64,000 bases of DNA from Neolewinella agarilytica. GTDB taxonomy: Bacteria; Bacteroidota; Bacteroidia; Chitinophagales; Saprospiraceae. Below, piece after piece: positions 1-64,000 of the stretch. Within the stretch, counting starts at the first letter, position 1, and every line of letters starts with the position of its first letter. The notes beneath the pieces were generated by a model. It was given only the letters and a program-made list of their open reading frames with translations. It did not search any database and was not told the DNA's origin. The stretch lies in contig NZ_FOFB01000022.1 in assembly GCF_900110645.1 (NCBI RefSeq), positions 1-64,000 on the forward strand, in the 5' to 3' direction. The position numbers and the translations under genes are program-made.

Positions 1-87
1 AAGAAGTCACTACCAGAAGGAGTAAGTTACGGTATTTGGGACGTAGCTTTTCGTCCTCACTGTAACCTGAAACAAAGATATGAGTAG
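1..87 (+). CDS. C-terminal tail of an unidentified protein (partial)
   Basis: An open frame runs from the first base to a TAG stop at 85-87 and encodes 28 residues ending NLKQRYE. The gene's start lies outside the window. The composition is protein-like (GIWDVAF then RPHC), but I recognise no family. The large inverted repeat starts 11 bases after this stop, so the two may be linked. It could equally be a chance open frame. Confidence 0.3.
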   Translation, partial: KKSLPEGVSYGIWDVAFRPHCNLKQRYE

Positions 88-97
88 CAAAACCCCT

Positions 98-294
98 GGC
101 CTGTATCACTGGCTTATCGGTAGAACGAAACAAAAGAGCCTACGAAAGGGCCAACTCGCAGCACAACCTGTTTTTCAGGCAAAGCTGTGGGGCTAGCGAT
201 CTCTTGTGGGAACAGCTTGGGTTGGGTGTATGCTCAAACAGCCCTTCCGCTTAACGGCCCTTTTGCTCCGTTCTACCGGCCAGTGATAAGGGCC
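98..294. repeat. 197-nt long inverted repeat / structured element
   Basis: The arms are 98-152 and 241-294. Read inward, both contain TATCACTGGC, CGGTAGAACG, CAAAAG and AAGGGC in the same order with small bulges. The 88-nt interior holds a second pairing (AAGCTGT near 183 with ACAGCTT near 212) and a small CCTG-T5-CAGG hairpin. It is too long for a simple terminator. It could be a structured small RNA, a leader or attenuator, or a MITE-like remnant. The rest of 1-575 shows no gene apart from the short tail at 1-87. Confidence 0.6.
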
Positions 295-501
295 GTCCAC
301 TGAAAGGCAATGGGCTTTGGGTTTCATTCAAGGCTACTTTCATGCGAAGAAAATACATAGTTTTGAATGTTAGGAGCCCAAATCTTGTGGGCATTGCACC
401 ATTTTTAGCTTCTGGCAGTGCGTTAAAAATGAGCGCGTTGTCGACAGTTTGCCCCTGCTTCCCATTTCCCGATTAGACACCGGTTCAGCCAAAGAATTTT
501 G

Positions 502-523
502 CTTCTTTTCTTCTGAAAAGAAG
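502..523 (-). terminator. Candidate hairpin terminator of the 576-1301 gene
   Basis: CTTCTTTTC and GAAAAGAAG form a 9-bp stem with a 4-nt loop, about 50 bases past the stop of the minus-strand gene. The sequence that follows on the minus strand is A/T-rich but not a clean T-run, so the terminator call is weak. Confidence 0.35.
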
Positions 524-575
524 GAGCTAGGGCTATGCAAGAATCTGGGATAAGGCTATTCAATCCCTACGGGGT

Positions 576-1301
576 CTACTTCCGCAACGACCAAACCTCA
601 TGCACCGGATCTCCCTTACTGCTGAGTCCTTTGTGAATCCAGTCTTTGCTGAAGAGCTTAAAGTCAAAGCTTAGCTGCTTGCCCACCCGATTGATATCCC
701 GGCTGAAGAATTCGATCTTTTCGATGTACAGGCCGGCTTCATTGGTGGTGTAGCTTCCGCCACCGGTAGCGATGAATTTTTTCTTGGCGGTATCGAAGGC
801 AATCCACTGAAAGCGGGAGCCGGAGAGAATTTTCATGGTTTTGCGGGGGCCGTTGATGCGGGAGGAAAGGTCCTGCATTTTGCCGTCCCGCTTACGGCCG
901 GTGATTTGCCAGGCACCGGCGAGGGCACCGCCGGTGTTATCGTCTACCCGGGTCCAGAATTTGTCGTTGTTGAAGATGAGCATGCTCCCGGTGACTTTAT
1001 AGGGCATGGTGTTAACGCCTCCTACTTTAGTGGAATCCGAGGAATCATATTCATACGTTATGCTGAAGTTGTCCCAGTCCGCCCGCCAGCTTCCGCCCAG
1101 AGTGGCGATGAATTCGCCACTTTCGGGGTGATAGGCCACCATGCTCATATAGCCTTCCGCAATGGTCATGCTCAGCCGGGAGGTGCGTCCCTGTCCGTCG
1201 ATGAAAGTAGATTCCCAGGCACCAAGCAGCTCCTTAGCGGAGGATTGTGCCTGTACACTAAGACCAATGGAGAGGAAGAGTAGAAGAAAAAGGTTGCGCA
1301 T
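576..1301 (-). CDS. Secreted protein with two lipocalin-like repeats
   Basis: The protein is 241 residues and starts at MRNLFLLLFL, a clear Sec signal peptide ending near VQAQ. An in-frame upstream ATG at 1406 would place 35 non-signal-like residues ahead of it and overlaps the promoter, so I reject it. The mature part holds two related modules: the first begins LLGAWES and ends FIATLGGSW, the second begins LAGAWQI and ends FIATGGGSYT. Both resemble the small lipocalin-like secreted proteins common in Bacteroidota (DUF4488-type, by resemblance). The protein is probably periplasmic or surface-exposed; its ligand is unknown. It appears monocistronic. Confidence 0.75.
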   Translation of the reverse strand: MRNLFLLLFLSIGLSVQAQSSAKELLGAWESTFIDGQGRTSRLSMTIAEGYMSMVAYHPESGEFIATLGGSWRADWDNFSITYEYDSSDSTKVGGVNTMPYKVTGSMLIFNNDKFWTRVDDNTGGALAGAWQITGRKRDGKMQDLSSRINGPRKTMKILSGSRFQWIAFDTAKKKFIATGGGSYTTNEAGLYIEKIEFFSRDINRVGKQLSFDFKLFSKDWIHKGLSSKGDPVHEVWSLRK

Positions 1302-1372
1302 AGAACGGTAGGGTTGAATTGGCTGAAAACTGTTGGCTGAGTGTTTTTGGAAAGCGAAAAAATCAGCTTCTG

Positions 1373-1380
1373 CAAAGATA
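1373..1380 (-). promoter_or_regulatory. -7 box for the 576-1301 gene
   Basis: The minus strand reads TATCTTTG, a full match to the Bacteroidota -7 consensus TAnnTTTG. It lies about 70 bases upstream of the chosen start codon and supports the start at 1301. Confidence 0.55.
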
Positions 1381-1425
1381 CCAACTGCTACAGAACGTAA
1401 AATCATTGCTTTTATTAAGCCTCCA

Positions 1426-1446
1426 TTGCACCTGCGTGCATCGCCC
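1426..1446 (-). repeat. Dispersed repeat, single end
   Basis: TTGCACCTGCGTGCATCGCCC matches one end of the dispersed family (consensus TTGCACCTGCGTCCGCGCCC) with a few changes at the outer side. No partner end is visible nearby. It lies just upstream of the TATATTTG box, and its TTG could act as the -33 element. Confidence 0.6.
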
Positions 1447-1450
1447 TCAC

Positions 1451-1458
1451 TATATTTG
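1451..1458 (+). promoter_or_regulatory. -7 box upstream of the Nudix-like gene
   Basis: TATATTTG matches TAnnTTTG exactly, and a TTG at 1426-1428 lies 22 bases upstream as a possible -33 element. The downstream gene starts at 1549, giving a leader of roughly 85 nt. Confidence 0.5.
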
Positions 1459-1548
1459 TGTGGTGAACGATTCTTCTGAAGTGACGTTACACCACCATGG
1501 GACAGATCATTTCGGTGAAGGGAGTTGTCCTGAAAAAGAAATTACCCT

Positions 1549-1935
1549 ATGGGTTTACGTAAGAAAGCCAACCTCATTATTTATCGGTTTCGGGAACGGG
1601 GTCTTGAAGTATTTATGCTCAAGCAATCCAACGAATGGGGCTTACCCGGCGGGGATGTAAACCCTGACTGTGATAACGAACTCATTGAACTCGAACCCAG
1701 TAAGGACAAGGAAGAAGCCTTCGCCATCGAAGGCGACTGGCACGAGATTCCTTCTTTAAAGCAAATGCTTTTTGAGGAATCCAGCGAATTGGCCGAGCGA
1801 TTCAAGGACATAGAGAAAGGAAGCTTTATGACCATTAAGGAGGCCCTTAAGAGTCACCTTAGCCCCGGTCAGGTGGAGTTCCTCAGAGAACTGAGAGACG
1901 TGATTACGGATCGTAACTCCGTTCGGGACATTTAG
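1549..1935 (+). CDS. Degenerate Nudix-fold protein
   Basis: The protein has 128 residues. The N-terminus (KANLIIYRFRERGLEVFML then NEWGLPGG) is the start of a Nudix domain, with the expected W-x-L-P-G-G before the Nudix box. The box itself (G-x5-E-x7-REUxEExGU) is not present: an acidic stretch (NELIELEPSKDKEE) follows, with no REXXEE. It is therefore probably not an active pyrophosphohydrolase and may bind a nucleotide or partner. It lies upstream of purL but has its own promoter-like box. Confidence 0.6.
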   Translation: MGLRKKANLIIYRFRERGLEVFMLKQSNEWGLPGGDVNPDCDNELIELEPSKDKEEAFAIEGDWHEIPSLKQMLFEESSELAERFKDIEKGSFMTIKEALKSHLSPGQVEFLRELRDVITDRNSVRDI

Positions 1936-2022
1936 CGCTACTTTACCGCTGTTTTTATTGGTCAGTTTCTTCTTTCGAAGAAAACACTTGTGTGATACTA
2001 TCACTCTATCACACTCGCATAC

Positions 2023-2030
2023 TATCTTTG
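2023..2030 (+). promoter_or_regulatory. -7 box for purL
   Basis: TATCTTTG matches TAnnTTTG and lies 25 bases before the purL ATG, predicting a leader of under 20 nt. No good TTG -33 element is visible at the usual distance. Confidence 0.5.
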
Positions 2031-2055
2031 CCGCTTACCCAAAATTCCCTCCATC

Positions 2056-4296
2056 ATGGCGGCAGCCAATGACGTAAAAGTCGACGTAGAAGTAGCAAAA
2101 AATCTCGGTTTAACCGCTGATGAATTTGATAAGATCATTGAAATCATGGGCCGGACGCCTAACTTCAATGAACTCAGCATATTCTCGGTCATGTGGTCTG
2201 AGCACTGTTCCTACAAAAACTCCATTATGTGGCTCAAAACCCTTCCCCGGGATGGTGAGCGACTGCTCGTGGAAGCGGGAGAGGAAAATGCTGGTCTGGT
2301 AGACATTGGCGGTGGATTAGCCTGTGCTTTCAAAATTGAGAGCCACAACCACCCCTCGGCCATTGAGCCCTACCAGGGAGCTGCTACGGGGGTAGGTGGT
2401 ATTCACCGCGACATTTTCACCATGGGCGCCCGCCCCATCGCTTCGCTGAACAGCCTCCGCTTCGGGGATCCTGAATTGCCCCACACCAAGCATTTGGTCG
2501 CTGGCGTCGTGAAGGGAATCGGTGATTACGGCAACTGTTTCGGTGTACCCGTTGTGGGCGGGGAAGTATACTTTCACCCAAGCTATAACCAGAATATTCT
2601 GGTGAATGCAATGTCAGTCGGCGTTGTAAAGCACGGCGAAACGGTTAGTGCTGCTGCTGACGGACCGGGCAACCCGGTCTTCATCGTCGGCTCTGCAACG
2701 GGCAAAGACGGTATTCACGGAGCAACTTTTGCTTCCGCTGACCTCACAGAAGATAGTGCGGACGATCTGCCCGCCGTTCAGGTAGGCGACCCTTTTCAGG
2801 AAAAACTGTTGCTGGAAGCCAGCCTCGAAGTCATCCAGACGGGGGCCGTAGTCGGTATGCAGGATATGGGCGCAGCGGGTATCACCTGTTCTACATCGGA
2901 AATGTCCGCTAAGTCCGGTACAGGTATGCGGATCGACCTGGACAAAGTTCCTACACGGCAGGCCGATATGAAGCCCTGGGAAATTCTGCTGAGCGAAAGC
3001 CAGGAGCGGATGTTGATCGTCTGTAAGAAAGGAATGGAAAAAGAGCTCCTGGCCGTATTTGATAAGTGGGACCTGGAGTGTGAAGAAATTGGCGAAGTAA
3101 CCGATACGGGCCGGCTACACTTTTACGCTGGCGGCGAGCTAGTGGCAGATGTTCCTTCGGAGCCACTCGTCCTTGGTGGCGGGGCTCCCGTCTATGAGCG
3201 GGAAACAGCACGACCTAAGTACTTTGATGAAATCGAAGCCTTCTCCATGGACGCAGTTCCCGTTCCGGAGAATATGCAGGAGGCGGCCAGAAAGACTTTC
3301 CTTTCTCCCAGCCTGGTTTCCAAGCAATGGGTAACGGATCAATATGACGGTACGGTACGGACGAACAGCATGTCCACAAACAAGCCGTCTGATGCCGCAC
3401 TCGTTCGGGTGAAGGGGACGGACAAAGCGCTGGCCGTAACGACGGACTGTAACTCCGCCTACGTCTACGCTGACCCCTATAAAGGAGCCATGATTGCTGT
3501 GGCTGAAGCTGCCCGAAACATTGTTTGCTCCGGCGGAGAGCCCGTAGCGATCACGAACTGTCTCAATTTCGGCAACCCCTACAACCCGGAAGCTTTTTAC
3601 CAGTTCGTCAATGCGATCAAAGGAATGGGAGAAGCCTGCCGCGCTTTTGGTACGCCGGTTACCGGAGGTAACGTTAGCTTCTATAACCAATCACAGTATG
3701 AAGGTGGCCGCATTGAGCCGGTTTATCCAACGCCTACGATTGGGATGTTGGGCGTAGTGGAAAACCTGAAACGGACCATGACGCTTGATTTCAAGGATCA
3801 GGGAGACGTCATCTACCTCATTGGAGACAGCCATGATGACATTGCCTCCAGTGAATACCTGCGCAGAGTACATGGTATTGAGAAAAGCCCGGTTCCTCAT
3901 TTTGAGTTAGAGGAAGAGCAAGAGCTGCAGAAGGCAATTGCCGGCCTTATTCAGGGTAAGATGATAAAGTCTGCCCACGATGTTTCTGACGGTGGCCTTT
4001 TCCAGAGCCTTGTGGAGTCCGCGATTGAAGGTGGGCATGGCTTCCGTATCGATACGGACCCCGCTTTCCGTAAGGATGCCTTCCTTTTCGGCGAAAGCCA
4101 GAGCAGGGTAGTGGTAACGGCGGATGAGTCAGAATCAGCACGGCTGGAAGACTACCTGCGTGATCAGGGAGTCGGGGTGCATGTTCTGGGCCGGGTAACC
4201 GGTATTGACCTGATCGTTGATGACGAAAACTGGGGTGACCTTTCCGAGTGGATGGTAATGCACGAGTTAACGCTCGGAGCTATTCTGGAAGCTTAG
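2056..4296 (+). CDS. purL: Phosphoribosylformylglycinamidine synthase subunit PurL
   Basis: The 746-residue protein is the stand-alone small PurL form, which uses ATP and ammonia delivered by PurQ/PurS to convert FGAR to FGAM in de novo purine synthesis. Diagnostic motifs include WSEHCSYKNS at residues 47-56, the nucleotide-binding ESHNHPSAIEPYQGAATGVGG region at about 95-115, and the later PVTGGNVSFYN and SDGG motifs of the second AIRS-like half. The length is normal for the small form, so purQ and purS should be elsewhere. It has its own -7 box and no co-directional partner within 200 bases. The protein is cytoplasmic. Confidence 0.96.
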   Translation: MAAANDVKVDVEVAKNLGLTADEFDKIIEIMGRTPNFNELSIFSVMWSEHCSYKNSIMWLKTLPRDGERLLVEAGEENAGLVDIGGGLACAFKIESHNHPSAIEPYQGAATGVGGIHRDIFTMGARPIASLNSLRFGDPELPHTKHLVAGVVKGIGDYGNCFGVPVVGGEVYFHPSYNQNILVNAMSVGVVKHGETVSAAADGPGNPVFIVGSATGKDGIHGATFASADLTEDSADDLPAVQVGDPFQEKLLLEASLEVIQTGAVVGMQDMGAAGITCSTSEMSAKSGTGMRIDLDKVPTRQADMKPWEILLSESQERMLIVCKKGMEKELLAVFDKWDLECEEIGEVTDTGRLHFYAGGELVADVPSEPLVLGGGAPVYERETARPKYFDEIEAFSMDAVPVPENMQEAARKTFLSPSLVSKQWVTDQYDGTVRTNSMSTNKPSDAALVRVKGTDKALAVTTDCNSAYVYADPYKGAMIAVAEAARNIVCSGGEPVAITNCLNFGNPYNPEAFYQFVNAIKGMGEACRAFGTPVTGGNVSFYNQSQYEGGRIEPVYPTPTIGMLGVVENLKRTMTLDFKDQGDVIYLIGDSHDDIASSEYLRRVHGIEKSPVPHFELEEEQELQKAIAGLIQGKMIKSAHDVSDGGLFQSLVESAIEGGHGFRIDTDPAFRKDAFLFGESQSRVVVTADESESARLEDYLRDQGVGVHVLGRVTGIDLIVDDENWGDLSEWMVMHELTLGAILEA

Positions 4297-4366
4297 TTGA
4301 AGAGGGCTCTGAAGTAGAAGATTTACCAATATCGGCCAGGTATGGCGCGACTACTTCGACAGGTTT

Positions 4367-4387
4367 AGCGCGGACGCAGGTGCAGTG
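4367..4387 (+). repeat. Dispersed repeat, single end
   Basis: AGCGCGGACGCAGGTGCAGTG is nearly identical to the family end GGGCGCGGACGCAGGTGCA. It lies 70 bases after the purL stop, and no inverted partner is visible before the next gene. Confidence 0.7.
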
Positions 4388-4443
4388 AAAGTTGTAAAGC
4401 AAATGTTAACGGCTGTAATCAGCTGCTTTTCTAAAAACTACAC

Positions 4444-4475
4444 TTGTCGTTTACGGACAAAACGCCCTATCTTCG
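4444..4475 (+). promoter_or_regulatory. Promoter of the TlpA-like gene
   Basis: TTG at 4444-4446 and TATCTTCG at 4468-4475 are separated by 21 bases, matching the Bacteroidota -33/-7 layout with one change in the -7 box. The start codon is 57 bases downstream. Confidence 0.5.
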
Positions 4476-4532
4476 CATTGTAAAACAACAATTCAGGCCT
4501 GACAAGCCTTCCCCAAAGGAAATCTTGATTCC

Positions 4533-5639
4533 ATGAAGACAATTAATTATATCTGCGGATTCTTATTCGCATTTGCCTTACTCTCTTGTAATGCGGAACC
4601 GGAAGGAACGCTCATCCGTGGTGAAGTTCCCGATGCAGCCAACCTGAAGGTGTACCTGGATAAAGTATCCATTAACGGTGCTAACGAAGTACTGGCTAAT
4701 GGCCCGATTGATGAGGGCGGTAGCTTTGCTCTTGGTTTCGTTGAGGGGCTGGATGCTGGTGTTTATCAACTTCGCATCGGTGCTCAAAAAGCGCTGCTTT
4801 CTCTGGAGGAAGGAGATGGAGTTGTTGACCTGAACGGTACGCTTACCAGCTTTGCTGATTACAGCTTTGACATTTCAGGCTCGGCTTCTTCTGAGGAAAT
4901 GGTGGCTACCATGAAGCAACTTCGTGCGGGCGGCATCAAAATTGAAGACCTGCAGAAGATTGTTGAAGACACCAAAAACCCGCGTACGGCCGCTTTCATT
5001 GCCTTTAACTCATTGTCTCGTGCAGGTGCACAAGGTATTCCGGTTCATAAGGCCGCGCTGGCTCGTTTGGACAATACCGACCCCATGAAAGCTACCTATG
5101 CCAGCTTCGTGAATGGCCTGGAGCAGCAACTGGCTATGCAGAAGAGCCAGGAGTTAATTCAGGTAGGTCAACCTGCGCCGGACATCTCAATGCCGAGCCC
5201 CGATGGCACGGTTTACTCGCTCTCTGATCTTAGGGGGAAAGTCGTCCTGTTGGACTTTTGGGCCAGCTGGTGTGGTCCTTGCCGTCGGGAGAACCCTAAC
5301 GTCGTTAAGGTGTACAACAAGTATAAAGACGACGGATTCACGATCTACAGCGTTAGCCTTGATGGACTGGACCCACGCCGGACCAACGGTATGTCTCCGG
5401 AAGACATCGCACAAGCCAATATCGGTCAGAAGAAACGCTGGACAGACGCCATCGCTAAAGACAACCTCCAGTGGCCCTACCACGTAAGCGAACTGACTAA
5501 GTGGAATTCTACTGCCGGGCAGATGTACGGTGTTCGGGGAATTCCAAAAACCTTCCTTATTGATCGCGAAGGAAAGATTGCTGCCGTCGGCTTGCGCGGG
5601 GCAGCTTCTATTGAACGGGCCCTGAAAACCGTAATTTGA
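4533..5639 (+). CDS. TlpA-family thioredoxin lipoprotein
   Basis: The protein has 368 residues. A signal peptide ends in a lipobox (ALLSCN), so it is probably a lipoprotein on the periplasmic face. Residues about 25-125 form a DUF4369-like N-terminal domain, followed by a helical linker and a C-terminal TlpA/AhpC-TSA thioredoxin domain from about 205. The redox motif WCGPC has cysteines at 247 and 250, and the cis-proline region (RGIPKTFLID) is present. Proteins of this build reduce periplasmic disulfides, often for cytochrome maturation or nutrient acquisition; the substrate cannot be told here. The gene is monocistronic, between its own promoter and a strong terminator. Confidence 0.88.
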   Translation: MKTINYICGFLFAFALLSCNAEPEGTLIRGEVPDAANLKVYLDKVSINGANEVLANGPIDEGGSFALGFVEGLDAGVYQLRIGAQKALLSLEEGDGVVDLNGTLTSFADYSFDISGSASSEEMVATMKQLRAGGIKIEDLQKIVEDTKNPRTAAFIAFNSLSRAGAQGIPVHKAALARLDNTDPMKATYASFVNGLEQQLAMQKSQELIQVGQPAPDISMPSPDGTVYSLSDLRGKVVLLDFWASWCGPCRRENPNVVKVYNKYKDDGFTIYSVSLDGLDPRRTNGMSPEDIAQANIGQKKRWTDAIAKDNLQWPYHVSELTKWNSTAGQMYGVRGIPKTFLIDREGKIAAVGLRGAASIERALKTVI

Positions 5640-5685
5640 TCTGAATCACGTGTTTCGTCTTATCAAATAGTCAGACATAAAGTAA

Positions 5686-5729
5686 GCAAGCTGGCCGGTG
5701 GGAAGTATCCCGCCGGCCAGTTTGCTTTT
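5686..5729 (+). terminator. Rho-independent terminator after the TlpA-like gene
   Basis: GCAAGCTGGCCGG pairs with CCGGCCAGTTTGC, with an inner GGG/CCC extension, followed by TTTT. It lies 47 bases past the stop codon. Confidence 0.8.
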
Positions 5730-5814
5730 GTACTGGGGCACTACTTGTCTCCGGAAAGTTAATTGCAATAAGCTTCCATTTAGTGTAGTTTGGGCAGCCT
5801 TTTCTGTGTTTTCT

Positions 5815-5825
5815 CCCCCCCCCCC
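5815..5825. other. C11 homopolymer tract
   Basis: Eleven consecutive C residues are followed by A and a T6GGG stretch, with a run of nine A residues at 5843-5851. The tract sits between two terminators in the 345-base gap 5640-5984, which otherwise holds no gene. It is a likely slippage or assembly-error site rather than a coding phase switch. Confidence 0.6.
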
Positions 5826-5849
5826 ATTTTTTGGGCCGGCACAAAAAAA

Positions 5850-5906
5850 AACGATCAGCGGACAGCATCCAGAACCGTTTTGTCTGAATGCTGTCCGCTG
5901 ATCGTT
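5850..5906. terminator. Bidirectional terminator between convergent genes
   Basis: A perfect 19-bp stem (AACGATCAGCGGACAGCAT and its complement) encloses a 19-nt loop. An A-run precedes it and AAAATTTTT follows it, so a T-run is available in both directions. It separates the TlpA-like gene from the convergent metalloprotease gene. Confidence 0.85.
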
Positions 5907-5984
5907 AAAATTTTTATTCTTTACCAGAATACATGTTCATCTCATCCAAAAATCAGGGATGAGTCATGTCACCAGTAAACAGCA

Positions 5985-7505
5985 TCAGGGGCGTACAAGC
6001 ACCCGACGCGTTACCAGCTTTTCATTGAGCCGTATGCGCAGGAAGTAAATCCCTGCAGGGAGGCCGGCAGTGGGGATGCGCTCGGAGAACCCGCTCGCCG
6101 TGACGTTCAGTTTTTCACGGGCCAGTAGTGTTCTGCCGGTAGCATCAATGAGTTCGTAGTTAAGGTCACCGCCCTGTCCAAGATCCCGGCCGTCAATACG
6201 CAATTCGCTTCCACCACCAACGGGGTTAGGCGCTACCGTGATGGCGGCATTGAGTGCTGCATCGATGGTCGCAACGGGGAATTCTCCGTTGCGGAAACGC
6301 CAGACTTCTCCGAATTCACTGTCTACCAGAAAGCGGTTGACCGGACGGACACGCCAGTAGTAACGGGATTCTGCGGCAAGCCCTTCATCAATAATGGCAA
6401 AAGTGTCAGCAACCATCAGGCTGATGCTTACCGAGCCATTGAAGTTGCTGCTACGATTTAGCTGCACGACGTAGAAATCCGCATTAGGAACGCTGTTCCA
6501 GGTTAACTGGACGAAGTCCGAGTTCGGCAGCGTAGCATTGTCTTCAGGAAGTTCCAGCTGAAGGTCGTCCACATTTGCAGCGACGGCACCAGCACCGGCT
6601 CCGTCGGCCAGGCCAATACGTCCTTCCAGATTAGTCATCATAGCTGCTTTTTGCTCCTCAGAGAAGCTGTTTACACAGCGATCATTGGCATAAGACATAA
6701 TATTGGAGGCAGGTACTGCGAAGCGAGTACTGTCGGGATCGGTAAGACTGTCCTGGTAAAAGCCCTGGTTGGTACACTGCCAGCGCTCCATCAGGTAGTC
6801 CGGAGGAGTGTCACAAAAGCCATCGGCGGCCTCTGCGCAATTGGAGCTATCTGCTTTTTCTACCGGGACGTTTCGTCCGTTGTAGAAATTAAATTCCTGA
6901 GCACGCTCGGTAAGTTCAATGTTGTCAATCAGTTCTACAGCTTCCCATCCATAAAAAGTGTGGGGCAAGCTAAAGTAGTGGCCTACTTCATGGCTCCAGG
7001 TGCGGTCTCCGGTACCCAGACAGTTTTTCCCAAGGGCAATAGCATCTCCGGAAGGGGAGTAGTAGCCACAAGCGCCTGCCGGGTTTTCCACTACGTAGGT
7101 GTTGAACTTATTGCGCACATTGTAACGACCCATCATCTGACGCCCCTGAGTGAATGTATGGTCATTGTAGGTAGAGTTGTTGATGTATTCTATATCTCCA
7201 TCAATGTAGAATTGGATGTTCATTTCTCTGAAGTCGTCATTCAGCAGCAACATTGAGGTTAGAAAGGTAGTAGGGTTGACGTATCCGCTGCCATCACTGT
7301 CACCGACAAATTTTACACTCATGGGGACGTACTGGGTCATGGCTGACTTGGGTACGGGAGGGATTTCACCAGCTTGGTACCGGATGAGCCACTCCGATTT
7401 CTCCTGCGTTAGACAATAACGATCGCCAGAAAAATTTTGTGCGGAAAGAGGTAACATAACCGTTAGAAGAAGTAGTGTTACTAATGCAAAACGAAATGAT
7501 TTCAT
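5985..7505 (-). CDS. Secreted M43-like metalloprotease with T9SS sorting domain
   Basis: The protein has 506 residues; I start it at MKSFRFALVT because the upstream ATG adds only MIY. A signal peptide ends near LSAQ. The zinc site HEVGHYFSLPH (residues 172-182) is followed by a Met-turn NIMSY (268-272), as in pappalysin-type (M43) metzincins. The usual glycine of HExxHxxGxxH is serine here. A fibronectin-III-like domain (about 310-405) precedes a type A T9SS sorting domain (about 425-506; VAPNPVGG then LPAGIYFLRI and RRVLVRP). It is expected to be exported and attached or released by T9SS. The substrate is unknown. Confidence 0.88.
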   Translation of the reverse strand: MKSFRFALVTLLLLTVMLPLSAQNFSGDRYCLTQEKSEWLIRYQAGEIPPVPKSAMTQYVPMSVKFVGDSDGSGYVNPTTFLTSMLLLNDDFREMNIQFYIDGDIEYINNSTYNDHTFTQGRQMMGRYNVRNKFNTYVVENPAGACGYYSPSGDAIALGKNCLGTGDRTWSHEVGHYFSLPHTFYGWEAVELIDNIELTERAQEFNFYNGRNVPVEKADSSNCAEAADGFCDTPPDYLMERWQCTNQGFYQDSLTDPDSTRFAVPASNIMSYANDRCVNSFSEEQKAAMMTNLEGRIGLADGAGAGAVAANVDDLQLELPEDNATLPNSDFVQLTWNSVPNADFYVVQLNRSSNFNGSVSISLMVADTFAIIDEGLAAESRYYWRVRPVNRFLVDSEFGEVWRFRNGEFPVATIDAALNAAITVAPNPVGGGSELRIDGRDLGQGGDLNYELIDATGRTLLAREKLNVTASGFSERIPTAGLPAGIYFLRIRLNEKLVTRRVLVRP

Positions 7506-7527
7506 GTATATCAAGCTTTATTCCTGC

Positions 7528-7535
7528 CAAAAGTA
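7528..7535 (-). promoter_or_regulatory. -7 box of the metalloprotease gene
   Basis: The minus strand reads TACTTTTG, a full TAnnTTTG match, about 22 bases upstream of the chosen ATG at 7505. Confidence 0.5.
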
Positions 7536-7574
7536 GTTAATGATGTCGGATGCTAGCGTCTTGTTGCCGGCATT

Positions 7575-7606
7575 TTGTCTAGTCCGACCAATTTTATCTA
7601 CTTTCG
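7575..7606 (+). promoter_or_regulatory. Promoter of mdh
   Basis: TTG at 7575-7577 and TACTTTCG at 7599-7606 are 21 bases apart. The mdh start at 7660 is 53 bases downstream. The position argues against using the upstream in-frame ATG at 7540. Confidence 0.5.
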
Positions 7607-7659
7607 TGCCACCTTATGACAAAATACCGCCTCCCGGCGGGCAAAAAGTAAGTTTATCC

Positions 7660-8592
7660 ATGAGTAAAGTAACCGTTGTAGGCGCTGGAAACGTAGGCGC
7701 TACCGTCGCTAACGTACTAGCACACAAAGACCTCGTCCGTGAAGTAGTCATCCTTGACATTAAAGGCGATTTCGCAAAGGGCAAAGCCCTCGATAGCTAC
7801 CAGCAGGCCAGCGTTGATCATTTTAGCACCCGCCTGACGGGTACCGATGATTACGCAGACACTGCAAACAGTGACATCGTAGTTATCACTGCCGGCATTC
7901 CCCGTAAGCCAGGTATGAGCCGTGATGACCTGATCAGCACCAATGCCAAGATTGTGACTATGGTCACCCGTTCCATTATGGAACACAGCAAGAACCCCAT
8001 TATCATCGTTGTGTCGAACCCTCTCGACGTGATGACCTACGCTGCTTACAAAGCTTCCGGCCTTCCTAAGAATCGGGTTTTCGGTATGGCTGGTATTCTG
8101 GATACCGCGCGTTACCGTGCATTCCTGAGTATGGCACTGGACGTTTCCGGTAAGGACATTCAGGCAATGCTGTTGGGAGGACATGGTGACACGATGGTGC
8201 CACTTCCCCGTTACACCACTGTTTCTGGCATTCCCGTTACCGAACTTATCGGTAAGGAAGAACTGGACGCAATCGTTGAACGGACCAAGAAGGGCGGCGG
8301 CGAACTCGTTAAGCTTATGGGCACTTCCGCCTGGTACGCACCTGGTGCTGCTGCAGCGCAGATGGTTGCTTCAATCCTCCGCGATGAGAAGCGTATTTTC
8401 CCTTGTTGTTCTTTGCTTGAAGGTGAGTACGGGCAGGACGGTATCTTCCTTGGTGTACCCGTTAAATTAGGTTCAGAGGGAATCGTTGAACTGCTGGAAC
8501 TTAAGCTCAACGAAGAAGAAATGGCCGGAATGAATGCTTCCGCTGATGCCGTTCGTGGCGTCCTGGAAGTATATAAAGGGATGAACGTCTAA
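7660..8592 (+). CDS. mdh: Malate dehydrogenase (LDH-like type)
   Basis: The 310-residue enzyme interconverts malate and oxaloacetate with NAD in the TCA cycle. The Rossmann motif G8-x-G-x2-G13 is present, and Asp33 at the end of the second strand (VVILD) predicts NAD rather than NADP. The active-site region LGGHGDTMVP with the catalytic histidine is intact, as are the substrate arginine regions (GIPRKPGMSRDDL). I start at MSKVTVVG because residues upstream of it are not conserved-looking and precede the predicted transcription start. The length is normal for the bacterial LDH-like class. A strong terminator follows. Confidence 0.95.
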   Translation: MSKVTVVGAGNVGATVANVLAHKDLVREVVILDIKGDFAKGKALDSYQQASVDHFSTRLTGTDDYADTANSDIVVITAGIPRKPGMSRDDLISTNAKIVTMVTRSIMEHSKNPIIIVVSNPLDVMTYAAYKASGLPKNRVFGMAGILDTARYRAFLSMALDVSGKDIQAMLLGGHGDTMVPLPRYTTVSGIPVTELIGKEELDAIVERTKKGGGELVKLMGTSAWYAPGAAAAQMVASILRDEKRIFPCCSLLEGEYGQDGIFLGVPVKLGSEGIVELLELKLNEEEMAGMNASADAVRGVLEVYKGMNV

Positions 8593-8620
8593 ACAGACCT
8601 TCCCCGCTATAGAACTTATG

Positions 8621-8649
8621 AAAAGCCTCACCGTTTTGGTGGGGCTTTT
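8621..8649 (+). terminator. Rho-independent terminator after mdh
   Basis: AAAAGCC-CACC pairs with GGTG-GGCTTTT around a short T-rich loop, ending in a T-run, 28 bases after the mdh stop. The A-run on the other side lets it also serve the convergent trpF gene. Confidence 0.8.
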
Positions 8650-8675
8650 CTGTTGCTGCGTAGCAAGTATTGAGC

Positions 8676-9332
8676 CTAAGCCTTCAGGTCCTCCAGAAAA
8701 TGGCTGAGCTTATCCACTTCCTTGATTCCCGGTTCCGATTCAAATTTACTGTTCAGGTCTACCCCCGCTAATTGAGGATGATCCAATAGTTGGATTCGCC
8801 TGCCGTCATGGGGGGTAATGCCTCCGCTGAGAAGAAAGGGAGTATTGCCCTTGTATTCGCTAAGCTTGTCCCAGTCCCACTTCAGGCCCGTACCTCCGTG
8901 ATCTTTTTGTCCTCCGGTGTCAAAAACAAAGAGTTCACAGCTGTCCGCATATTCGTCGGTGACGGAAAAGTCAAAGTCAGGGGTAATGGAGAAAGCTTTA
9001 CAGATGATGGCTTTACGGAGCGTGCTGACGGACCACAGGAGTTTGAGCTCCCGGCAGTAACCGGCACTTTCATTTCCGTGCAACTGTACATAATCCAGGT
9101 GGTAGTCGTGAACGGTGTTGAGGATGATGTCCAGCCCTGAATTAACAAAAACGCCAACCCGTTTGGTATTGGCAAAGAGCGGATCATTGTCTGCCATCCA
9201 TTTGGCAAAAGCGGGCTGGCCGGCATAACGGCTGGAACCTTCAAAGAAGATGAAACCAGCGTAGTCAATCCCTACATTCAGGACTTTAATGATGTTTTCC
9301 GGTTGGCGGAGGCCGCAGACTTTCGTTTTCAT
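8676..9332 (-). CDS. trpF: Phosphoribosylanthranilate isomerase
   Basis: The 218-residue TIM-barrel enzyme isomerises N-(5-phosphoribosyl)anthranilate in tryptophan synthesis. Family motifs are KVCGLR with the catalytic cysteine at the N-terminus, DYAGFIFFEGSSRY, LDYVQLHGNES, the catalytic aspartate in FVFDTGG, and the phosphate-binding FLLSGGITP and AGVDLNSKFE. I start at MKTKVCGLR; the longer frame adds 13 unsupported residues. No other trp gene is nearby, so it is split from any trp operon. It is divergent from dapB. Confidence 0.93.
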   Translation of the reverse strand: MKTKVCGLRQPENIIKVLNVGIDYAGFIFFEGSSRYAGQPAFAKWMADNDPLFANTKRVGVFVNSGLDIILNTVHDYHLDYVQLHGNESAGYCRELKLLWSVSTLRKAIICKAFSITPDFDFSVTDEYADSCELFVFDTGGQKDHGGTGLKWDWDKLSEYKGNTPFLLSGGITPHDGRRIQLLDHPQLAGVDLNSKFESEPGIKEVDKLSHFLEDLKA

Positions 9333-9408
9333 ACTTTTAGCTTGGGACGGGGATATAAGTTTAAGACACAAAGCATGGCGCTAAGTTTAATCCTGTTGGC
9401 AAAGGGCT

Positions 9409-9416
9409 TATCTTCG
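9409..9416 (+). promoter_or_regulatory. -7 box immediately upstream of dapB
   Basis: TATCTTCG lies only five bases before the dapB ATG at 9422. With usual -7 to start spacing, transcription would begin at or next to the A of the ATG, suggesting a leaderless mRNA. Confidence 0.45.
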
Positions 9417-9421
9417 CGGTC

Positions 9422-10186
9422 ATGAAGATAGCACTCCTGGGGTACGGAAAAATGGGGCAATTCATCGAAGGGCTGGCCATTGCGGCTGGCGATGAAATCG
9501 TTCTTAAAGTGGACGAACACAATCGGAATAGTATAAGGGCTGAGGACTTATCATCTGCAGAGGTGGCCATTGAGTTCAGTCGACCTGAAAGTGCGGTGGC
9601 TAACATCGAATTAGCGCTGGAAGCCGGTGTTCCCATAGTAGTAGGGACGACGGGTTGGCTAAACGAGTTGCAGTCGGTCAGTAAAAAAGTGACGGCGGCT
9701 GGCGGCGCCTTGTTTTGGGCCTCTAACTTCAGCGTTGGGGTAAATGTGTTTTTTGCGGCGGCGCAGCGCGCCGCTGAGCTGCTGGATCACTACGGTGGTT
9801 ACACCGCTGGCATCGAAGAAATTCATCACACGCAGAAACTTGATGCGCCCAGTGGCACGGCCATTACGCTGGCGGAGAAGGTGGCCGATGGCCTCAGCGG
9901 CAGCTATGACTCCTGGAAGCTGGCATCCGTAAACGCTGCTGTTCCGCAAACCCACATTGCACCTGCGTCCGCGCCCAAAGAAGGTCATGAACCGGTGCCT
10001 ATTGCGTCCCGCCGTGAAGAAGGCGTGCCCGGCACACATATCCTTCACCTGGATTCCGAGGTAGATTCTATCGTTCTGCAGCACACCGCCCACTCCCGGG
10101 CGGGCTTCGCCACGGGGGCTCTCACGGCTGCCCGCTGGCTGGTGGGGAAGCAAGGCGTTTTCACCATGGAAGACCTGTTGAAATAG
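9422..10186 (+). CDS. dapB: 4-hydroxy-tetrahydrodipicolinate reductase
   Basis: The 254-residue cytoplasmic enzyme reduces 4-hydroxy-tetrahydrodipicolinate in lysine and diaminopimelate synthesis. It shows the Rossmann GYGKMG (residues 8-13), VVGTTGW (73-79), the catalytic EIHHTQKLDAPSGTA (133-147), and the C-terminal VPGTH and SRAGFATGAL segments. Residues 179-185 (IAPASAP) are encoded by an exact copy of the dispersed repeat end, in a region between the substrate-binding segment and the VPGTH strand that I expect to be a loop. The reading frame stays open, so the enzyme is probably functional. It is divergent from trpF. Confidence 0.94.
   Translation: MKIALLGYGKMGQFIEGLAIAAGDEIVLKVDEHNRNSIRAEDLSSAEVAIEFSRPESAVANIELALEAGVPIVVGTTGWLNELQSVSKKVTAAGGALFWASNFSVGVNVFFAAAQRAAELLDHYGGYTAGIEEIHHTQKLDAPSGTAITLAEKVADGLSGSYDSWKLASVNAAVPQTHIAPASAPKEGHEPVPIASRREEGVPGTHILHLDSEVDSIVLQHTAHSRAGFATGALTAARWLVGKQGVFTMEDLLK
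9957..9976 (-). repeat. Dispersed repeat end inside dapB
   Basis: The sequence is exactly TTGCACCTGCGTCCGCGCCC, the family consensus for one end. It lies in frame in dapB and encodes IAPASAP. No partner end is seen. Confidence 0.75.
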
Positions 10187-10260
10187 CCTGCGCGGCAGGA
10201 AAAAACGACAGAAGTAGGCAGCCCGTTTTCGCTTTCCACTAATCTGACCATTTCACGCTC

Positions 10261-10268
10261 TATATTTG
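10261..10268 (+). promoter_or_regulatory. -7 box of the secreted propeller-like gene
   Basis: TATATTTG is a perfect TAnnTTTG match, 26 bases before the ATG at 10295. Confidence 0.5.
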
Positions 10269-10294
10269 CCCATAGATCCAACACTCTACCCACT

Positions 10295-11182
10295 ATGCGT
10301 AACCTTATCTGCCTGTTTTGCTTTCTGCTGTACGGCGCTACCCTCAGCGCTCAACTGCCCAACACTCAGGTTTTCGTTTTTGATATGGCTCAAAGGGATA
10401 CGACCATCACCTTTAGCAATCCTAAATACCTCACGGCTTTTAATCAGAGAGGCTACAACAACCAGCCATACTGGCAAGACCGTAACGTGCTGCTGATGTC
10501 CGTGCAGCTACCCGAAATGGAACAACCCGATGTGTTCAGCTTCAACCTGAACACAATGACGAGGACCCGGATGCTTCGCACCCGTTCCGGAGAGTACAGC
10601 CCGAAGTCAATGGGCGACGGCCGTAAATTCTCCGCTATCCGCCAGGAGTACATCGGACAGGATACGGTTCTCCGTCTCTGGGAATTCCCGACTAACCTGA
10701 GTGATAATGGCCGGCCGGTTTTCAAATACATCAATGGAATTGGTTACTACGAGTGGCTCAATAGTGTACAGGTTGCGATGTTCCTGGTCGGCAATCCGAG
10801 CACCCTTGCTATGGCTTCGGCGGATTCTGACCGCCCGCGAACGCTCGCCAATAATGTGGGGCGCTGCTTCAAGCGCCTGCCAAGCGGCAACCTGGCCTAT
10901 GTCTCTAAAGAAACACCCAGCTGGACGATCGTTGAGCAAAATCTCTACCGCCTGACGGACGCACCCCGGGAGGTAACGACCTGTATTCAGGGCTCAGAGG
11001 ATTTCGCCGTATTACCCGACGGTAGCTACCTGATGGGAGGCGGAAGCAAAATCTATCGCTATGACCCCATCCGTGCTCCCCGCTGGAAGGAGGTAGTAGA
11101 TCTGCGCTTTTACGGTATTCGTAACATCAGCCGAATCGAATCTAACGGATTCGGTAAGCTGGCGATTGTTGCGGGGCAGTAG
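10295..11182 (+). CDS. Secreted TolB/PD40-like beta-propeller protein
   Basis: The protein has 295 residues with a signal peptide (MRNLICLFCFLLYG to LSAQ). The mature sequence has short repeated beta-rich blocks such as TITFSNPKYLTAFN and TRMLRTRSGEYSPKSMGDGRKFSAI, and DGSYLMGGGSKIYRYD near the end. This pattern is that of TolB-like (PD40) propellers that Bacteroidota export; no catalytic motif is visible. It lacks a T9SS sorting domain, so it is likely periplasmic. The 14-unit heptamer repeat begins directly after its stop codon. The function is unknown. Confidence 0.72.
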   Translation: MRNLICLFCFLLYGATLSAQLPNTQVFVFDMAQRDTTITFSNPKYLTAFNQRGYNNQPYWQDRNVLLMSVQLPEMEQPDVFSFNLNTMTRTRMLRTRSGEYSPKSMGDGRKFSAIRQEYIGQDTVLRLWEFPTNLSDNGRPVFKYINGIGYYEWLNSVQVAMFLVGNPSTLAMASADSDRPRTLANNVGRCFKRLPSGNLAYVSKETPSWTIVEQNLYRLTDAPREVTTCIQGSEDFAVLPDGSYLMGGGSKIYRYDPIRAPRWKEVVDLRFYGIRNISRIESNGFGKLAIVAGQ

Positions 11183-11284
11183 GCAGGTTGCAGGGTGTAA
11201 GTTGCAGGTTGCAAGGTGCAGGGTGTAAGTTGCAGGTTGCAGGTTGCAGGTTGCAGGTTGCAAGGTGCAGGTTGCAAGGTGCAG
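11183..11284. repeat. Heptanucleotide tandem repeat (GCAGGTT)n
   Basis: Exactly 14 consecutive 7-bp units plus GCAG fill 102 bases. The units are variants of GCAGGTT (GCAGGGT, GTAAGTT, GCAAGGT). The array starts at the base after the TAG stop of the preceding gene. It resembles the short tandemly repeated heptamers known from cyanobacteria. Nothing else is seen in the 216-base gap to ald. Confidence 0.9.
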
Positions 11285-11398
11285 AGGAGGGAATTGATAA
11301 AACCTCCGTTGCCAGCGATCAATAAATTATTATCCATCCCGGCCTAACCAGCCGGGGAATTCCCCCATAGTCTTATAACCAAATAAAAGACCAAAGAC

Positions 11399-12481
11399 AT
11401 GATTATCGGATGTCCGAAAGAAATTAAAAACAACGAAAACAGGGTTGCGCTTACGCCAGGAGGCGCGATGGCACTGATCAAGCGCGGGCACACGGTGTAC
11501 GTGCAGAGCTCTGCCGGAAAAGGGAGTGGTTACAGTGACGAAGAATACGAAGCTGCTGGTGCCAATATTCTGCCAACCATTGAAGACGTTTACGCGATCG
11601 CGGAAACGATCGTGAAGGTGAAAGAACCGATTGAAAAAGAGTATTCATTGGTTCGGGACGGTCAGTTCCTATTCACCTATTTCCACTTCGCCAGCTCTCG
11701 CCCCCTAACGGAGGCGATGCTTAAGAGCAATTCTATTTGCCTGGCTTACGAGACGGTCGAGGACCGCAACGGTAAGCTTCCGTTGCTCGTACCTATGAGC
11801 GAGGTGGCTGGCCGAATGTCCATTCAAAATGGCGCTAAGTTTTTGGAAAAGCCCAGCGGAGGCCTGGGGATTCTGCTTGGTGGTGTGCCCGGTGTTAAGC
11901 CGGCAAAGGTGCTCATCCTTGGTGGCGGAGTGGTTGGTATTCAGGCGGCTAAAATGGCGGCAGGCCTCGGGGCTAATGTTATCCTGATGGATATCAACCT
12001 GGACCGGCTGCGGGAGCTGGAGAACGTTCTGCCGGCTAACGTCACTACGGTTTACAGCTCGGAGTACAATATTCGTAAGGAGCTTTCTACGGTTGACCTG
12101 ATCATTGGCGCGGTACTCATCCCCGGAGCTAAGGCCCCCAGCCTCATCACCCGGGATATGCTCTCGGAAATGCGCGATGGTGCGGTCATCGTTGATGTAG
12201 CCGTTGATCAGGGAGGGTGCATTGAAACCTGTAAGCCGACAACGCACGAAGATCCAACTTTCGTGGTCGATGGAATCGTTCATTACTGCGTAGCGAATAT
12301 GCCCGGCGCCGTACCTTATACCAGTACAATTGCACTCACGAATGCGACGCTGCCTTACCTCATGCGGATTGCTGACCACGGTTGGGAGAAGGCCTGTGCC
12401 GATGATCCCGGACTGGCTAAAGGCCTCAACGTGGTGAAAGGCGAAATCGTGTATGGGCCCGTGGCAGAGGCGTTTGCTTAA
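11399..12481 (+). CDS. ald: Alanine dehydrogenase
   Basis: The 360-residue protein catalyses NAD-dependent interconversion of L-alanine with pyruvate and ammonia. The N-terminal signature [20 protein letters not shown], the substrate-binding segment IVKVKEP and the histidine in [10 protein letters not shown] are intact. The NAD-binding fold [18 protein letters not shown] is followed by the acidic MDINLDRL, and the late motif VDVAVDQGG fits the family. The length is slightly short of the usual 370 or so. It is monocistronic, with a repeat-containing gap on each side. Confidence 0.93.
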
Positions 12482-12491
12482 GGGAGTTTGT

Positions 12492-12523
12492 AGTCAGGCA
12501 GTCAAATAGTCAGGCAGTCAAAG
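12492..12523. repeat. Two tandem 16-bp repeats
   Basis: AGTCAGGCAGTCAAAT is followed directly by AGTCAGGCAGTCAAAG, 10 bases after the ald stop. Each 16-mer is itself built from AGTCA-type blocks, so this is a short remnant of a microsatellite-like array. Confidence 0.75.
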
Positions 12524-12563
12524 GGCTAGCTAAGCTGATTGAGACTATATAAAAAACGATAAG

Positions 12564-13145
12564 GTGACTTTCACGGCAAAGTTAGAGGCGGGAGACAATG
12601 GCTTTCAGCTTTATGCTTTGCTGTGCGATGGCCTTGTAATGACCTGGCGTGAGGTTTTGACGCTTTGGCAAAACGACCCTGAATTCGGACGCTTTTACCT
12701 TCGGTTGTTGGCGGATGTTCCCTTTGAAGCATACTTCTGGGAGCATCCGCCATTCACGTTGGGGGAGCTGGATAAAGGCTATGAAGTTAGCTTTTACGAT
12801 AGTCGGGTATTGGCGGGTAAGCGGGCGGATTCCAGGCGCTTTGCTTCGTTCTTCGAGCCGGATTTGCCGGTGGTAAGCTTCCTTAACCTTGGTGGGGATG
12901 CCCGGCTGATAGTGCCTTGCCCGCAGGCACCGGAGGATGCTTTTACGCATCTGGCCCGCTTCGTGCATACGGCGCCGGAGGGGCAGGGATTGGCTTTGTT
13001 GCAACTGCTGGGGAAGACCCTGTTGGCGGAAGCCAGCGATGAAAAAATATACCTCAGCACCTCTGGCCTGGGGGTGTACTGGTTGCACATCCGCCTGGAC
13101 GAGCGACCGAAATATTATCAAAGCCGGCGGTATCGGGAAATGTAG
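12564..13145 (+). CDS. DUF6940 family protein
   Basis: The 193-residue protein uses a GTG start. It has no signal peptide or membrane segment. The pattern of LVMTWREVLTLWQND, AYFWEHPPFT, FLNLGGDARLIVPCP and the C-terminal STSGLGVYWLHIRLDERPKYY resembles, from memory, the DUF6940 family. No enzymatic motif is recognised and the function is unknown. It lies after ald, separated by 82 bases containing the 16-bp repeats. Confidence 0.7.
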   Translation: MTFTAKLEAGDNGFQLYALLCDGLVMTWREVLTLWQNDPEFGRFYLRLLADVPFEAYFWEHPPFTLGELDKGYEVSFYDSRVLAGKRADSRRFASFFEPDLPVVSFLNLGGDARLIVPCPQAPEDAFTHLARFVHTAPEGQGLALLQLLGKTLLAEASDEKIYLSTSGLGVYWLHIRLDERPKYYQSRRYREM

Positions 13146-13173
13146 TAGGGCAACGGTGGCCTTCGGCACATTA

Positions 13174-13272
13174 AGGCGCGGCCGCAGGTGCAAGGGAAGT
13201 TGGAGAAGCAGAGTATTGCTCTGATACTTCCATTGCTCATCAGTACCTGCTCTGCACCAGCGGTAGCGCCCC
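13174..13272. repeat. Dispersed inverted-repeat element (paired ends)
   Basis: The left end AGGCGCGGCCGCAGGTGCAAGG is a good match. The right end (TGCACCAGCGGTAGCGCCCC) is degenerate but in the correct inverted orientation, giving an element of about 99 bp. It fills most of the gap between the DUF6940 and beta-helix genes. Confidence 0.65.
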
Positions 13273-13302
13273 GGTTATCATTATTGAAGAACACAACTTA
13301 CT

Positions 13303-15279
13303 ATGCGATATCTCCTTCCACTTTTACTGCTTTGCACCAGCAGTCTTTTTGCACAAACCAATTACTACGTTTCTACGTCGGGGGACAATGCAAATGACGG
13401 CTTAACAATTGCCGGCGCCTGGGAAACCCTCCAGTACGCCATGAACAATGCTCCGGCTAATTCTATTGTCAACATCCTGGCCGGCACCTACAATGAAAAG
13501 GTGGAGGTCAATGTCTCCGGTACACCTGGAGGGCAAATCGTTTTTCAAAACTTTCAGACGGATGCGGTGATCATCAGTGGAAGCGGGCTCGGTGGCAATG
13601 ATGCCATCATCGGTATATTTGACCAGAGCTACATCACCATTAAAGGCTTGCAAGTAGCCAACAACGAACAACTGGACGCTCAGGGAATCATCGTTGAGGG
13701 CGACTGTAAAGGCGTGGAACTTCGGGAAAACGAAGTCTACAACATCAATTTCTCCACCAACCCTTCTGATGTGGCTACGGAGACGAGAAACAGCCAGCCG
13801 ATCATCGTCTACGGCAGCAATGCCAGTGCTCCGGTTACTGGCTTGATCATTGATGGGAACATTGTCCGGGACAGCCGCACCGGTTACAGCGAAGGCCTGG
13901 CCGTTAATGGTAATGTTGATGGTTTCGAAGTTACTAATAACGAGGTGTACAACGTCTCGAACATCGGCATTGACATCATCGGGCACGAAGGAACCGCCGC
14001 AGCCAACGATCAGGCCCGTAACGGCTTAATCGCTGACAATCTGGTTTATAACTGTAAGTCGCCTTACGCCACGGCGGCCGGTATCTACGTTGATGGCGGT
14101 ATGGACCTGATCATTGAGCGTAACGTTGTTCATGATGGGCAATGGGGCATAGAAATCGGCTGCGAAAACCTGGGTAAAACCACGAGTGGAGTGATCGTGC
14201 GCAACAACTTTATTTATAATAATGACGATGCAGGACTGGTGATGGGCGGCTATAACTTTCCGTCGGAAAGTGGAAAAGTAACCGACTCCGAAATGCTGAA
14301 TAACAGCCTTTATCACAACGATCAACTGGCGGGTGGAATTGGCGAAGTGACCGGAGAAATTGCCGTTACCTACGTGGAAAACTGCAGGATTTCAAACAAC
14401 ATTGTCCACGCTAATCCGCCCACAGGACTGTTGCTGTACGTCGATCCCGTTAACTCCATCGGCCTCAGTCTTGACTACAACCTGTACTATTCTGATGCCC
14501 TGGCAGAGTTCGAATATGAGGGAGCTTTTTATGCTGATTTCACTGCCTACAAAGCTGCAGGCGTGCAGGATGCAGCAAGCGCCTTTGCTGACCCCAAAAT
14601 GATGCTTCCGGCTACGGGGGATTTGCACCTTACGGCGGATAGCCCCGCACGGGACGCGGGAGATCCCGCTACGGCCTCAGCCGGCCCAACCGATATTGAC
14701 GGAGAGGCGCGGGTGGACAATGGATCAATTGATATTGGAGCAGACGAATTTGTTGCGACACTGCCCGTTGTCTATCAGGATCCATTCAGGGCCAGGTTGG
14801 TTGAAGACGTTGTGTTGTTGAGCTGGCGTACGAGCGCCGAAACGGGCGCAAGCCGTTACACAATTGAAAAGTCGGTTGATGCCATTAATTGGGAGAACAT
14901 CGCACAGCAGGTAGCCGCAAACGCCGGCGAACGCTACGAAGTGATTGATGCTAAGATTACCGGTACGGAATTGTTCTACCGCCTCCGCCAGGAAGACCTG
15001 GATGGTAGTTTCAGCTATTCTGACGTAGTGATGGTTCGTTTACCCGAAGGTGGCGTGACTACGTCCATCTTTCCCAATCCTGCAAAGGATTGGATATTTG
15101 TTCGCAGTCTGCGGCAGTTGACAGAGATGCGTTTGTATGGCCCTGACGGGCAGTTGGTACGGTCGGCTCAACAAGCCGCCCGAGGGAAGCTGTTTTGCGG
15201 AGATCTGCCAGCGGGCAGTTATCGCCTGGAGTTGAGTTCCCGCTTCGGGCAAACAACTCATTTAGTTGTCATTCAATAG
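13303..15279 (+). CDS. Secreted parallel beta-helix protein with T9SS sorting domain
   Basis: The protein has 658 residues. A signal peptide (MRYLLPLLLLCTSSLFAQ) leads to YYVSTSGDNANDGL, the typical start of right-handed parallel beta-helix proteins. Repeated asparagine-rich rungs (IIDGNIVRDS, FEVTNNEVYNV, LIADNLVYN, VIVRNNFIYNN) run to about residue 400. A choice-of-anchor style segment (DSPARDAGDP, DIGADEFV) follows, then a fibronectin-like region and a type A T9SS domain (SIFPNPAKDWIFV to LPAGSYRLEL). Such proteins are often polysaccharide lyases or glycan-binding, but no lyase catalytic set can be assigned. Confidence 0.85.
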   Translation: MRYLLPLLLLCTSSLFAQTNYYVSTSGDNANDGLTIAGAWETLQYAMNNAPANSIVNILAGTYNEKVEVNVSGTPGGQIVFQNFQTDAVIISGSGLGGNDAIIGIFDQSYITIKGLQVANNEQLDAQGIIVEGDCKGVELRENEVYNINFSTNPSDVATETRNSQPIIVYGSNASAPVTGLIIDGNIVRDSRTGYSEGLAVNGNVDGFEVTNNEVYNVSNIGIDIIGHEGTAAANDQARNGLIADNLVYNCKSPYATAAGIYVDGGMDLIIERNVVHDGQWGIEIGCENLGKTTSGVIVRNNFIYNNDDAGLVMGGYNFPSESGKVTDSEMLNNSLYHNDQLAGGIGEVTGEIAVTYVENCRISNNIVHANPPTGLLLYVDPVNSIGLSLDYNLYYSDALAEFEYEGAFYADFTAYKAAGVQDAASAFADPKMMLPATGDLHLTADSPARDAGDPATASAGPTDIDGEARVDNGSIDIGADEFVATLPVVYQDPFRARLVEDVVLLSWRTSAETGASRYTIEKSVDAINWENIAQQVAANAGERYEVIDAKITGTELFYRLRQEDLDGSFSYSDVVMVRLPEGGVTTSIFPNPAKDWIFVRSLRQLTEMRLYGPDGQLVRSAQQAARGKLFCGDLPAGSYRLELSSRFGQTTHLVVIQ

Positions 15280-15348
15280 ACTTGTTGCGGGGTCGCTTTT
15301 CGGGCGAGTGAAGGGTAATCTAGTAAGCAGTCTAATAGCATCGGGCAT

Positions 15349-15378
15349 TTGCCGGAGTAGCCCGTCGGTGTATCTTCG
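15349..15378 (+). promoter_or_regulatory. Promoter just upstream of the 15384 gene
   Basis: TTG at 15349-15351 and TATCTTCG at 15371-15378 are 19 bases apart. The ATG at 15384 begins five bases after the -7 box, so the transcript may be leaderless, as proposed for dapB. Confidence 0.45.
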
Positions 15379-15383
15379 CGCCC

Positions 15384-15986
15384 ATGCTATTACGTTATCT
15401 GGTACTTTTTGGTGGCATTGTCATGATGATCACTGGTTGCAACAGCCTGATTAGTCAGCAATTCGGAACGCATCAGTTGCGTACGGTGGCTATAGAGGAC
15501 GCCGTAGACAAGGGCTTAGGCGATGCTGATTTCGTGGAACTCAACGGAGCTGTGATCGGTGAAGCCTTCATCGTCGGGCCGGCTCTGCGGTCAACGGACG
15601 AAGACTACGTGTTGCGGCCAATTCTTAGCCCGAAGCAGGCTGCGGCCTGGTCCGCAGGAGAAAAGGTTTCCGTAAAACTGATTGGCTGGACGGAGACAAC
15701 GGACCCCGCCTGCGTGCAGGCTCCGGGGTGTTTACCCCCGACCGGTACTCCCATCCGTGGCCTGTTAAGCGAACCCACCTGGCGGAAAAATCCGGTAGAA
15801 GATTGGCCCGGTCAACGGGTGGAGCTCAGCCCCGATCCATTATACATTCAACTCAACGAAAAGCCGATGGCCTGGTACTGGAACCTGGCTTTATTATTGG
15901 GCGGTCTCCTGTTGGCTATCGTCCCGGAATCTTTCCGGCATCGCCGGAAAATTGCGGCACTGGATAAGCCGGCAAGCAACGCCTGA
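15384..15986 (+). CDS. Membrane protein of unknown function
   Basis: The protein has 200 residues with an N-terminal hydrophobic segment (MLLRYLVLFGGIVMMITGCN, possibly a lipobox-like end) and a second transmembrane segment near residues 165-182 (WYWNLALLLGGLLLAIVP) followed by a basic tail. The region between contains no motif I recognise; two cysteines in the central loop (ACVQAPGC) may form a disulfide outside the cytoplasm. It appears to have its own promoter. Confidence 0.65.
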   Translation: MLLRYLVLFGGIVMMITGCNSLISQQFGTHQLRTVAIEDAVDKGLGDADFVELNGAVIGEAFIVGPALRSTDEDYVLRPILSPKQAAAWSAGEKVSVKLIGWTETTDPACVQAPGCLPPTGTPIRGLLSEPTWRKNPVEDWPGQRVELSPDPLYIQLNEKPMAWYWNLALLLGGLLLAIVPESFRHRRKIAALDKPASNA

Positions 15987-16028
15987 GGCTTTTTTTTCGT
16001 TGTTACACAAATAGTATCCCCCTCCCGA

Positions 16029-16595
16029 ATGAAACAGTTTTTTTTCCTACTTACCATAGTACTTTTTATTACCTCCTGCGGCGGCGATGACGACGGCGAT
16101 CTGGGGCGCATCACCTTCATCGGTCGTGACGCTGGCTGGGTAATTGCTTCCATTAACAGTGACCTGGGCGAAAAGTCTTCCGCTGCCGTTGCCGCTACTT
16201 CCGATGAAGATATCGCCATGACCGGTCAGACCCGGGCGGAGGTAGAACAGCAATTCATAGACCTGACCCTTGCCGAAACCAGCGTTGATAATTGTGACAG
16301 AGATGATGTTCTTTTCTTCCTGGACAACGGGCAAATGCGCATTATTCAGGGCGCTGAGGTCTGTCCGGAGGCTGGAGATCCTACCGTATTGATGGGCTTC
16401 AATGATAACTTTTACTCCTCTGATCTGGGCGCTACCATGTTGGTCATCCGCAGTGATGATGGTGTGGAACTGGAAACCTACACCGTCGAAGAGCTCAACG
16501 CCAGCACCTTCAGCTTGCGTACCACGCGTACGTTCAGCAACCTGCTGGTGGGCAGCTTTACCTACGAGGTGTCCTACACATTGCGGGCTAACTAG
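16029..16595 (+). CDS. Surface lipoprotein of unknown function
   Basis: The protein has 188 residues. The signal peptide MKQFFFLLTIVLFITSCGG has a clear lipobox, and the acidic stretch GGDDDGD directly after the cysteine resembles the lipoprotein export signal that sends Bacteroidota lipoproteins to the outer surface. The rest is acidic, with two cysteines, and ends in beta-strand-like YEVSYTLRAN. No known domain is recognised. The gene is 42 bases after the previous one and may be co-transcribed. Confidence 0.65.
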   Translation: MKQFFFLLTIVLFITSCGGDDDGDLGRITFIGRDAGWVIASINSDLGEKSSAAVAATSDEDIAMTGQTRAEVEQQFIDLTLAETSVDNCDRDDVLFFLDNGQMRIIQGAEVCPEAGDPTVLMGFNDNFYSSDLGATMLVIRSDDGVELETYTVEELNASTFSLRTTRTFSNLLVGSFTYEVSYTLRAN

Positions 16596-16663
16596 TCAGT
16601 TCAGTCTGGTAATTCCGGAAACAGATGGTTGACCTGGCACGCTAGCCAACAGGAAATAAAAAC

Positions 16664-16698
16664 AGCAGGCACTATCCGATTTGTGGATAGTGCCTGCT
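16664..16698 (-). terminator. Terminator of the ELWxxDGT gene
   Basis: AGCAGGCACTATCC and GGATAGTGCCTGCT form a perfect 14-bp stem with a 7-nt loop. On the minus strand it is followed by GTTTTTATTT, so it terminates the minus-strand gene that ends at 16738. Confidence 0.8.
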
Positions 16699-16737
16699 GA
16701 AAAGGTCTAGGGGTAAGAATGGGCGTCTAAGCTCAGA

Positions 16738-19080
16738 TTACCGTTTGATTACTTCAATGAGCACCCGCCGGTTTCCATTGCTCACTTCAAGGGTGTAAGC
16801 ACCTGCGGGGAGCGCCTTGATGGATAAGTCATGGACTCTGGCGTTAACGGGCCAGGCTTCTTCCCGTAATTGCTGACCGCTCACGTTGAATACCCGAACG
16901 GCTCCCTTCGGGAGGCTTTCTCCTAATTCAATACGTAATTGGTCAGTTGTCGGATTCGGGAAGGCCTTTACGTTTTCAATACCGAAGTTGTTTACGCTAT
17001 TGACGATGGCGTTGCCCACCAGCACAAAGCTTACCTCCGTCATCGTTTCCGCGTTGAGGGAAACGTTGAGGTCGAGTGTATCCGTGTAGGCTCCTTCCGT
17101 AGTCGGCCGGAAAGTAAGGTTAATCGTATCGGTCCCTCCGGCGGCAATCCGTGTATCTGATAAATCATCGGCCGTAAACTCCATCCCCGCTCTCAGAGAA
17201 GGGGAATACATCAGCGGTCCTGCTCCGCTGTTGGTTAAAACGACGGGAATCGTAGAATCGGTCCGGCTGGGAACTTCGCCGAAGTTAATCTCATCCAGGG
17301 CCATGATGGTCGCATCGTTTACGGTTACATCAAGTACTCCACTGGAGGCAATACCAATGCCTTTGAGATAAATGGTAACTTCTTCGGGGCCATTTCGCCC
17401 AAAAACGAAAATCTCTAAGCTGTCCACAAAAGTTCCAGCGGCCAGGGGGAGGAACCCGATCTGAACGTTAGCCGTAGTCCCGGAGCCGATACTGTCCAAA
17501 TCACTGATGGGTAAGACGGCAAAGGGATCGTTGATCTCGTTGATATTTTCGATGCTGGCGCTGGTAGGCCCGGTACCCGTACTTACAATGTCGAAGGTCC
17601 TGGTAATCAGGTCAACTCCAAGATTATGACTCCCCATATTGATGGTGTCACCGTTGTTAATGCGTCCCTGACCTTCCACGGCCAGCTCGTATTCAGCAAA
17701 CTCTGCTGTCAGTACCCAAAGCTCTTTGCCGGCGGAGTCGTCCGCTTCGAAAAACAAGTTTGTGCCAATCAGGGTGGTTTCGTCAATTCCACCGTCTTCG
17801 GAGCCGGGGCCGATATCGGTAATACGCTGTGGGCCATCTTCATTAATCAGGGATAACTTGTACAGTTCCTCACCGTTTTCTGGCGTATTCCCCGTGAAAT
17901 AGAGCGTGGACCCGGTAAATGCAACGTCGTCTGGTTCCGTGGGAATAACGGTGCCTTCGTCGCCGTACAAGCCAATCATTGACTCGATCTCGATTTCGTC
18001 ATCTTCTATGGTTAGGAAGAATATTTGCTCCGCGTCTTCGTCTTCTGCGATGAACAGAAGAATATCATTATCGCCAGGACCATCCAAAATTTGAAAGTCA
18101 GTAGGGCTGCTGCCAGCTGCTCCTTCGTTTATTTCCAGCATGATGGTGCCTTCAGCGGTTCCATCGGAGACGTACAATTCTCTGCCGTTTGCAACGGATT
18201 CACCCGTGAAGAAAAGCCTGTTGCCGAAGGAAATCATGAAGCCAGGGTCTCCGTTAGCCGGGCCGGGTAGCAGATCCGTAATCCGTTCTACGAATAAGCC
18301 GTCAGAGCGGTATAGCTCCCGCCCAAACTCATCTGTGCCAGCTCTGAAGTAAAGTCCGCCGTCGTGGACCGTAAACTGATTGGGGCCAGAATCTCCGCTT
18401 CCCATATTAATATCGGCAATCCGGAAAGTGCCACTGTCAAATCCGTCACTGGACCAAAGTTCCTGACCACTGGTGCCGTCATCTCCGCTGAAGAAGATAT
18501 TACCGTCGAAGAAAGTGTTGAACATAGGGTTTCCCGCTCCTCCGCCGGGGTTGATGTCAATAACCAACGCGGCCGTGTCTCCGCTCATATCCAGGCGATG
18601 AAGCTCAGCATTAAGATTTTCATCGGTGGCGGTGAAGTATAGCTCATTGTTCAGGAGGATGAAGCCGGAGGGGTCAGAACCATCGGAGCCGGGGTAGATG
18701 TCATCCACCAATACCGTTCCTTCAGCAGTGCCATCGGTAGAGAAAAGCTCCTCTCCCGAAGCAGCATTTTGGGCGTTGAAATATACCTTTCCGTTGAAGA
18801 AGATGAAGTTGTCGGGATTAGCATTTCCGGCGGATACGGAAGGGTCATCGTTGATGTCTTTAATCAGTCGCGTTCCTTCAGGGGTTCCATCAGAAAGGTA
18901 GAGTTCCGTCCCGGTGTCAGCGGCCCTGGCCCGGAAGAGCAGGTTGCCCTGAAAGTTGAAAAACCGGGTAGGGGAGGCATCCGCCGGACCCGCATTAATG
19001 TCGGTTAGCCGGGTGGCCTCCTGGGCGGAGATGAGACTGCAGAAAAGCAGGCTCATGCAAAGAGTAAAAATAATTCGCAT
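16738..19080 (-). CDS. ELWxxDGT-repeat secreted protein with T9SS sorting domain
   Basis: The 780-residue protein starts at MRIIFTLCMSLLF with a signal peptide; a longer frame to 19167 is not signal-like. Residues about 20-470 contain repeats of the type ELYLSDGTPEGT, ELFSTDGTAEGT and ELWSSDGFDSGT, spaced about 45 residues apart, which build a beta-propeller. Two immunoglobulin-like ASH/choice-of-anchor-D modules follow (SASIENINEINDPFAV and ITFRPT-like TINLTFRPTTEG), then a type A T9SS domain (AFPNPTTDQLRIEL to LPAGAYTLEV). It is expected to be surface-attached or secreted; the role is unknown. Confidence 0.85.
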   Translation of the reverse strand: MRIIFTLCMSLLFCSLISAQEATRLTDINAGPADASPTRFFNFQGNLLFRARAADTGTELYLSDGTPEGTRLIKDINDDPSVSAGNANPDNFIFFNGKVYFNAQNAASGEELFSTDGTAEGTVLVDDIYPGSDGSDPSGFILLNNELYFTATDENLNAELHRLDMSGDTAALVIDINPGGGAGNPMFNTFFDGNIFFSGDDGTSGQELWSSDGFDSGTFRIADINMGSGDSGPNQFTVHDGGLYFRAGTDEFGRELYRSDGLFVERITDLLPGPANGDPGFMISFGNRLFFTGESVANGRELYVSDGTAEGTIMLEINEGAAGSSPTDFQILDGPGDNDILLFIAEDEDAEQIFFLTIEDDEIEIESMIGLYGDEGTVIPTEPDDVAFTGSTLYFTGNTPENGEELYKLSLINEDGPQRITDIGPGSEDGGIDETTLIGTNLFFEADDSAGKELWVLTAEFAEYELAVEGQGRINNGDTINMGSHNLGVDLITRTFDIVSTGTGPTSASIENINEINDPFAVLPISDLDSIGSGTTANVQIGFLPLAAGTFVDSLEIFVFGRNGPEEVTIYLKGIGIASSGVLDVTVNDATIMALDEINFGEVPSRTDSTIPVVLTNSGAGPLMYSPSLRAGMEFTADDLSDTRIAAGGTDTINLTFRPTTEGAYTDTLDLNVSLNAETMTEVSFVLVGNAIVNSVNNFGIENVKAFPNPTTDQLRIELGESLPKGAVRVFNVSGQQLREEAWPVNARVHDLSIKALPAGAYTLEVSNGNRRVLIEVIKR

Positions 19081-19258
19081 AGACAATCGAGTTTCTGGTT
19101 GAGCAAGATAGCATTTGTCCGAAAGCGTGATATTGCAAGGCAATACCTTCTGCCGTTGGTCGAGCACAGGGTGATCGGAACATCAGAAAGCGCAAACGTT
19201 CTCAAAGTAAAAAGTATACAATTCTATTAACGGCTAAGGTACCGTTTTGTGATGAGGG

Positions 19259-20728
19259 CTAACTCAGAAGCCCCTTCACGACCTTGCCGTGTACGTCCGT
19301 CAAGCGGAATCTTCTTCCCTGATGCTTAAAGGTCAGGGCCTCATGGTCAATCCCGAGTTGATGCAGGACGGTTGCCTGGAAGTCGTGCACGTGGACCGGA
19401 TTTTCAACGATGTTGTAGCTAAAGTCATCCGTTTTTCCATAAACCAGGCCAGGCTTCATGCCGGCCCCGGCCATCCACATGCTGAAGGCTCGGGGATGAT
19501 GATCACGGCCATAATTGTTGATGGTGAGTTTACCCTGGCTGTAGGCCGTACGGCCAAATTCGCCGCCCCAGATGACGAGCGTATCTTCGAGAAGACCACG
19601 TTGTTTCAGGTCCTTGATGAGGGCGGCGCTGGCCTGGTCCGTGTCCCGGGCCTGATTGGTAACTACGCGCGGGCAGTTGCCGTGGGCATCCCAACCCCGG
19701 TGATAGAGCTGGATAAAGCGGACGTCTTTTTCGGCAAGCCGCCGGGCCAGTAAGCAATTGGCGGCATAAGTGCCGGGGGTCCGGCTTTCGGGACCGTAAA
19801 GATCATAGATGTAGTCAGGCTCTTTTTCCTCCATCAGGTCGGGGACACTGGCTTGCATCCGGAAGGCCATTTCGTATTGGGCAATTCGGGCGTCTATCTC
19901 GGGATCCTGGCTTTCGGCGCGCTGTAACTCCTGCAATTCGCGGAGTCGGTCAAGTTGGTTGCGGCGGGCAGCGGTGGTAATGCCGGATGGATTGTTGAGA
20001 TAGAGAACCGGGTCCTGGCCAGCCCGGAACTGAACACCCTGGTGCTGGCTGGGCAGAAAGGCAGAGCCCCAGGAACGAGGGTAGAGCGGCTGGGCGCCGC
20101 CGTTGCTTCCCCGGCTGAGTAAGACGACGAAGGAGGGGAAGTTTTCGTTCAAAGAACCGAGTCCGTAGCTGGCCCAGGCACCCATGCTGGGCCGGCCGGG
20201 GAATTGGCTTCCGGTTTGGAAAAACATCACGGCGGGGTCGTGGTTGATGGCCTCGGTGTACATGCTTTGCACCCAGCAAATGTCATCCGCTACTTCGGCC
20301 AGGTGGGGCAGGCGGTCGCTGAGCCATTTACCGGATTGCCCGTACTGCTTGAAGTTGAAAGTGGAGCCCGCCAGTGGCAGGGAGCCCTGGCCCGAAGTCA
20401 TGCCCGTCAGGCGCTGGCCCTTACGTACGCTGGCGGGAAGCTCCTGGCCGTGCATTTTCCGCAGGAGCGGTTTGTAATCAAAGAGGTCCTGTTGACTCGG
20501 AGCACCAGACTGGAAAAGATAAATGACCCGTTTGGCTCGGGGCACCAGGCCCTTACCCATCGCTCTTTCAACGGCACTTTGCACCTGCGTTTGCGGCACA
20601 TTATTTGCTCCTAAAGGGTTAACAAGGGACGCAAGACTAATTGCCCCAAGCCCCATTCCAAACTTAGTCAGGAAGTCCCGGCGGGAATGTATTTTTTCGT
20701 AGTCATTACAGTTGTGTGGGTGCTGCAT
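19259..20728 (-). CDS. DUF1501 Tat-exported protein
   Basis: The 489-residue protein begins with a twin-arginine signal ([21 protein letters not shown]), so it is folded before export. The body is the DUF1501 family, a sulfatase/alkaline-phosphatase-like fold, with WGGEFGRT and [21 protein letters not shown] near the C-terminus as family hallmarks. It lies directly downstream of the DUF1549/DUF1553 gene on the same strand, the standard pairing in Planctomycetes and some Bacteroidota. The linker after the signal (VPQTQVQ) is encoded by a copy of the dispersed repeat end. The substrate is unknown. Confidence 0.9.
20578..20597 (-). repeat. Dispersed repeat end inside the DUF1501 gene
   Basis: TTGCACCTGCGTTTGCGGCA matches the family end over the inner 11 bases, with differences at the outer side. 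On the coding strand it encodes PQTQVQ just after the Tat signal. Confidence 0.55.
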
Positions 20729-20750
20729 GATGGAAGGAATTAGCGTTTTT

Positions 20751-20775
20751 GGGCGAGGGGCCGCAGGTGCAGGGG
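20751..20775 (+). repeat. Dispersed repeat, single end
   Basis: GGGCGAGGGGCCGCAGGTGCAGGG is a family end with a slightly longer middle. It occupies the short gap between the DUF1549/DUF1553 gene and the DUF1501 gene. Confidence 0.65.
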
Positions 20776-20799
20776 GATAGGTTAAAAGAGCAGGGAGAC

Positions 20800-23700
20800 T
20801 TAGCGCTTAACGTAAGCCTCGTCAAAACTGAATAAAACATTGCCGACGCTGGTCAGCGCCGCTGTTTTAGGGGAGAAAAGGTCTTCGGGAATGGGATAGT
20901 TCCCAACGGTGAGTAAGGAGTCTACCAGATCTGGTGCGCTGGTAAATCTCCGGAATTCATCTTCATACAGCGCCTGAATTACCGACAATTCCTCCGGCCT
21001 GGCCCTTCGGCCACTCACCAGGCGGAAGGCTTGCGCCAGTTGCTCTTCCTCCTCGCTGACCTCCTGCTGCACTCTTTGGGCAAGAACCCTTGCTGCTTCC
21101 ACGAATTGCGGATCGTTTAACAAATTCAGGGCCTGCAGAGGAGTATTCGTTTTGGAGCGTTTGACGAGGCAAACATCCCGCCCCGTCGCATCAAAGTTGG
21201 TCATGAAGGGTGGTGGAGCCGTCCTTTTGATAAAGGTATACAGGCTTCTTCGGTATTGCCCCTCACCCGTATCCGGTACGTAGTGCAACAGTTTGGCCGA
21301 GAAACTATTGGCCTGTATCCAAAGCCCCTTCGGTTGGTAGGGGCGTACACTCGGTCCACCCACCCTGGGCACCATAAGTCCGGAAGCCGCCAGTGCATTG
21401 TCTCTGATCATCTCCGCGGGCATCCGGGAAGTCGGACCACTGGCCAGCAGCCGGTTGTCAGGATCTTTTTCGCGGACCTCCGGTAATACGCTGCTGTTTC
21501 GTCGGTAGGCTTCGGTCAGTACGAGGTCTCGCAAAAGACTCCGAACATTCCATCCGCCATCCCTGAAGGAAGCCGCCAGGTAATCCAGTAGTTCGGGGTG
21601 AGACGGCAGGGCTCCCTGGCTGCCAAAATCGTGGGGTGTGTCAACCAGCCCCTGTCCGAATACCAGTTGCCAGTACCGGTTAACGGCTACCCGGGCCGTG
21701 AGGGGGTGCTCGGGCAGAAACATCCAGTTAGCTAAGCCTAAGCGGTTTTTGGGGAAGCCTTCCGGAAACGGAAGCACGCTATTTGGCGTCGATGGCAATA
21801 CTCGTTGTCGTGGTGCATCGTAAGCACCCCGATCTAAAACGTAGGTAGCCCGGGGGCGTTCCATTTCCAGGCTGGTCATCATTCGCCCTAAAGTATCGGT
21901 GATGGCAATCTGACGACTTTTAAGCGCTCTTTGCTCGCTTAACAACTGCTGATGATCGGGCGAGCGCTGTAATAAATGTTCTTTCGCTACTGCCCGGTCA
22001 GGGGAGTAGGCAGGGTCTTTAATCCTGGCTACTTCCAAAGGCGTCAGGGCCCGGTTGAAAATTTGCACGTCATCCATTCGTCCGAGGAAAATCCCGTTTT
22101 CTCCCGTGAATTCCCGGTACGCCTGCCCGAGGCGAAGCTTACGTGCTTTGATTTTTCTCCAGGCGGCATGGTTGAAGGGGTAACTCTGCCCCCTTAGCTT
22201 ATCGAGCACGGTGTGCTGTGCGGGCTGTTGTCCGTCGATGTATAACTTCACCCCATCGGCAGTCCCACTGCCATCGTAACTGAAAGCGAGGTGATACCAA
22301 CGATTGATCTCGAGGCTGTCCGTTGTCCGGGTGTGCAGGGCATCATCCGGAAGTACTTTGATCATCCGGAAGTTTAGTCGGTTACTTTCATCAAGGTAAA
22401 AGTCCATACCCTGCCATCCTTCATTTTTTGCTCCTGCAGTCCCCAGGATGGTTTGCGTCAGGCTGGAATCTCGTTTAGACGTGTTTACCCACAGACTAAT
22501 GGAAATTGGCTCGGCGGTGCGGGTTACACCTAGGCCTTCATCGAAGTAGAGATCATCATAGGGATGATCAAACTCGGCGACCTTGCCTCTCTGAGTATCC
22601 TGGACTAACTGCCATTCTTTAGTCGCCCAGCTGATGCCGTCGATGTGTTGTCCGCCCTTGATTTCTTTAGCGTTTTCCAGCGGAAGGTGAATGTCGGGCC
22701 TTGGTGGCTTTACCGATTCTTTGTCCAGAAAAGCCTTCAGGTCTTCTTCACTTACGGCCAGCTTCCTGCGCGCTTCCTGTAGCTTATCCAGTTTTCGGTC
22801 GTACTCCGCCAGCAGTGGGGCCGTGGTACTGTCCGTGAGCAGGAGGTAAGGGCCATAGTTGCCGTCATCCCCGATCATGCCGAGCTCATGAAAGTTGTTG
22901 AAGAAAGCCGAGAAGCCATAGTACTCCGCCTGGCTCAAGGGGTCGAACTTATGATCGTGGCAGCGGCTGCAATCCATCGTTAGCCCCAGTAAGCCCGTGG
23001 CAACGGTGTTTACCCGGTCAAAAACATAGGTGAGCCTCATTTCCTCACCGATCACCCCGCCTTCTGCCGTCATCGGGTGCATCCGATTAAAGGCGGAGGC
23101 CACTTTCTGGTCTTGCCCGGATTCCGGCAGTAAGTCTCCCGCTATCTGCTCTTTTACGAATTGATCGAAGGGCATATTCTGCCGGAAGGCTTTGATGACC
23201 CAGTCCCGGTAGGGCCAGGATAAACGCCAGCCATCAGCGTGCATGCCGTGACTGTCAGCATAGCGCGCCAGGTCCAGCCACTCCATAGTCAGGCGTTCGG
23301 CATGAGCGTCCGTTTGTAGTAGTTTATCTACCGTAGTGAGGTAGCTCTCATCGGAAGGGTCCGCCAACCAGGCGTCCATTTCTTCCGGGCTGGGGGGGAG
23401 CCCCGTCAGATCAAGGTATAGCCGCCGGAGTAAACGCTCACTATCGGCGGGGGCGTTAGCACTTAGCCCTTCCAGTTTCAGACGGGTATTCAGGAAGTGA
23501 TCGATTTCGTTGCGGGCGGTATATCCCTCCGGGTTAGTCGGTACTTCCGGCTCGTTAACGGGCAGGAAGGCCCAGTGTTCTTTCCATTCAGCCCCCTGTT
23601 CTACCCACCTGGCGATCAGGGCAACTTCTTTGGGGCTGACGGTCATTTTACTTTCCGGCGGTGGCATTACCTGCTCCGGATCATCACTGATCATTCGGGC

Positions 23701-23994
23701 CAGCACTTTGCTTCTGTTGGGGTGTTTAGCCACCAGGGCATATCCGTCACCCGAAGCAAGAGCGGCAAAAGCTCCTTCCTCCGTGTCTAACCGAAGTTCA
23801 GCCTTACGGGCTTCTTCATCGGGGCCATGGCAGCTCCAGCAACGGTCGCTCAATATGGGGCGAATGTGCTGATTGAAATCTACCCGAAGGGGGAGATGGT
23901 CCATCTCTGCTAAAACAACTTCGGGCAGGTCTGCTCCGCAGTTAGACATAAAGCAACAAAAACAAAAGAAAGAAAGAGTGTAAAACGGGCGCAT
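20800..23994 (-). CDS. Planctomycete-type cytochrome c / DUF1549-DUF1553 protein with LamG insert
   Basis: The 1064-residue protein starts at [10 protein letters not shown] (an alternative ATG two codons earlier exists) and has a signal peptide with a lipobox-like MSNC. The heme motif CWSCH near residue 50 belongs to a PSCyt1-type cytochrome c domain. DUF1549 follows ([21 protein letters not shown]), then an inserted LamG/concanavalin-like domain ([11 protein letters not shown] to [16 protein letters not shown]), then DUF1553 ([14 protein letters not shown] and [20 protein letters not shown]). In Planctomycetes such proteins pair with DUF1501 proteins, as here. They are thought to act in extracellular polymer oxidation or degradation, but the reaction is not established. 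Confidence 0.88.
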
Positions 23995-24157
23995 GATCAT
24001 TGAAGACTTAGCGACTAATATACTCTTTTTAGGTGAGCTATGCCCTGGGAGACAAGGGACCAGTGACAGACATAACCATATGTTTTATCATAATACGGAA
24101 ACAGGCCTTTGCTCATCAGAGAGTGCCTTTTGAGACTCGTGAATTATAATGGTTTCA

Positions 24158-26257
24158 TCATTTTTTTTCTGCCTCCTCCGCCTCTTTTTCTGCCTGTTCC
24201 AGCTCATACTGCACCAGCTCCCGCTTGATGGTATGATAGGTTTCCTCCTGACTCCGGCGGCTGATGTTACTGCCACCTCTGAAGTAAGCATTGGTTTGCT
24301 GGTCGCTCAGCAGGCGAGCCTTCGTATTGTCATTGAGCTGAATGTCGAGGAAGTTGAGAACCTTGGCTTTCAGGTCCGGAGAGTAGATGGGGAAAGTTGT
24401 TTCAATACGGTGACTCAGGTTACGCGTCATAAAATCTGCGGAACTAAAATAGATGAGGTCTTCCCCACGGTGGTGAAAGTGGAAGACCCGCGCATGTTCC
24501 AGGTAGCGGTCTACGATACTGATGCCATGAATGTTTTCGCTGACGCCTTTATACCCCGGAATCAGGCAGCAGATGCCCCGAATGATGAGGTTGATCTTAA
24601 CCCCGGCCTGACTGGCTTTGAACAACAAATCGATCATGGACTCGTCCTGCAGGCTGTTCATCTTTAGCGTCATGGCAGCCGGACGGCCAGCTTTGGCTTC
24701 CCGGGTTTCATATTTGATCAGGTCCTCCAGGCCACGACGAAGATTGAATTGACCTACCATCAGGTGTTCAAAGGGTTCTTCCGGCTCCTGCACACTTTCC
24801 AGGAAGCTGAAAACGCGGGAAACCTCATTCGTTAAGCGTTCGTCAGCCGTAAAGAGCCCAAAATCACTATAGATCTTGGCGGTGTCTTCGTGGAAGTTAC
24901 CGGTAGAGAGGTAATTGTAAATGCGCTCTTCCCCATCTTCTACGCGGCGGACGAGCGCTAGTTTGGAGTGCACTTTAACTCCCGGAAAACTGTAGTTTAC
25001 CTGTACGCCAGCCTGCTCAAGCCGCTCTCCCCAGTTGAGGTTGGCCTCCTCATCGAAGCGGGCTTTAACTTCAATGAAGGCATTGACCTGTTTGCCTGCT
25101 TTCACCGCCGCCATCAGCGCTTTCATGATTCGGGAGCGTTTGGCCACCCGATATTGTACAATCTTAATGTGGGTGACGTGAGGGTCTTTAGCCGCTTCTT
25201 CAAAGAAGCGTACGACCGACTCGTAATCCTGATAGGGAAAGTGCAGCAAATGGTCTTCCTCCCGGATCGCAGCCCAGAAATCATCCGCCGCCTCCAGCTG
25301 GGGGTAGGGGAGCGGCTCCTGAACGGGGTTCAGCAACTTGGTCATCCCGAAAGTCGGGAATTTGAAGAAGTCGAAGTTATTGTGGTACCGCCCTTCGGCG
25401 AGGATGTCGAAACGGTCTAATTCAAAACTCTCTTCGAGATATTGTTTCAGTTCATCCGTCATCGTTCGGTCGTAGACGAATCTGCTGGCGGGGCCTACGT
25501 GCCGGCGCTTAAGACTGTTTTTGATTTTCGTCAGCAGGTCTCCGCTAAATTCATCGTCAATGTAGAGCTCGGCATCGCGCGTAAGCTTAATGCTGTACGT
25601 ATCCTCAATATCGTAACCGGGGAACATCCAAGAAACGGAGTGTCGTACAATGTCATCGAGCATGATCAGGTTGTACGTTCCATCAAGGGAGGGTAGCTCA
25701 ATAAAACGGGGAAGGTGATCGCTGGGGATCTTGACGATGGCGTAATAGGTCTTCTTGTTTGCTTTACCCTTCATCTGGATGGCCAGATATAACTGAGCGT
25801 TATTGAGGAAAGGGCGTACCATGTCTTTTACCAGTAACACGGGCTGCACGTAGGGAAGCATATTCTCTTTGAAATAGCTTTCTACGTATTCGCGCTCAAT
25901 TTCATTCAGGTCAAGACGTCGCTTGAGGAAAATGCCGTGACGGGCCAACTCCGGGATGATTTTCTTTTCGAAAATCCGACCAAATTCTTCTTGCTGCCGG
26001 TTCACGATTCGCTGAATGGTACGAACAGTTTGCTTGGGGCTGATGTCCAGTTCTTTCTTCGTCTTTTTACCTACCCGCAGCAGATTTCGGTGGTTAGCCA
26101 TCCGGACGCGGAAGAACTCATCGAGGTTCGAACTGTAAATGGCGAGGAACTTGATCCGCTCAAAAAGCGGGAGCGTTTCATCTTTTGCTTCCTGCAAAAC
26201 CCGATGGTTGAAGGAGAGCCAGCTGATGTCGCGGAGAATGGTTGGCTTGTCGTTCAT
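24158..26257 (-). CDS. ppk1: Polyphosphate kinase 1
   Basis: The 699-residue enzyme reversibly polymerises the gamma-phosphate of ATP into polyphosphate. I start at MNDKPTILRDISWLSFNHRVLQEA, the usual PPK1 N-terminus; the longer frame adds 13 residues. Recognisable parts are FLAIYSSNLDEFFRVRMAN, the phospholipase-D-like catalytic domains with VHSKLALV (autophosphorylated histidine region), and SSADFMTRNLSHRIE. A charged tail rich in E, A and K (about 30 residues) extends the C-terminus. A paired dispersed repeat lies between its start and the upstream DUF72 gene. Confidence 0.94.
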   Translation of the reverse strand: MNDKPTILRDISWLSFNHRVLQEAKDETLPLFERIKFLAIYSSNLDEFFRVRMANHRNLLRVGKKTKKELDISPKQTVRTIQRIVNRQQEEFGRIFEKKIIPELARHGIFLKRRLDLNEIEREYVESYFKENMLPYVQPVLLVKDMVRPFLNNAQLYLAIQMKGKANKKTYYAIVKIPSDHLPRFIELPSLDGTYNLIMLDDIVRHSVSWMFPGYDIEDTYSIKLTRDAELYIDDEFSGDLLTKIKNSLKRRHVGPASRFVYDRTMTDELKQYLEESFELDRFDILAEGRYHNNFDFFKFPTFGMTKLLNPVQEPLPYPQLEAADDFWAAIREEDHLLHFPYQDYESVVRFFEEAAKDPHVTHIKIVQYRVAKRSRIMKALMAAVKAGKQVNAFIEVKARFDEEANLNWGERLEQAGVQVNYSFPGVKVHSKLALVRRVEDGEERIYNYLSTGNFHEDTAKIYSDFGLFTADERLTNEVSRVFSFLESVQEPEEPFEHLMVGQFNLRRGLEDLIKYETREAKAGRPAAMTLKMNSLQDESMIDLLFKASQAGVKINLIIRGICCLIPGYKGVSENIHGISIVDRYLEHARVFHFHHRGEDLIYFSSADFMTRNLSHRIETTFPIYSPDLKAKVLNFLDIQLNDNTKARLLSDQQTNAYFRGGSNISRRSQEETYHTIKRELVQYELEQAEKEAEEAEKK

Positions 26258-26335
26258 GGAACCCTTGATTTGCAGCTTTGGGAGTGAAGGCTGCAAGGTA
26301 GGGAAAAATGGATGTTTTATATGGGGAGGTTTTCT

Positions 26336-26439
26336 GGGCGCGGACGCAGGTGCAGTGTTTATCTGTAGCGCCGGCTTCAGCCGGCGCCGTGCAGACTTCA
26401 GCCGGCACTACAACTTCCCTTGCACCTGCGGCTGCGCCC
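26336..26439. repeat. Dispersed inverted-repeat element (paired ends)
   Basis: The left end GGGCGCGGACGCAGGTGCAG and right end TTGCACCTGCGGCTGCGCCC are near-perfect inverted copies enclosing about 64 bases. The middle contains its own hairpin, GCGCCGGC-TTCA-GCCGGCGC, and a shorter GCCGGC echo. The last base of the element is the first base of the stop triplet of the DUF72 gene. Confidence 0.85.
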
Positions 26440-27347
26440 TAAAACAAACTCATCTGCTCCGGCCCCGCCCACTCACTGGGGCCCCGCACGGTAGCAAAAT
26501 TCATAGCGCTCAAATGCTGACTAAACCAGGCCGATGCATCCGGGGACAATATATTATCCGGTTGATGCGGGAAAAAGTATGTCTCCGGCAGGTTCCATTC
26601 CTTGAGCTTGTCGGCCCATTCCTTCATCCGGCTATAGTCGGTGGGAATCAGCCCGTTGCCCACAAAACGGATCATCGTCCTCGGGGCCGTTATGTAGTTG
26701 TGCAGCACGTCTCGTCTGCCGGCTACATCGGTGATGACGGCAGCGATCTGCCGGCTCGCCAGGGCATCCATCAGGGCCTCAGTGGCGAAAGGATCAGCGA
26801 ACCAGCTTTCATGTCTGACCTCAACGGCCAGAGGTAAGAGCCGGGGCCAGCGGTCCAGAAAAGACTCTAACTGCCTGAGCCGGTCCGCACCAAAATAAGG
26901 AGGCAGCTGCACAAAGGCGCAGCCCATTTTTTCCTTTAGCCCATCCAGACTACCCACAAACTGCTGTAGCTCTCCGCCGTTCATCCCGAAATCGTTCCGG
27001 TGGCTGATCGACTGCGGCACCTTCGGGCAGAACCGAAAATCGGCCGGCACGGTCTCGTACCACCGGCGTATGGTCTCCGCATCCGGTATCCGATAATGCG
27101 TGGTGTTCAGCTCAATGGTGTTGAACTGCTCACCATAGTGTTTGAGGTAGTCAGCGGTCTTGGTTTTGTCCGGATACCATTTGCCCACCCATTTTTTCAT
27201 GCTCCAGCCCGTAGCACCGATGAAAATGTTTGGCCGCTCCCCATCGGCCCCCAGTTCGTACCGGTCCAGTCGGGAGCGGTTGGCCAGCGGGTCCAAAGGA
27301 AGTTCAAAGTGAATGGAGGATAAATCGGATGCTTTACCAAATTTCAT
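26439..27347 (-). CDS. DUF72 family protein
   Basis: The 302-residue protein has the DUF72 TIM-barrel-like pattern: IFIGATGWSMKKWVGKWYPD, FNTIELNTTHYRIP, FRFCPKVPQSISH, VQLPPYF, PLAVEVRHESWF and a C-terminal YFFPHQPDN. It has no signal peptide. The biochemical function of the family is not established. The stop codon abuts the dispersed repeat element. Confidence 0.88.
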   Translation of the reverse strand: MKFGKASDLSSIHFELPLDPLANRSRLDRYELGADGERPNIFIGATGWSMKKWVGKWYPDKTKTADYLKHYGEQFNTIELNTTHYRIPDAETIRRWYETVPADFRFCPKVPQSISHRNDFGMNGGELQQFVGSLDGLKEKMGCAFVQLPPYFGADRLRQLESFLDRWPRLLPLAVEVRHESWFADPFATEALMDALASRQIAAVITDVAGRRDVLHNYITAPRTMIRFVGNGLIPTDYSRMKEWADKLKEWNLPETYFFPHQPDNILSPDASAWFSQHLSAMNFATVRGPSEWAGPEQMSLF

Positions 27348-27765
27348 GTGCAGTAGCCATACTTATTCCGCAGGCCAAACAGCCTGACGATCAGTATAAC
27401 TGCCCGACGAAGCAGTAGTTTAAAATGTAGGTAGGTAGATCCCAATAACCTGACAAAATCAGGCTTTGAATGGGTTCCGGTCATGTTGTCCGAAAAACCT
27501 CTCTTTCATAAAGTTAGAGAGTAACGCGATGATGCAAAGATAGAACGCAATCCCGTTTTTCAGTGGTTATTTGTCACTAATTTGCTACCGTTCCGTAAAC
27601 GGGACAGGGGTGGATTTTGGCTATACCATCAGTGGTTCGAGCAGTGTTTTGATTACGGTACTCATCGATTGCAGCGCTAAAGCATGCCCTGGCGCTACAA
27701 TTGATGAGTATTATTGAACTAAATTCTTACTGACTTTGAATAGAATAAGGTAGAATATTTTAGTC
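27348..27765. other. 418-base intergenic region between the lon and DUF72 genes
   Basis: No gene is supported here on either strand. The one clear structure is an imperfect inverted repeat at 27659-27710, listed separately. A short CCGTT/AACGG pairing occurs near 27590. The region probably contains the promoter of the DUF72 gene and the 3' end of the lon transcript. Confidence 0.6.
27659..27710. repeat. Imperfect inverted repeat downstream of lon
   Basis: TACTCATCGATTGCAGCGC pairs with GCGCTACAATTGATGAGTA around a 14-nt loop, with few mismatches. It lies 56 bases past the lon stop. No T-run follows on the minus strand, so it is at best an RNA-stabilising 3' structure or a Rho-dependent site. 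Confidence 0.6.
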
Positions 27766-30174
27766 TTACCCCGGAATCCGCCCCGGCAAAGCCACCTCCA
27801 GCACATCCTCAAAGTAGGTGGCGAAGTTCGCGTTAAGGCCTTCCTTGATGTAATCATCCAATTCTTCCCAGTCCCGCTTGTTCTCGGCGGGGAAGATGAG
27901 GTTCGTGATGCCCACGCGGCGGGCGCCAATGGTTTTCTCCTTAACGCCGCCGATGGGGAGTACCCGGCCGGTAAGCGTCAACTCTCCGGTCATGGCCAGA
28001 TCGTCAATCGGGGGCTGGCCAGTGGCCAGGGTGTACAGCGCCAGTGCCATCGTGATACCCGCACTCGGGCCGTCTTTCGGCGTTGCGCCTGCGGGGACGT
28101 GCAGGTGAACCTGGTGTTTATCAAAAAAGTCGAGCCCTTCTTTACTCAGGAGAGATTTTACGTAGCTAAGGGCAATCTGAGCGGACTCTTTCATCACGTC
28201 TCCCAACTGACCGGTCAGGCGGAAGCCCGGGCTACTGGCCGGAATTCCTCTGGCCTCAATGTAGAGCGTAGCGCCGCCCATACTCGTGTAGGCCAGCCCC
28301 AGCACGACACCGGGCATGGCTTTTTCGTAGAGCTTTTCGTTGTTGAAGCGGGGCTTACCGAGCATCTCACTCACCAGGTCTTTGGTGACCACAAAATTCA
28401 CCTCATCGCTTTCCGCCTGCCGGAGCACCAGCTTACGAATGATCTTGCGGAGCTGTTTCTCCAGATTCCGAACCCCGGCTTCGCGGGCGTAGCGGTCGGC
28501 TAAAAAATCCAGTGCTTCTGCTTCGAAGGTTACTTCGTCTTCTGCGAAGCCATGCTCCTTCAGCTGTTTAGGCACGAGATAGCGTTTGGCGATTTCTACC
28601 TTCTCCTCCAGCACATAGCCACTCAGGCGGATGACCTCCATACGGTCCAGCAACGGCCCGGGGATGGTATCCAACTGGTTGGCGGTGCAGACGAAGAGTA
28701 CGTTGGACAGGTCAAAGGGAACGTCCAGGTAGTGATCTACAAAAGTCTCGTTCTGTTCGGGGTCGAGGACTTCGAGCAAAGCACTGGCCGGGTCGCCCTG
28801 GGCGCCCTGACTGATCTTGTCAATCTCGTCGAGCATAATCACGGGGTTACTCGTCTTGGCCCGCTGGACGGCCTGGATCAACTTCCCCGGCATAGCGCCG
28901 ATGTAAGTCCGCCGGTGGCCTTTGATTTCGGCTTCGTCCCGCATCCCACCGACGCTAAAGCGGTAAAACTCCCGCCCCAGGGCTTTGGCAATGCTTTGCC
29001 CGATGGATGTTTTGCCTACGCCCGGAGGGCCAACCATGCAAATGATGGAGCCCGCCACGGAACTGCGCTTCAGGATGGTGGCCAGGAATTCAAGGATGTT
29101 ATCTTTCACGTCCTTCAGGCCGTAGTGTTCGGCGTCGAGAATTTCTCTGGCTTCTTTGATGTCATTTGCATCTGGGGTGAAGATGCCCCAGGGCAAGTCG
29201 GCGAAAGTCTCCAGATAGTTGCGGGTAACGTTGAACTCCGGCGACTGGGTGTTGAGCGTTTTTAACTTGCTGATCTCCCGGTCAAAAGTTTCCCGGGCTA
29301 CTTCAGGGACCGTTTTCCCTTCGAGTTGCTGGATGATTCGTTCCGTGATGGATTCCCCGTCCTCTTTTTCTTCCCCCAGTTCCTGCCGGATAGCCTTGAG
29401 TTGTTCGCGCAGGAAGTACTCTTTCTGCTGCTTGTCAACGCCGTCTTCGATTTGCTTATTTATCCGGGATTGAATCTTGGCTACCGCTAACTCGTCTTTA
29501 ATGATGGCCAGCAGCTGCTTGGCCCGGTCACCTACGTCCCAGGTCTCCATCATTTCCTGTAGCTTCTCCTTCTCGGAACTGACGAGGTTGGAAATCACGT
29601 CAAGCGTTTGCCCTGGCTGGTCGTAGTTCAACTGGTTCACTACCATATTCACCTGCTCCTGAAACATGGGGTTGAGCGCCACGAGATTCTTGATCTCATT
29701 ACTAATGGCCAGCATATAAGCTTTCAACTCCTGATCGGGCTTCGTTTCCGGCTGAATGTCATAACTGACCCGCCAGCGGAGGTTAGGCTCCGTTTGCACT
29801 ACCCGTTCCCGCCGAAAGCGCCGAATCCCCCGTCCGATGACCTGCACCATTCCGGGGCTCATTTCCAGCACTTTGATGATTTGGAAGACCGTTCCGACCT
29901 CGTGAAAGTCACTTTCCCGGTAATCTTCTTCGTTTTCTTCATTAATCATCACGATGCCGACAAATCCGTCATGATGCTCAACGGCCGCCTTTAAAGAAAC
30001 CAATAACTCGACTCCGTTGAAGGCCATCGGGAGCGCCATGCCGGGGAAAACGGGCCGCTGCGTTGCGGGCAAAATGGTGAGTAACTGCGGTAAATTGGGG
30101 TCAATAAGCTGCATTTCGTTGCCGAAAAGCATTTCAGTTTCCTTTTCTAGTTCCGGGTCAAATTCTTCGGGCAT
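27766..30174 (-). CDS. lon: ATP-dependent protease Lon
   Basis: The 802-residue protein starts at MPEEFDPELEKE; an in-frame ATG 28 codons upstream is not supported. The LonN substrate domain (about 30-240) is followed by the AAA+ module with Walker A GPPGVGKT (382-389), Walker B VIMLDEID, and the protease domain with catalytic Ser704 (DGPSAG) and Lys747 (GGVKEK). The Ser-Lys spacing of 43 equals that in E. coli Lon. It degrades misfolded and regulatory proteins in the cytoplasm. It is divergent from the giant surface-protein gene. Confidence 0.97.
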   Translation of the reverse strand: MPEEFDPELEKETEMLFGNEMQLIDPNLPQLLTILPATQRPVFPGMALPMAFNGVELLVSLKAAVEHHDGFVGIVMINEENEEDYRESDFHEVGTVFQIIKVLEMSPGMVQVIGRGIRRFRRERVVQTEPNLRWRVSYDIQPETKPDQELKAYMLAISNEIKNLVALNPMFQEQVNMVVNQLNYDQPGQTLDVISNLVSSEKEKLQEMMETWDVGDRAKQLLAIIKDELAVAKIQSRINKQIEDGVDKQQKEYFLREQLKAIRQELGEEKEDGESITERIIQQLEGKTVPEVARETFDREISKLKTLNTQSPEFNVTRNYLETFADLPWGIFTPDANDIKEAREILDAEHYGLKDVKDNILEFLATILKRSSVAGSIICMVGPPGVGKTSIGQSIAKALGREFYRFSVGGMRDEAEIKGHRRTYIGAMPGKLIQAVQRAKTSNPVIMLDEIDKISQGAQGDPASALLEVLDPEQNETFVDHYLDVPFDLSNVLFVCTANQLDTIPGPLLDRMEVIRLSGYVLEEKVEIAKRYLVPKQLKEHGFAEDEVTFEAEALDFLADRYAREAGVRNLEKQLRKIIRKLVLRQAESDEVNFVVTKDLVSEMLGKPRFNNEKLYEKAMPGVVLGLAYTSMGGATLYIEARGIPASSPGFRLTGQLGDVMKESAQIALSYVKSLLSKEGLDFFDKHQVHLHVPAGATPKDGPSAGITMALALYTLATGQPPIDDLAMTGELTLTGRVLPIGGVKEKTIGARRVGITNLIFPAENKRDWEELDDYIKEGLNANFATYFEDVLEVALPGRIPG

Positions 30175-30327
30175 GATTCTTCTGATCTTTGAAGCGTAAA
30201 CGTGGCAACATTTAATGAAATAAACGGAACGGGATGTCGTTTGCCTTTCGACGGCCATCCGTGCAAGAATACGGCTTTGGGCGGCATTTTGTTTACCAAG
30301 ATCAAGCTAATGGATTGTCCTTTACCT

Positions 30328-30335
30328 TATCTTTG
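30328..30335 (+). promoter_or_regulatory. -7 box of the giant surface-protein gene
   Basis: TATCTTTG matches TAnnTTTG. It predicts transcription from about 30341, so the start codon must lie between there and 30398. Confidence 0.5.
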
Positions 30336-30397
30336 GCCTTGCTTTCAAATAATCCCGAATTCTGTTCCGTTTTCATCCCATTATAAGAATCTGCCTT

Positions 30398-33300
30398 TTG
30401 GCGTCGCTTCTGGCTGCCTCTAACTTTCTGTTAGGGCAACGCTGTGGTTATACCGATACGATTGCTATAGACGCGATTGGAGAAACGGACATCACCATTT
30501 CTATTGAGAATTACCTTAATAACGACCTGTCGGATCCGGACCAGGGGCTCTGCGGTATCAGCCTGTATTTTCAGCACTCCTACGTCTACGATCTGTCGGT
30601 ATCGGTGACCAGCCCGGCCGGGCAGACCGTTGAGTTCATCGGCCCCGTCAATGCCCAGACCCGTCCGCCCACCAACCTGGCCCGATGGTTTATTGACTTC
30701 CTGGCCTGTGACAGTACCGCTGCGCCAGACGCAGGCGCTACGGGGCAATGGAACAATAACTCCGGTTTTAACTGGCCGGCCTTCGGCCTCTTTCAGGGTG
30801 ACTACTTTCCCGCCATGGGCTGCTTCTCGGATCTGAACACCGGACCGGTGAACGGAGACTGGACCATTACCTTTAACAACAGCAGAACCGGACAGCAGGG
30901 CAGGGCGACTTACCTGCTGCTTACCTTCTGTGACGATGCCAATTCCGAAGGCCCCTGTTGCTTCGCCAACGCCGGAGAACTGGAAACGGAGCCACTGATC
31001 GAAACCTGTGAATTTCCGGACGATCTTCCGCTGAGTTTTCCACCCCGCTACCGTCAGCCCCGGCCAGACGCTGATTTGTACGGATACACCTACCTCATTG
31101 CCCGCAACGATTCGGTGCTCTTTACCCAGGATGATATTAACCTGGCGGGCTTCCCGGCAGCGGAATACGAAATTTGTGGCCTGAGTTACCGCGAAGGGGA
31201 GCTTCCCTTACTTCCGCTGGACGGAAGCTTTGAATTTGATCAGTTGCGGCAGGATTTTGCCGACGTTCAGCCGACGCTTTGTGCTGATCTGACACCAGTG
31301 TGTCAGCTCGTCAGGCTGTTGCCGCCGCCGGATACCACCTTTATGGACCGCATCGTCTGTACGGGAGGTTCCGTTACCGTCGGAACGGAAGTTTATAACA
31401 CAACGGGGGTATTCCCGAATACGTTGGTTGATCAGTTTGGCTGTGACAGTGTTGTCGTGCTGGACCTTCAGGTTGTACAGGTCCTTCGCGAAACCGTGGA
31501 TACGACCATTTGTGCAGAAGGCTTTTTCTCCGTTGGACAGAATGATTACGTGCTGCCGGGTAATTATGTAGATACTATTCCTTCCGTGCTGGGCTGTGAT
31601 AGTATCGTTACGCTGAACCTTGATGTAGCGGATCCCATCCGTTTTGATACCACACTGTCCATCTGTGCCGGAGACACTTTCTTTGTGGGAGAGGAACCAT
31701 TTTTTGAGTCCATCATCGATAGCCGCCGGATTCAGGCTGTCAATGGCTGTGATTCCTTTGTCCAGTTCAATTTGCGGGTGCTGTCTCCCGAGATCGGTTT
31801 TTCTTTCCAACAGGATAGTATTACCTGTCGTACACCCGTGGCAGAATCGCGAATATTCGGTGCGAACGTGGCATTTACGCAATCCCTGGGTTGGTTTGAT
31901 GCAGTGGGGAACCGGCTCTCTTCGTCTTTCGTTTTAGAGGCGGACACTGCGGGGACTTACTTTTTCGAACTAGTGGTAGGATCAAGAGGGACTTTCTGTA
32001 CGGTGGAGGATTCGATAACAGTGACCGATTATCGTTTTGACATTACGGCTGATCTGGCGCCAACGCAGGTGCAGTGTACGGGAACCGAAGAGCAGTGTGC
32101 GATCATCAATTGCCGAAACCCCGTGGTGGGTATTTTGGCGACGCCCAGCCCTGCCGGCCCTGCTTACCGATATCAATGGGCCGCCCCGCCGGGCGGCAAC
32201 ATCACCAGTGCCGATAACGTAGCGGAGATCACCGTCGATGCGCCCGGCCGCTACGACCTGATGATCACGGACCCCGTTACGGGCTGTCGCTTTGACACCT
32301 TCTTTGTCATCGGAATCGATACATTGCAACCCTCGCTGGCGTTTTTTGGTCATGAGATTCTGAATTGTGAAACAGCAGAGATCAACCTGATAGCGGATAC
32401 TTTTCAGTTGAGAAACGATGAGTTGGAATATGTCTGGACGGGCGACTGCCTGCCCGCAGCCGTTGCCGGCCCTTCCTTACGGATAGATTGCCCCGGAATG
32501 GTCACCCTTACGGTGACCAACCAAACCAACGGTTGCTCCCGTGATACCAGTTTCCTGATCGAGGAAGACCTTGCTCCCGTCAACTTTTCCCTTGCACCTG
32601 CGGCCGCGCCCATCAACTGCTTCACCCCAACCCAAACACTGGATGGATCGGGCAGCTCCTCGGCCAATGGCCTTTTGTATGCCTGGACCCTGAATGGCGG
32701 GGCGGACACCATCGGCCGTGACCCGACCCTGCTCATCGATGTACCGGGGGATTATCGGCTCTTTGTTGTGGACCAACGCTCCCGCTGTTTTGCCGAAGGG
32801 CAAGTAACTGTGCCCGGAGATACGTTGCGGCCCAACGCATTAAGCGGCCCTCAGGCACTAACCCTTAATTGCTTCCTGCCGGACACCATTCTCGGAGACG
32901 CAGCGCTGCCGAACCGCCCAACGGTAGAATATGCCTGGGTTGAATTATCGAATCCGCTGGATACGATAGGCCTAACCGCAATCCTTCCGGTGAGCCCTCC
33001 CGGCGGAGTTTTTCGCCTTACGGCCTACGACCCTCTCAACGGCTGCCGAACGGCAGATTCTACGCTGGTGAGAACTGATTTTGCCACGCCCTTTCTCCGA
33101 ATAGCAGAGCCTCTGGATTTTGATTGTTTTACCGATTCGATAGTGTTGGATGCGACCCAGACCAACCTGTCTTACCCGAATACGCAAAGCTGGTCAGGGC
33201 CTTGCGTGCCAACGCAAACGGATACGAACCGACTGGCAGTTTACTGCCCGGGGACGTATTTCTACACCGTCACCAATCTGGAAAGTGGTTGCTCTGAAAC

Positions 33301-36300
33301 GGATTCGGTAAGGGTTAATCTGGCCGCTAACGGAGTCGTTGCCATCCTTCCCGATACGGCCTTTCTGGACTGTGACACGGGAGAAACCCGCCTGGACCGA
33401 AGACTGGGGACCGATGCCCCCGTGGTCCGGTGGTTCCGGGATGGTACGCCGGTAAATCTGGTGGGCCAGCAGCCACGGGTAACGGTTCCGGGAGTCTACA
33501 CGCTGGTGCTTGGTAACTTTAATGAGAGCTGTCTGGACACGGCCCGGACGGTCGTGACCGCTAATTGCCCGGTACTCTCCATAATTGTTCCGCCCGACAG
33601 TATTACCTGCGTTCGCAGTTTCGTTGAACTGGACGCCACGAATTCATTTCCCATTTCCGGAGCCGGCCAATCGACCGAATGGTTGATCCCTGCGGGAGCA
33701 GTAGCCATCGTGGGCCTGAATCCACGCACGTTACGGGTGTTCACTCCCGGGCGGTTTGGCTTCGTCATTCGAAACCTCGTGGATGGTTCTGTCGATACTT
33801 CTTACGTAGATGTAGTTCGCAATCAGATCGATCCCATTGCTGACGCTGGTCCGCGTGACACCATTAACTGTTACCAACCCGAAGTGGAATTAGATGCAGG
33901 CAACAGTCAGCAGGGGCCTTTACTGGATTATTTGTGGACCAACACCAGCGGTGATACCATCGGGACCACCCAGCAAGTGAATGTCTCGACGGCTGGTCCC
34001 TATCTGCTAACCGTTACCCAGCGGGAAACCGGCTGTGATGCCGTTGATAACGTTTTAATTCGCCGCGATACGAATGTACCGGGCCTCACCTTTTCGGCAG
34101 CGCAAATTCCGTGTGATACCGTTGATTTTGCCATGTCCGTTTTACCGGATGAAAGTGGTGAATATACTTACGTCTGGAGTGGGCCGGCGGTCCTGGCGCA
34201 ATCCAGCCAGGATACGGTCAGAATAGCGGACGTAGGTGTTTATGTAGTAACGGTAACTGACCTGAGTAATGGCTGTCCTGCGATTGATTCCGTGGAGGCC
34301 ACCCGGCTTCCCTGTCCGCCCTTCCCCTTTTTGGCAGACACCAGCCTGACCTGTAAATCTGATACGCTTCGTATCGCGCCCACTTTTCGCGATCCATGTG
34401 AGGGCTGTACCTACCGTTGGCTTCGCAACGGTTCACCAATGCCCGGCCAGCAGGACAGTATTCTTCCCGTTATCCGGGAAGGGGTTTATGCCGTTATTGC
34501 CACCAATGTATTCGGTTTAACGGATACGGCTTTTGCTTCCATTACGGACGCCAGAATTTTGCCGGAGAGCAATGCCGGCCCGGATCGAACGCTTACTTGC
34601 GATGTTACCTCCATTGTTTTGGGAAATAATGAAGAGGAGCCCGATTTCCCTTATTCCTATCAATGGTTAACGTCCGACGGTACTCCCATTCCCGGTGCTA
34701 CCAACGATAGCTTGTCAGTAAGCATGGGAGGCGAGTATCAGCTGTTAACGACTAATCTTTTCAGTGAATGTATTGCTTTGGATACTGTGTTGGTGGGCTA
34801 TGATACCATACCACCGGTAGCAAATGCCGGTACCGGACGATTGCTGGATTGTAATAACAAGCGCAGAACGCTGGATGGAATCAGGTCCAGCCTTGGTAAC
34901 AGATTCGCGTATTCCTGGTCTGGCGGCGGGTCAGAACTTTGTCTGGAGGGCAGCACTACGCTTAACCCGATTGTTCGCTGTGGCGGCACTTACACCATTA
35001 CGGTTAGAGATACGCTGAACGGATGTACGGCCAGCGCGACCACTTTCGTGGAGGTGGATGATGAATTGCCCAACCTGATTCCCTTAGCAGACACTACGTT
35101 GAACTGTAATAGTGACAGCGTTCTGTTGGTCGGTCGGGATATTTCTTCGCCTAATCTCCTTTATGGTTGGGAAGAAATCCGTTCAAACGGCAATCTTCCG
35201 GTAGCGGAGAGCTCGCCGGGTATAATAAGGGTAGGCACTGAGGGTAATTTCAGATTCTCAGCTACGAATACTATCTCCGGCTGTGATAATTCATTCGATG
35301 TAGCGGTTAGTGCTGACCTGATCCGTCCCATCGTAAATGCCGGCCTCTCGGATACTTTCTTCTGTGCCCTGGACTCTCTCCCGGTGATAGGAACGGCCTC
35401 CACGGCTTCGGGGCGGCCATTGCTGTATAGCTGGAATTCAGGGACGGGCTTTTTTGTTAGCGAATCAGACTCCCTTCGGGCACACATTTTCCAGCCCGAT
35501 ACTTATTACCTGACGGCTACGGACGTAGCTAACAGCTGTAGTACCACAGATAGCGTATTCATTTTCCGGGATACAGAAGCTCCCGTAGCTTTTGCCGGAA
35601 TGGACACAACACTGACCTGTGACCGGAATAGCCTCACCCTGAATGGTGGTGGAACTACGCTTAGCGGACAAGCTGATTTTTTCTGGACAACCAGGGACGG
35701 AAACATCCTTACGGGAAGTCAAACGCTGACACCATTGATTGATCAGGAAGGGCGATACCAAATCAACATAACGGATCCGGTTAATGATTGCTCTGGTGCA
35801 GATATCGTTCGGGTCAGCCTGGACACTTTACGACCTGCTGCAGCGGTAAATCTCCCCGCAGGAAATTTGATTAACTGTTTCCGCCCGCAGGTAGAAATTC
35901 AGGGACTGCGTCCAATAACTTTTTCCGGAGGGGTGGATTATTCCTGGCTGGCGCCTGACCAAACGGTCAGCAGTGAGAGAACCATTATAGCTGCCGATTC
36001 CGGTGCCTACCGACTCATCGTTACCGGTCAAAGAAATGCATGTGCTGATACCACCAGCGTGTCGATATCAGCTGACTTTGCGGCACCGATTTCGACGGTG
36101 GCTACTCCTTTGCCGATTACCTGTATTCGGGATAGTGTCCGCTTGACTCCCACGACTCTGGAGCAGGGCGTTCGCTACCGTTGGCTTACCGCTGATGGGG
36201 ACGGTCTAGTGGTTAGTGACGAACTGACAGTAGGAGCTACCGGATTATATCTTCTGGAGAGCCTGGACCAGCGTAATGGTTGCAGAGATACTGTGAGCAC

Positions 36301-37354
36301 TTTCGTTTCGGAGGACCAGACACCTCCGGTAGTTATGCTGGCTGATCCGCTGGCGTTGAATTGCTCCCGCGAATTTGCCACTATTGACGGAACGGGGAGC
36401 AGCCGGGGGCCGGACTTCGTCCGCCAGTGGGACAGCCCCGGGAATACAGCGGTGGCCACGGCGGATCTTTATCAGGTAAGAGGCTCGGTTCCGGGCTTCT
36501 ATTCGCTCACAGTTTCTAACCGGGTTAATGGTTGCAGCACCGTTGATAGTGTAGAACTGTTGCGGAGCGCACTTGCCGTAGATGATCTGGCCCTGGAGGT
36601 GATTCAGCCCACCTGCCTGGATGACCCCAACGGAGATATATTGATTATGGGCGTAAGTGGAGGCACTCCTCCTTTCCGCTACCGACTGGATGATGGCCTG
36701 TTGACGGACCGACTAGTATACGAGGGGCTTCCCGTTGGCCGCTATGAGGTGGAAGTGGTAGGAGCTGACGGTTGTTCGGTCTCGCAAATGATCGACATCA
36801 ATCCGGGGCCGGAGGTAATGGTGGATCTGCGCGAAGACACTGTGATTCGGCTGGGGGATAGTCTGCCGCTGAATTTCACTACCAACATCCTTAACTGGGA
36901 TACCTTGATTTGGAGCAGTAGCGGTCCGTTGCCTTCAGTATCTTCAGACGGACCAATCACCGTCGCACCACAAGTTAGTCAGGGCTACCGGCTGGTAGTT
37001 GTTGGCGCGGATGGTTGCCTTGCAACGGACAATGTTATCATCGAAGTAGATGAGACCGTCAATGTCTACGTGCCAACGGCCTTCAGTCCGAATGGAGATG
37101 ACAACAATGACAAGATTCGGCCCTTCTTCGGGCCGCAGGTAGAGCGTTTACTCTCCTTTCGGGTCTATGACCGATGGGGAGAGCAGGTCTATGATCTGGA
37201 AAGCGACCCCGAGCGCGGAGGAGATTTTTTCGGCTGGGATGGTAATCTGGACGGGAAACCGTTGAACCCGCAGGTCTTCATCTGGCAACTGGAAATAGAA
37301 CTGGTGGACGGAACGGTGCTGCAGGAGTTTGGAGACTTTGTATTGCTGCGGTGA
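30398..37354 (+). CDS. Giant multi-domain surface protein with type B T9SS sorting domain
   Basis: From the TTG at 30398 the protein has 2318 residues. There is no ATG or GTG start: in-frame CTG (30362), ATT (30380) and TTG (30398) are the candidates, and an earlier one would give a better signal peptide (IIRICLLASLLAASNFLLGQ). A proprotein-convertase-like P domain (about 25-185) is followed by three GCDS-containing repeats (about 310-460) and about 18 Ig/PKD-like repeats of roughly 90 residues, each with a leading L-x-C and a later G-C. A SprB-like repeat (GVSGGTPPFRYRLDDG) and a gliding-motility-type CTD (VYVPTAFSPNGDDNND) end the protein. It is probably an adhesin or motility filament component. 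Two dispersed repeat ends lie in frame at domain boundaries. Confidence 0.85.
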   Translation: MASLLAASNFLLGQRCGYTDTIAIDAIGETDITISIENYLNNDLSDPDQGLCGISLYFQHSYVYDLSVSVTSPAGQTVEFIGPVNAQTRPPTNLARWFIDFLACDSTAAPDAGATGQWNNNSGFNWPAFGLFQGDYFPAMGCFSDLNTGPVNGDWTITFNNSRTGQQGRATYLLLTFCDDANSEGPCCFANAGELETEPLIETCEFPDDLPLSFPPRYRQPRPDADLYGYTYLIARNDSVLFTQDDINLAGFPAAEYEICGLSYREGELPLLPLDGSFEFDQLRQDFADVQPTLCADLTPVCQLVRLLPPPDTTFMDRIVCTGGSVTVGTEVYNTTGVFPNTLVDQFGCDSVVVLDLQVVQVLRETVDTTICAEGFFSVGQNDYVLPGNYVDTIPSVLGCDSIVTLNLDVADPIRFDTTLSICAGDTFFVGEEPFFESIIDSRRIQAVNGCDSFVQFNLRVLSPEIGFSFQQDSITCRTPVAESRIFGANVAFTQSLGWFDAVGNRLSSSFVLEADTAGTYFFELVVGSRGTFCTVEDSITVTDYRFDITADLAPTQVQCTGTEEQCAIINCRNPVVGILATPSPAGPAYRYQWAAPPGGNITSADNVAEITVDAPGRYDLMITDPVTGCRFDTFFVIGIDTLQPSLAFFGHEILNCETAEINLIADTFQLRNDELEYVWTGDCLPAAVAGPSLRIDCPGMVTLTVTNQTNGCSRDTSFLIEEDLAPVNFSLAPAAAPINCFTPTQTLDGSGSSSANGLLYAWTLNGGADTIGRDPTLLIDVPGDYRLFVVDQRSRCFAEGQVTVPGDTLRPNALSGPQALTLNCFLPDTILGDAALPNRPTVEYAWVELSNPLDTIGLTAILPVSPPGGVFRLTAYDPLNGCRTADSTLVRTDFATPFLRIAEPLDFDCFTDSIVLDATQTNLSYPNTQSWSGPCVPTQTDTNRLAVYCPGTYFYTVTNLESGCSETDSVRVNLAANGVVAILPDTAFLDCDTGETRLDRRLGTDAPVVRWFRDGTPVNLVGQQPRVTVPGVYTLVLGNFNESCLDTARTVVTANCPVLSIIVPPDSITCVRSFVELDATNSFPISGAGQSTEWLIPAGAVAIVGLNPRTLRVFTPGRFGFVIRNLVDGSVDTSYVDVVRNQIDPIADAGPRDTINCYQPEVELDAGNSQQGPLLDYLWTNTSGDTIGTTQQVNVSTAGPYLLTVTQRETGCDAVDNVLIRRDTNVPGLTFSAAQIPCDTVDFAMSVLPDESGEYTYVWSGPAVLAQSSQDTVRIADVGVYVVTVTDLSNGCPAIDSVEATRLPCPPFPFLADTSLTCKSDTLRIAPTFRDPCEGCTYRWLRNGSPMPGQQDSILPVIREGVYAVIATNVFGLTDTAFASITDARILPESNAGPDRTLTCDVTSIVLGNNEEEPDFPYSYQWLTSDGTPIPGATNDSLSVSMGGEYQLLTTNLFSECIALDTVLVGYDTIPPVANAGTGRLLDCNNKRRTLDGIRSSLGNRFAYSWSGGGSELCLEGSTTLNPIVRCGGTYTITVRDTLNGCTASATTFVEVDDELPNLIPLADTTLNCNSDSVLLVGRDISSPNLLYGWEEIRSNGNLPVAESSPGIIRVGTEGNFRFSATNTISGCDNSFDVAVSADLIRPIVNAGLSDTFFCALDSLPVIGTASTASGRPLLYSWNSGTGFFVSESDSLRAHIFQPDTYYLTATDVANSCSTTDSVFIFRDTEAPVAFAGMDTTLTCDRNSLTLNGGGTTLSGQADFFWTTRDGNILTGSQTLTPLIDQEGRYQINITDPVNDCSGADIVRVSLDTLRPAAAVNLPAGNLINCFRPQVEIQGLRPITFSGGVDYSWLAPDQTVSSERTIIAADSGAYRLIVTGQRNACADTTSVSISADFAAPISTVATPLPITCIRDSVRLTPTTLEQGVRYRWLTADGDGLVVSDELTVGATGLYLLESLDQRNGCRDTVSTFVSEDQTPPVVMLADPLALNCSREFATIDGTGSSRGPDFVRQWDSPGNTAVATADLYQVRGSVPGFYSLTVSNRVNGCSTVDSVELLRSALAVDDLALEVIQPTCLDDPNGDILIMGVSGGTPPFRYRLDDGLLTDRLVYEGLPVGRYEVEVVGADGCSVSQMIDINPGPEVMVDLREDTVIRLGDSLPLNFTTNILNWDTLIWSSSGPLPSVSSDGPITVAPQVSQGYRLVVVGADGCLATDNVIIEVDETVNVYVPTAFSPNGDDNNDKIRPFFGPQVERLLSFRVYDRWGEQVYDLESDPERGGDFFGWDGNLDGKPLNPQVFIWQLEIELVDGTVLQEFGDFVLLR
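32056..32076 (+). repeat. Dispersed repeat end inside the giant gene
   Basis: GGCGCCAACGCAGGTGCAGTG matches the family end apart from two bases. It encodes APTQVQ at the start of an Ig-like repeat. Confidence 0.65.
32589..32611 (-). repeat. Dispersed repeat end inside the giant gene
   Basis: The core TTGCACCTGCGGCCGCGCCC matches the family end at 18 of 20 bases and sits in the opposite orientation to the copy at 32056. It encodes LAPAAAP at the boundary of two Ig-like repeats. Confidence 0.75.
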
Positions 37355-37360
37355 TTCCTG

Positions 37361-37784
37361 GGCCCGGCCCATGCTGCCTCCGGCAGCTAGCGGTGGCGAG
37401 TTCCCTCCGGGATGGAGTTGATTGAGGTATGCGGGCTTTTGGAGGCCGCTGCGCTACGGATATTTCACGCAGAAGGACGCGGAAGGAGGGGAGGACGCAG
37501 AGGGTAGTGTCGCTGCGCGACGGGTTTTGTGGTCCGGTCCATGCTGCCTCCGGCAGCTAGCGATGGCGAGTTCCCTCCGGGAAGGAGTTGACTGAGGTGT
37601 GCGGGCTTCTGGAGGCCGCTGCGCTACGAGGTATTTCACGCAGAAGGACGCGGAAGGAGGGGAGGACGCAGAGGGTTAGTGTCGCTGCGCGACGAGGTTT
37701 TGTGGCCCGGTCCATGCTGCCTCCGGCAGCGAGCGGTGGCGAGTTCTCTCCGGGAAGGAGTTGACTGAGGTATGCGGGCTTTGG
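37361..37784. repeat. Three tandem copies of a 170-bp repeat
   Basis: Units at 37361-37530 (170 bp), 37531-37703 (173 bp) and 37704-37784 (partial) are over 90 percent alike by eye. Each full unit contains hairpins GCTGCC-TCC-GGCAGC and GTCGC-TGC-GCGAC and a stretch with CACGCAGAAGGACGCGGAAGG. Apparent open frames across it do not look like protein. It occupies most of the 677-base gap 37355-38031; the rest holds one dispersed repeat end. Confidence 0.9.
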
Positions 37785-37935
37785 CTTGTACTGTTTTTTA
37801 TAGATGATTTTGTCAGGTGAAATTGATTCCGACAGCAACAACTGTAGTTTTTTGCCTTCTTCCCGACTATGGGTTTTAGCTCCAGAGATTTCTATTAAGA
37901 GTAAGCACCTTTGACATAGCTCCCTTTAACTTCCT

Positions 37936-37957
37936 TTGCACCTGCGTCCTCGACTAC
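37936..37957 (-). repeat. Dispersed repeat, single end
   Basis: TTGCACCTGCGTCCTCGAC keeps the inner 14 bases of the family end and decays at the outer side. It lies 75 bases from the stop of the 38032 gene. Confidence 0.6.
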
Positions 37958-38031
37958 ATTTGAGTATTGCGAAGCACCCCATCAAATAAAGCTCGTCATC
38001 GTCTGTCAGGTTGAACAAAGCCTGACTGCGC

Positions 38032-38799
38032 TCATAATGGACTAAGGCTGGCAGCCGTAAGTTCAACGGGGTAATCCGTCACTACGGCCAGGTAATCGAA
38101 GAAAAGGTCATCGATCATTCGACTGGGCTCAGCGGCCAGGGTATGATCTGCCTGTTCGAGGATGAGGCCAAACTGACGGAGGCTACCCGTCATCGCAACC
38201 GCAGCTTCTTCGGCGTCAATGGCATTACGGCCATAGCCGGGAAAAAGAGTGTCAGAAAAGCGGGGGCGGGCGGCAACGTATTCGGTCCAGCTTTTAGCCG
38301 CTAACTCATAGCGTTCTTCATACTCATTCCAGTCCAGCAGGCACATCATCGGGTCGTTGCTGGCGGCCACCACATCCTGCCATTGGTAGTAAAAATCGTA
38401 CAGGCGGTCAGCAGGATGGTTTATGCCCATTTGGGGGCGAAGCGTCCTTAGTTCATTCTGCATCAGACTAACGGCCATCATGGCCCGCTTCGGCTGGTTA
38501 TGCCTGACGGCGTTTTTCAGGTTGACCATCCATAGATTTATCCGTCCTGCAGACTGCCGTACAGCGGGACTCATCCTCAGTTGTCTGTACTGCTGACTCA
38601 TGAGTTGCCAGTCCTTCTGGGTGGCATCATTGAAGGCTGCTATCTGCGGTTCATCTTCCCGTTCCAGCGCAATCCAGGTCAGCATCAGATCCCGTTCGAG
38701 GTTTTCCATTTCGACGATCTGGTCTTCGGAGCAGTTGGTCATCAAAGCAGGAAGCAGCAGTAATAAGAACAGGCTGGTAATGGAATGAGAATACGACAT
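38032..38799 (-). CDS. Helical lipoprotein downstream of a USP gene
   Basis: The protein has 255 residues. The signal peptide ends in a lipobox (ALMTNCS). The rest is predicted mostly helical (LERDLMLTWIALERED, AVRHNQPKRAMMAVSLMQNELRTLR) with no domain I recognise. It starts 42 bases after the stop of the USP gene at 38842 on the same strand and is probably co-transcribed from the operator pair at 39754-39787. This suggests an envelope-located stress function, which is inference only. Confidence 0.65.
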   Translation of the reverse strand: MSYSHSITSLFLLLLLPALMTNCSEDQIVEMENLERDLMLTWIALEREDEPQIAAFNDATQKDWQLMSQQYRQLRMSPAVRQSAGRINLWMVNLKNAVRHNQPKRAMMAVSLMQNELRTLRPQMGINHPADRLYDFYYQWQDVVAASNDPMMCLLDWNEYEERYELAAKSWTEYVAARPRFSDTLFPGYGRNAIDAEEAAVAMTGSLRQFGLILEQADHTLAAEPSRMIDDLFFDYLAVVTDYPVELTAASLSPL

Positions 38800-38841
38800 G
38801 GCGCTTGGTTTTATTGGAGGACAGAGGTTCCTGAGAATTGG

Positions 38842-39705
38842 TTAGTATTCACTAATCGGGATTACCAGTAGTGGCGTGACGGCAAATCGCATTACGTGCT
38901 TGATGTCAGAATCCAGGAATAGTCGTTTCCACAGACTACGCTTCCGGTGACCGAGGACCAGCAGATCGATATTTTCTTCTTCTGCATAATCCAGCAATCT
39001 GAAAGCAGTGGTGCCCGGGTTTAAGAGGTCTAACTCAACGGGGTAGCCAGGGAAGTCGGTGTTCAGCACTTCCTCCATCAGGTCGATTTCCTTGCGTGTT
39101 TCTCCTTTTTCACTGGAATCACGGACGTGAACCAGACGCATAGAGGGCGCGAGTGGAATACGGAGGAAATCAAATCCTTTGCTGGTTTCCCGCAAACCCT
39201 TCACGACATCAAAGGCAATTGATGCCCGTTCCATTTTAGGGTTTTTGTAGTCTTCAGGAACCAACAGTACGGGGCAGGCGGACTGCTCGGCTACCGTGCG
39301 GGCTACACTGCCGAAGAAGGGCGTGACGGTACTCACCGCACCTGTGCCTACTCCTCCCATGACGATCAGGCAAGTAGCCTCCTCCTGACTGGCTTTAATC
39401 AGGACGTCAGTTGGGGAGCCGACGGTTTCAAGGCTACTGATGGTAACTTCCGTTTCAGGGCCTTCCGCTGCAACCGCTGCTTTGGCGGGCACGGAAAAAC
39501 GAATGAACTGATCGATGCTGCGCTGAGCAGCCTGCCGTGCTTCTATTCCTCCCTTTTTTACGCGGGAGTCTTCTACGTGGCCGTAGCCGTCATGAACATG
39601 GATGACTTCCAGATCACATCCAATGGCTTCCGCCAGGAAGTGAGCGTAGCGCAGGGCAGCACTGGCTGCGGAGGAAAAGTCGGTGGGGACAATTATCTTT
39701 TGCAT
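38842..39705 (-). CDS. Tandem universal stress protein, subfamily A
   Basis: The 287-residue protein has two UspA-like halves. I start at MQKIIVPTDFSSAASAALRYA; the longer frame overlaps the -7 box. The first half ends with GGVGTGAVSTVTPFFGS, an ATP-loop-like motif with 11 rather than 9 residues between the second glycine and GS. The second half has LLVLGHRKRSLWKRLF in place of a glycine loop. Four island proteins share this variant (38842, 43947, 53484, 54387), all on the minus strand. Usp proteins bind ATP or partner proteins during starvation and low oxygen. The gene is followed by a lipoprotein gene. Confidence 0.88.
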   Translation of the reverse strand: MQKIIVPTDFSSAASAALRYAHFLAEAIGCDLEVIHVHDGYGHVEDSRVKKGGIEARQAAQRSIDQFIRFSVPAKAAVAAEGPETEVTISSLETVGSPTDVLIKASQEEATCLIVMGGVGTGAVSTVTPFFGSVARTVAEQSACPVLLVPEDYKNPKMERASIAFDVVKGLRETSKGFDFLRIPLAPSMRLVHVRDSSEKGETRKEIDLMEEVLNTDFPGYPVELDLLNPGTTAFRLLDYAEEENIDLLVLGHRKRSLWKRLFLDSDIKHVMRFAVTPLLVIPISEY

Positions 39706-39721
39706 AATGAATTTCTTTGAA

Positions 39722-39787
39722 CCAAAGATCGAGCCTGTCCGGTCCGGGATCAATGATAAAAGTCACTGACTTCAATGATTTGTATTG
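39722..39787 (-). promoter_or_regulatory. Tandem Fnr-like operator and promoter of the 38842 USP gene
   Basis: Sites TGATAAAAGTCA (39754-39765) and TGATTTGTATTG (39776-39787) start 22 bp apart. On the minus strand the -7 element GATCTTTGG (39722-39730) is centred 33.5 bp from the proximal site. Both sites are degenerate in the second half. Confidence 0.65.
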
Positions 39788-39873
39788 AGGTGGTGAAATT
39801 CAACGGGAGAATGTCATAGTTGCTGATTCTACATTATATAGTATGTGTGCCCAAGAGCCCTTTAGTACTTTCA

Positions 39874-39970
39874 GGCGCAGACGCAGGTGCAAGGGAAAGA
39901 CCTTTAATGAGCAAGGGGGAAGACCCGTAATTGCTTTCTGGTCCAATTCCCTGCACCTGCGTCAGCGCCC
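39874..39970. repeat. Dispersed inverted-repeat element (paired ends)
   Basis: The left end GGCGCAGACGCAGGTGCAAGG and right end CTGCACCTGCGTCAGCGCCC enclose about 57 bases. The element lies between the two divergent operator pairs of the flanking USP genes and could insulate them. Confidence 0.8.
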
Positions 39971-39990
39971 CTTTACCCAAACAGGCGGAC

Positions 39991-40056
39991 TGACGAAAAT
40001 CACCTCCTGCTATGATGAAAAGCAGTAAAGTATGATGAGTGGTCACTGACCTTAGC
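39991..40056 (+). promoter_or_regulatory. Tandem Fnr-like operator and promoter of the 40077 USP operon
   Basis: Sites TGACGAAAATCA (39991-40002) and TGATGAAAAGCA (40013-40024) start 22 bp apart. The -7-like GACCTTAGC (40048-40056) is centred 33.5 bp from the proximal site. This is the most degenerate of the five operator pairs. Confidence 0.55.
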
Positions 40057-40076
40057 AGGAACAAAAATATAATACC

Positions 40077-40988
40077 ATGCCTGCCATCAAATCCATCCTT
40101 GTACCTATTGATTTTTCAACCGTGGCAGCTAATGCCTTTAATTATGCTCTCCATCTGGCAGACAGGTATCCCGCACGGATTGATTTACTATACGTTATGC
40201 CTACGGCTCTTTCTTCCCCGGGGATGGATAGAATCCTGGCAGCTCGTGCAGGAGAGCTTAAAAAGGAGGCAATAGAAAAAATGGTCTCCTTCCGCAGTAA
40301 GGGAATAGATAACGCGATGAATACGCTTACGGGCATACCCGAAGTATGCGTATTTATTGAAGCCGGTGATCTTGGGCCGATCGTTAAAAAAAGGATTAAA
40401 GCCGGGAAGACGGACCTGATAATTATGGGCACCACTGGTCGGGAAAAGCCCTTGTCCGGTTTGATCGGCACGAATACCACTCATCTTATTGATGAGACCA
40501 AAGTTCCTGTCCTGATCATCCCTAATGAAGCACGCACCCGCAAACCGGGGCGGCTCTGTTATGCTACTGATCTCAAACACCTCGATCCTTTCCGGGTTAC
40601 GGAATTGTTCGATTTCTTCGGTCCTTTTGCACCCAATGTAGATTTTGTGCATGTCTCTTCCGTCAGCCATGAAAAAACGGAATTCGACCTGGACCTTTTG
40701 CGCAAAGTGCTTGATCAACCCGATATTCATGAGCGCCTGAACTTTACCCAGATTTCGGGGAAGAACAAGGTGGACGAGTTGCTTCGTTACGCAAAAAAAT
40801 CTGCTGCGGACATCATAGTAATGAACCGGCCCCGCCGAGGCTGGCTGGAGCGTCTCTGGAAGCGTAGCCACACGCAGGAGGCAATAGTGAAGACAGAGTT
40901 GCCCTTACTGATTTTTCAGGCAGATGAAACTGCCGGCACCTCTGGCATCCTCCGCTCAGAGGAAGAATCCTTAACGCTAAAATCTTAA
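40077..40988 (+). CDS. Tandem universal stress protein, subfamily B
   Basis: The 303-residue protein has two Usp domains. The N-terminal half begins IKSILVPIDFSTVAANAFNYAL and carries a canonical G-x2-G-x9-G-T loop (GTTGREKPLSGLIGT), so ATP binding is plausible. The C-terminal half ends with NRPRRGWLERLWKRSHTQEAI, a basic-aromatic motif shared with the USPs at 41390 and 45022. It is the first gene of an operon with a cupin-like gene four bases downstream and another USP gene. It is divergent from the subfamily A gene at 38842. Confidence 0.88.
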   Translation: MPAIKSILVPIDFSTVAANAFNYALHLADRYPARIDLLYVMPTALSSPGMDRILAARAGELKKEAIEKMVSFRSKGIDNAMNTLTGIPEVCVFIEAGDLGPIVKKRIKAGKTDLIIMGTTGREKPLSGLIGTNTTHLIDETKVPVLIIPNEARTRKPGRLCYATDLKHLDPFRVTELFDFFGPFAPNVDFVHVSSVSHEKTEFDLDLLRKVLDQPDIHERLNFTQISGKNKVDELLRYAKKSAADIIVMNRPRRGWLERLWKRSHTQEAIVKTELPLLIFQADETAGTSGILRSEEESLTLKS

Positions 40989-40991
40989 GTA

Positions 40992-41315
40992 ATGAACGAT
41001 CGACCTACCGATAAAGCTTCCACTATTGAAAGTGTACTACAAAAACTAAAAACAAGTGTTGGCCCGGTGACTGAGATGTTACACAATAACGACAGCTTTA
41101 AAGTGATCCTGTTGGGCCTTAACGTCGATGTCCTGCTACCGGATCACCACACTAAGTTGCCCACTAAACTGACCGTATTAAAAGGCAGTGTGGTGTACCG
41201 GGATATCAATGGGAACGTACCTCTTTTTCAATATGATGAACTGGAGATTCCAATCAACGAAATTCACTCCGTCCAGGCAATTCGACCAAGCCTCTGCCTG
41301 CTGACCATTGGGTAG
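40992..41315 (+). CDS. Small cupin-like protein in a USP operon
   Basis: The 107-residue protein starts three bases after the stop of the preceding USP gene. The centre (FKVILLGLNVDVLLPDHHT then LTVLKGSVVYRD and EIPINEIHSVQA) has the strand pattern of a single-domain cupin, with two adjacent histidines that could bind a metal. Not all cupin metal ligands can be seen. It is probably a small cytoplasmic binding or sensing protein. I cannot name its ligand. Confidence 0.65.
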   Translation: MNDRPTDKASTIESVLQKLKTSVGPVTEMLHNNDSFKVILLGLNVDVLLPDHHTKLPTKLTVLKGSVVYRDINGNVPLFQYDELEIPINEIHSVQAIRPSLCLLTIG

Positions 41316-41332
41316 CCTGCCTGGATCGAACG

Positions 41333-41351
41333 CCAGGCCCTTCCGGCCTGG
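41333..41351 (+). other. Intercistronic hairpin in the USP operon
   Basis: CCAGGCC-CTTCC-GGCCTGG forms a 7-bp GC-rich stem between the cupin-like gene and the next USP gene. A preceding CCTGG at 41320 offers an alternative pairing. There is no clean T-run, so it is more likely a processing or stability element than a full terminator. Confidence 0.5.
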
Positions 41352-41389
41352 ATACTCACTATCGGTTTTCTTGTACGAAAAGAAAAAAC

Positions 41390-42238
41390 ATGAAAAGCAT
41401 AAAACACATTCTGGTTCCCGTAGACTTCGGCGAAGTATCCGCCAATGCCTACGAATATGCCTTGCAACTGGCAGGCGAGTTATCCGCTTCCGTACATCTT
41501 CTGCATTGTCTGCCGGCGGCGCCGGTAATTCCGGGGAACGGACATGTCGTGTTAGACACAGTGCCTCAGCTTCATCAGCGGGCAAAGGAACAGATTGCCG
41601 ATTTTGCGGTAGCTGGTAAGGCTAATGCGCGCTGGCAGGTAAGCCAGATGCCGGAGGTGACTACCTCCATCAGCGCATTCGGGCTGAAGGAGGGTATAAC
41701 GCAGTACGTTATGGACCACGAAGTTGGCCTTATCGTTATGGGCACCCACGGCGTGCAGGATGCCTGGGACAGGTTCTTCGGCACCAACGCTACTTTTCTG
41801 GTGGGCAAAGTAAAACCGCCTATCCTTGTCTTGCCACTCAACGCCAGGTACCAGGCCTTAAAGACGATTTGCTTTGCTACCGGGCTTCGCGAGAGTGACC
41901 TGGTCGGGGCGGGCAGCCTGAGAAAAGCGCTGTCCGTTTTTGATCCTCAAATTAACTACCTGCACGTTCACCTTCCCGATGATCCGCAAACTTCGGATGG
42001 CCTTGATCTCTTCCGTCGTGCCTTTGAGCAACCACGGGATGGTGTGGAGGCAACGTTCATCACAACCTTTAATGAGGATGTTACCGACGGTATTTTTAAT
42101 TATCTCAATAAGCATCCGCACGACCTGCTCGTGATGATTAAGCTTGAGCGAGGCTGGTGGGATCGAATGTTCGCACACAGCGACACCCGGGAGTCCGCAG
42201 GTGTTACGAATCTTCCACTGTTGATCCTTGGGCAGTAA
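41390..42238 (+). CDS. Tandem universal stress protein, subfamily B
   Basis: The 282-residue protein has two Usp domains. The first begins IKHILVPVDFGEVSANAYEYAL and ends with the canonical loop GTHGVQDAWDRFFGT (G-x2-G-x9-G-T). The second half ends with IKLERGWWDRMFAHSDTRES, related to the motif in the 40077 and 45022 proteins. It is third in the operon begun at 40077. Its last 35 bases overlap the end of the convergent MscS-like gene. Confidence 0.87.
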   Translation: MKSIKHILVPVDFGEVSANAYEYALQLAGELSASVHLLHCLPAAPVIPGNGHVVLDTVPQLHQRAKEQIADFAVAGKANARWQVSQMPEVTTSISAFGLKEGITQYVMDHEVGLIVMGTHGVQDAWDRFFGTNATFLVGKVKPPILVLPLNARYQALKTICFATGLRESDLVGAGSLRKALSVFDPQINYLHVHLPDDPQTSDGLDLFRRAFEQPRDGVEATFITTFNEDVTDGIFNYLNKHPHDLLVMIKLERGWWDRMFAHSDTRESAGVTNLPLLILGQ

Positions 42239-43130
42239 GGTTTAGGTCAGGAATCTTAATGATTTCAATGGTAGCGGAGGCGAGAGTAACTTTGTTGTCG
42301 GTGGCCAGAATGGCCTTTCCAATGCGTTCGTTCAGTAGGTTCTTGGTTGACCGTCTCTGCCGGTAATCCACGATGTACCGAACGTTGAATTGCATCCAGT
42401 TGTCAGTCATCGTAATGGCCAGCGTCGGTTCGACTTTGGCGTCTTCGATGTAATATTTACTCACTACCTTTTTCCAGTTCAGCCGGGACTGGGTAAGATA
42501 TTCGGACAAGATTTCAGCGGTAGTTGATATCACAATTGATTTCGCCAGATCGAGGTCTGAACCATAACGGATCGGGAAGTTGATCTCATCCCACACGAAG
42601 GGGAAATCCTGTGAATAGTTGTAGATAGGCCCTTTAAAAACGAAAGCATTACTCAGCTTTACAATCCTGCCGCTATAGTTGTCGCTCGATACCCATTCGC
42701 CGATTTCCATCATGGTAGTATAAATGCTGTCTATATCAATTACATCCCCTTTGATGCCATTGATCTCAATTCGGTCTCCTGGTTGATAAACCTTAACGAT
42801 GAAAATGTAAAAAGAGCCTGCAATGCTAAGAATCAATTCCTGAAGGGTGATGGTTATACCAGCCGTTAATAAGCCGATGGCCAGCGTGAAATCTTTGACG
42901 GAGCCCGTAAAGTAGGATACGGTTAGAATGATAATAAGTACGTACCCAACGATCTCAATGGCCTTCTGAGATTTGTATCTGACGGATGTATCCGGTAATT
43001 TTCGTTTTAGGAGTTTCCTGAGGAAGGATATGGTTAGTATAATCAATATCAGCCAGGTCACATATTTAAGCGCACTAACCAGGGTTGGATTTAGAACCAT
43101 CCATTCTTTGACGCTTTCCAGAAATTGCAT
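42204..43130 (-). CDS. MscS-family mechanosensitive channel
   Basis: The 308-residue protein has three to four hydrophobic segments in residues 15-115, followed by the MscS beta domain (YQPGDRIEINGIKGDVIDID) and a C-terminal alpha/beta domain. The pore-lining helix region (FTLAIGLLTAGITITLQELILSIAGSFYIF) is recognisable though less glycine/alanine regular than in E. coli MscS. It should act in the inner membrane to release solutes or conduct ions. It is the third gene of the operon usp (43947), usp (43155), mscS-like, with a 24-base gap, so it is expected to respond to the same operator pair. Confidence 0.85.
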   Translation of the reverse strand: MQFLESVKEWMVLNPTLVSALKYVTWLILIILTISFLRKLLKRKLPDTSVRYKSQKAIEIVGYVLIIILTVSYFTGSVKDFTLAIGLLTAGITITLQELILSIAGSFYIFIVKVYQPGDRIEINGIKGDVIDIDSIYTTMMEIGEWVSSDNYSGRIVKLSNAFVFKGPIYNYSQDFPFVWDEINFPIRYGSDLDLAKSIVISTTAEILSEYLTQSRLNWKKVVSKYYIEDAKVEPTLAITMTDNWMQFNVRYIVDYRQRRSTKNLLNERIGKAILATDNKVTLASATIEIIKIPDLNLTAQGSTVEDS

Positions 43131-43154
43131 ACGGTTTGTTTAAGGGAGGGTATT

Positions 43155-43931
43155 CTAAAAACTATCCTGCAGCACAAGCACCGGAACACTGGACGCCCAG
43201 GTAACCCTGCGTGCTACGGAATCTGAGGTTGGAGAGCCCAACCAATGACCATCCCGGTGGGTAACGACGAGAATGTCCGCATCAATCAGCTCCGTAAACT
43301 CTACAACGGCATTACCGATGGGCTGTTGGTTGTCGACCTGATAGTAAAAGCGATGCTTGATGCCCTCCAGCAGCCGGCCGTATTCCCGGTCCGGTGTCGA
43401 TCGGTCCGTTGCCTGGAGGTAATGGAACAACAACAAATCAGTGCGGTCTGCCCTGAGCAGCTCGAGCATTGGGGTAAGCTGCCGGATGTGCCTGGGGCAG
43501 ATTTTATCAGTCGCCAACAGAAAGCGGCGGGGATATTTTACGGGAGCCAGGTCTGGAACCGCCAGAATGGGAATCCGGGTGTCTTCCATAAGCGAGGTAG
43601 TGCTACTGCCCCAGGGGTTTTCTGGCAGGAAATTCTCGCCCTGGCAGCCCATGACGACTAGGTCGCAATCGCCATCGTCGATGACGCGCTTCAGGGTTTC
43701 AATGACCGGCCCTTCATAGATGTAGGCAGCGGTCTTTATACCACGGGATCCGCTGCTGTCAGCCAGTTCCGTGAGGCGTTTTTTGGCTTCGTCGGCCTCC
43801 GTAGTTCCAGCTGGCGGTACGATGTGTACTAAGCTGATACTGGCCTTCATTTGCAGTGCAATTTCCTCGGCGTACGCCAGGGCACGGTCCGCTGATTTGC
43901 TGAAGTCGATGCCCACTAAGAGATGTTTCAT
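43155..43931 (-). CDS. Tandem universal stress protein, canonical loop
   Basis: The 258-residue protein is the shortest of the eight. It begins KHLLVGIDFSKSADRALAYAEE and has the canonical loop GCQGENFLPENPWGS (G-x2-G-x9-G-S). The second half is reduced, ending HRDGHWLGSPTSDSVARRVTWASSVPVLVLQ, with a sequence nearer to ordinary UspA. By loop type it groups with subfamily B, although it is on the minus strand. It lies 15 bases after the 43947 gene and 24 bases before the MscS-like gene, in one operon. Confidence 0.86.
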   Translation of the reverse strand: MKHLLVGIDFSKSADRALAYAEEIALQMKASISLVHIVPPAGTTEADEAKKRLTELADSSGSRGIKTAAYIYEGPVIETLKRVIDDGDCDLVVMGCQGENFLPENPWGSSTTSLMEDTRIPILAVPDLAPVKYPRRFLLATDKICPRHIRQLTPMLELLRADRTDLLLFHYLQATDRSTPDREYGRLLEGIKHRFYYQVDNQQPIGNAVVEFTELIDADILVVTHRDGHWLGSPTSDSVARRVTWASSVPVLVLQDSF

Positions 43932-43946
43932 GCTTAGATATTTTGT

Positions 43947-44858
43947 TTAGTAGATGTTCTTAGCGATCGCTTTACCGATGTTGGAGGAACGGTCTTCGTC
44001 CACCGTGAAGGGGATTACCATCATGGGGACCTTGACGGACTGAATAATTGGCTTCAGGTTGTTTTTGTCGAAGAGCCGGCGCCAGAACCCCTGATGTTTA
44101 CCGCCAAGAACAAGCAAATCTATTTGCTTGTCGGCGACGTATTGAGACAGCTGCTTAGCAACGTTGCCCGCCGGAAGCAAGTCAGACCTGTAAGTGTAGG
44201 AGGGAAGGCCTTTGCCCCACGTAAGGTCATTGAAGTCGTCTTCGTTTTCGAGTTCGGCCCGCCAGTCTGTTTTGCTGACGTGGACGTACCGAACCTCAGG
44301 CTTAAGCGTCTGGATGATCGTCCGGGCAAATTGCCCGATCCGGATGATTTCGTCCGCATCGTCAAAGGCGATGGCTAATTTTTCCACGGTAACCGAGCCG
44401 TAATCTTTAGGGATCAGAATAACGGGGCAATTACCACGTAATGCTACGGGGGTAGCTACACTTCCGTAAAGCCCCGGAGGGTGAATGCCTGCTCCGGCAC
44501 CAACTCCTCCCATCACGATGAGGGCTGTGTCAGCCTCTTTACTAATGGATAAAATCTCGTTCGCCGCCATACCGGAGTGTACGGAATAACTCACCTTTGG
44601 AACAAAGGCAGTACGCCCACGATTGGTCAGAAATACAGGATCAACGTTTTCGTGGGTAAATCTGGCAAGTTGATCCACCAGCTTTTCTTCATCCCGTTTT
44701 TGTTCAGGCGTGGTAAGGCTGTGGGAGCCGCTTAAGATGAGGTCAGCGATGTGGACGATGGATAAGTTGTAATTCAGCAACTGGGCCAGGTGAGTACCAA
44801 ACCTTGTGGCTTCGGCAGCAGTCTCTGAAAAGTCAACGGGGATAACTACGTTTTTCAT
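43947..44858 (-). CDS. Tandem universal stress protein, subfamily A
   Basis: The 303-residue protein is started at MKNVVIPVDFSETAAEATRFG; the frame to 44945 would include the -7 box and operator, so the upstream ATG is rejected. The first-half loop is GGVGAGAGIHPPGLYGS, the 11-residue variant. The second half has LLVLGGKHQGFWRRLF. It is the first gene of an operon with a second USP gene and the MscS-like gene. It shares its operator region with the divergent USP gene at 45022. Confidence 0.87.
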   Translation of the reverse strand: MKNVVIPVDFSETAAEATRFGTHLAQLLNYNLSIVHIADLILSGSHSLTTPEQKRDEEKLVDQLARFTHENVDPVFLTNRGRTAFVPKVSYSVHSGMAANEILSISKEADTALIVMGGVGAGAGIHPPGLYGSVATPVALRGNCPVILIPKDYGSVTVEKLAIAFDDADEIIRIGQFARTIIQTLKPEVRYVHVSKTDWRAELENEDDFNDLTWGKGLPSYTYRSDLLPAGNVAKQLSQYVADKQIDLLVLGGKHQGFWRRLFDKNNLKPIIQSVKVPMMVIPFTVDEDRSSNIGKAIAKNIY

Positions 44859-44873
44859 CAGGAATGGATTTAT

Positions 44874-44920
44874 GCGGTGAAAAACCTTCACCGCCTCTTC
44901 CCAAAGATCAAGGCGGTGAA
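44874..44920. repeat. Inverted repeats bracketing the minus-strand core promoter
   Basis: GCGGTGAA (44874-44881), TTCACCGCC (44887-44895) and GGCGGTGAA (44912-44920) form alternating inverted copies. The last two flank the -7 box at 44901-44909. In the transcript the first two could form a hairpin in the leader. Confidence 0.6.
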
Positions 44921-44998
44921 CTTCCGGAGCTATGATTTTAATCACCGGAATCTATGATTCAGATCAGGGGATGCAACTCTTCCTTCCCCCAATTTTGA
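44901..44998. promoter_or_regulatory. Shared tandem Fnr-like operator with two divergent promoters
   Basis: Sites TGATTTTAATCA (44933-44944) and TGATTCAGATCA (44955-44966) are both perfect TGAT-N4-ATCA and start 22 bp apart. The minus-strand -7 element GATCTTTGG (44901-44909) and the plus-strand CAATTTTGA (44990-44998) are each centred 33.5 bp from their nearer site. This is the clearest operator of the set. Confidence 0.78.
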
Positions 44999-45021
44999 CT
45001 TATCACCAATAATAATTTGTC

Positions 45022-45912
45022 ATGCATCCTATCCGCTCCATTCTTGTTCCCGTTGACTTTTCCAAAGTATCCGCCAATGCGTTTCGGTACGCCCTTCGCC
45101 TGGCCGATCAACTGGATGCCAGCATCGACCTTCTGTACGTCTTGCCGGACACAGACGGGAGCCTGATGTCCATCAGTCTTAATGATCAGTATGTAGGCCT
45201 TGGCAAAGAGAAACTGGCTGATTTCTTCACTAAAGGAATGACGGCCGTTTCAAGCCATTTAGAGCACGTTCCTGCCGTTCGCCTATTCGTTGAAAACGGA
45301 AGTCTTCGGGCAACCATTCTTCGACATCTCGAAGCGGAGCAGAATAATTTGATCCTGATGGGCACGCAAGGAGAAGACAACGAAGAAGCGGATAATATTT
45401 TTGGCTCCAACACTTCGAATTTGGTCGGTAGGGCCACTTGTCCCGTGTTGGTTATTCCGAAGAGCTTCGATTTTCGGCCGCTGCATTCGATCTGTTACGC
45501 GACGGACCTCACGCACATTGATGCTTTCCACGCGGGTCATGTGCTTAAAGCACTGCGGGTGTTTAAGCCCCGACTGGATTTTGTCCACGTTAAGACGGGA
45601 AAAGGGCAAAAGACCAACTTTGATATGGACCTTCTGCGGGAAGTATTCCACCGGCCCGGTACGGGCGTTGATACCCGTTTCCATGTACTGGAAGATGATG
45701 ATGTAGCGGAAGAAATTCTTGACTACGCCGAAGACATCTCTGCTGATCTGGTCGTGATGCACCGGCCGCGCCGGGGCTGGCTGAGCCGGCTGTTTAGCAA
45801 GAGCAACACTCGTGAAGCTGTTCTGGAAACGACGCTGCCACTGCTTATTCTTCCCCAGGAAGAATCGGATGAGCGGAAAAATGAAGTGTCTTTTATCAGT
45901 GAGAAGGTTTAG
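45022..45912 (+). CDS. Tandem universal stress protein, subfamily B
   Basis: The 296-residue protein begins IRSILVPVDFSKVSANAFRYAL, very close to the 40077 protein. Its loop is GTQGEDNEEADNIFGS, with 10 residues between the second glycine and GS. The second half carries HRPRRGWLSRLFSKSNTREAV. It is divergent from the subfamily A gene at 43947 and shares its operator. Phosphoketolase lies 198 bases downstream on the same strand, with a dispersed repeat element in between, and may be read through from this promoter. Confidence 0.88.
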   Translation: MHPIRSILVPVDFSKVSANAFRYALRLADQLDASIDLLYVLPDTDGSLMSISLNDQYVGLGKEKLADFFTKGMTAVSSHLEHVPAVRLFVENGSLRATILRHLEAEQNNLILMGTQGEDNEEADNIFGSNTSNLVGRATCPVLVIPKSFDFRPLHSICYATDLTHIDAFHAGHVLKALRVFKPRLDFVHVKTGKGQKTNFDMDLLREVFHRPGTGVDTRFHVLEDDDVAEEILDYAEDISADLVVMHRPRRGWLSRLFSKSNTREAVLETTLPLLILPQEESDERKNEVSFISEKV

Positions 45913-45989
45913 GCAATTGCCGGGCCCTTGGCACTCCCATTTCGCAGCTGGTACTTCCCGGAAGAAGCCAGTCATGTAAACAGTTTTTT

Positions 45990-46084
45990 GGCGCGACCGC
46001 AGGTGCAAAAAAAAGAGGTTGAAGAGCAGTGGTTTAAAACAGTCATTGCTCCTTCGGCCTTTTTTTGCACCTGCGTCCGCGCCC
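45990..46084. repeat. Dispersed inverted-repeat element (paired ends)
   Basis: The left end GGCGCGACCGCAGGTGCA and right end TTGCACCTGCGTCCGCGCCC (exact consensus) enclose about 57 bases. A-run and T-run stretches directly inside the ends extend the pairing, so the transcript could form a long hairpin. It lies 26 bases upstream of the phosphoketolase ATG. Confidence 0.85.
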
Positions 46085-46110
46085 GGAAACGCATCAGAAT
46101 CCACCAGTCT

Positions 46111-48465
46111 ATGTCTTTGACTCAAGAACACCTCGCCAAAATTGATGCCTATTGGCGTGCGGCAAATTACCTCTCCGTAGGGCAGATGTACCTGCGGGAC
46201 AACCCACTGCTCCGCCGCCCATTAGAACGCAAGGATTTAAAACAGGTATTGCTTGGACATTGGGGGACGGCCCCCGGTCAAAATTTCATCTACGTCCACC
46301 TCAACGAGATAATAAAGCGCCATCAACTGGAGATGATTTATCTCTCCGGACCTGGTCACGCGGGGCAGGCAATGATTAGCTGCGCTTACCTGGAGGGAAC
46401 TTATTCGGAAGTCTATCCGGACTGCTCGCAGGACGAAGCCGGCTTAAAGCGGCTTTGTTCCCAATTCTCTTTCCCGGGCGGAGTTTCCAGCCACGTATCT
46501 CCGGAGTGTCCGGGTTCAATACATGAGGGCGGTGAGTTGGGCTATTCTCTCAGCCATGCTTTTGGTGCAGCTTTCGATAATCCTCAACTGATCGTTGCCT
46601 GTGTCATCGGTGACGGGGAGGCCGAAACGGGGCCTCTGGCGACATCCTGGCACGGGAATAAATTTCTCAATCCCCGGACTGATGGCGTCGTTCTGCCTAT
46701 CCTTCACCTCAATGGTTACAAGATTGCCAATCCAACGCTGCTCGCCCGCATAAAAAAGGACGAGCTGAAAAAATTGCTGGAAGGCTACGGTTGGAAGCCC
46801 TACTTCGTCGAAGGACATGAGCCGGAAGCCATGCACCGGGAAATGGCAGAAACGATGGAGGAAATTGCTTTGGAAATAAAGGCCATTAAGGAACGGGCTC
46901 TTCGCCAGGAGCAACCCGAGCGTCCTTGCTGGCCCATGATCGTTCTGCGGTCACCCAAAGGATGGACGGGGCCCGAAACGGTGGATGGACTTCCTCTTGA
47001 AGGAACCTTCCGGGCTCACCAGGTCCCCATCAAAGTTGACAAGGGTAATGAGGATGTTGCTTTACGGCAGTTGGAAACCTGGATGAAGAGCTACCGCCCC
47101 GAAGAGTTATTTGACGAACAAGGAGTCTTGCTGCCTGAAGTAGCGGCTCTGGCTCCCGGTGGTAACTTTCGCATGTCAGCCAGCCCCCACGCTAACGGCG
47201 GGCTGCTCCTGCGGGAACTGGTGGTGCCGGATTTCCGGAAGTACGGTATTGAAGTCCCCGCCCCAGGTACGGTCCGTGCTGCGGATACCGAGGTACTCGG
47301 TGACTTTTTGCGGGACATTATCACCCTTAATCAGGCGGCCAGAAATTTCCGCATCTTCGGCCCTGATGAAACCCTGTCGAATCGTCTTCGCTCTGTTTTC
47401 GAAGTTACTAACCGGCAGTGGATGCTGCCGACGGAGGAAAACGATGAGTTCCTGAACAGTGAGGGCAGGGTAGTGGAGATGCTGAGCGAGCATATGTGTC
47501 AGGGGTGGCTGGAGGGGTACCTGCTCACGGGCAGGCACGGATTGTTTAACAGCTATGAGGCCTTCATTCACGTGGTCGACTCTATGTTTAACCAACACGC
47601 TAAATGGCTTAAGATCACGGCGGAATTGCCTTGGCGCAAGCCAATTGCATCCCTCAATTACCTTCTGGTATCTCACGTCTGGCAGCAGGCGCATAATGGA
47701 TTCACTCACCAGGATCCTGGCTTCATTGACCATGTGGTCAATAAAAAAGCCTCCGTTGTGCGGGTGTACCTCCCACCTGATGCTAACTGTCTTTTATCCG
47801 TCTGGGACCACTGCCAGCGAAGTAAGAATTACGTCAATGTAGTGGTAGCCAGTAAGTACCAGGCTCTTCAATGGCTTCCAATGGAAGCCGCCGCAGAGCA
47901 TTGCGCACGCGGTATCGGGATATGGCAATGGGCCAGTTGCCCGATGGAGTGCGAGCCGGATGTTGTTATGGCTTGTTGCGGTGACGCGCCAACGCTGGAA
48001 ACGCTGGCGGCCGTTTCAATTTTGCGTCATTGGTTGCCGGAGCTTAACATTCGGGTTGTAAATGTGGTGGACCTGATGAAATTACAATCTGCTTCCACTC
48101 ATCTTCACGGACTGCCCGATGCCGCTTTTGATGCACTTTTCACGGTAGATAAACCCATCATATTCGCTTTTCATGGTTACCCCTGGCTGATCCATAGACT
48201 TCTGTATCGGCGGGCTAATCATCATAACCTGCACGTGCACGGATATCAGGAGGAGGGTACCATCACGACTTACTTTGATATGAAGGTGCTCAATGAACTG
48301 GACCGTTTTCACTTAGTACTGGCCGTGCTTAAGCGCTTACCACAGTTGGGAGAAAAGGGCAAGGTCTTGGCCCAGGCAATGAGAGATAAGTTAGAAAAAC
48401 ACCATCGGTACATCAGAGAACGTGGAGTGGATATGCCGGAAATTTTAGAGTGGACCTGGGATTAG
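46111..48465 (+). CDS. xfp: Phosphoketolase (xylulose-5-phosphate/fructose-6-phosphate)
   Basis: The 784-residue thiamine diphosphate enzyme cleaves xylulose 5-phosphate or fructose 6-phosphate with phosphate to give acetyl phosphate. I start at [20 protein letters not shown], the usual N-terminus; the longer frame runs through the repeat element. Motifs are HWGTAPG (50-56), GPGHAGQA (80-87), the [14 protein letters not shown] region and the diphosphate-binding GDGEAETGP (167-175). In the island it could supply acetyl phosphate, and hence ATP, under low oxygen. An acetate kinase gene is not present nearby. Confidence 0.95.
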
Positions 48466-48525
48466 TCAAGGGAGGTTAAGGTCGGTAATCATTAGATAGC
48501 TGTTGACTCCGGCACGTCAAACAAA

Positions 48526-49203
48526 TTATACTATTCGTCCATCTTCCATCGTGATAATCCGATCAGTCCGATCCGCAAAATCCTGATCGTGGGTAACGAT
48601 TAGCAGAGTAAGTCCCCGTGAAGTAGCCAAGTCCCGAAAAACGGACAGGACGTTCTCTGCATTTTTACTATCCAGGTTACCGGTTGGCTCATCTCCCATT
48701 ATTATGCTGGGAGAATTGATCAAAGCACGGGCGATGGCAACCCGCTGCTTTTCACCACCGGAAATTCGGGAGGCGCGTTTTTCGGCCAGTTTTTTTATGT
48801 CGAGTAACTCCAATAATTCCATGGCGTCTTGCCGAATCTCCTCCTGGTTTTTTTTTCCCAGTTTTCGGGCAGGCAGGCTGATATTATCGAGTACCGAAAA
48901 TTCATCCAGTAGATAGTGGAATTGAAAAACAAAGCCGATGTGTTCGTTACGAATGGCGGAGAGCTCCGCTGCGGGTAGACGACTGACCAACCGGTCATTT
49001 ATAAACAGATTGCCAGTATAGTCTGTGTCCATCGTGGATAGAATATACAGGAGAGTGGATTTTCCGCTACCAGACTTACCCATGACGGATACGAACTCAC
49101 CACGTTTGACGTCGAATGTGATGTCTTTCAGGACGTGGTAATCGGTCGGTTCATGGAAATGCTTATCAATGCCAGCGGCGCGAATGACTGATTGCTTGTC
49201 CAT
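48526..49203 (-). CDS. ABC transporter ATP-binding protein (MacB/LolD type)
   Basis: The 225-residue protein has Walker A GKSGSGKST, the signature ISGGEKQR, Walker B SIIMGDEPTGNLDS and the switch histidine in LLIVTHD. The sequence is of the MacB/LolD/FtsE class that works with FtsX-fold permeases. It is the last gene of a three-gene operon, one base after the permease stop. It powers the permease from the cytoplasmic side. Confidence 0.92.
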   Translation of the reverse strand: MDKQSVIRAAGIDKHFHEPTDYHVLKDITFDVKRGEFVSVMGKSGSGKSTLLYILSTMDTDYTGNLFINDRLVSRLPAAELSAIRNEHIGFVFQFHYLLDEFSVLDNISLPARKLGKKNQEEIRQDAMELLELLDIKKLAEKRASRISGGEKQRVAIARALINSPSIIMGDEPTGNLDSKNAENVLSVFRDLATSRGLTLLIVTHDQDFADRTDRIITMEDGRIV

Positions 49204-49204
49204 A

Positions 49205-50464
49205 TTATTGTCCTCTGAGTACGTCTACGGGGTCCATTTTCATCGCTTTATTGGCTGGTAAGTAACCCGCGAAAAAGGAGGCGACGACTGCGAAGATGAA
49301 TCCAATAATGAAATAAAGTGGTTCGAAATTGACGGGGTAGGTGGTGATGGAGGGGAGAGCGGATATTTCAAAGGGTGTATTATCGATGAACACTGAAAGT
49401 CCCCACCCGAGGAATAGCCCGGATATTCCACCGAAAACGCCAATAGTCATGGCCTGGATCATAAAGATGGTTTTTACCTCTTTACCGGAAAAACCTGTTG
49501 CTTTGAGAATGGCGATATCGTTCATTTTTTCCCTGATGAACATATTGAGAATATTGTAAATACCGAACCCTGCCACTAACAATAGCGTAATGGCTACCAC
49601 GTAAGTAATAAGATTACGGATACTGGTGCCCGTGTCAAAATCTGCATTGGCTGTTCCAATATCAGTGGCCTTGATGTTGTAGAGCTTTGAAAATTGCTGC
49701 GCCAGTGGTAAAGCGTTTTCGAGATCGAACAACTTTACGTTAATCGAAGTGATGAAACTACTGCTCTCTCCCAGTAACCGACGGGCTGTTCCGATATTTA
49801 CATAACTCTGGGTATCATCTATTTCCGAAAGGCCGCTTAAGTACAGCCCCACTACCTTGAGGGAAATACGGTTGCCGGTAGGGCTGACCAGCTGTACTCT
49901 GTCTCCAATTCCTGCGCTTAGTTTTTTGGCGACACCGTTACCGAGGATAATTGCGTTGGCATCCCGTTCCAGGGCGTCAGTATTTCCTTCTATGACGTAT
50001 TTTTCAAGCGGAAACAGGCGAACCTCCTCTGCTACGTCAATGCCGGATACTACTCCGGTCAGATCAACCGCCCCGGCATTATAAAATACCTGAGAGACTA
50101 CCTGTGGGCTTACACCTCGTACTTCAGGATAATCCCGAATGCTCCGAATAATAGAAGACGCTGCGGCAATCCGGTTTTGCTGCTGTTTGGGTTTTACAGA
50201 ACTAACCACGAGTAGGTCGTCTTCGTATGTTTTACTTAGGTTGAGGGGTTGCAGAGGGGAAGGAGCAATTTCTTTATACAACCGGATATGAGGCGTCCGA
50301 TCCATCGTTAACCCGTCGAGGAGTTGATTCAGGCCGGTCATGAAAGTACTCATGGTAATAAACATCCCTACACCGAAGGTAACTCCCAGAGCTGCGATAA
50401 CAGATTGCTTTAACCGACTGAATATATGCTTGCCCGCGATGTAAAACAATAGCTTTAAATCCAT
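49205..50464 (-). CDS. ABC transporter permease (FtsX/MacB fold)
   Basis: The 419-residue protein is started at MDLKLLFYIAGKHIFSRLKQS, since the longer frame overlaps the upstream lipoprotein. One N-terminal membrane segment (IAALGVTFGVGMFITMSTF) is followed by a periplasmic MacB-like domain of about 220 residues and three C-terminal membrane segments (ITLLLVAGFGIYNILNMF and later). This is the mechanotransmission-type architecture used for lipoprotein, peptide or drug export without substrate crossing the membrane. It lies between the fusion-protein and ATPase genes with one-base gaps. Confidence 0.88.
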   Translation of the reverse strand: MDLKLLFYIAGKHIFSRLKQSVIAALGVTFGVGMFITMSTFMTGLNQLLDGLTMDRTPHIRLYKEIAPSPLQPLNLSKTYEDDLLVVSSVKPKQQQNRIAAASSIIRSIRDYPEVRGVSPQVVSQVFYNAGAVDLTGVVSGIDVAEEVRLFPLEKYVIEGNTDALERDANAIILGNGVAKKLSAGIGDRVQLVSPTGNRISLKVVGLYLSGLSEIDDTQSYVNIGTARRLLGESSSFITSINVKLFDLENALPLAQQFSKLYNIKATDIGTANADFDTGTSIRNLITYVVAITLLLVAGFGIYNILNMFIREKMNDIAILKATGFSGKEVKTIFMIQAMTIGVFGGISGLFLGWGLSVFIDNTPFEISALPSITTYPVNFEPLYFIIGFIFAVVASFFAGYLPANKAMKMDPVDVLRGQ

Positions 50465-50465
50465 T

Positions 50466-51545
50466 TTATTCTGGTTGGTAAACAATGGTGTTGGAGTCGA
50501 TACCACTGATTATTTCGGTGTAGCGCAGGTCAGAAATACCGGTAACTACCTGGCGCTCTCCGTCTTCGGTGAGGACCTGGTTGTCCGGCCCGATTAATTC
50601 AGTAGGGAGAGTCATTGTGTTTTCCCGGCGTGAGATAACGATGTTGGCTTCTCCGCTTAACCCGTCATAGAGTCGTTCGGGAGCCTGAGTGAAAACGGCT
50701 TCAACAGTGAATGCCTGGGTCAGGCTGTTTTTATGAGGGAGGATCCGGCTTATTTTTGCTTCATAGGATTGATTGCGGTAAGCATCGAGCCTTACCAACA
50801 CCGTTTGCCCGAGCTCTATCCGGGAAATGTCTACCTCATCAATCAGGAGTTCAAGAATAAAATGGCTGCTGCTGCCAATTCGGGCTACCGGCGTTTGAGT
50901 AGTAACGGATTCTCCGGTTTTCTTCTCAATTTGGTAAATAGTTCCGCTCATTTTCGCCCGGATAGTATGTTCGTCGTAATACTGCCCACTTATCTCAAGA
51001 GAAGTGCCGGCGAGGGCCAGCTGATCGGCTAACTGCTGACGGGTTCGCTCGTAAGTTTTTTGCAATTCATTGATGTAATGGCGCGAAGTGTTGAATTTTA
51101 GCTCCATCGTTTCGAAAGCCTGTCGGGAGCCAATATTCTGCTTCCAGAGCCGTGCCTGTCTGGCATAGTTGACAGAGTCGTTCAGGAGGCTCATTTTTGC
51201 GGAGTTTATCCGCTCGTCCATTTCTTTAAGAACCGCAACTTCACCCTGGTAATTCTCCAGCGCCTGAACGTAGTTCTGCCGGGCTTTTTTCTTTTCCAGT
51301 TTCGCGCGCTGATCACTGATGCGAAAGAGTTCGTCTCCTTCTTTCACTTCGGCGCCCTCCTTCATCATACTTTGATCAATGATGCCGTTCACGGGGGAGA
51401 AGACGGTGTAGGCTTCTTTAGGAACTACAAGAACGGTACCGTAAACCGCTTCGGTGATGGTCGTCCGGCCGGGCTGGATGCCAGTAGTTTCCTCACTGCA
51501 GCCAGCAAGGAGAAAAAGTAGTAGTACTAAATGTGCGATTCTCAT
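50466..51545 (-). CDS. Membrane-fusion (HlyD/MacA-like) lipoprotein
   Basis: The 359-residue protein has a lipoprotein signal (LLLFLLAGCSEE). The lipoyl-like halves are FSPVNGIIDQSMMKEGAEVKEGD and TIRAKMSGTIYQIEKKTGESV, separated by an alpha-helical hairpin of about 110 residues. A beta-barrel domain follows (LIDEVDISRIELGQTVLVRLD). It should bridge the inner-membrane permease to the periplasm. No outer-membrane TolC-like gene is adjacent. It is the first gene of the ABC operon, 154 bases after the sigma-factor gene. Confidence 0.87.
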   Translation of the reverse strand: MRIAHLVLLLFLLAGCSEETTGIQPGRTTITEAVYGTVLVVPKEAYTVFSPVNGIIDQSMMKEGAEVKEGDELFRISDQRAKLEKKKARQNYVQALENYQGEVAVLKEMDERINSAKMSLLNDSVNYARQARLWKQNIGSRQAFETMELKFNTSRHYINELQKTYERTRQQLADQLALAGTSLEISGQYYDEHTIRAKMSGTIYQIEKKTGESVTTQTPVARIGSSSHFILELLIDEVDISRIELGQTVLVRLDAYRNQSYEAKISRILPHKNSLTQAFTVEAVFTQAPERLYDGLSGEANIVISRRENTMTLPTELIGPDNQVLTEDGERQVVTGISDLRYTEIISGIDSNTIVYQPE

Positions 51546-51649
51546 TTTTTTGAATTTTCCCCCTGCAGTTTTTAGCCTGTTCCCGAAGTCGGGTGTAGAT
51601 TGCCTTCCTGATTATACCTATGCATTTGTATCTCGGTCAAACCCCGGCT

Positions 51650-51676
51650 GGACGCCAACTCCATCTGCCGGCGTCC
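51650..51676 (-). other. Hairpin between the sigma-factor and fusion-protein genes
   Basis: GGACGCC and GGCGTCC form a 7-bp stem with a 13-nt loop, 24 bases after the sigma-factor stop. There is no T-run. It may modulate read-through from the sigma gene into the ABC operon. Confidence 0.35.
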
Positions 51677-51699
51677 GAACTCGATGCCGCAGAAATAGC

Positions 51700-52209
51700 T
51701 CAGGCTCTAAGCCCACGCCCGTTCAGCTTCTTTTTCAGAATGGACCTGGCTTTAAACAAGCGACTCTTTACGGTGCCTAATGGCACCTGAGACCGCTGAG
51801 CAATTTCCTCGTAAGTCAAACCCTGAAAGTGCATCAGAAATACCTCCCGGTAAATACATGGTAATTGTTCAATCAGCATGGTTACCTCCTCGGCCTCGAG
51901 CAAATCTGTCCCCTTATTAGTAACCGTAAGGTCGGAGGAAAAGCCAGTTGGCAGGCCGTACTGAGCCAGAATCTCTCTACGCCGTTTTGTTCTTCGGTAG
52001 TCCGAGATAAAAACGTTACGAATGATTCGTTTTACCCAGGCCGAAAAATCGGTTCCGTATTGAAAGCTGTTGCGGTTTTTGAATATTTGGTAGTTAACCT
52101 CCTGCAATAAGTCCCGAGCCCGGTCTCCGTCACGAGTTAGACTCAGGGCGAGCGTTTTGAACTCCGGGAGGTGGGTTTGATTCAGCGAATTGATTTGTTC
52201 GATAGTCAT
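51700..52209 (-). CDS. ECF-type RNA polymerase sigma factor
   Basis: The 169-residue protein has sigma region 2 (RARDLLQEVNYQIFKNRNSF then FSAWVKRIIRNVFISDYRR) and region 4 (LPCIYREVFLMHFQGLTYEEIAQRSQVPLGTVKSRLFKAR). No anti-sigma factor gene is adjacent, which is less common for ECF factors. Its start is 145 bases from a minus-strand -7 element of the shared operator at 52354-52451. It may pass a low-oxygen signal on to further genes, possibly including the ABC operon behind it. Confidence 0.92.
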   Translation of the reverse strand: MTIEQINSLNQTHLPEFKTLALSLTRDGDRARDLLQEVNYQIFKNRNSFQYGTDFSAWVKRIIRNVFISDYRRTKRRREILAQYGLPTGFSSDLTVTNKGTDLLEAEEVTMLIEQLPCIYREVFLMHFQGLTYEEIAQRSQVPLGTVKSRLFKARSILKKKLNGRGLRA

Positions 52210-52353
52210 TACCTGCTGGTGGATTGGTTTACAATTAAAAAGGACTTGCCGTAATAGTAGGGGTTCCGAAAGGGGAGGGGCTTATCTGAGCCTGGTGGAA
52301 AAAAGCACGAAATAAGTCTACGTAATACATGCATGCCCGCTTCTGGGAGCCTA

Positions 52354-52451
52354 ACAAAGTTGCCGTTGGTGGGGGATTAACCTACTGATTCAATTCACTG
52401 ACCTGAATGATTCTAATCATTTTACTTTTCTCATGATTGTTGCAGCTTGTG
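52354..52451. promoter_or_regulatory. Shared tandem Fnr-like operator between sigma and OsmC genes
   Basis: Sites TGATTCAATTCA (52386-52397) and TGATTCTAATCA (52408-52419) start 22 bp apart. The minus-strand -7 element CAACTTTGT (52354-52362) is centred 33.5 bp from its nearer site. The plus-strand counterpart, CAGCTTGTG at 52443-52451, is weaker. A third copy, TGATTCTAATCA at 52450-52461, overlaps the predicted plus-strand start of transcription. Confidence 0.68.
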
Positions 52452-52477
52452 ATTCTAATCAAGATAATCTCAGCTAT

Positions 52478-52876
52478 ATGCAATATCACTCATCCGCAAA
52501 GATCAATTCAGAGCGAGAAGCTGCTTTTTCCATCAGAAGTCATGGGGTGCCGTTTGGAGTCTTGAAAGAACAGCAGGACCTGCCGAATCCCGCTGAACTT
52601 CTCTTAGGGGCTTTTGCTGCCTGCTGTTTGAAAAATGTCCAGCGATTCTCAGAGATACTAGGTTTTAGCTATGACAACGCCAGTATCGAAGTGACGGGTG
52701 AGCGCCAGGAAAAGCCTACTAAGATTGCCGCTATCAGATATACTATCCAAATTGATGGTGTGGTGGGTAAGCTGAACGCGGAATTATTGCACAAAAACCT
52801 TCGCAAATTCGGGACGATCTATAATACCCTCAAAGAAACTTGCGATGTTTCCGGAGAGCTGCTAATTTTTCCTTAG
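52478..52876 (+). CDS. OsmC/Ohr-family peroxidase-like protein
   Basis: I start the protein at MQYHSSAKINSEREAAFSIR (132 residues). The ATG at 52433 would put codons over the third Fnr-like site and the predicted promoter. Two cysteines in the expected OsmC positions are present (GAFAACCLKNVQRF and LKETCDVSGEL). The family reduces organic hydroperoxides through such a cysteine pair. It is a single gene, divergent from the sigma-factor gene and driven from the shared operator. Confidence 0.85.
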   Translation: MQYHSSAKINSEREAAFSIRSHGVPFGVLKEQQDLPNPAELLLGAFAACCLKNVQRFSEILGFSYDNASIEVTGERQEKPTKIAAIRYTIQIDGVVGKLNAELLHKNLRKFGTIYNTLKETCDVSGELLIFP

Positions 52877-52921
52877 TCAAGGTTTGTGCCGACTAATCAA
52901 TATCAGCCTTTGTCCATTCCA

Positions 52922-53458
52922 TTATTCTTCAAGAGTAATGGTATTGGACACAAGGCCCAGCGCAAGTCTTGCCCAGCTAACTGCCGTGTTAATCTCCCAT
53001 TCGAGGTCGGCCGTATCTGAGGCTGAACTGATTCCATCTACTTCTTCATCCAGAAGCATTTCTCCGCTTCCTGAAGTGCTTATCACAAACAGGGGAACGT
53101 CTTCCGGCAAGGACTCTTTGAAGTCATTGACCATTCCCGGCGGTCGCCAAAATTCCCAGGTATGCATCAGGATGCAAGCGTCAATTTTTCTTTCTGTCTG
53201 GTACGCTACGGCTGCTGTGATATCAATCACTTTGATGTATACCGCGCGCTCAGTAAAGGCAGTAATAATTCCTGCCGTCAGACTGTCTTTATGAGTACTC
53301 TGTTGCGTTACGATTAATAAGTGTTTGGGAGCTGAAGGACTGTTCACTTCAAATGAAGTAGCTACGGCCATAGAATAGGTACCCAGATACCAGACAAAGA
53401 AAGACGTGAATAGTAGCAGCAGGGCGAGGCCAACTTTCGTGCTTTTTCGGAATTTCAT
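52922..53458 (-). CDS. Membrane-anchored flavodoxin-like protein
   Basis: The 178-residue protein has one N-terminal membrane segment (VGLALLLLFTSFFVWYLGTY). A flavodoxin-like fold follows: HLLIVTQQSTHKDSLTAGI resembles the FMN phosphate loop, then CILMHTWEFWRPPGMVNDF and VPLFVISTSGSGE. The topology suggests an electron carrier or quinone-linked flavoprotein held at the membrane, perhaps outside the cytoplasm. FMN binding is not proven by the motif. It is the last gene of the operon of USP genes 54387 and 53484, with a 25-base gap. Confidence 0.65.
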   Translation of the reverse strand: MKFRKSTKVGLALLLLFTSFFVWYLGTYSMAVATSFEVNSPSAPKHLLIVTQQSTHKDSLTAGIITAFTERAVYIKVIDITAAVAYQTERKIDACILMHTWEFWRPPGMVNDFKESLPEDVPLFVISTSGSGEMLLDEEVDGISSASDTADLEWEINTAVSWARLALGLVSNTITLEE

Positions 53459-53483
53459 CGTATTTGCATTTTAGGGTGTTCCA

Positions 53484-54350
53484 CTAATTCTGGTCAGTTA
53501 CGGGGACGATAAGCAGAGGAACCTCTGAATGACGTAGAAGAGGCTTCACATGATTTTTCAAAAACAGGTCTTCCCAAAGACTATGTTTTCTATGGTTGAG
53601 AACCAGTAAGCCGATTTTTTCGTCCCGTGCATAATTAAGCAAGCTATGTGCAACGGGGCCTGGTGGTAAGCTGTCATAGCTAAATGTGTTGCTAGGGAAG
53701 CCGGGTTCCAATGCGAGGGACAAAAAGTACTCTTCATTTTCTCTTTCGAAGGACTGGGTGTTTTGGGAAACATGTACAAATCTCACCTCCGGCCGTAAAG
53801 CTTTGATGATGCGACGTGTGGTGAGACTGGTTTTTTTGATGTCTTCTGCATCTCCAAAAGCTATCGCGACCCGGTTAACAGAAGGCGAACTGTAGCCGGG
53901 AGGTAACAGGATGACGGGACATCCACCACGTAAACCTATTTCGCGGGCTACCCCACCAAAAAGCCAGGGTGGGTTATCACTTTTGCCAGCTCCCATGCCG
54001 CCCATTACTACTAATTCAGTTTCTACCCGTTCGCTTAATCTTCGTATCATTTTGGGAGGAGAGCCCTCAAACACCTCCGTTAGAATGGTGGGCAAGGTCT
54101 CCAGATTTCCCTGGAAAGTGGCCAGAACGGGTAAGGCGTGAGCTTGGGTGAAATCATTTAATTTTTCAGTCAGCCTTTCTTTTTCTGCTAATAGCGCACC
54201 CGTGGAAACTACCTGCGCAAAACTAAAATTGGCATCAAACACATGAACGGCCTTAAGGTCAAGGTCCATTATCTTGGCCAGATAAGTTCCGAAGCTCAGG
54301 GCCGCTGCGGATGTGTTGGAAAAGTCTACCGGGACAAGTATGTTTTTCAT
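53484..54350 (-). CDS. Tandem universal stress protein, subfamily A, altered loop
   Basis: The 288-residue protein begins MKNILVPVDFSNTSAAALSFG. The loop is GGMGAGKSDNPPWLFGG: the 11-residue variant, and the final Ser/Thr that contacts phosphate in ATP-binding Usps is glycine, so nucleotide binding may be lost. The second half has LLVLNHRKHSLWEDLF. It is the second gene of the operon starting at 55250. Confidence 0.87.
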   Translation of the reverse strand: MKNILVPVDFSNTSAAALSFGTYLAKIMDLDLKAVHVFDANFSFAQVVSTGALLAEKERLTEKLNDFTQAHALPVLATFQGNLETLPTILTEVFEGSPPKMIRRLSERVETELVVMGGMGAGKSDNPPWLFGGVAREIGLRGGCPVILLPPGYSSPSVNRVAIAFGDAEDIKKTSLTTRRIIKALRPEVRFVHVSQNTQSFERENEEYFLSLALEPGFPSNTFSYDSLPPGPVAHSLLNYARDEKIGLLVLNHRKHSLWEDLFLKNHVKPLLRHSEVPLLIVPVTDQN

Positions 54351-54386
54351 GCTTTCATTAATTATTTATAAGCCAGGAAATTGGTC

Positions 54387-55250
54387 CTATTTACTCAGGG
54401 GTGCCACCAGTATCGGAATAGCGCAAGTACCTATGATGTCGGGTATTTCGGATTTGACCAGCAGGTTCATGATTAAACTCATTGGCCGGCGACCCAGAAT
54501 CAACATATCTATGTCTTCTTCCAGCGCATAATCAATCAGCACGTTGGTTACGTCTCCTTTGGGGAGTAGATCAAAGTCCACATCATAGTCAGGAAAGTCA
54601 TTTTTGAGTACTTCGCGAAGCAAATCAAGTTCAATTAATTCCTCCCTTGCGTCATCTTGATAAAGGACGTGAGTAAAGCGCATTTTCGGTGAAAGCGCTT
54701 TACGAAGGAAAGCGGTTTTATCACTTAGCTCTTTAAGAGTCTCTACGATGTCAAAAGCGATGGCTGCCCGTTCTATCTTCGGTACACCAGTATTTTGCGG
54801 AATTAGCAGTACGGGGCATTCTGCCTGCATTGCCACTCCTTTGGCTACACTGCCAAAGACGGGCGTCGCCTGATTGGGAATGCCGGAACCAACCCCTCCC
54901 ATAACAATCATCGCGGTATCCTCCTTTTTACTGATTATTACGAGCTGGCTGATTGCTTTTCCGACAACTTCTCTGCATTTTATGAAAGGCAAGGTGTCGT
55001 CATTGAGATGGGTGCCGGTAAAGGTCATTTTGTCTGCGTGAAGGTTGACGAACTTCTCCAGTCTTTCTCTTACCCGCGACCGGACTCTTGCGCTTCCTTT
55101 CATGAATACCGTAGCATCCTCTCCGTCATACCCATCGTGCACATGAACGGCCTCCAGGTCATAACCGGTAGTGTCTGCCAGGTAGCAGCCAAACTTCAGG
55201 GCATCTGCTGAAGTGCTGGAAAAATCAATCGGCACAATTATTTTAAACAT
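54387..55250 (-). CDS. Tandem universal stress protein, subfamily A
   Basis: The 287-residue protein begins MFKIIVPIDFSSTSADALKFG and resembles the 38842 protein throughout, including the HVHDGYDGED segment and the GGVGSGIPNQATPVFGS loop. The second half ends LILGRRPMSLIMNLLVKSEI. It is the first gene of the operon usp, usp, flavodoxin-like, and shares its operator with the divergent metal ATPase gene. Confidence 0.88.
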   Translation of the reverse strand: MFKIIVPIDFSSTSADALKFGCYLADTTGYDLEAVHVHDGYDGEDATVFMKGSARVRSRVRERLEKFVNLHADKMTFTGTHLNDDTLPFIKCREVVGKAISQLVIISKKEDTAMIVMGGVGSGIPNQATPVFGSVAKGVAMQAECPVLLIPQNTGVPKIERAAIAFDIVETLKELSDKTAFLRKALSPKMRFTHVLYQDDAREELIELDLLREVLKNDFPDYDVDFDLLPKGDVTNVLIDYALEEDIDMLILGRRPMSLIMNLLVKSEIPDIIGTCAIPILVAPLSK

Positions 55251-55271
55251 TGTATTTATGTTTTGTTGCTC

Positions 55272-55369
55272 TCAAAGTTCAGCGGGGGAGCAGTGGTTTG
55301 TAGTGATTGATATCACTGGCAGTGCTGATCTTTATTGCTCACCAAAACGGGTTCTCCTGCTAACTTTAT
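55272..55369. promoter_or_regulatory. Shared tandem Fnr-like operator between a USP and the metal ATPase
   Basis: Sites TGATTGATATCA (55304-55315, perfect) and TGATCTTTATTG (55326-55337) start 22 bp apart. The minus-strand -7 element GAACTTTGA (55272-55280) and the plus-strand TAACTTTAT (55361-55369) are each centred 33.5 bp from their nearer site. Confidence 0.75.
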
Positions 55370-55400
55370 AGAAGTTAAAAGAGAGATTATCTGAGCCGTT

Positions 55401-57602
55401 ATGACTAAGCTACAACTTGACGTAAAGCAGATTCGAACCCCAAGGGAGGCACGAAGAATCGAAAGAAATTTTCGGGGGAAATCCGGAATCATCGCTGCTA
55501 ATGCTGCTTCGCCCGGTCATTTGCAACTCGAATGGGATGAGGAACAAACGACCAAAGCTGCTGTCCTGAAGCAAGTCCGGGAATCTGGCCTTGAGATTGA
55601 GCGCAGTGAAACAGAGAATAAAGAAACCGACGATCATCACTCCGAAGAGGAGCACATACCTCCGCGTTTCCGGTTTTTTGGTGACAATACTGAGCTCTAT
55701 TTTGCCATCACAAGTGGTGTTTTTTGGCTTTCAGGTCTGGCTTTTGGATTCTTTCCGGCTTTTTCTCCGAACCTGCCGATGATATTATTCATCATCGGCT
55801 CTTTCTTTGGCGGGTTCTTCACGTTCATTACTGCGGGCCAGGATATTTTACAGGGTAGATTCGAGATCGATTTTCTGATGCTATTTGCTGCCATCGGTGC
55901 GGGGGCATTGGGGAAGTGGGGTGAGGGGGCGCTTCTACTGTTTTTGTTTAGCCTGGGCCATGCCCTGGAGCATTATGCCATGAAACGAGCCAGAAAGTCC
56001 ATCGCGGCCTTATCCGAGTTAACGCCCTCTTTAGCCTTACTGAGAAAGGGAGGAGAAATAGTAGAAGTTCCGATTGAGGAGCTGTCGGTAGGGGATGTCA
56101 TTGTGGTTAGGCCAAACTCAAAAATTGCTGCTGATGGGGTAGTCGCTAAGGGCATTTCCTCCGTTAATCAGGCCCCCATTACGGGGGAAAGCGTAGCGGT
56201 GGATAAACGGGCTCATGAAAAGTGGCAGGAGCAGAAAAATGTTGTTAAGCTGCCAGCGGAGCACCGGGTATTTGCGGGAACTATAAATGGCAGTGGGGTA
56301 TTGGAGATAAAGGTGCTTAAAGTCGCTCAAGACAGTACTTTAGCAAGGCTGATCACCCTGGTGAAAGAAGCCGAAACCCAAAAGTCTCCCACGCAGCACC
56401 TGGCGGATAAGTTCGAGAAGTACTACGTTCCGGTCGTGCTCATTGTCGTTCTGCTTTTACTGGGCGCCTTTTTGGTGGTCGAAGAGACTTTCCGGGAGAG
56501 CTTTTACCGGGCCATGTCCGTATTGATCGCTGCCTCCCCCTGCGCACTGGCCATTTCCACGCCAAGTGCCGTGTTAGCCGGTATTGCCCGGGCGGCCCGG
56601 CAGGGTGTACTCATTAAGGGAGGTCGTCCGCTTGAAGACCTTGGCGGGCTACAGGCGATCGCTTTTGATAAAACGGGAACCCTGACGGAGGGGAAACCTG
56701 CCTTGACGAATGCAATACCTTACGGAGACATTTCCAAAGCACATTTACTTGAGGTAGCCATTGCGGTGGAAGGGCTGAGTGATCACCCACTGGCGGCTGC
56801 CATCGTGGCTGGCGGGCAAAAAGAGCTGGGTGGGATGGAGATCAGCCCGGCGGAAAACCTTGAAGCGCTGATCGCACGGGGCATCCGTGCCAGCTGGAAA
56901 GGTACTACCGTGCATATTGGTAATCGAAGACTGTTTGAAGAACTCACGGGAAAAGAAGTCCCCACAAGCATCGACGCTGACATGAGCCGCCTGGAGTCCG
57001 GCGGACATACTGCCATGATTATTCATCAGGACGGACAATACCTGGGCATCGTCTCCGTAATGGATGTTGCCCGACCGGAAGCTGTGGCTACCCTGGCAGC
57101 CTTGAAAAAAATGGGCATAAAGCGGATGGTAATGCTTACCGGTGATAACCAAAAAGTAGCGGATGCTATTGCCGGCAGTATTGGCATAACCGACCCTCTG
57201 GGGAGCTTGTTGCCAGAAGACAAGGTCGCCGCCATTGAGCGGCTCATTCAGGAGGAAGGAAATGTTGCTATGGTAGGGGATGGTGTAAACGACGCTCCCG
57301 CAATGGCCAAAAGTACCATCGGGATCGCAATGGGCGCTGCCGGGTCGGATGTAGCACTGGAAACCGCCGATATTGCTCTGATGGCGGATAAACTGGACAA
57401 TCTCCCCTTTGCCATCGGGTTGAGTCGAAAGGCCAAACAGATCATCCGGCAGAACCTGATTATCAGCCTGGGTATGGTAGCCATCCTGGTACCACTAACG
57501 ATAATGGGGACCCTAGCTATCGGTCCGGCCGTAGTGGGCCACGAAGGATCTACACTGGTGGTAGTGTTAAATGCACTGAGGCTGCTACGCTACGAACAGT
57601 AG
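55401..57602 (+). CDS. P1B-type heavy-metal ATPase (P1B-4-like)
   Basis: The 733-residue pump has the phosphorylation site DKTGT (423-427), the hinge motif GDGVNDAPAM, the membrane metal site SPC (379-381) and a late-helix HEGST (714-718). SPC with HEG-T is the signature of the P1B-4 group (cobalt, iron(II) or zinc export). The N-terminal about 65 residues look like a heavy-metal-associated fold but have no CxxC, and a His/Glu-rich stretch (DDHHSEEEH) follows. It acts in the inner membrane. It is divergent from the USP gene at 54387 under the shared operator. Confidence 0.92.
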   Translation: MTKLQLDVKQIRTPREARRIERNFRGKSGIIAANAASPGHLQLEWDEEQTTKAAVLKQVRESGLEIERSETENKETDDHHSEEEHIPPRFRFFGDNTELYFAITSGVFWLSGLAFGFFPAFSPNLPMILFIIGSFFGGFFTFITAGQDILQGRFEIDFLMLFAAIGAGALGKWGEGALLLFLFSLGHALEHYAMKRARKSIAALSELTPSLALLRKGGEIVEVPIEELSVGDVIVVRPNSKIAADGVVAKGISSVNQAPITGESVAVDKRAHEKWQEQKNVVKLPAEHRVFAGTINGSGVLEIKVLKVAQDSTLARLITLVKEAETQKSPTQHLADKFEKYYVPVVLIVVLLLLGAFLVVEETFRESFYRAMSVLIAASPCALAISTPSAVLAGIARAARQGVLIKGGRPLEDLGGLQAIAFDKTGTLTEGKPALTNAIPYGDISKAHLLEVAIAVEGLSDHPLAAAIVAGGQKELGGMEISPAENLEALIARGIRASWKGTTVHIGNRRLFEELTGKEVPTSIDADMSRLESGGHTAMIIHQDGQYLGIVSVMDVARPEAVATLAALKKMGIKRMVMLTGDNQKVADAIAGSIGITDPLGSLLPEDKVAAIERLIQEEGNVAMVGDGVNDAPAMAKSTIGIAMGAAGSDVALETADIALMADKLDNLPFAIGLSRKAKQIIRQNLIISLGMVAILVPLTIMGTLAIGPAVVGHEGSTLVVVLNALRLLRYEQ

Positions 57603-57671
57603 ATAAAGGAAATCGCTCGCGTAGAAAATACGGGGAGCGCGGGAGGAAACACTGCTCTTGCGGACCTTTGC

Positions 57672-57691
57672 CTGCACCTGCGGAAGCGCCC
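57672..57691 (-). repeat. Dispersed repeat, single clear end
   Basis: CTGCACCTGCGGAAGCGCCC matches the family end. A possible decayed partner (GGAGCGCGGGAGG) lies near 57634. It sits 14 bases from the stop of the SulP gene. Confidence 0.65.
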
Positions 57692-57704
57692 GGATAGTAT
57701 TTCC

Positions 57705-59234
57705 TCACACAAAGTCCGTCATCACCTTATACTTCGGATCTTCCGAAACATTGACCTCGATGATGTCTTTTGCTTTACCCAACAGGCGGCGGCAATCAGG
57801 AGACAGGTGCTTTAATGTCACCTCTTTCCCGACTTTAGCGTAGCGCTCCGTAATGCGGTTTACGGCTTCAATGGCGGACATGTCCACAATCTTGGACTCC
57901 ATGAAATCAATCACAATTTCCTTGGGGTCGTTGAGAACGTCAAACTTCTCATTAAAGACCTGTACGGAGCCAAAGAATAAGGGACCATAAATTTCATAGT
58001 GTTTCACCCCGTTTTCGTCAACGCGCTTGCGGGCGCGGATACGCTTGGCGTTCTGGTAGGCAAAAACAAGAGCGGAAATCACCACCCCTACTAAAACAGC
58101 CAGGGCCAGGTTGTGCAGGAATACCGTGATGAGGGTAACCAGCACCAACACGAAGATGTCCCACTTTGGCATCTTGCCAAAGGTGCGGAGGCTGGCCCAT
58201 TCAAAGGTGCCGATGGATACCATTATCATGATGCCGGTCAGCGCGGCCATCGGCAGCTGTTCGATCAGACCAGCGCCAAACATGATGAAAACCAATAGCA
58301 TCACCGCCGCTACAATGCCGGAAAGGCGGGCACGGGCACCGGAGCTGATGTTGATCAGGCTCTGACCAATCATGGCGCAACCGCCCATTCCTCCGGTAAA
58401 ACCGCTAAGGATATTGGCGGCTCCCTGAGCGACGGCCTCCTTGTTGCCGCGGCCCCGTGTTTCCGTGATCTCGTCGATAATGTTGAGCGTCAGCAGACTT
58501 TCAATGAGACCAACGCCAGCAACGATAAGTGAATAGGGGAAGATGATCTTCAGCATCTCCAGCGTGAATGGTACCTGGGGGATGCTTGGCCAGGGAAAAT
58601 CTCCCTGTATAGGGGCAATATCGCCCACCGTTTTAGTGTCAATGCCGAAGGCGTAAACCAGCCCGAAAACAACGAGAATACCCGCCAGTCCGGAAGGAAA
58701 AGCTTTCGTGAGTTTGGGTAGGCCCCACATGATCAGCATCGTTAGCCCGACGAGGCCCAGCATTATCCATAAAGAGGAACCTGTGAGCCAGTTGCCGGCT
58801 GCGTCCTGAAACTGGGGAAGTTGTGCCATGAAGATGACGATGGCCAGTCCGTTCACGAAGCCAAAAACAACGGGGTGAGGAACGAGTCGCATCAGTTTAC
58901 CCAGCCGGAGAACACCTGCGATGACTTGCAAAATACCCGCTAAAATGACACAGGCGAAAATGTATTCCGGGCCATGCGAAATGGCCAGAGCAGCAATAAC
59001 TACGGCGACAGCACCGGTGGCGCCGGAAATCATACCCGGCCGGCCACCAAAAATGGAAGTAACGAGACCCATCACGAAAGCTGCGTACAGTCCGATGAGC
59101 GGATCAAGCCCGGCAATGAGGGCAAAGGCTACTGCTTCGGGGATCAGCGCAAGAGCTACCGTAAGCCCGGAAAGGATTTCCGTCTTGTAATCCACTTCCT
59201 GGCTAAAATCGAAAAGGTTGAGATATTTCTTCAT
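57705..59234 (-). CDS. SulP-family anion transporter with STAS domain
   Basis: The 509-residue protein has ten or more hydrophobic segments from residue 20 to about 380, with the SulP hallmark ALALIPEAVAFALIAGLDPLIGLYAAF near the N-terminus and a STAS domain from about 395 (IVIDFMESKIVDMSAIEAVNRI). The family moves sulfate, bicarbonate or dicarboxylates across the inner membrane, with sodium or proton coupling. The substrate cannot be read from the sequence. It is probably outside the stress regulon because no tandem site precedes it. Confidence 0.9.
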   Translation of the reverse strand: MKKYLNLFDFSQEVDYKTEILSGLTVALALIPEAVAFALIAGLDPLIGLYAAFVMGLVTSIFGGRPGMISGATGAVAVVIAALAISHGPEYIFACVILAGILQVIAGVLRLGKLMRLVPHPVVFGFVNGLAIVIFMAQLPQFQDAAGNWLTGSSLWIMLGLVGLTMLIMWGLPKLTKAFPSGLAGILVVFGLVYAFGIDTKTVGDIAPIQGDFPWPSIPQVPFTLEMLKIIFPYSLIVAGVGLIESLLTLNIIDEITETRGRGNKEAVAQGAANILSGFTGGMGGCAMIGQSLINISSGARARLSGIVAAVMLLVFIMFGAGLIEQLPMAALTGIMIMVSIGTFEWASLRTFGKMPKWDIFVLVLVTLITVFLHNLALAVLVGVVISALVFAYQNAKRIRARKRVDENGVKHYEIYGPLFFGSVQVFNEKFDVLNDPKEIVIDFMESKIVDMSAIEAVNRITERYAKVGKEVTLKHLSPDCRRLLGKAKDIIEVNVSEDPKYKVMTDFV

Positions 59235-59427
59235 CTGGAGGCTGTGATCTGGGGTTCACACCAGGGGAAGGTCCGTGGCATGCTTAATATTGATCGACAA
59301 TAAGACTATGGGAATGCGCCTAAGCACTGAGTAACAGTAATTTGCGGTCAGTACTTAGTTTAAATAAGGCGCAAAGGTAGTCGTATTCGATGACCCAGAC
59401 AAGCATTTGGGGCAGCGGGAATTTTTT

Positions 59428-59450
59428 GGGCGCTACCGCAGGTGCAGTGG
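59428..59450 (+). repeat. Dispersed repeat, single end
   Basis: GGGCGCTACCGCAGGTGCAGTG matches the family end. It lies about 40 bases past the stop of the 59492 gene; no partner is visible. Confidence 0.7.
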
Positions 59451-59491
59451 ACGGGATGAAGGAGCAAGGTGAGATGGCTCATGACCCGTTA

Positions 59492-60031
59492 TCAGCGGTT
59501 TTTGGTGACCGTGACTTCCAGGTAGAATTCTCCGCTGGCAAGCCCTTCCGCACCGGCAACGCCGATGGTGACGGGGTAGGGCCGGGTTACCGCTCTCAAC
59601 TCCACTGAGCGCGTATGATCGGGGCGTGGGCGGTTGATGGACGGGCGCTCCTGCTTGAAATCCGCTTCACAGCTAACACAGCCGTTTAACTCCGGAGGCA
59701 GTGCTCCGTGGCCACCAGAGTACGCATAAAGGCTCATGTTTTGCTTCTTGTCTTTAGGAACCAGTCTGATGACCATAGTTGAATACTTCGGTATTTCCGT
59801 TGTCAGCAGAAGGTGCTTGCCCGTAAACCAGGCTTTGCGGGGCTCCACAAAGCAGGCATTCTGGCTGTTCCAGGCCCAGCTGAGGTCGGCCATCGGAGCT
59901 CCCTGGTTCAGGTCCAGCTCATAAGTAAGGGATTCTCCTGCTTTGGCCTCCAACCGAAGAGGAACCGACTGAGCGGCCAGGCCGCCGAAAAGTATCGTGC
60001 AGACCAGTGTACTGAATAAAAGACGTTTCAT
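59492..60031 (-). CDS. Secreted protein of unknown function
   Basis: The 179-residue protein has a signal peptide (MKRLLFSTLVCTILFGGLAAQ). The mature part has three cysteines (NACFV and NGCVSCEADF) and beta-strand-like segments. The CVSC pair could bind a metal or form a disulfide. No domain is recognised. The perfect palindrome at 60084-60097 lies 53 bases upstream of its start. Confidence 0.65.
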   Translation of the reverse strand: MKRLLFSTLVCTILFGGLAAQSVPLRLEAKAGESLTYELDLNQGAPMADLSWAWNSQNACFVEPRKAWFTGKHLLLTTEIPKYSTMVIRLVPKDKKQNMSLYAYSGGHGALPPELNGCVSCEADFKQERPSINRPRPDHTRSVELRAVTRPYPVTIGVAGAEGLASGEFYLEVTVTKNR

Positions 60032-60083
60032 AATGGAGGGATGATGAGGGAATAAAATTAGTCAGCATTATGAAGCTGCCAAC

Positions 60084-60097
60084 CACCCACGTGGGTG
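60084..60097. promoter_or_regulatory. 14-bp perfect palindrome
   Basis: CACCCACGTGGGTG is a perfect palindrome in the gap between the 59492 gene and the DMT transporter gene. Its position upstream of the 59492 gene fits an operator; no protein can be named. Confidence 0.4.
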
Positions 60098-60136
60098 AAT
60101 TTTAAGTAGGGACGAATTTTTAGCGCGAAATGCACA

Positions 60137-60583
60137 TCAGTAAGCCCGCACCAGCGCTACTCCGCCAATAATCATCGTAACCCCGATCACGCGCATCCAG
60201 TTAATGGGGTGTTCCGGCACACCAAGCCAGCCGTAGTGATCCATCAGTACACCAAAGATCATCTGCGCTGCAACGGTGATTCCGAAGGTGAGGGCCACGC
60301 CCAGGCGTGGCGTCAGAATGATAATGGCGGCTACATAAACGGCTCCTAGTAAACCTCCGATCCAGTAGAACCAGGGGAGCTGAAAACCTCCCTTAATGTC
60401 CGCCCAGTTTGCTCTGGTAAGTACCATATAGAGTAGTAAGCCCAGGGTGCCAACCAGAAAAGAAATAAGGGTTCCGTAGACCGGACTTTTGACGGCTTTA
60501 CCGATTTCAGAATTCAACCCGGCCTGAATGGGAAGCATGACGCCGGCAAAGATGGCAAGGAGAAAAAACAATACCTGCTGCAT
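60137..60583 (-). CDS. Small DMT-family transporter (DUF606/YdcZ type)
   Basis: The 148-residue protein is started at MQQVLFFLLAIFAGVMLPIQAGLN; the longer frame adds a soluble 13-residue leader. It has five hydrophobic segments. The N-terminal PIQAGLNSEIGK and the later WYWIGGLLGAVYVAAI-like stretch (FYWIGGLLGAVYVAAI) are typical of the YdcZ/DUF606 group. It is an inner-membrane protein, perhaps working as a dimer. The substrate is unknown. Confidence 0.85.
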   Translation of the reverse strand: MQQVLFFLLAIFAGVMLPIQAGLNSEIGKAVKSPVYGTLISFLVGTLGLLLYMVLTRANWADIKGGFQLPWFYWIGGLLGAVYVAAIIILTPRLGVALTFGITVAAQMIFGVLMDHYGWLGVPEHPINWMRVIGVTMIIGGVALVRAY

Positions 60584-60622
60584 AGGGTTATTCTGTTGAC
60601 GGTGAAACCATTTTTGTTCCAC

Positions 60623-60630
60623 TATATTTG
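60623..60630 (+). promoter_or_regulatory. -7 box of the 60648 operon
   Basis: TATATTTG matches TAnnTTTG, with a TTG at 60597-60599 about 23 bases upstream. The ATG is 18 bases downstream of the box. Confidence 0.5.
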
Positions 60631-60647
60631 CGCCAAATTAGCACAAT

Positions 60648-61142
60648 ATGATCAGAGAATTTAAGAATCTGACCCCGGCCGAGCAACAGATCATGTTCGA
60701 CGCCATTCCTCTCATTACCATCCTCGTTGCCGGAGCGGACGATGATATGGACGAAGTAGAGCTGGCGGAAGCCCAGCGCCTGGCGGATATCCGCAGCTAC
60801 AACAACACCAATCTGATCGGAGCTTTCTATGAGATCATCGATAACGACCTTACCGGACGGATCATGTCTTTGGTCGCCGAGCTTCCCAATGCCCTGGCTC
60901 CTCGTCAGGAGGAGGTCGTTGCACGGCTGACTAAGCTCAACGACGTATTGGCTAAGATTCCGGAACCATTTGGCTACCTCTACTACAAAGACTTTGTTTC
61001 CTTCGGACACCACGTTGCGGAGTCTCACGGAGGATTTATGCGCTTCATGACCGTTGGCCCGGAGGAGGCTAAGGTGATGGACCTGCCAATGCTGACCCCC
61101 GTACCGCGTCCTTCAGAAGTAGATTACCCGGACCTGCCTTAA
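60648..61142 (+). CDS. TerB-like small acidic protein
   Basis: The 164-residue protein is helical and acidic without a signal peptide. The segment ITILVAGADDDMDEVELAEAQRLADI resembles the metal-binding acidic loop of TerB-like domains. The second half is not recognised. It is 39 bases upstream of the carboxynorspermidine synthase-like gene on the same strand and is probably co-transcribed. The function is unknown. Confidence 0.65.
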   Translation: MIREFKNLTPAEQQIMFDAIPLITILVAGADDDMDEVELAEAQRLADIRSYNNTNLIGAFYEIIDNDLTGRIMSLVAELPNALAPRQEEVVARLTKLNDVLAKIPEPFGYLYYKDFVSFGHHVAESHGGFMRFMTVGPEEAKVMDLPMLTPVPRPSEVDYPDLP

Positions 61143-61181
61143 GTAAGGTCCGTCCTATAAAAAAATAAACAGTTTCCAAGT

Positions 61182-62387
61182 ATGTCCAGAGTAATGATTA
61201 TCGGCGCCGGAGGCGTCGGGCGGGTAGTGGCGTATAAATGTGCCCAATACCCTGAAGTTTTCTCAGAGTTCATGATTGCCAGCCGAACGATCCAGCGCTG
61301 TCGGGAAATCGCCGCTGATATAAAGGAAGACCTGGGCTATGACAAGATTACCACTGCTGCAGTAGACGCGGAGGACATCCCTGCGCTTACAAATCTGCTT
61401 AAGGAGTATAAGCCCGTCATGGTTATCCACGTTGCGCTACCGTATCAGGATCTTACGATTATGGAGGCCTGCCTGGCGGCCGGTGTTCATTATCTGGATA
61501 CGGCAAACTATGAACCTAAAGAGGAGGCCAAGTTCGAGTACAGCCATCAGTGGGCTTACCATGAGCGCTTTAAGAAAGCTGGCCTGACGGCTATTCTGGG
61601 CTGTGGTTTTGACCCCGGGGTAACGAGCATCTTTACGGCACGGGCTGCGAAGCATATCTTCGACGAAATCCACTACCTCGACATCGTTGACGCCAATGCA
61701 GGAGACCACGGAAAGGCCTTCGCCACCAACTTTAACCCGGAAATCAATATTCGGGAAATCACCCAAAATGGTAAGTACTGGGAAAACGGAGAGTGGGTTG
61801 AAATTCCTCCCTTCAGTATCCGTAAGGACCTAAACTACCCCGACGTAGGCCCCAAAGCCAGCTATGTTCTCTATCACGAAGAACTCGAAAGCCTGGTGAA
61901 ACATTTTCCAACCATCAAGCGCGCGCGCTTCTGGATGACCTTCGGAGATGAGTACCTGACTCACCTGCGGGTGATTCAAAACATCGGAATGGCAGGCATT
62001 GAGCCCGTTATGCATAAAGGAGTTGAAATCATTCCCCTGGAGTTTCTCAAAACGGTTCTACCTGACCCGGGAGAGTTGGGCGAAAACTACGTTGGGCAAA
62101 CCAGCATCGGCTGCCGCATCCGCGGCATCAAGGATGGAAAGCCGGAGACTTACTACATCTGGAATAACTGTCATCACGCTCAGGCCTTCAAAGAGACGCG
62201 CGCGCAGGGTGTAAGCTATACCACCGGCGTACCCGCCATGACCGGTGCCATGATGCTGCTTAAAGGAGAATGGACCGGAGCTGGTGTCTTTAACGTTGAG
62301 CAGTTTAATCCGGACCCCTTCCTTAAAGTACTGGGGAAACATGGCCTGGAGTGGAAGGAAGAAATTGGTGCAGACCTTGAGCTGTAG
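61182..62387 (+). CDS. Carboxynorspermidine synthase / saccharopine-dehydrogenase-like enzyme
   Basis: The 401-residue protein has an N-terminal Rossmann motif (VMIIGAGGVGRVVAYKCA) and the family segments HVALPYQDLTIMEACLAAGVHYLDTANYE, GCGFDPGVTSIFTARA and GVPAMTGAMMLLKGEW. It matches the Lys1-like carboxynorspermidine dehydrogenase type, which reductively condenses aspartate semialdehyde with a diamine in the sym-norspermidine or spermidine route. The decarboxylase partner is not in the window. It is cytoplasmic. Confidence 0.88.
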   Translation: MSRVMIIGAGGVGRVVAYKCAQYPEVFSEFMIASRTIQRCREIAADIKEDLGYDKITTAAVDAEDIPALTNLLKEYKPVMVIHVALPYQDLTIMEACLAAGVHYLDTANYEPKEEAKFEYSHQWAYHERFKKAGLTAILGCGFDPGVTSIFTARAAKHIFDEIHYLDIVDANAGDHGKAFATNFNPEINIREITQNGKYWENGEWVEIPPFSIRKDLNYPDVGPKASYVLYHEELESLVKHFPTIKRARFWMTFGDEYLTHLRVIQNIGMAGIEPVMHKGVEIIPLEFLKTVLPDPGELGENYVGQTSIGCRIRGIKDGKPETYYIWNNCHHAQAFKETRAQGVSYTTGVPAMTGAMMLLKGEWTGAGVFNVEQFNPDPFLKVLGKHGLEWKEEIGADLEL

Positions 62388-62419
62388 AACCTTTACGAGA
62401 GCCTTCTTGTCTTCTGTGC

Positions 62420-63244
62420 GTGAAAAGAATTGCACCTGAATTAACTGTAGGTATTACCCTTTCCGGTGGAGGCGTCCGGGGAGCAGCTCACATTGGGCTG
62501 ATCCGTGCTTTACTGGAGGCCGGCATCGTCCCTACCCGCATTGTTGGCGTGAGTGCCGGGTCTATAGTCGGCACGCTCTATGCTGCGGGCCTGAGCCCGG
62601 ATGAAATGATGGAGCGCGTTCACGCTACTTCCCTGCGCCGGATCATTAAGGTGGGCTTGCCAACAACTGGCCTGACGACTCTTGAATACCTAAAGGAGCG
62701 CTTACGGGAGATCGTTCCGGAAAATTCATTCGAAGGGCTGAAGTATCCGCTTTTTGTTGGTATTACCAATCTGAATACGGGCCAGCTGGAAATTAAGAGT
62801 GAAGGCCCCTTGCACGATATTGTCGCAGCCAGCTGCGCGATACCCTTCGTTTTTAAACCGGAAGTAATTGATGGCGATCATTATGTTGATGGAGGAGTAA
62901 TCAAAAACATGCCCGTTGATCCGCTCCTGAATGAGACAGACTTTATTATCGGTAGTAACCTGATGCCCTACGGCCTGCTGCCTCCGGCGGATACCGGAAC
63001 GGTAATCAATATCGTCTGGAGGGTTTTTGATCTGTCCATTATGGCCAATACCCTTCCTTGTACGGAGGTCTGTGATATCGTAATCGAGCCTTCTCAACTG
63101 AATGCCTATCACATATTCAGCATTACCAAACTACAGGAGTTGCATGACCTCGGTTATGAGCATACGAAGCAGCGAATGCCCGAAATCGTGAATGCCTTGC
63201 GAATGAAACAAGAGCTTCTGCAGGAGATGAAAGGGATCAGCTAA
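62420..63244 (+). CDS. Patatin-like phospholipase
   Basis: The 274-residue protein uses a GTG start 32 bases after the previous gene. The oxyanion loop SGGGVRGAAHIG, the nucleophile elbow GVSAGS and the catalytic aspartate in DGGV are all intact, giving the Ser-Asp dyad of patatin lipases. It has no signal peptide or outer-membrane barrel, so it is likely a cytoplasmic lipid acyl hydrolase. It is probably co-transcribed with the upstream dehydrogenase gene. Confidence 0.9.
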   Translation: MKRIAPELTVGITLSGGGVRGAAHIGLIRALLEAGIVPTRIVGVSAGSIVGTLYAAGLSPDEMMERVHATSLRRIIKVGLPTTGLTTLEYLKERLREIVPENSFEGLKYPLFVGITNLNTGQLEIKSEGPLHDIVAASCAIPFVFKPEVIDGDHYVDGGVIKNMPVDPLLNETDFIIGSNLMPYGLLPPADTGTVINIVWRVFDLSIMANTLPCTEVCDIVIEPSQLNAYHIFSITKLQELHDLGYEHTKQRMPEIVNALRMKQELLQEMKGIS

Positions 63245-63372
63245 ACATTTAGACTTGTTCTATTTTGGCAGCAAGTTTTATTTAATAAAGTGAACTTTCT
63301 ATTAAGGTCTTAAATTACATCTGTTGAACGCCGGGTGTCTACGTATAAAGATGGTAGACTTTGGCTCTGAAG

Positions 63373-63924
63373 ATGTTACCTATGCCACAATCAGATTACC
63401 TCACGGCTCTTGATCAGATGAAGACTAACTCCGGCGATTCCGTCAAGGAAGTCAGTTATAAGCAACCCGTGCTACTGGTCTTTTTACGTCATTTTGGCTG
63501 TACCTTTTGCCGGGAGGCTTTGAAGGACCTTGCGGACCGAATTGAGGAAATCAATCGCCTGGGGGCTAAGTTGGTCCTGGTTCATATGTCCGATATGAAG
63601 ACCGCGGAAGAATATTTCGGTAAGTACAAGCTTACCGGGGTGGCTAATGTGATGGATCCCAACTGCCTGTATTATCAGGCCTTCGGCCTGACGAAGGGAA
63701 CCGCCCGCCAGCTTTTTGGCCTCCACTCCTGGATCAGAGGTTTCCAGGCCGGTGTGATTGATGGGCATGGTGTAGGGACAAAACAACTGGGAGACGGGTT
63801 TCAGATGCCAGGGGTTTTTGTTCTTCAGCAAGGAAAAATTTTGAACAAATTCGTCCATAAAATGGCGGGTGACCGGCCAGCCTACGTAGACTTGCTCGCG
63901 GGTTGCTGTAAGGTGAAGGCCTGA
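63373..63924 (+). CDS. Thioredoxin-fold (AhpC/TSA-like) protein
   Basis: The 183-residue protein is started at the first ATG (MLPMPQSDYLTAL); a TTG four codons earlier and an ATG three codons later are alternatives. The redox motif FGCTFCREAL (CxxC) and the PGVFVLQQGKI cis-proline region match the AhpC/TSA-2, PRXL2/SelU-like branch. The protein has no signal peptide. It may be a cytoplasmic thiol reductase or peroxidase. A CC pair near the C-terminus (GCCKVKA) may also be redox-active. Confidence 0.82.
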   Translation: MLPMPQSDYLTALDQMKTNSGDSVKEVSYKQPVLLVFLRHFGCTFCREALKDLADRIEEINRLGAKLVLVHMSDMKTAEEYFGKYKLTGVANVMDPNCLYYQAFGLTKGTARQLFGLHSWIRGFQAGVIDGHGVGTKQLGDGFQMPGVFVLQQGKILNKFVHKMAGDRPAYVDLLAGCCKVKA

Positions 63925-64000
63925 CCATATTTTTAGTTCCTGCTCTTAAATTTTGCATAGCAAAGCCATCTGCTCACTTCCGTCCTGAAAGGGGATGCTG

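Follow-up and report, generated by a model that had tools for sequence, protein, structure and literature searches.

Fnr of Escherichia coli senses oxygen with its own iron-sulphur cluster, for which Fnr proper carries a cysteine cluster, and recognizes TTGAT half-sites with an E-x2-S-R recognition helix. Its class II promoters have a palindromic TGAT..ATCA site near -41.5, in some cases with a second site, together with sigma-70 -10 elements, and we know of no fixed 22-bp pair among them. Crp has a conserved Glu and Arg in its cAMP phosphate-binding cassette.

The closest described low-oxygen systems lie elsewhere. As proposed here, the rhizobial FixL-FixJ-FixK2 cascade has a FixL-type kinase and a Crp/Fnr-type activator of the cbb3 oxidase operon, although FixJ and FixK2 are separate proteins and FixLJ induces fixK2 (portions of PMC6515984 and PMC4999443); universal stress proteins and cbb3 subunits are among the low-oxygen-induced proteins of Bradyrhizobium diazoefficiens in the same part of PMC6515984. 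The Rhizobium hFixL-FxkR-FixKf system likewise has a FixL-related kinase with a response regulator, acting above a Crp/Fnr regulator and cbb3, but is a two-step cascade in which FxkR binds GTTACA-N4-GTTACA (excerpts of PMC4999443 and PMC7888657). The NmpRSTU system of Myxococcus xanthus is similar in its haem-dependent kinase and in a low-oxygen regulon that brings together cbb3, the P-type ATPase belonging to it, hemN, CBS-domain proteins and a universal stress protein, but it uses a protoglobin sensor, a phosphorelay and an NtrC-like regulator, and its text nowhere mentions CRP (PMC11841059). The predicted Crp/Fnr regulons of a Saprospiraceae MAG study concern the same bacterial family, going by the named relatives, and the same regulator superfamily, but the homologue there is assigned to carbon sensing, as MalR-like, and its text mentions neither receiver, tandem nor universal stress (PMC8510549).

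We have analysed a window of 64,000 nucleotides of Neolewinella agarilytica (contig NZ_FOFB01000022.1, positions 1 to 64,000), in which five regions are probably operators of a Bacteroidota low-oxygen regulon in which a single protein does the work of both FixJ and FixK, bound as side-by-side dimers at about -41.5 and -63.5. Unlike the rhizobial cascade, there is no separate FixJ, as receiver and Crp share one open frame, and at the Bacteroidota promoters the TGAY-N4-RTCA sites come as pairs with a short spacing; a single fused protein may have absorbed the two steps of FixJ and then FixK. For the predicted regulon we can name a candidate regulator and sensor, the rules of its operators and a set of targets. 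We found no receiver-Crp/FixL regulon or 22-bp paired sites for Bacteroidota in the open-licence literature, which does not prove their absence from print, and little there on low-oxygen control in aerobic Bacteroidota.

Paired sites and predicted targets in the window

The ten site starts listed in the initial annotation (39754/39776, 39991/40013, 44933/44955, 52386/52408 and 55304/55326) were all recovered, with 22-bp spacing in each of the five pairs, and the four sites called perfect (44933, 44955, 52408 and 55304) are so. Each of the ten resembles TGAT-N4-ATCA, with 6-8 of the 8 consensus letters. Eight promoters arise from the five pairs, three of which are divergent:

39754 to 39787, minus strand: site pair, 22 bp, serving the universal stress protein (USP) gene 38842-39705 (minus); 2 mismatches
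39723 to 39726, minus strand: TTTG of the 39754 pair, at the exact offset
39991 to 40024, plus strand: site pair serving USP gene 40077-40988 (plus), probable operon to 42238; 2 mismatches; TTAG where TTTG is expected
44933 to 44966, both strands: perfect divergent pair serving USP genes 43947-44858 (minus) and 45022-45912 (plus); no mismatch in either direction; exact TTTG on both sides
52386 to 52419, both strands: divergent pair for 51700-52209 (ECF sigma gene, minus) and the OsmC-like gene (plus); 1 and 3 mismatches; exact TTTG on the ECF sigma side, CTTG one base nearer on the OsmC-like side
52450 to 52461, plus strand: extra perfect site, same sequence as 52408-52419 and 42 bp downstream of it
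55304 to 55337, both strands: divergent pair serving USP gene 54387-55250 (minus) and the heavy-metal P-type ATPase gene 55401-57602 (plus); 2 and 3 mismatches; exact TTTG on the USP side, TTTA on the ATPase side

At a summed score of at least 13/16, the window holds five pairs at a spacing of 22, these same five, and 0-4 at the other spacings from 12 to 60; at 14/16 or above, four pairs at 22 compare with at most one at any other spacing. Simulated sequence, a check suggested with the initial annotation, contained nothing comparable: in 150 windows simulated with a Markov model, the most populated of the 49 spacings gave at most three pairs at threshold 13 (0/150 above three at any spacing) and at most one at threshold 14.

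The predicted targets and the genes probably transcribed with them are as follows:

38842 to 39705, minus strand: universal stress protein, predicted target (Pfam PF00582)
40077 to 40988, plus strand: universal stress protein, predicted target (PF00582)
41390 to 42238, plus strand: universal stress protein (PF00582), probable operon with 40077
42204 to 43130, minus strand: MscS-type channel (PF00924), probable operon 44858-42204
43155 to 43931, minus strand: universal stress protein (PF00582), probable operon 44858-42204
43947 to 44858, minus strand: universal stress protein, predicted target (PF00582)
45022 to 45912, plus strand: universal stress protein, predicted target (PF00582)
51700 to 52209, minus strand: ECF-type sigma factor, predicted target (PF04542/PF08281), promoter on the minus side of the 52386 pair
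52478 to 52876, plus strand: OsmC-like protein, predicted target (PF02566, scanned from 52433), presumed start codon
53484 to 54350, minus strand: universal stress protein (PF00582), probable operon with 54387
54387 to 55250, minus strand: universal stress protein, predicted target (PF00582)
55401 to 57602, plus strand: heavy-metal P-type ATPase, predicted target (Pfam; NCBIfam TIGR01525 above cut-off)

For osmC we prefer the start at 52478 to that at 52433, because the latter precedes the predicted transcription start, near which the extra site at 52450-52461 would also lie. An Rfam scan of 38000-58000 at the gathering threshold returned no known RNA element.

The proposal that one regulator controls this stress island stands in part, in that the promoters and probable operons cover much of it, and modules (a pair with TTTG) also occur elsewhere in the genome, upstream of cbb3 oxidase, HemN-like, AhpD-like and metallo-beta-lactamase/rhodanese genes. 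The HemN-like target is a radical SAM enzyme, and the sensor-regulator operon is probably a target too; in N. agarilytica the module is matched less well at the promoters of cbb3 and of the sensor operon. The search of this genome gave 23 matches, and the target list leaves out those on C39, C47 and C73 and two on C27. Loci were taken around the fusion gene or module matches, which biases the target list; of 59 unassigned targets, 45 were scanned for families (the other 14 being shorter than 100 aa), and the results rest on 25 of the 41 families matched.

Spacing and the -7 element across genomes

The preference for 22 bp extends well beyond the window. With the exact pattern TGATN5TCA-N{0,30}-TGAN6TCA, the N. 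agarilytica genome has a spacer of 10 at six distinct places (one, C27:48017, is outside the target list) and any other spacer at three or fewer, and one promoter on contig C72 has three sites in 22-bp steps. Near the fusion gene in 17 same-genus stretches, there are 33 pairs at 22 bp scoring at least 14/16 and no more than three at any other of 55 spacings, with 0-1 at 21, 23, 32 and 33; in 43 stretches from other genera the figures are 31 at 22 and at most seven elsewhere. Conservation in relatives, another of the suggested checks, is thus evident in these 60 stretches and in the 214 genomes, among 298 sampled in the order, that carry the module. Of the 64 such pairs at 22 bp, 58 are intergenic, though intergenic bases make up 12%. 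The geometry is not absolute: outside the genus seven pairs, of which three are perfect, have their sites 23 bp apart, a less common alternative spacing in some other genera.

A -7 element lies at a fixed distance from these pairs. The description of a TTTG-like element in seven of the eight window promoters is fair, with TTTG exact in five and osmC as the exception, and all eight have the A of TAnnTTTG; from the centre of the proximal site to the centre of the octamer we count 33.0 bp rather than 33.5. Among 118 pairs from relatives, read in 236 orientations, TTTG occurs at offset 61 in 71, and at each other offset from 34 to 105 in 0-6. When base frequencies were taken from 95 promoters picked solely for the pair and TTTG, the base three before TTTG, which was not selected, was A in 88, and no -33 element emerged. 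In the same promoters the half-site is TGAY and the base before TGA is not conserved; the distal site favours TGAT..A.ATCA and the proximal site TGAY..RTCA, with a TGA..TCA core common to both. A sigma-70-type reading of the promoters was rejected, since promoter-like sites in 39700-46200 are at background (7 vs 6.6 expected).

The module is absent or nearly so in reversed-pattern controls, with one match across the 298 genomes of the order and none in a further search in which 53 of 395 genomes carried the module; the reversed pattern differs from the real one in codon content, and the other spacings are therefore the stronger controls. In the class outside the order, 30 of 79 genomes have the module. 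Counts per genome are complete, the individual positions being covered in part; they reach 10, 11 and 7 matches in G598, G631 and G600 outside the order.

The candidate regulator and putative sensor

The regulator is most likely a 351-aa protein encoded on another contig of the same genome (C45), in which a response-regulator receiver and a Crp/Fnr-type protein are fused in one open frame. Matches above cut-off are to PF00072 (receiver), PF00027 and PF13545, and the succession of a cNMP-binding-type domain and a Crp-type helix-turn-helix places it in the Crp/Fnr superfamily. The receiver retains the phospho-acceptor Asp, acidic pocket, Thr and Lys of response regulators, with Asp54 and Lys106 in 66/66 orthologues, Asp11 and Thr84 in 65 and Glu10 in 64. 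The recognition helix is E-x2-I-R, with Glu316 and Arg320 in 66/66 and the Ile in 55/66. The assignment to a Crp/Fnr-family activator is thus retained while the Fnr-like identity is not, as the candidate is a receiver-Crp fusion beside a FixL-type kinase; nor does the TTGAT half-site hold, its first T not being conserved and the helix departing from the E-x2-S-R of Fnr. Two familiar candidates were set aside. An iron-sulphur Fnr fits poorly with a protein of this length that has just two cysteines, one within the receiver (by eye), and a cAMP-dependent Crp with positions 213 and 224 that are mostly Tyr and Tyr/Glu/Asp in the 66 orthologues (matched by eye). The best 25 of 106 NCBIfam matches to the fusion are all generic and below cut-off, and none of the 60 PDB matches listed, of 327, spans both fusion domains.

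The adjoining gene encodes a histidine kinase, a putative haem-based oxygen sensor judging from its residues; its PAS domain aligns with PDB chains of FixL (97 bits, best E 8.9e-27) and retains the haem histidine. A PAS kinase is present at 61/66 fusion loci, on the same strand and within 3 kb in 57. In FixL haem-PAS numbering, His200 (proximal) has an equivalent in 60/61 kinases and Arg220 (FG loop) in 54/61, so that the haem-PAS residues expected of FixL are present in this family; both are found in 46/46 PAS matches with E<1e-25, but just 8 of the 15 weaker ones retain the Arg220 equivalent. The best 25 of 88 NCBIfam matches to the kinase are all generic and below cut-off.

The fusion is found in 202/298 genomes of the order and in 41/79 genomes of the class outside it; from an initial 58 matches, G602 and G610 were removed because they cover the receiver only. 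Module and fusion are associated, with odds ratios of 10.3 within the order and 62.8 outside it, although the Fisher and Poisson values ignore shared ancestry. In fusion-bearing genomes, 16/76 profile matches lie within 12 kb of the fusion gene against about 0.5 expected, using a site profile trained on eight N. agarilytica pairs, for which matches in that genome arise partly by construction. Within the order, 26/298 genomes have the fusion without the module (1 mismatch), and 38/298, or 38 of the 214 with the module, have the module without a detected fusion; outside it, the latter holds for 9/35 module-bearing genomes. Rechecking at E<=1e-25 covered 71/96 fusion-negative genomes of the order (38/38 with the module, 33/58 without) together with G598 and G631, and among the 38 found a near-full-length fusion in only two (G063, G238), partial and possibly cut-off fusions in three (G066, G224, G242), and receiver-only matches or none in the remainder.

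Plausible mechanism and alternative readings

We propose that the FixL-type haem PAS kinase would respond to a drop in oxygen by phosphorylating the receiver domain in the adjoining fusion, which would then bind TGAY-N4-RTCA as a dimer. Two dimers may sit side by side with centres near -41.5 and -63.5; a distance of two helical turns puts them on the same DNA face. The class II-like, two-dimer placement of the initial annotation is borne out as a fixed arrangement in relatives, the two coordinates themselves being predictions that depend on presumed start sites. The proximal dimer would stand in for the -33 element, bringing RNA polymerase to the xAxxTTTG of the -7 element, and the distal dimer may add cooperativity or upstream contacts, and a single pair could drive two divergent promoters. 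Genes predicted to be activated in this way comprise the USPs, ECF sigma, OsmC-like, heavy-metal ATPase, cbb3, HemN-like, AhpD-like and metallo-beta-lactamase/rhodanese genes, and probably the sensor-regulator operon. This is probably a widespread low-oxygen response. We give roughly even chances to a fuller version, a Bacteroidota switch with FixJ and FixK in one protein, in which receiver phosphorylation has Crp dimers (two, sometimes three) assemble side by side at an almost invariant step of 22 bp (23 in some genera), the -7 element becomes usable through this array, which substitutes for the -33 element, and control is exerted on assembly at the DNA rather than on production of a second regulator. 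With almost base-exact spacing, such a promoter code makes the regulon readable from sequence, and it can be put to the test because the module is widespread and its named carriers include cultivated Neolewinella strains.

A stand-alone Crp/Fnr protein could instead bind the pairs, leaving the fusion as only a neighbour or a further target. We consider this unlikely given the association of module and fusion, the clustering of profile matches near the fusion gene and the lack of conservation of the first T of the Fnr half-site, but other proteins might use the module as well: besides the genomes with the module and no detected fusion, a receiver-less Crp with a similar helix (E-T-V/I-I-R) lies near the module at 2/14 loci (G600, G645), and another Crp of this genome, C72:1728, has an Fnr-type E-x2-S-R helix and shares its contig with the three-site array. 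Less probable again is that each site is an operator in its own right, with a different regulator at each or with activation at one and repression at the other, and with 22 bp reflecting only steric packing of 22-bp footprints. The slight differences between distal and proximal sites, the extra site in the osmC leader and the 23-bp spacing of some other genera are compatible with this, whereas the shared TGA..TCA core, the near-empty neighbouring spacings within the genus and the three sites in one register at a single promoter speak against it.

Chance or composition deserves mention as palindromic TGAT..ATCA sequences are common in both coding and intergenic DNA of this genome; the window has 12 TGAT-N4-ATCA against 0.91 expected, seven of them outside the listed operators. 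We regard this explanation as having a negligible likelihood and reject it on the strength of the spacing counts and simulated windows, the prominence of 22 bp in window, genome and relatives, the fixed promoter offset, the near-empty controls and the intergenic location of most pairs.

Geometry of the paired sites

The five pairs of Fnr-like sites reported in the initial annotation all lie at the positions it gave, with the 22 bp between site starts that it described, and its four perfect TGAT-N4-ATCA sites are present. Within the window, five pairs matching at least 13 of 16 letters have this spacing and the remaining 48 spacings have zero to four pairs each. The annotation had proposed a comparison with random sequence, and 150 Markov-simulated windows never gave more than three pairs at any of the 49 spacings. 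Across the whole 6.2-Mb genome, a free-spacer pattern finds a spacer of 10 (the same spacing) at six distinct places and any other spacer at three at most. Extending the pair by 27 free bases and the TTTG of a -7 element, a combination that we refer to as the module, gives 23 matches in this genome at up to three mismatches versus two in a reversed control. The 23 include several pairs counted in both directions, and 18 of them were looked at more closely.

The arrangement is also conserved in relatives, a check that the annotation had proposed; the named relatives are Neolewinella and Lewinella. In sixty stretches of 9-20 kb each around the candidate regulator gene, pairs at 14 or more of 16 letters were counted over spacings of 10 to 65. 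The 17 same-genus stretches give 33 at 22 bp, with no other spacing above three, and the 43 stretches outside the genus give 31 at 22 bp, with no other above seven. Of these 22-bp pairs, 64 in all, 58 fall between genes, where only 12% of the bases lie. Because seven pairs in the non-genus stretches, three of them perfect, are spaced at 23 bp (L096 12289, L097 10939, L106 16329, L112 7973, 17104 and 19669, and L129 7738), some genera outside that of the window seem to use this spacing.

The -7 element is similarly fixed. Among 118 pairs of the relaxed form TGAY-N4-RTCA (from the sixty stretches, the window and two further stretches of this genome), taken in both directions, TTTG begins 61 bases past the distal site start in 71 of 236 orientations, and every other offset from 34 to 105 accounts for zero to six. 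In 95 promoters from 52 stretches, selected on pair and TTTG alone, an A stands three positions 5' of TTTG in 88; this position was not selected for, and it corresponds to the A in TAnnTTTG, the -7 box of Bacteroidota. No -33 element emerges in these 95 promoters. In the order Chitinophagales the combined pattern occurs, at up to one mismatch, in 214 of 298 genomes (one match in the reversed control), and in the phylum Bacteroidota in 53 of 395 sampled genomes (none in the control). The fixed distance, the missing -33 signal and a spacing of about two helical turns, which puts both sites on one face of the DNA, are compatible with class II activation in which another dimer would dock beside the first.

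Promoters and genes in the window

Predicted promoters of the window, by site pair
39754: universal stress protein (USP) gene, minus strand (TTTG)
39991: USP gene (TTAG)
44933: USP genes 43947 (-) and 45022 (+) (TTTG, no mismatches in either direction)
52386: ECF-type sigma gene 51700-52209 (-) (TTTG) and OsmC-like gene (CTTG, one base nearer)
55304: USP gene (TTTG) and P-type ATPase gene (TTTA)

All eight promoters have the A of the -7 box. As the 44933 pair is flanked on either side by TTTG at the exact offset, the two divergent USP genes could both be served by this pair. Together with probable operons, proposed from gaps of 3-74 bases, the eight promoters probably cover many genes between 38.8 and 57.6 kb; no pair was found immediately before the phosphoketolase or the ABC exporter genes in the window. 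The sigma gene is itself among the predicted targets, which would add a feed-forward layer to the stress island.

A further perfect site at 52450-52461, a copy of 52408-52419, lies 42 bp downstream of it inside the leader of the OsmC-like gene, and might mediate repression. Between 4367 and 59445 the window also holds fifteen copies of GCACCTGCGKNNGCGCC versus 0.01 expected, eight of which form four head-to-head pairs 77-85 bp apart (e.g. 39874-39969 and 45990-46083). This is a dispersed, hairpin-forming repeat family, and similar copies are seen by eye in the fetched stretches L015 and L016.

A receiver-Crp fusion as candidate regulator

A strong module elsewhere in this genome (contig C45, 205884) sits between a cbb3 oxidase cluster (COX1-FixO, FixP, FixG and FixH by Pfam) and a gene pair. 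One gene of the pair encodes a PAS histidine kinase; the other encodes a 351-aa protein that joins a receiver, a cNMP-type domain and a Crp helix-turn-helix. FixL structures are the best matches to the kinase PAS domain (97 bits, E 8.9e-27), which is matched in 61 of 66 fetched fusion loci, in 57 of them on the same strand and no more than 3 kb away. Equivalents of the FixL haem histidine and FG-loop arginine are kept in 60 and 54 of the 61 PAS matches, the latter in 46/46 strong and 8/15 weaker ones. The phospho-aspartate and lysine of the fusion, and the Glu and Arg of its recognition helix, are invariant (66/66). Oxygen would control a step of this pathway, and phosphorylation may drive the pairing. 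In this genome a small conserved membrane protein lacking a Pfam match (L015 10298-10531, minus strand) is encoded first past the module, ahead of the FixL-like kinase, and similar proteins follow modules in the relatives' stretches L079, L080, L083, L092, L109, L110 and L114.

Genomes with both module and fusion, module only, fusion only, neither (Fisher p)
Order: 176, 38, 26, 58 (8e-17), fusion-negative meaning no fusion at E<=1e-50
Phylum outside the order: 26, 9, 15, 326 (3e-22)
Class Bacteroidia outside the order, 79 genomes: 26, 4, 15, 34 (2e-6)

A complete same-genus genome (G013) has neither. Of 76 places in relatives matched by a profile trained on this genome only, 16 are no more than 12 kb away from the fusion gene, versus about 0.5 expected. 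Counting against the link, a laxer search of the 38 module-bearing, fusion-negative genomes of the order recovered a near-full-length fusion in only two and partial, possibly cut-off fusions in three. Fourteen module loci were inspected in 11 genomes scored fusion-negative, one of which, G063, carries a divergent fusion; two of the fourteen, from G600 and G645 in the phylum sample, have, close to the module, a stand-alone Crp whose recognition helix is similar. The module thus seems to be that of a Crp subgroup in which the fusion is the form seen most often. G598, G631 and G600 (L319-L320) have 7-11 module matches, with no receiver-Crp fusion found in them, and L320, from G600, has the receiver-less Crp near the module.

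Predicted targets and published systems

Predicted targets elsewhere in this genome
Three USP genes adjacent to the fusion gene, 2-3 mismatches
Small-membrane-protein/kinase/fusion operon, 2 mismatches
Radical SAM gene, 2 mismatches, read as hemN (Pfam gives Radical_SAM only)
AhpD-like gene
Metallo-beta-lactamase/rhodanese gene, contig C72

At the start of the cbb3 operon the pair is present and the -7 match is poorer. Across 81 stretches, the window included, 140 predicted promoters lead to 133 distinct downstream open frames, a survey that is biased because the stretches were chosen near fusion or module matches. By BLAST to reference genes these comprise 40 USP, 10 kinase, 10 CcoN-type, 7 CBS and 7 other named targets, and 59 without assignment. 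Among 45 of the unassigned that were scanned, HSP20, ATP-cone and YceI occur three times each and anaerobic ribonucleotide reductase, NiFe hydrogenase, HypA, FixH, TauE and others once, some matches having no evident link to oxygen. On the whole the set looks like a low-oxygen regulon. One frame 3' of a predicted module, probably L085 15351-19901 (+), matches Tc-type toxin component Pfams (SpvB, TcdB middle).

In Bradyrhizobium, as described in PMC6515984, FixLJ-FixK2 controls the cbb3 operon via two proteins, and USPs are among the proteins induced by low oxygen. A Myxococcus system, according to PMC11841059, has different parts and similar target genes, among them those for a USP and for CBS-domain proteins. 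A Flavobacterium study (PMC9723704), whose text lacks the words Fnr and Crp, describes cbb3 as strongly induced when oxygen is limited. The literature searched gave no account of this candidate regulator or of the 22-bp pair geometry.

The C72 gene is preceded by three sites in 22-bp register, with the distance from the last site to the -7 box unchanged. L016 holds two similar metallo-beta-lactamase/rhodanese genes (2552-4006 and 14884-16293, plus strand), one of them divergent from a Crp gene (1719-2363, minus strand) with an Fnr-type recognition helix. The cluster also encodes a peroxiredoxin, as well as a pyridine-nucleotide oxidoreductase read here as sulphide:quinone-reductase-like.
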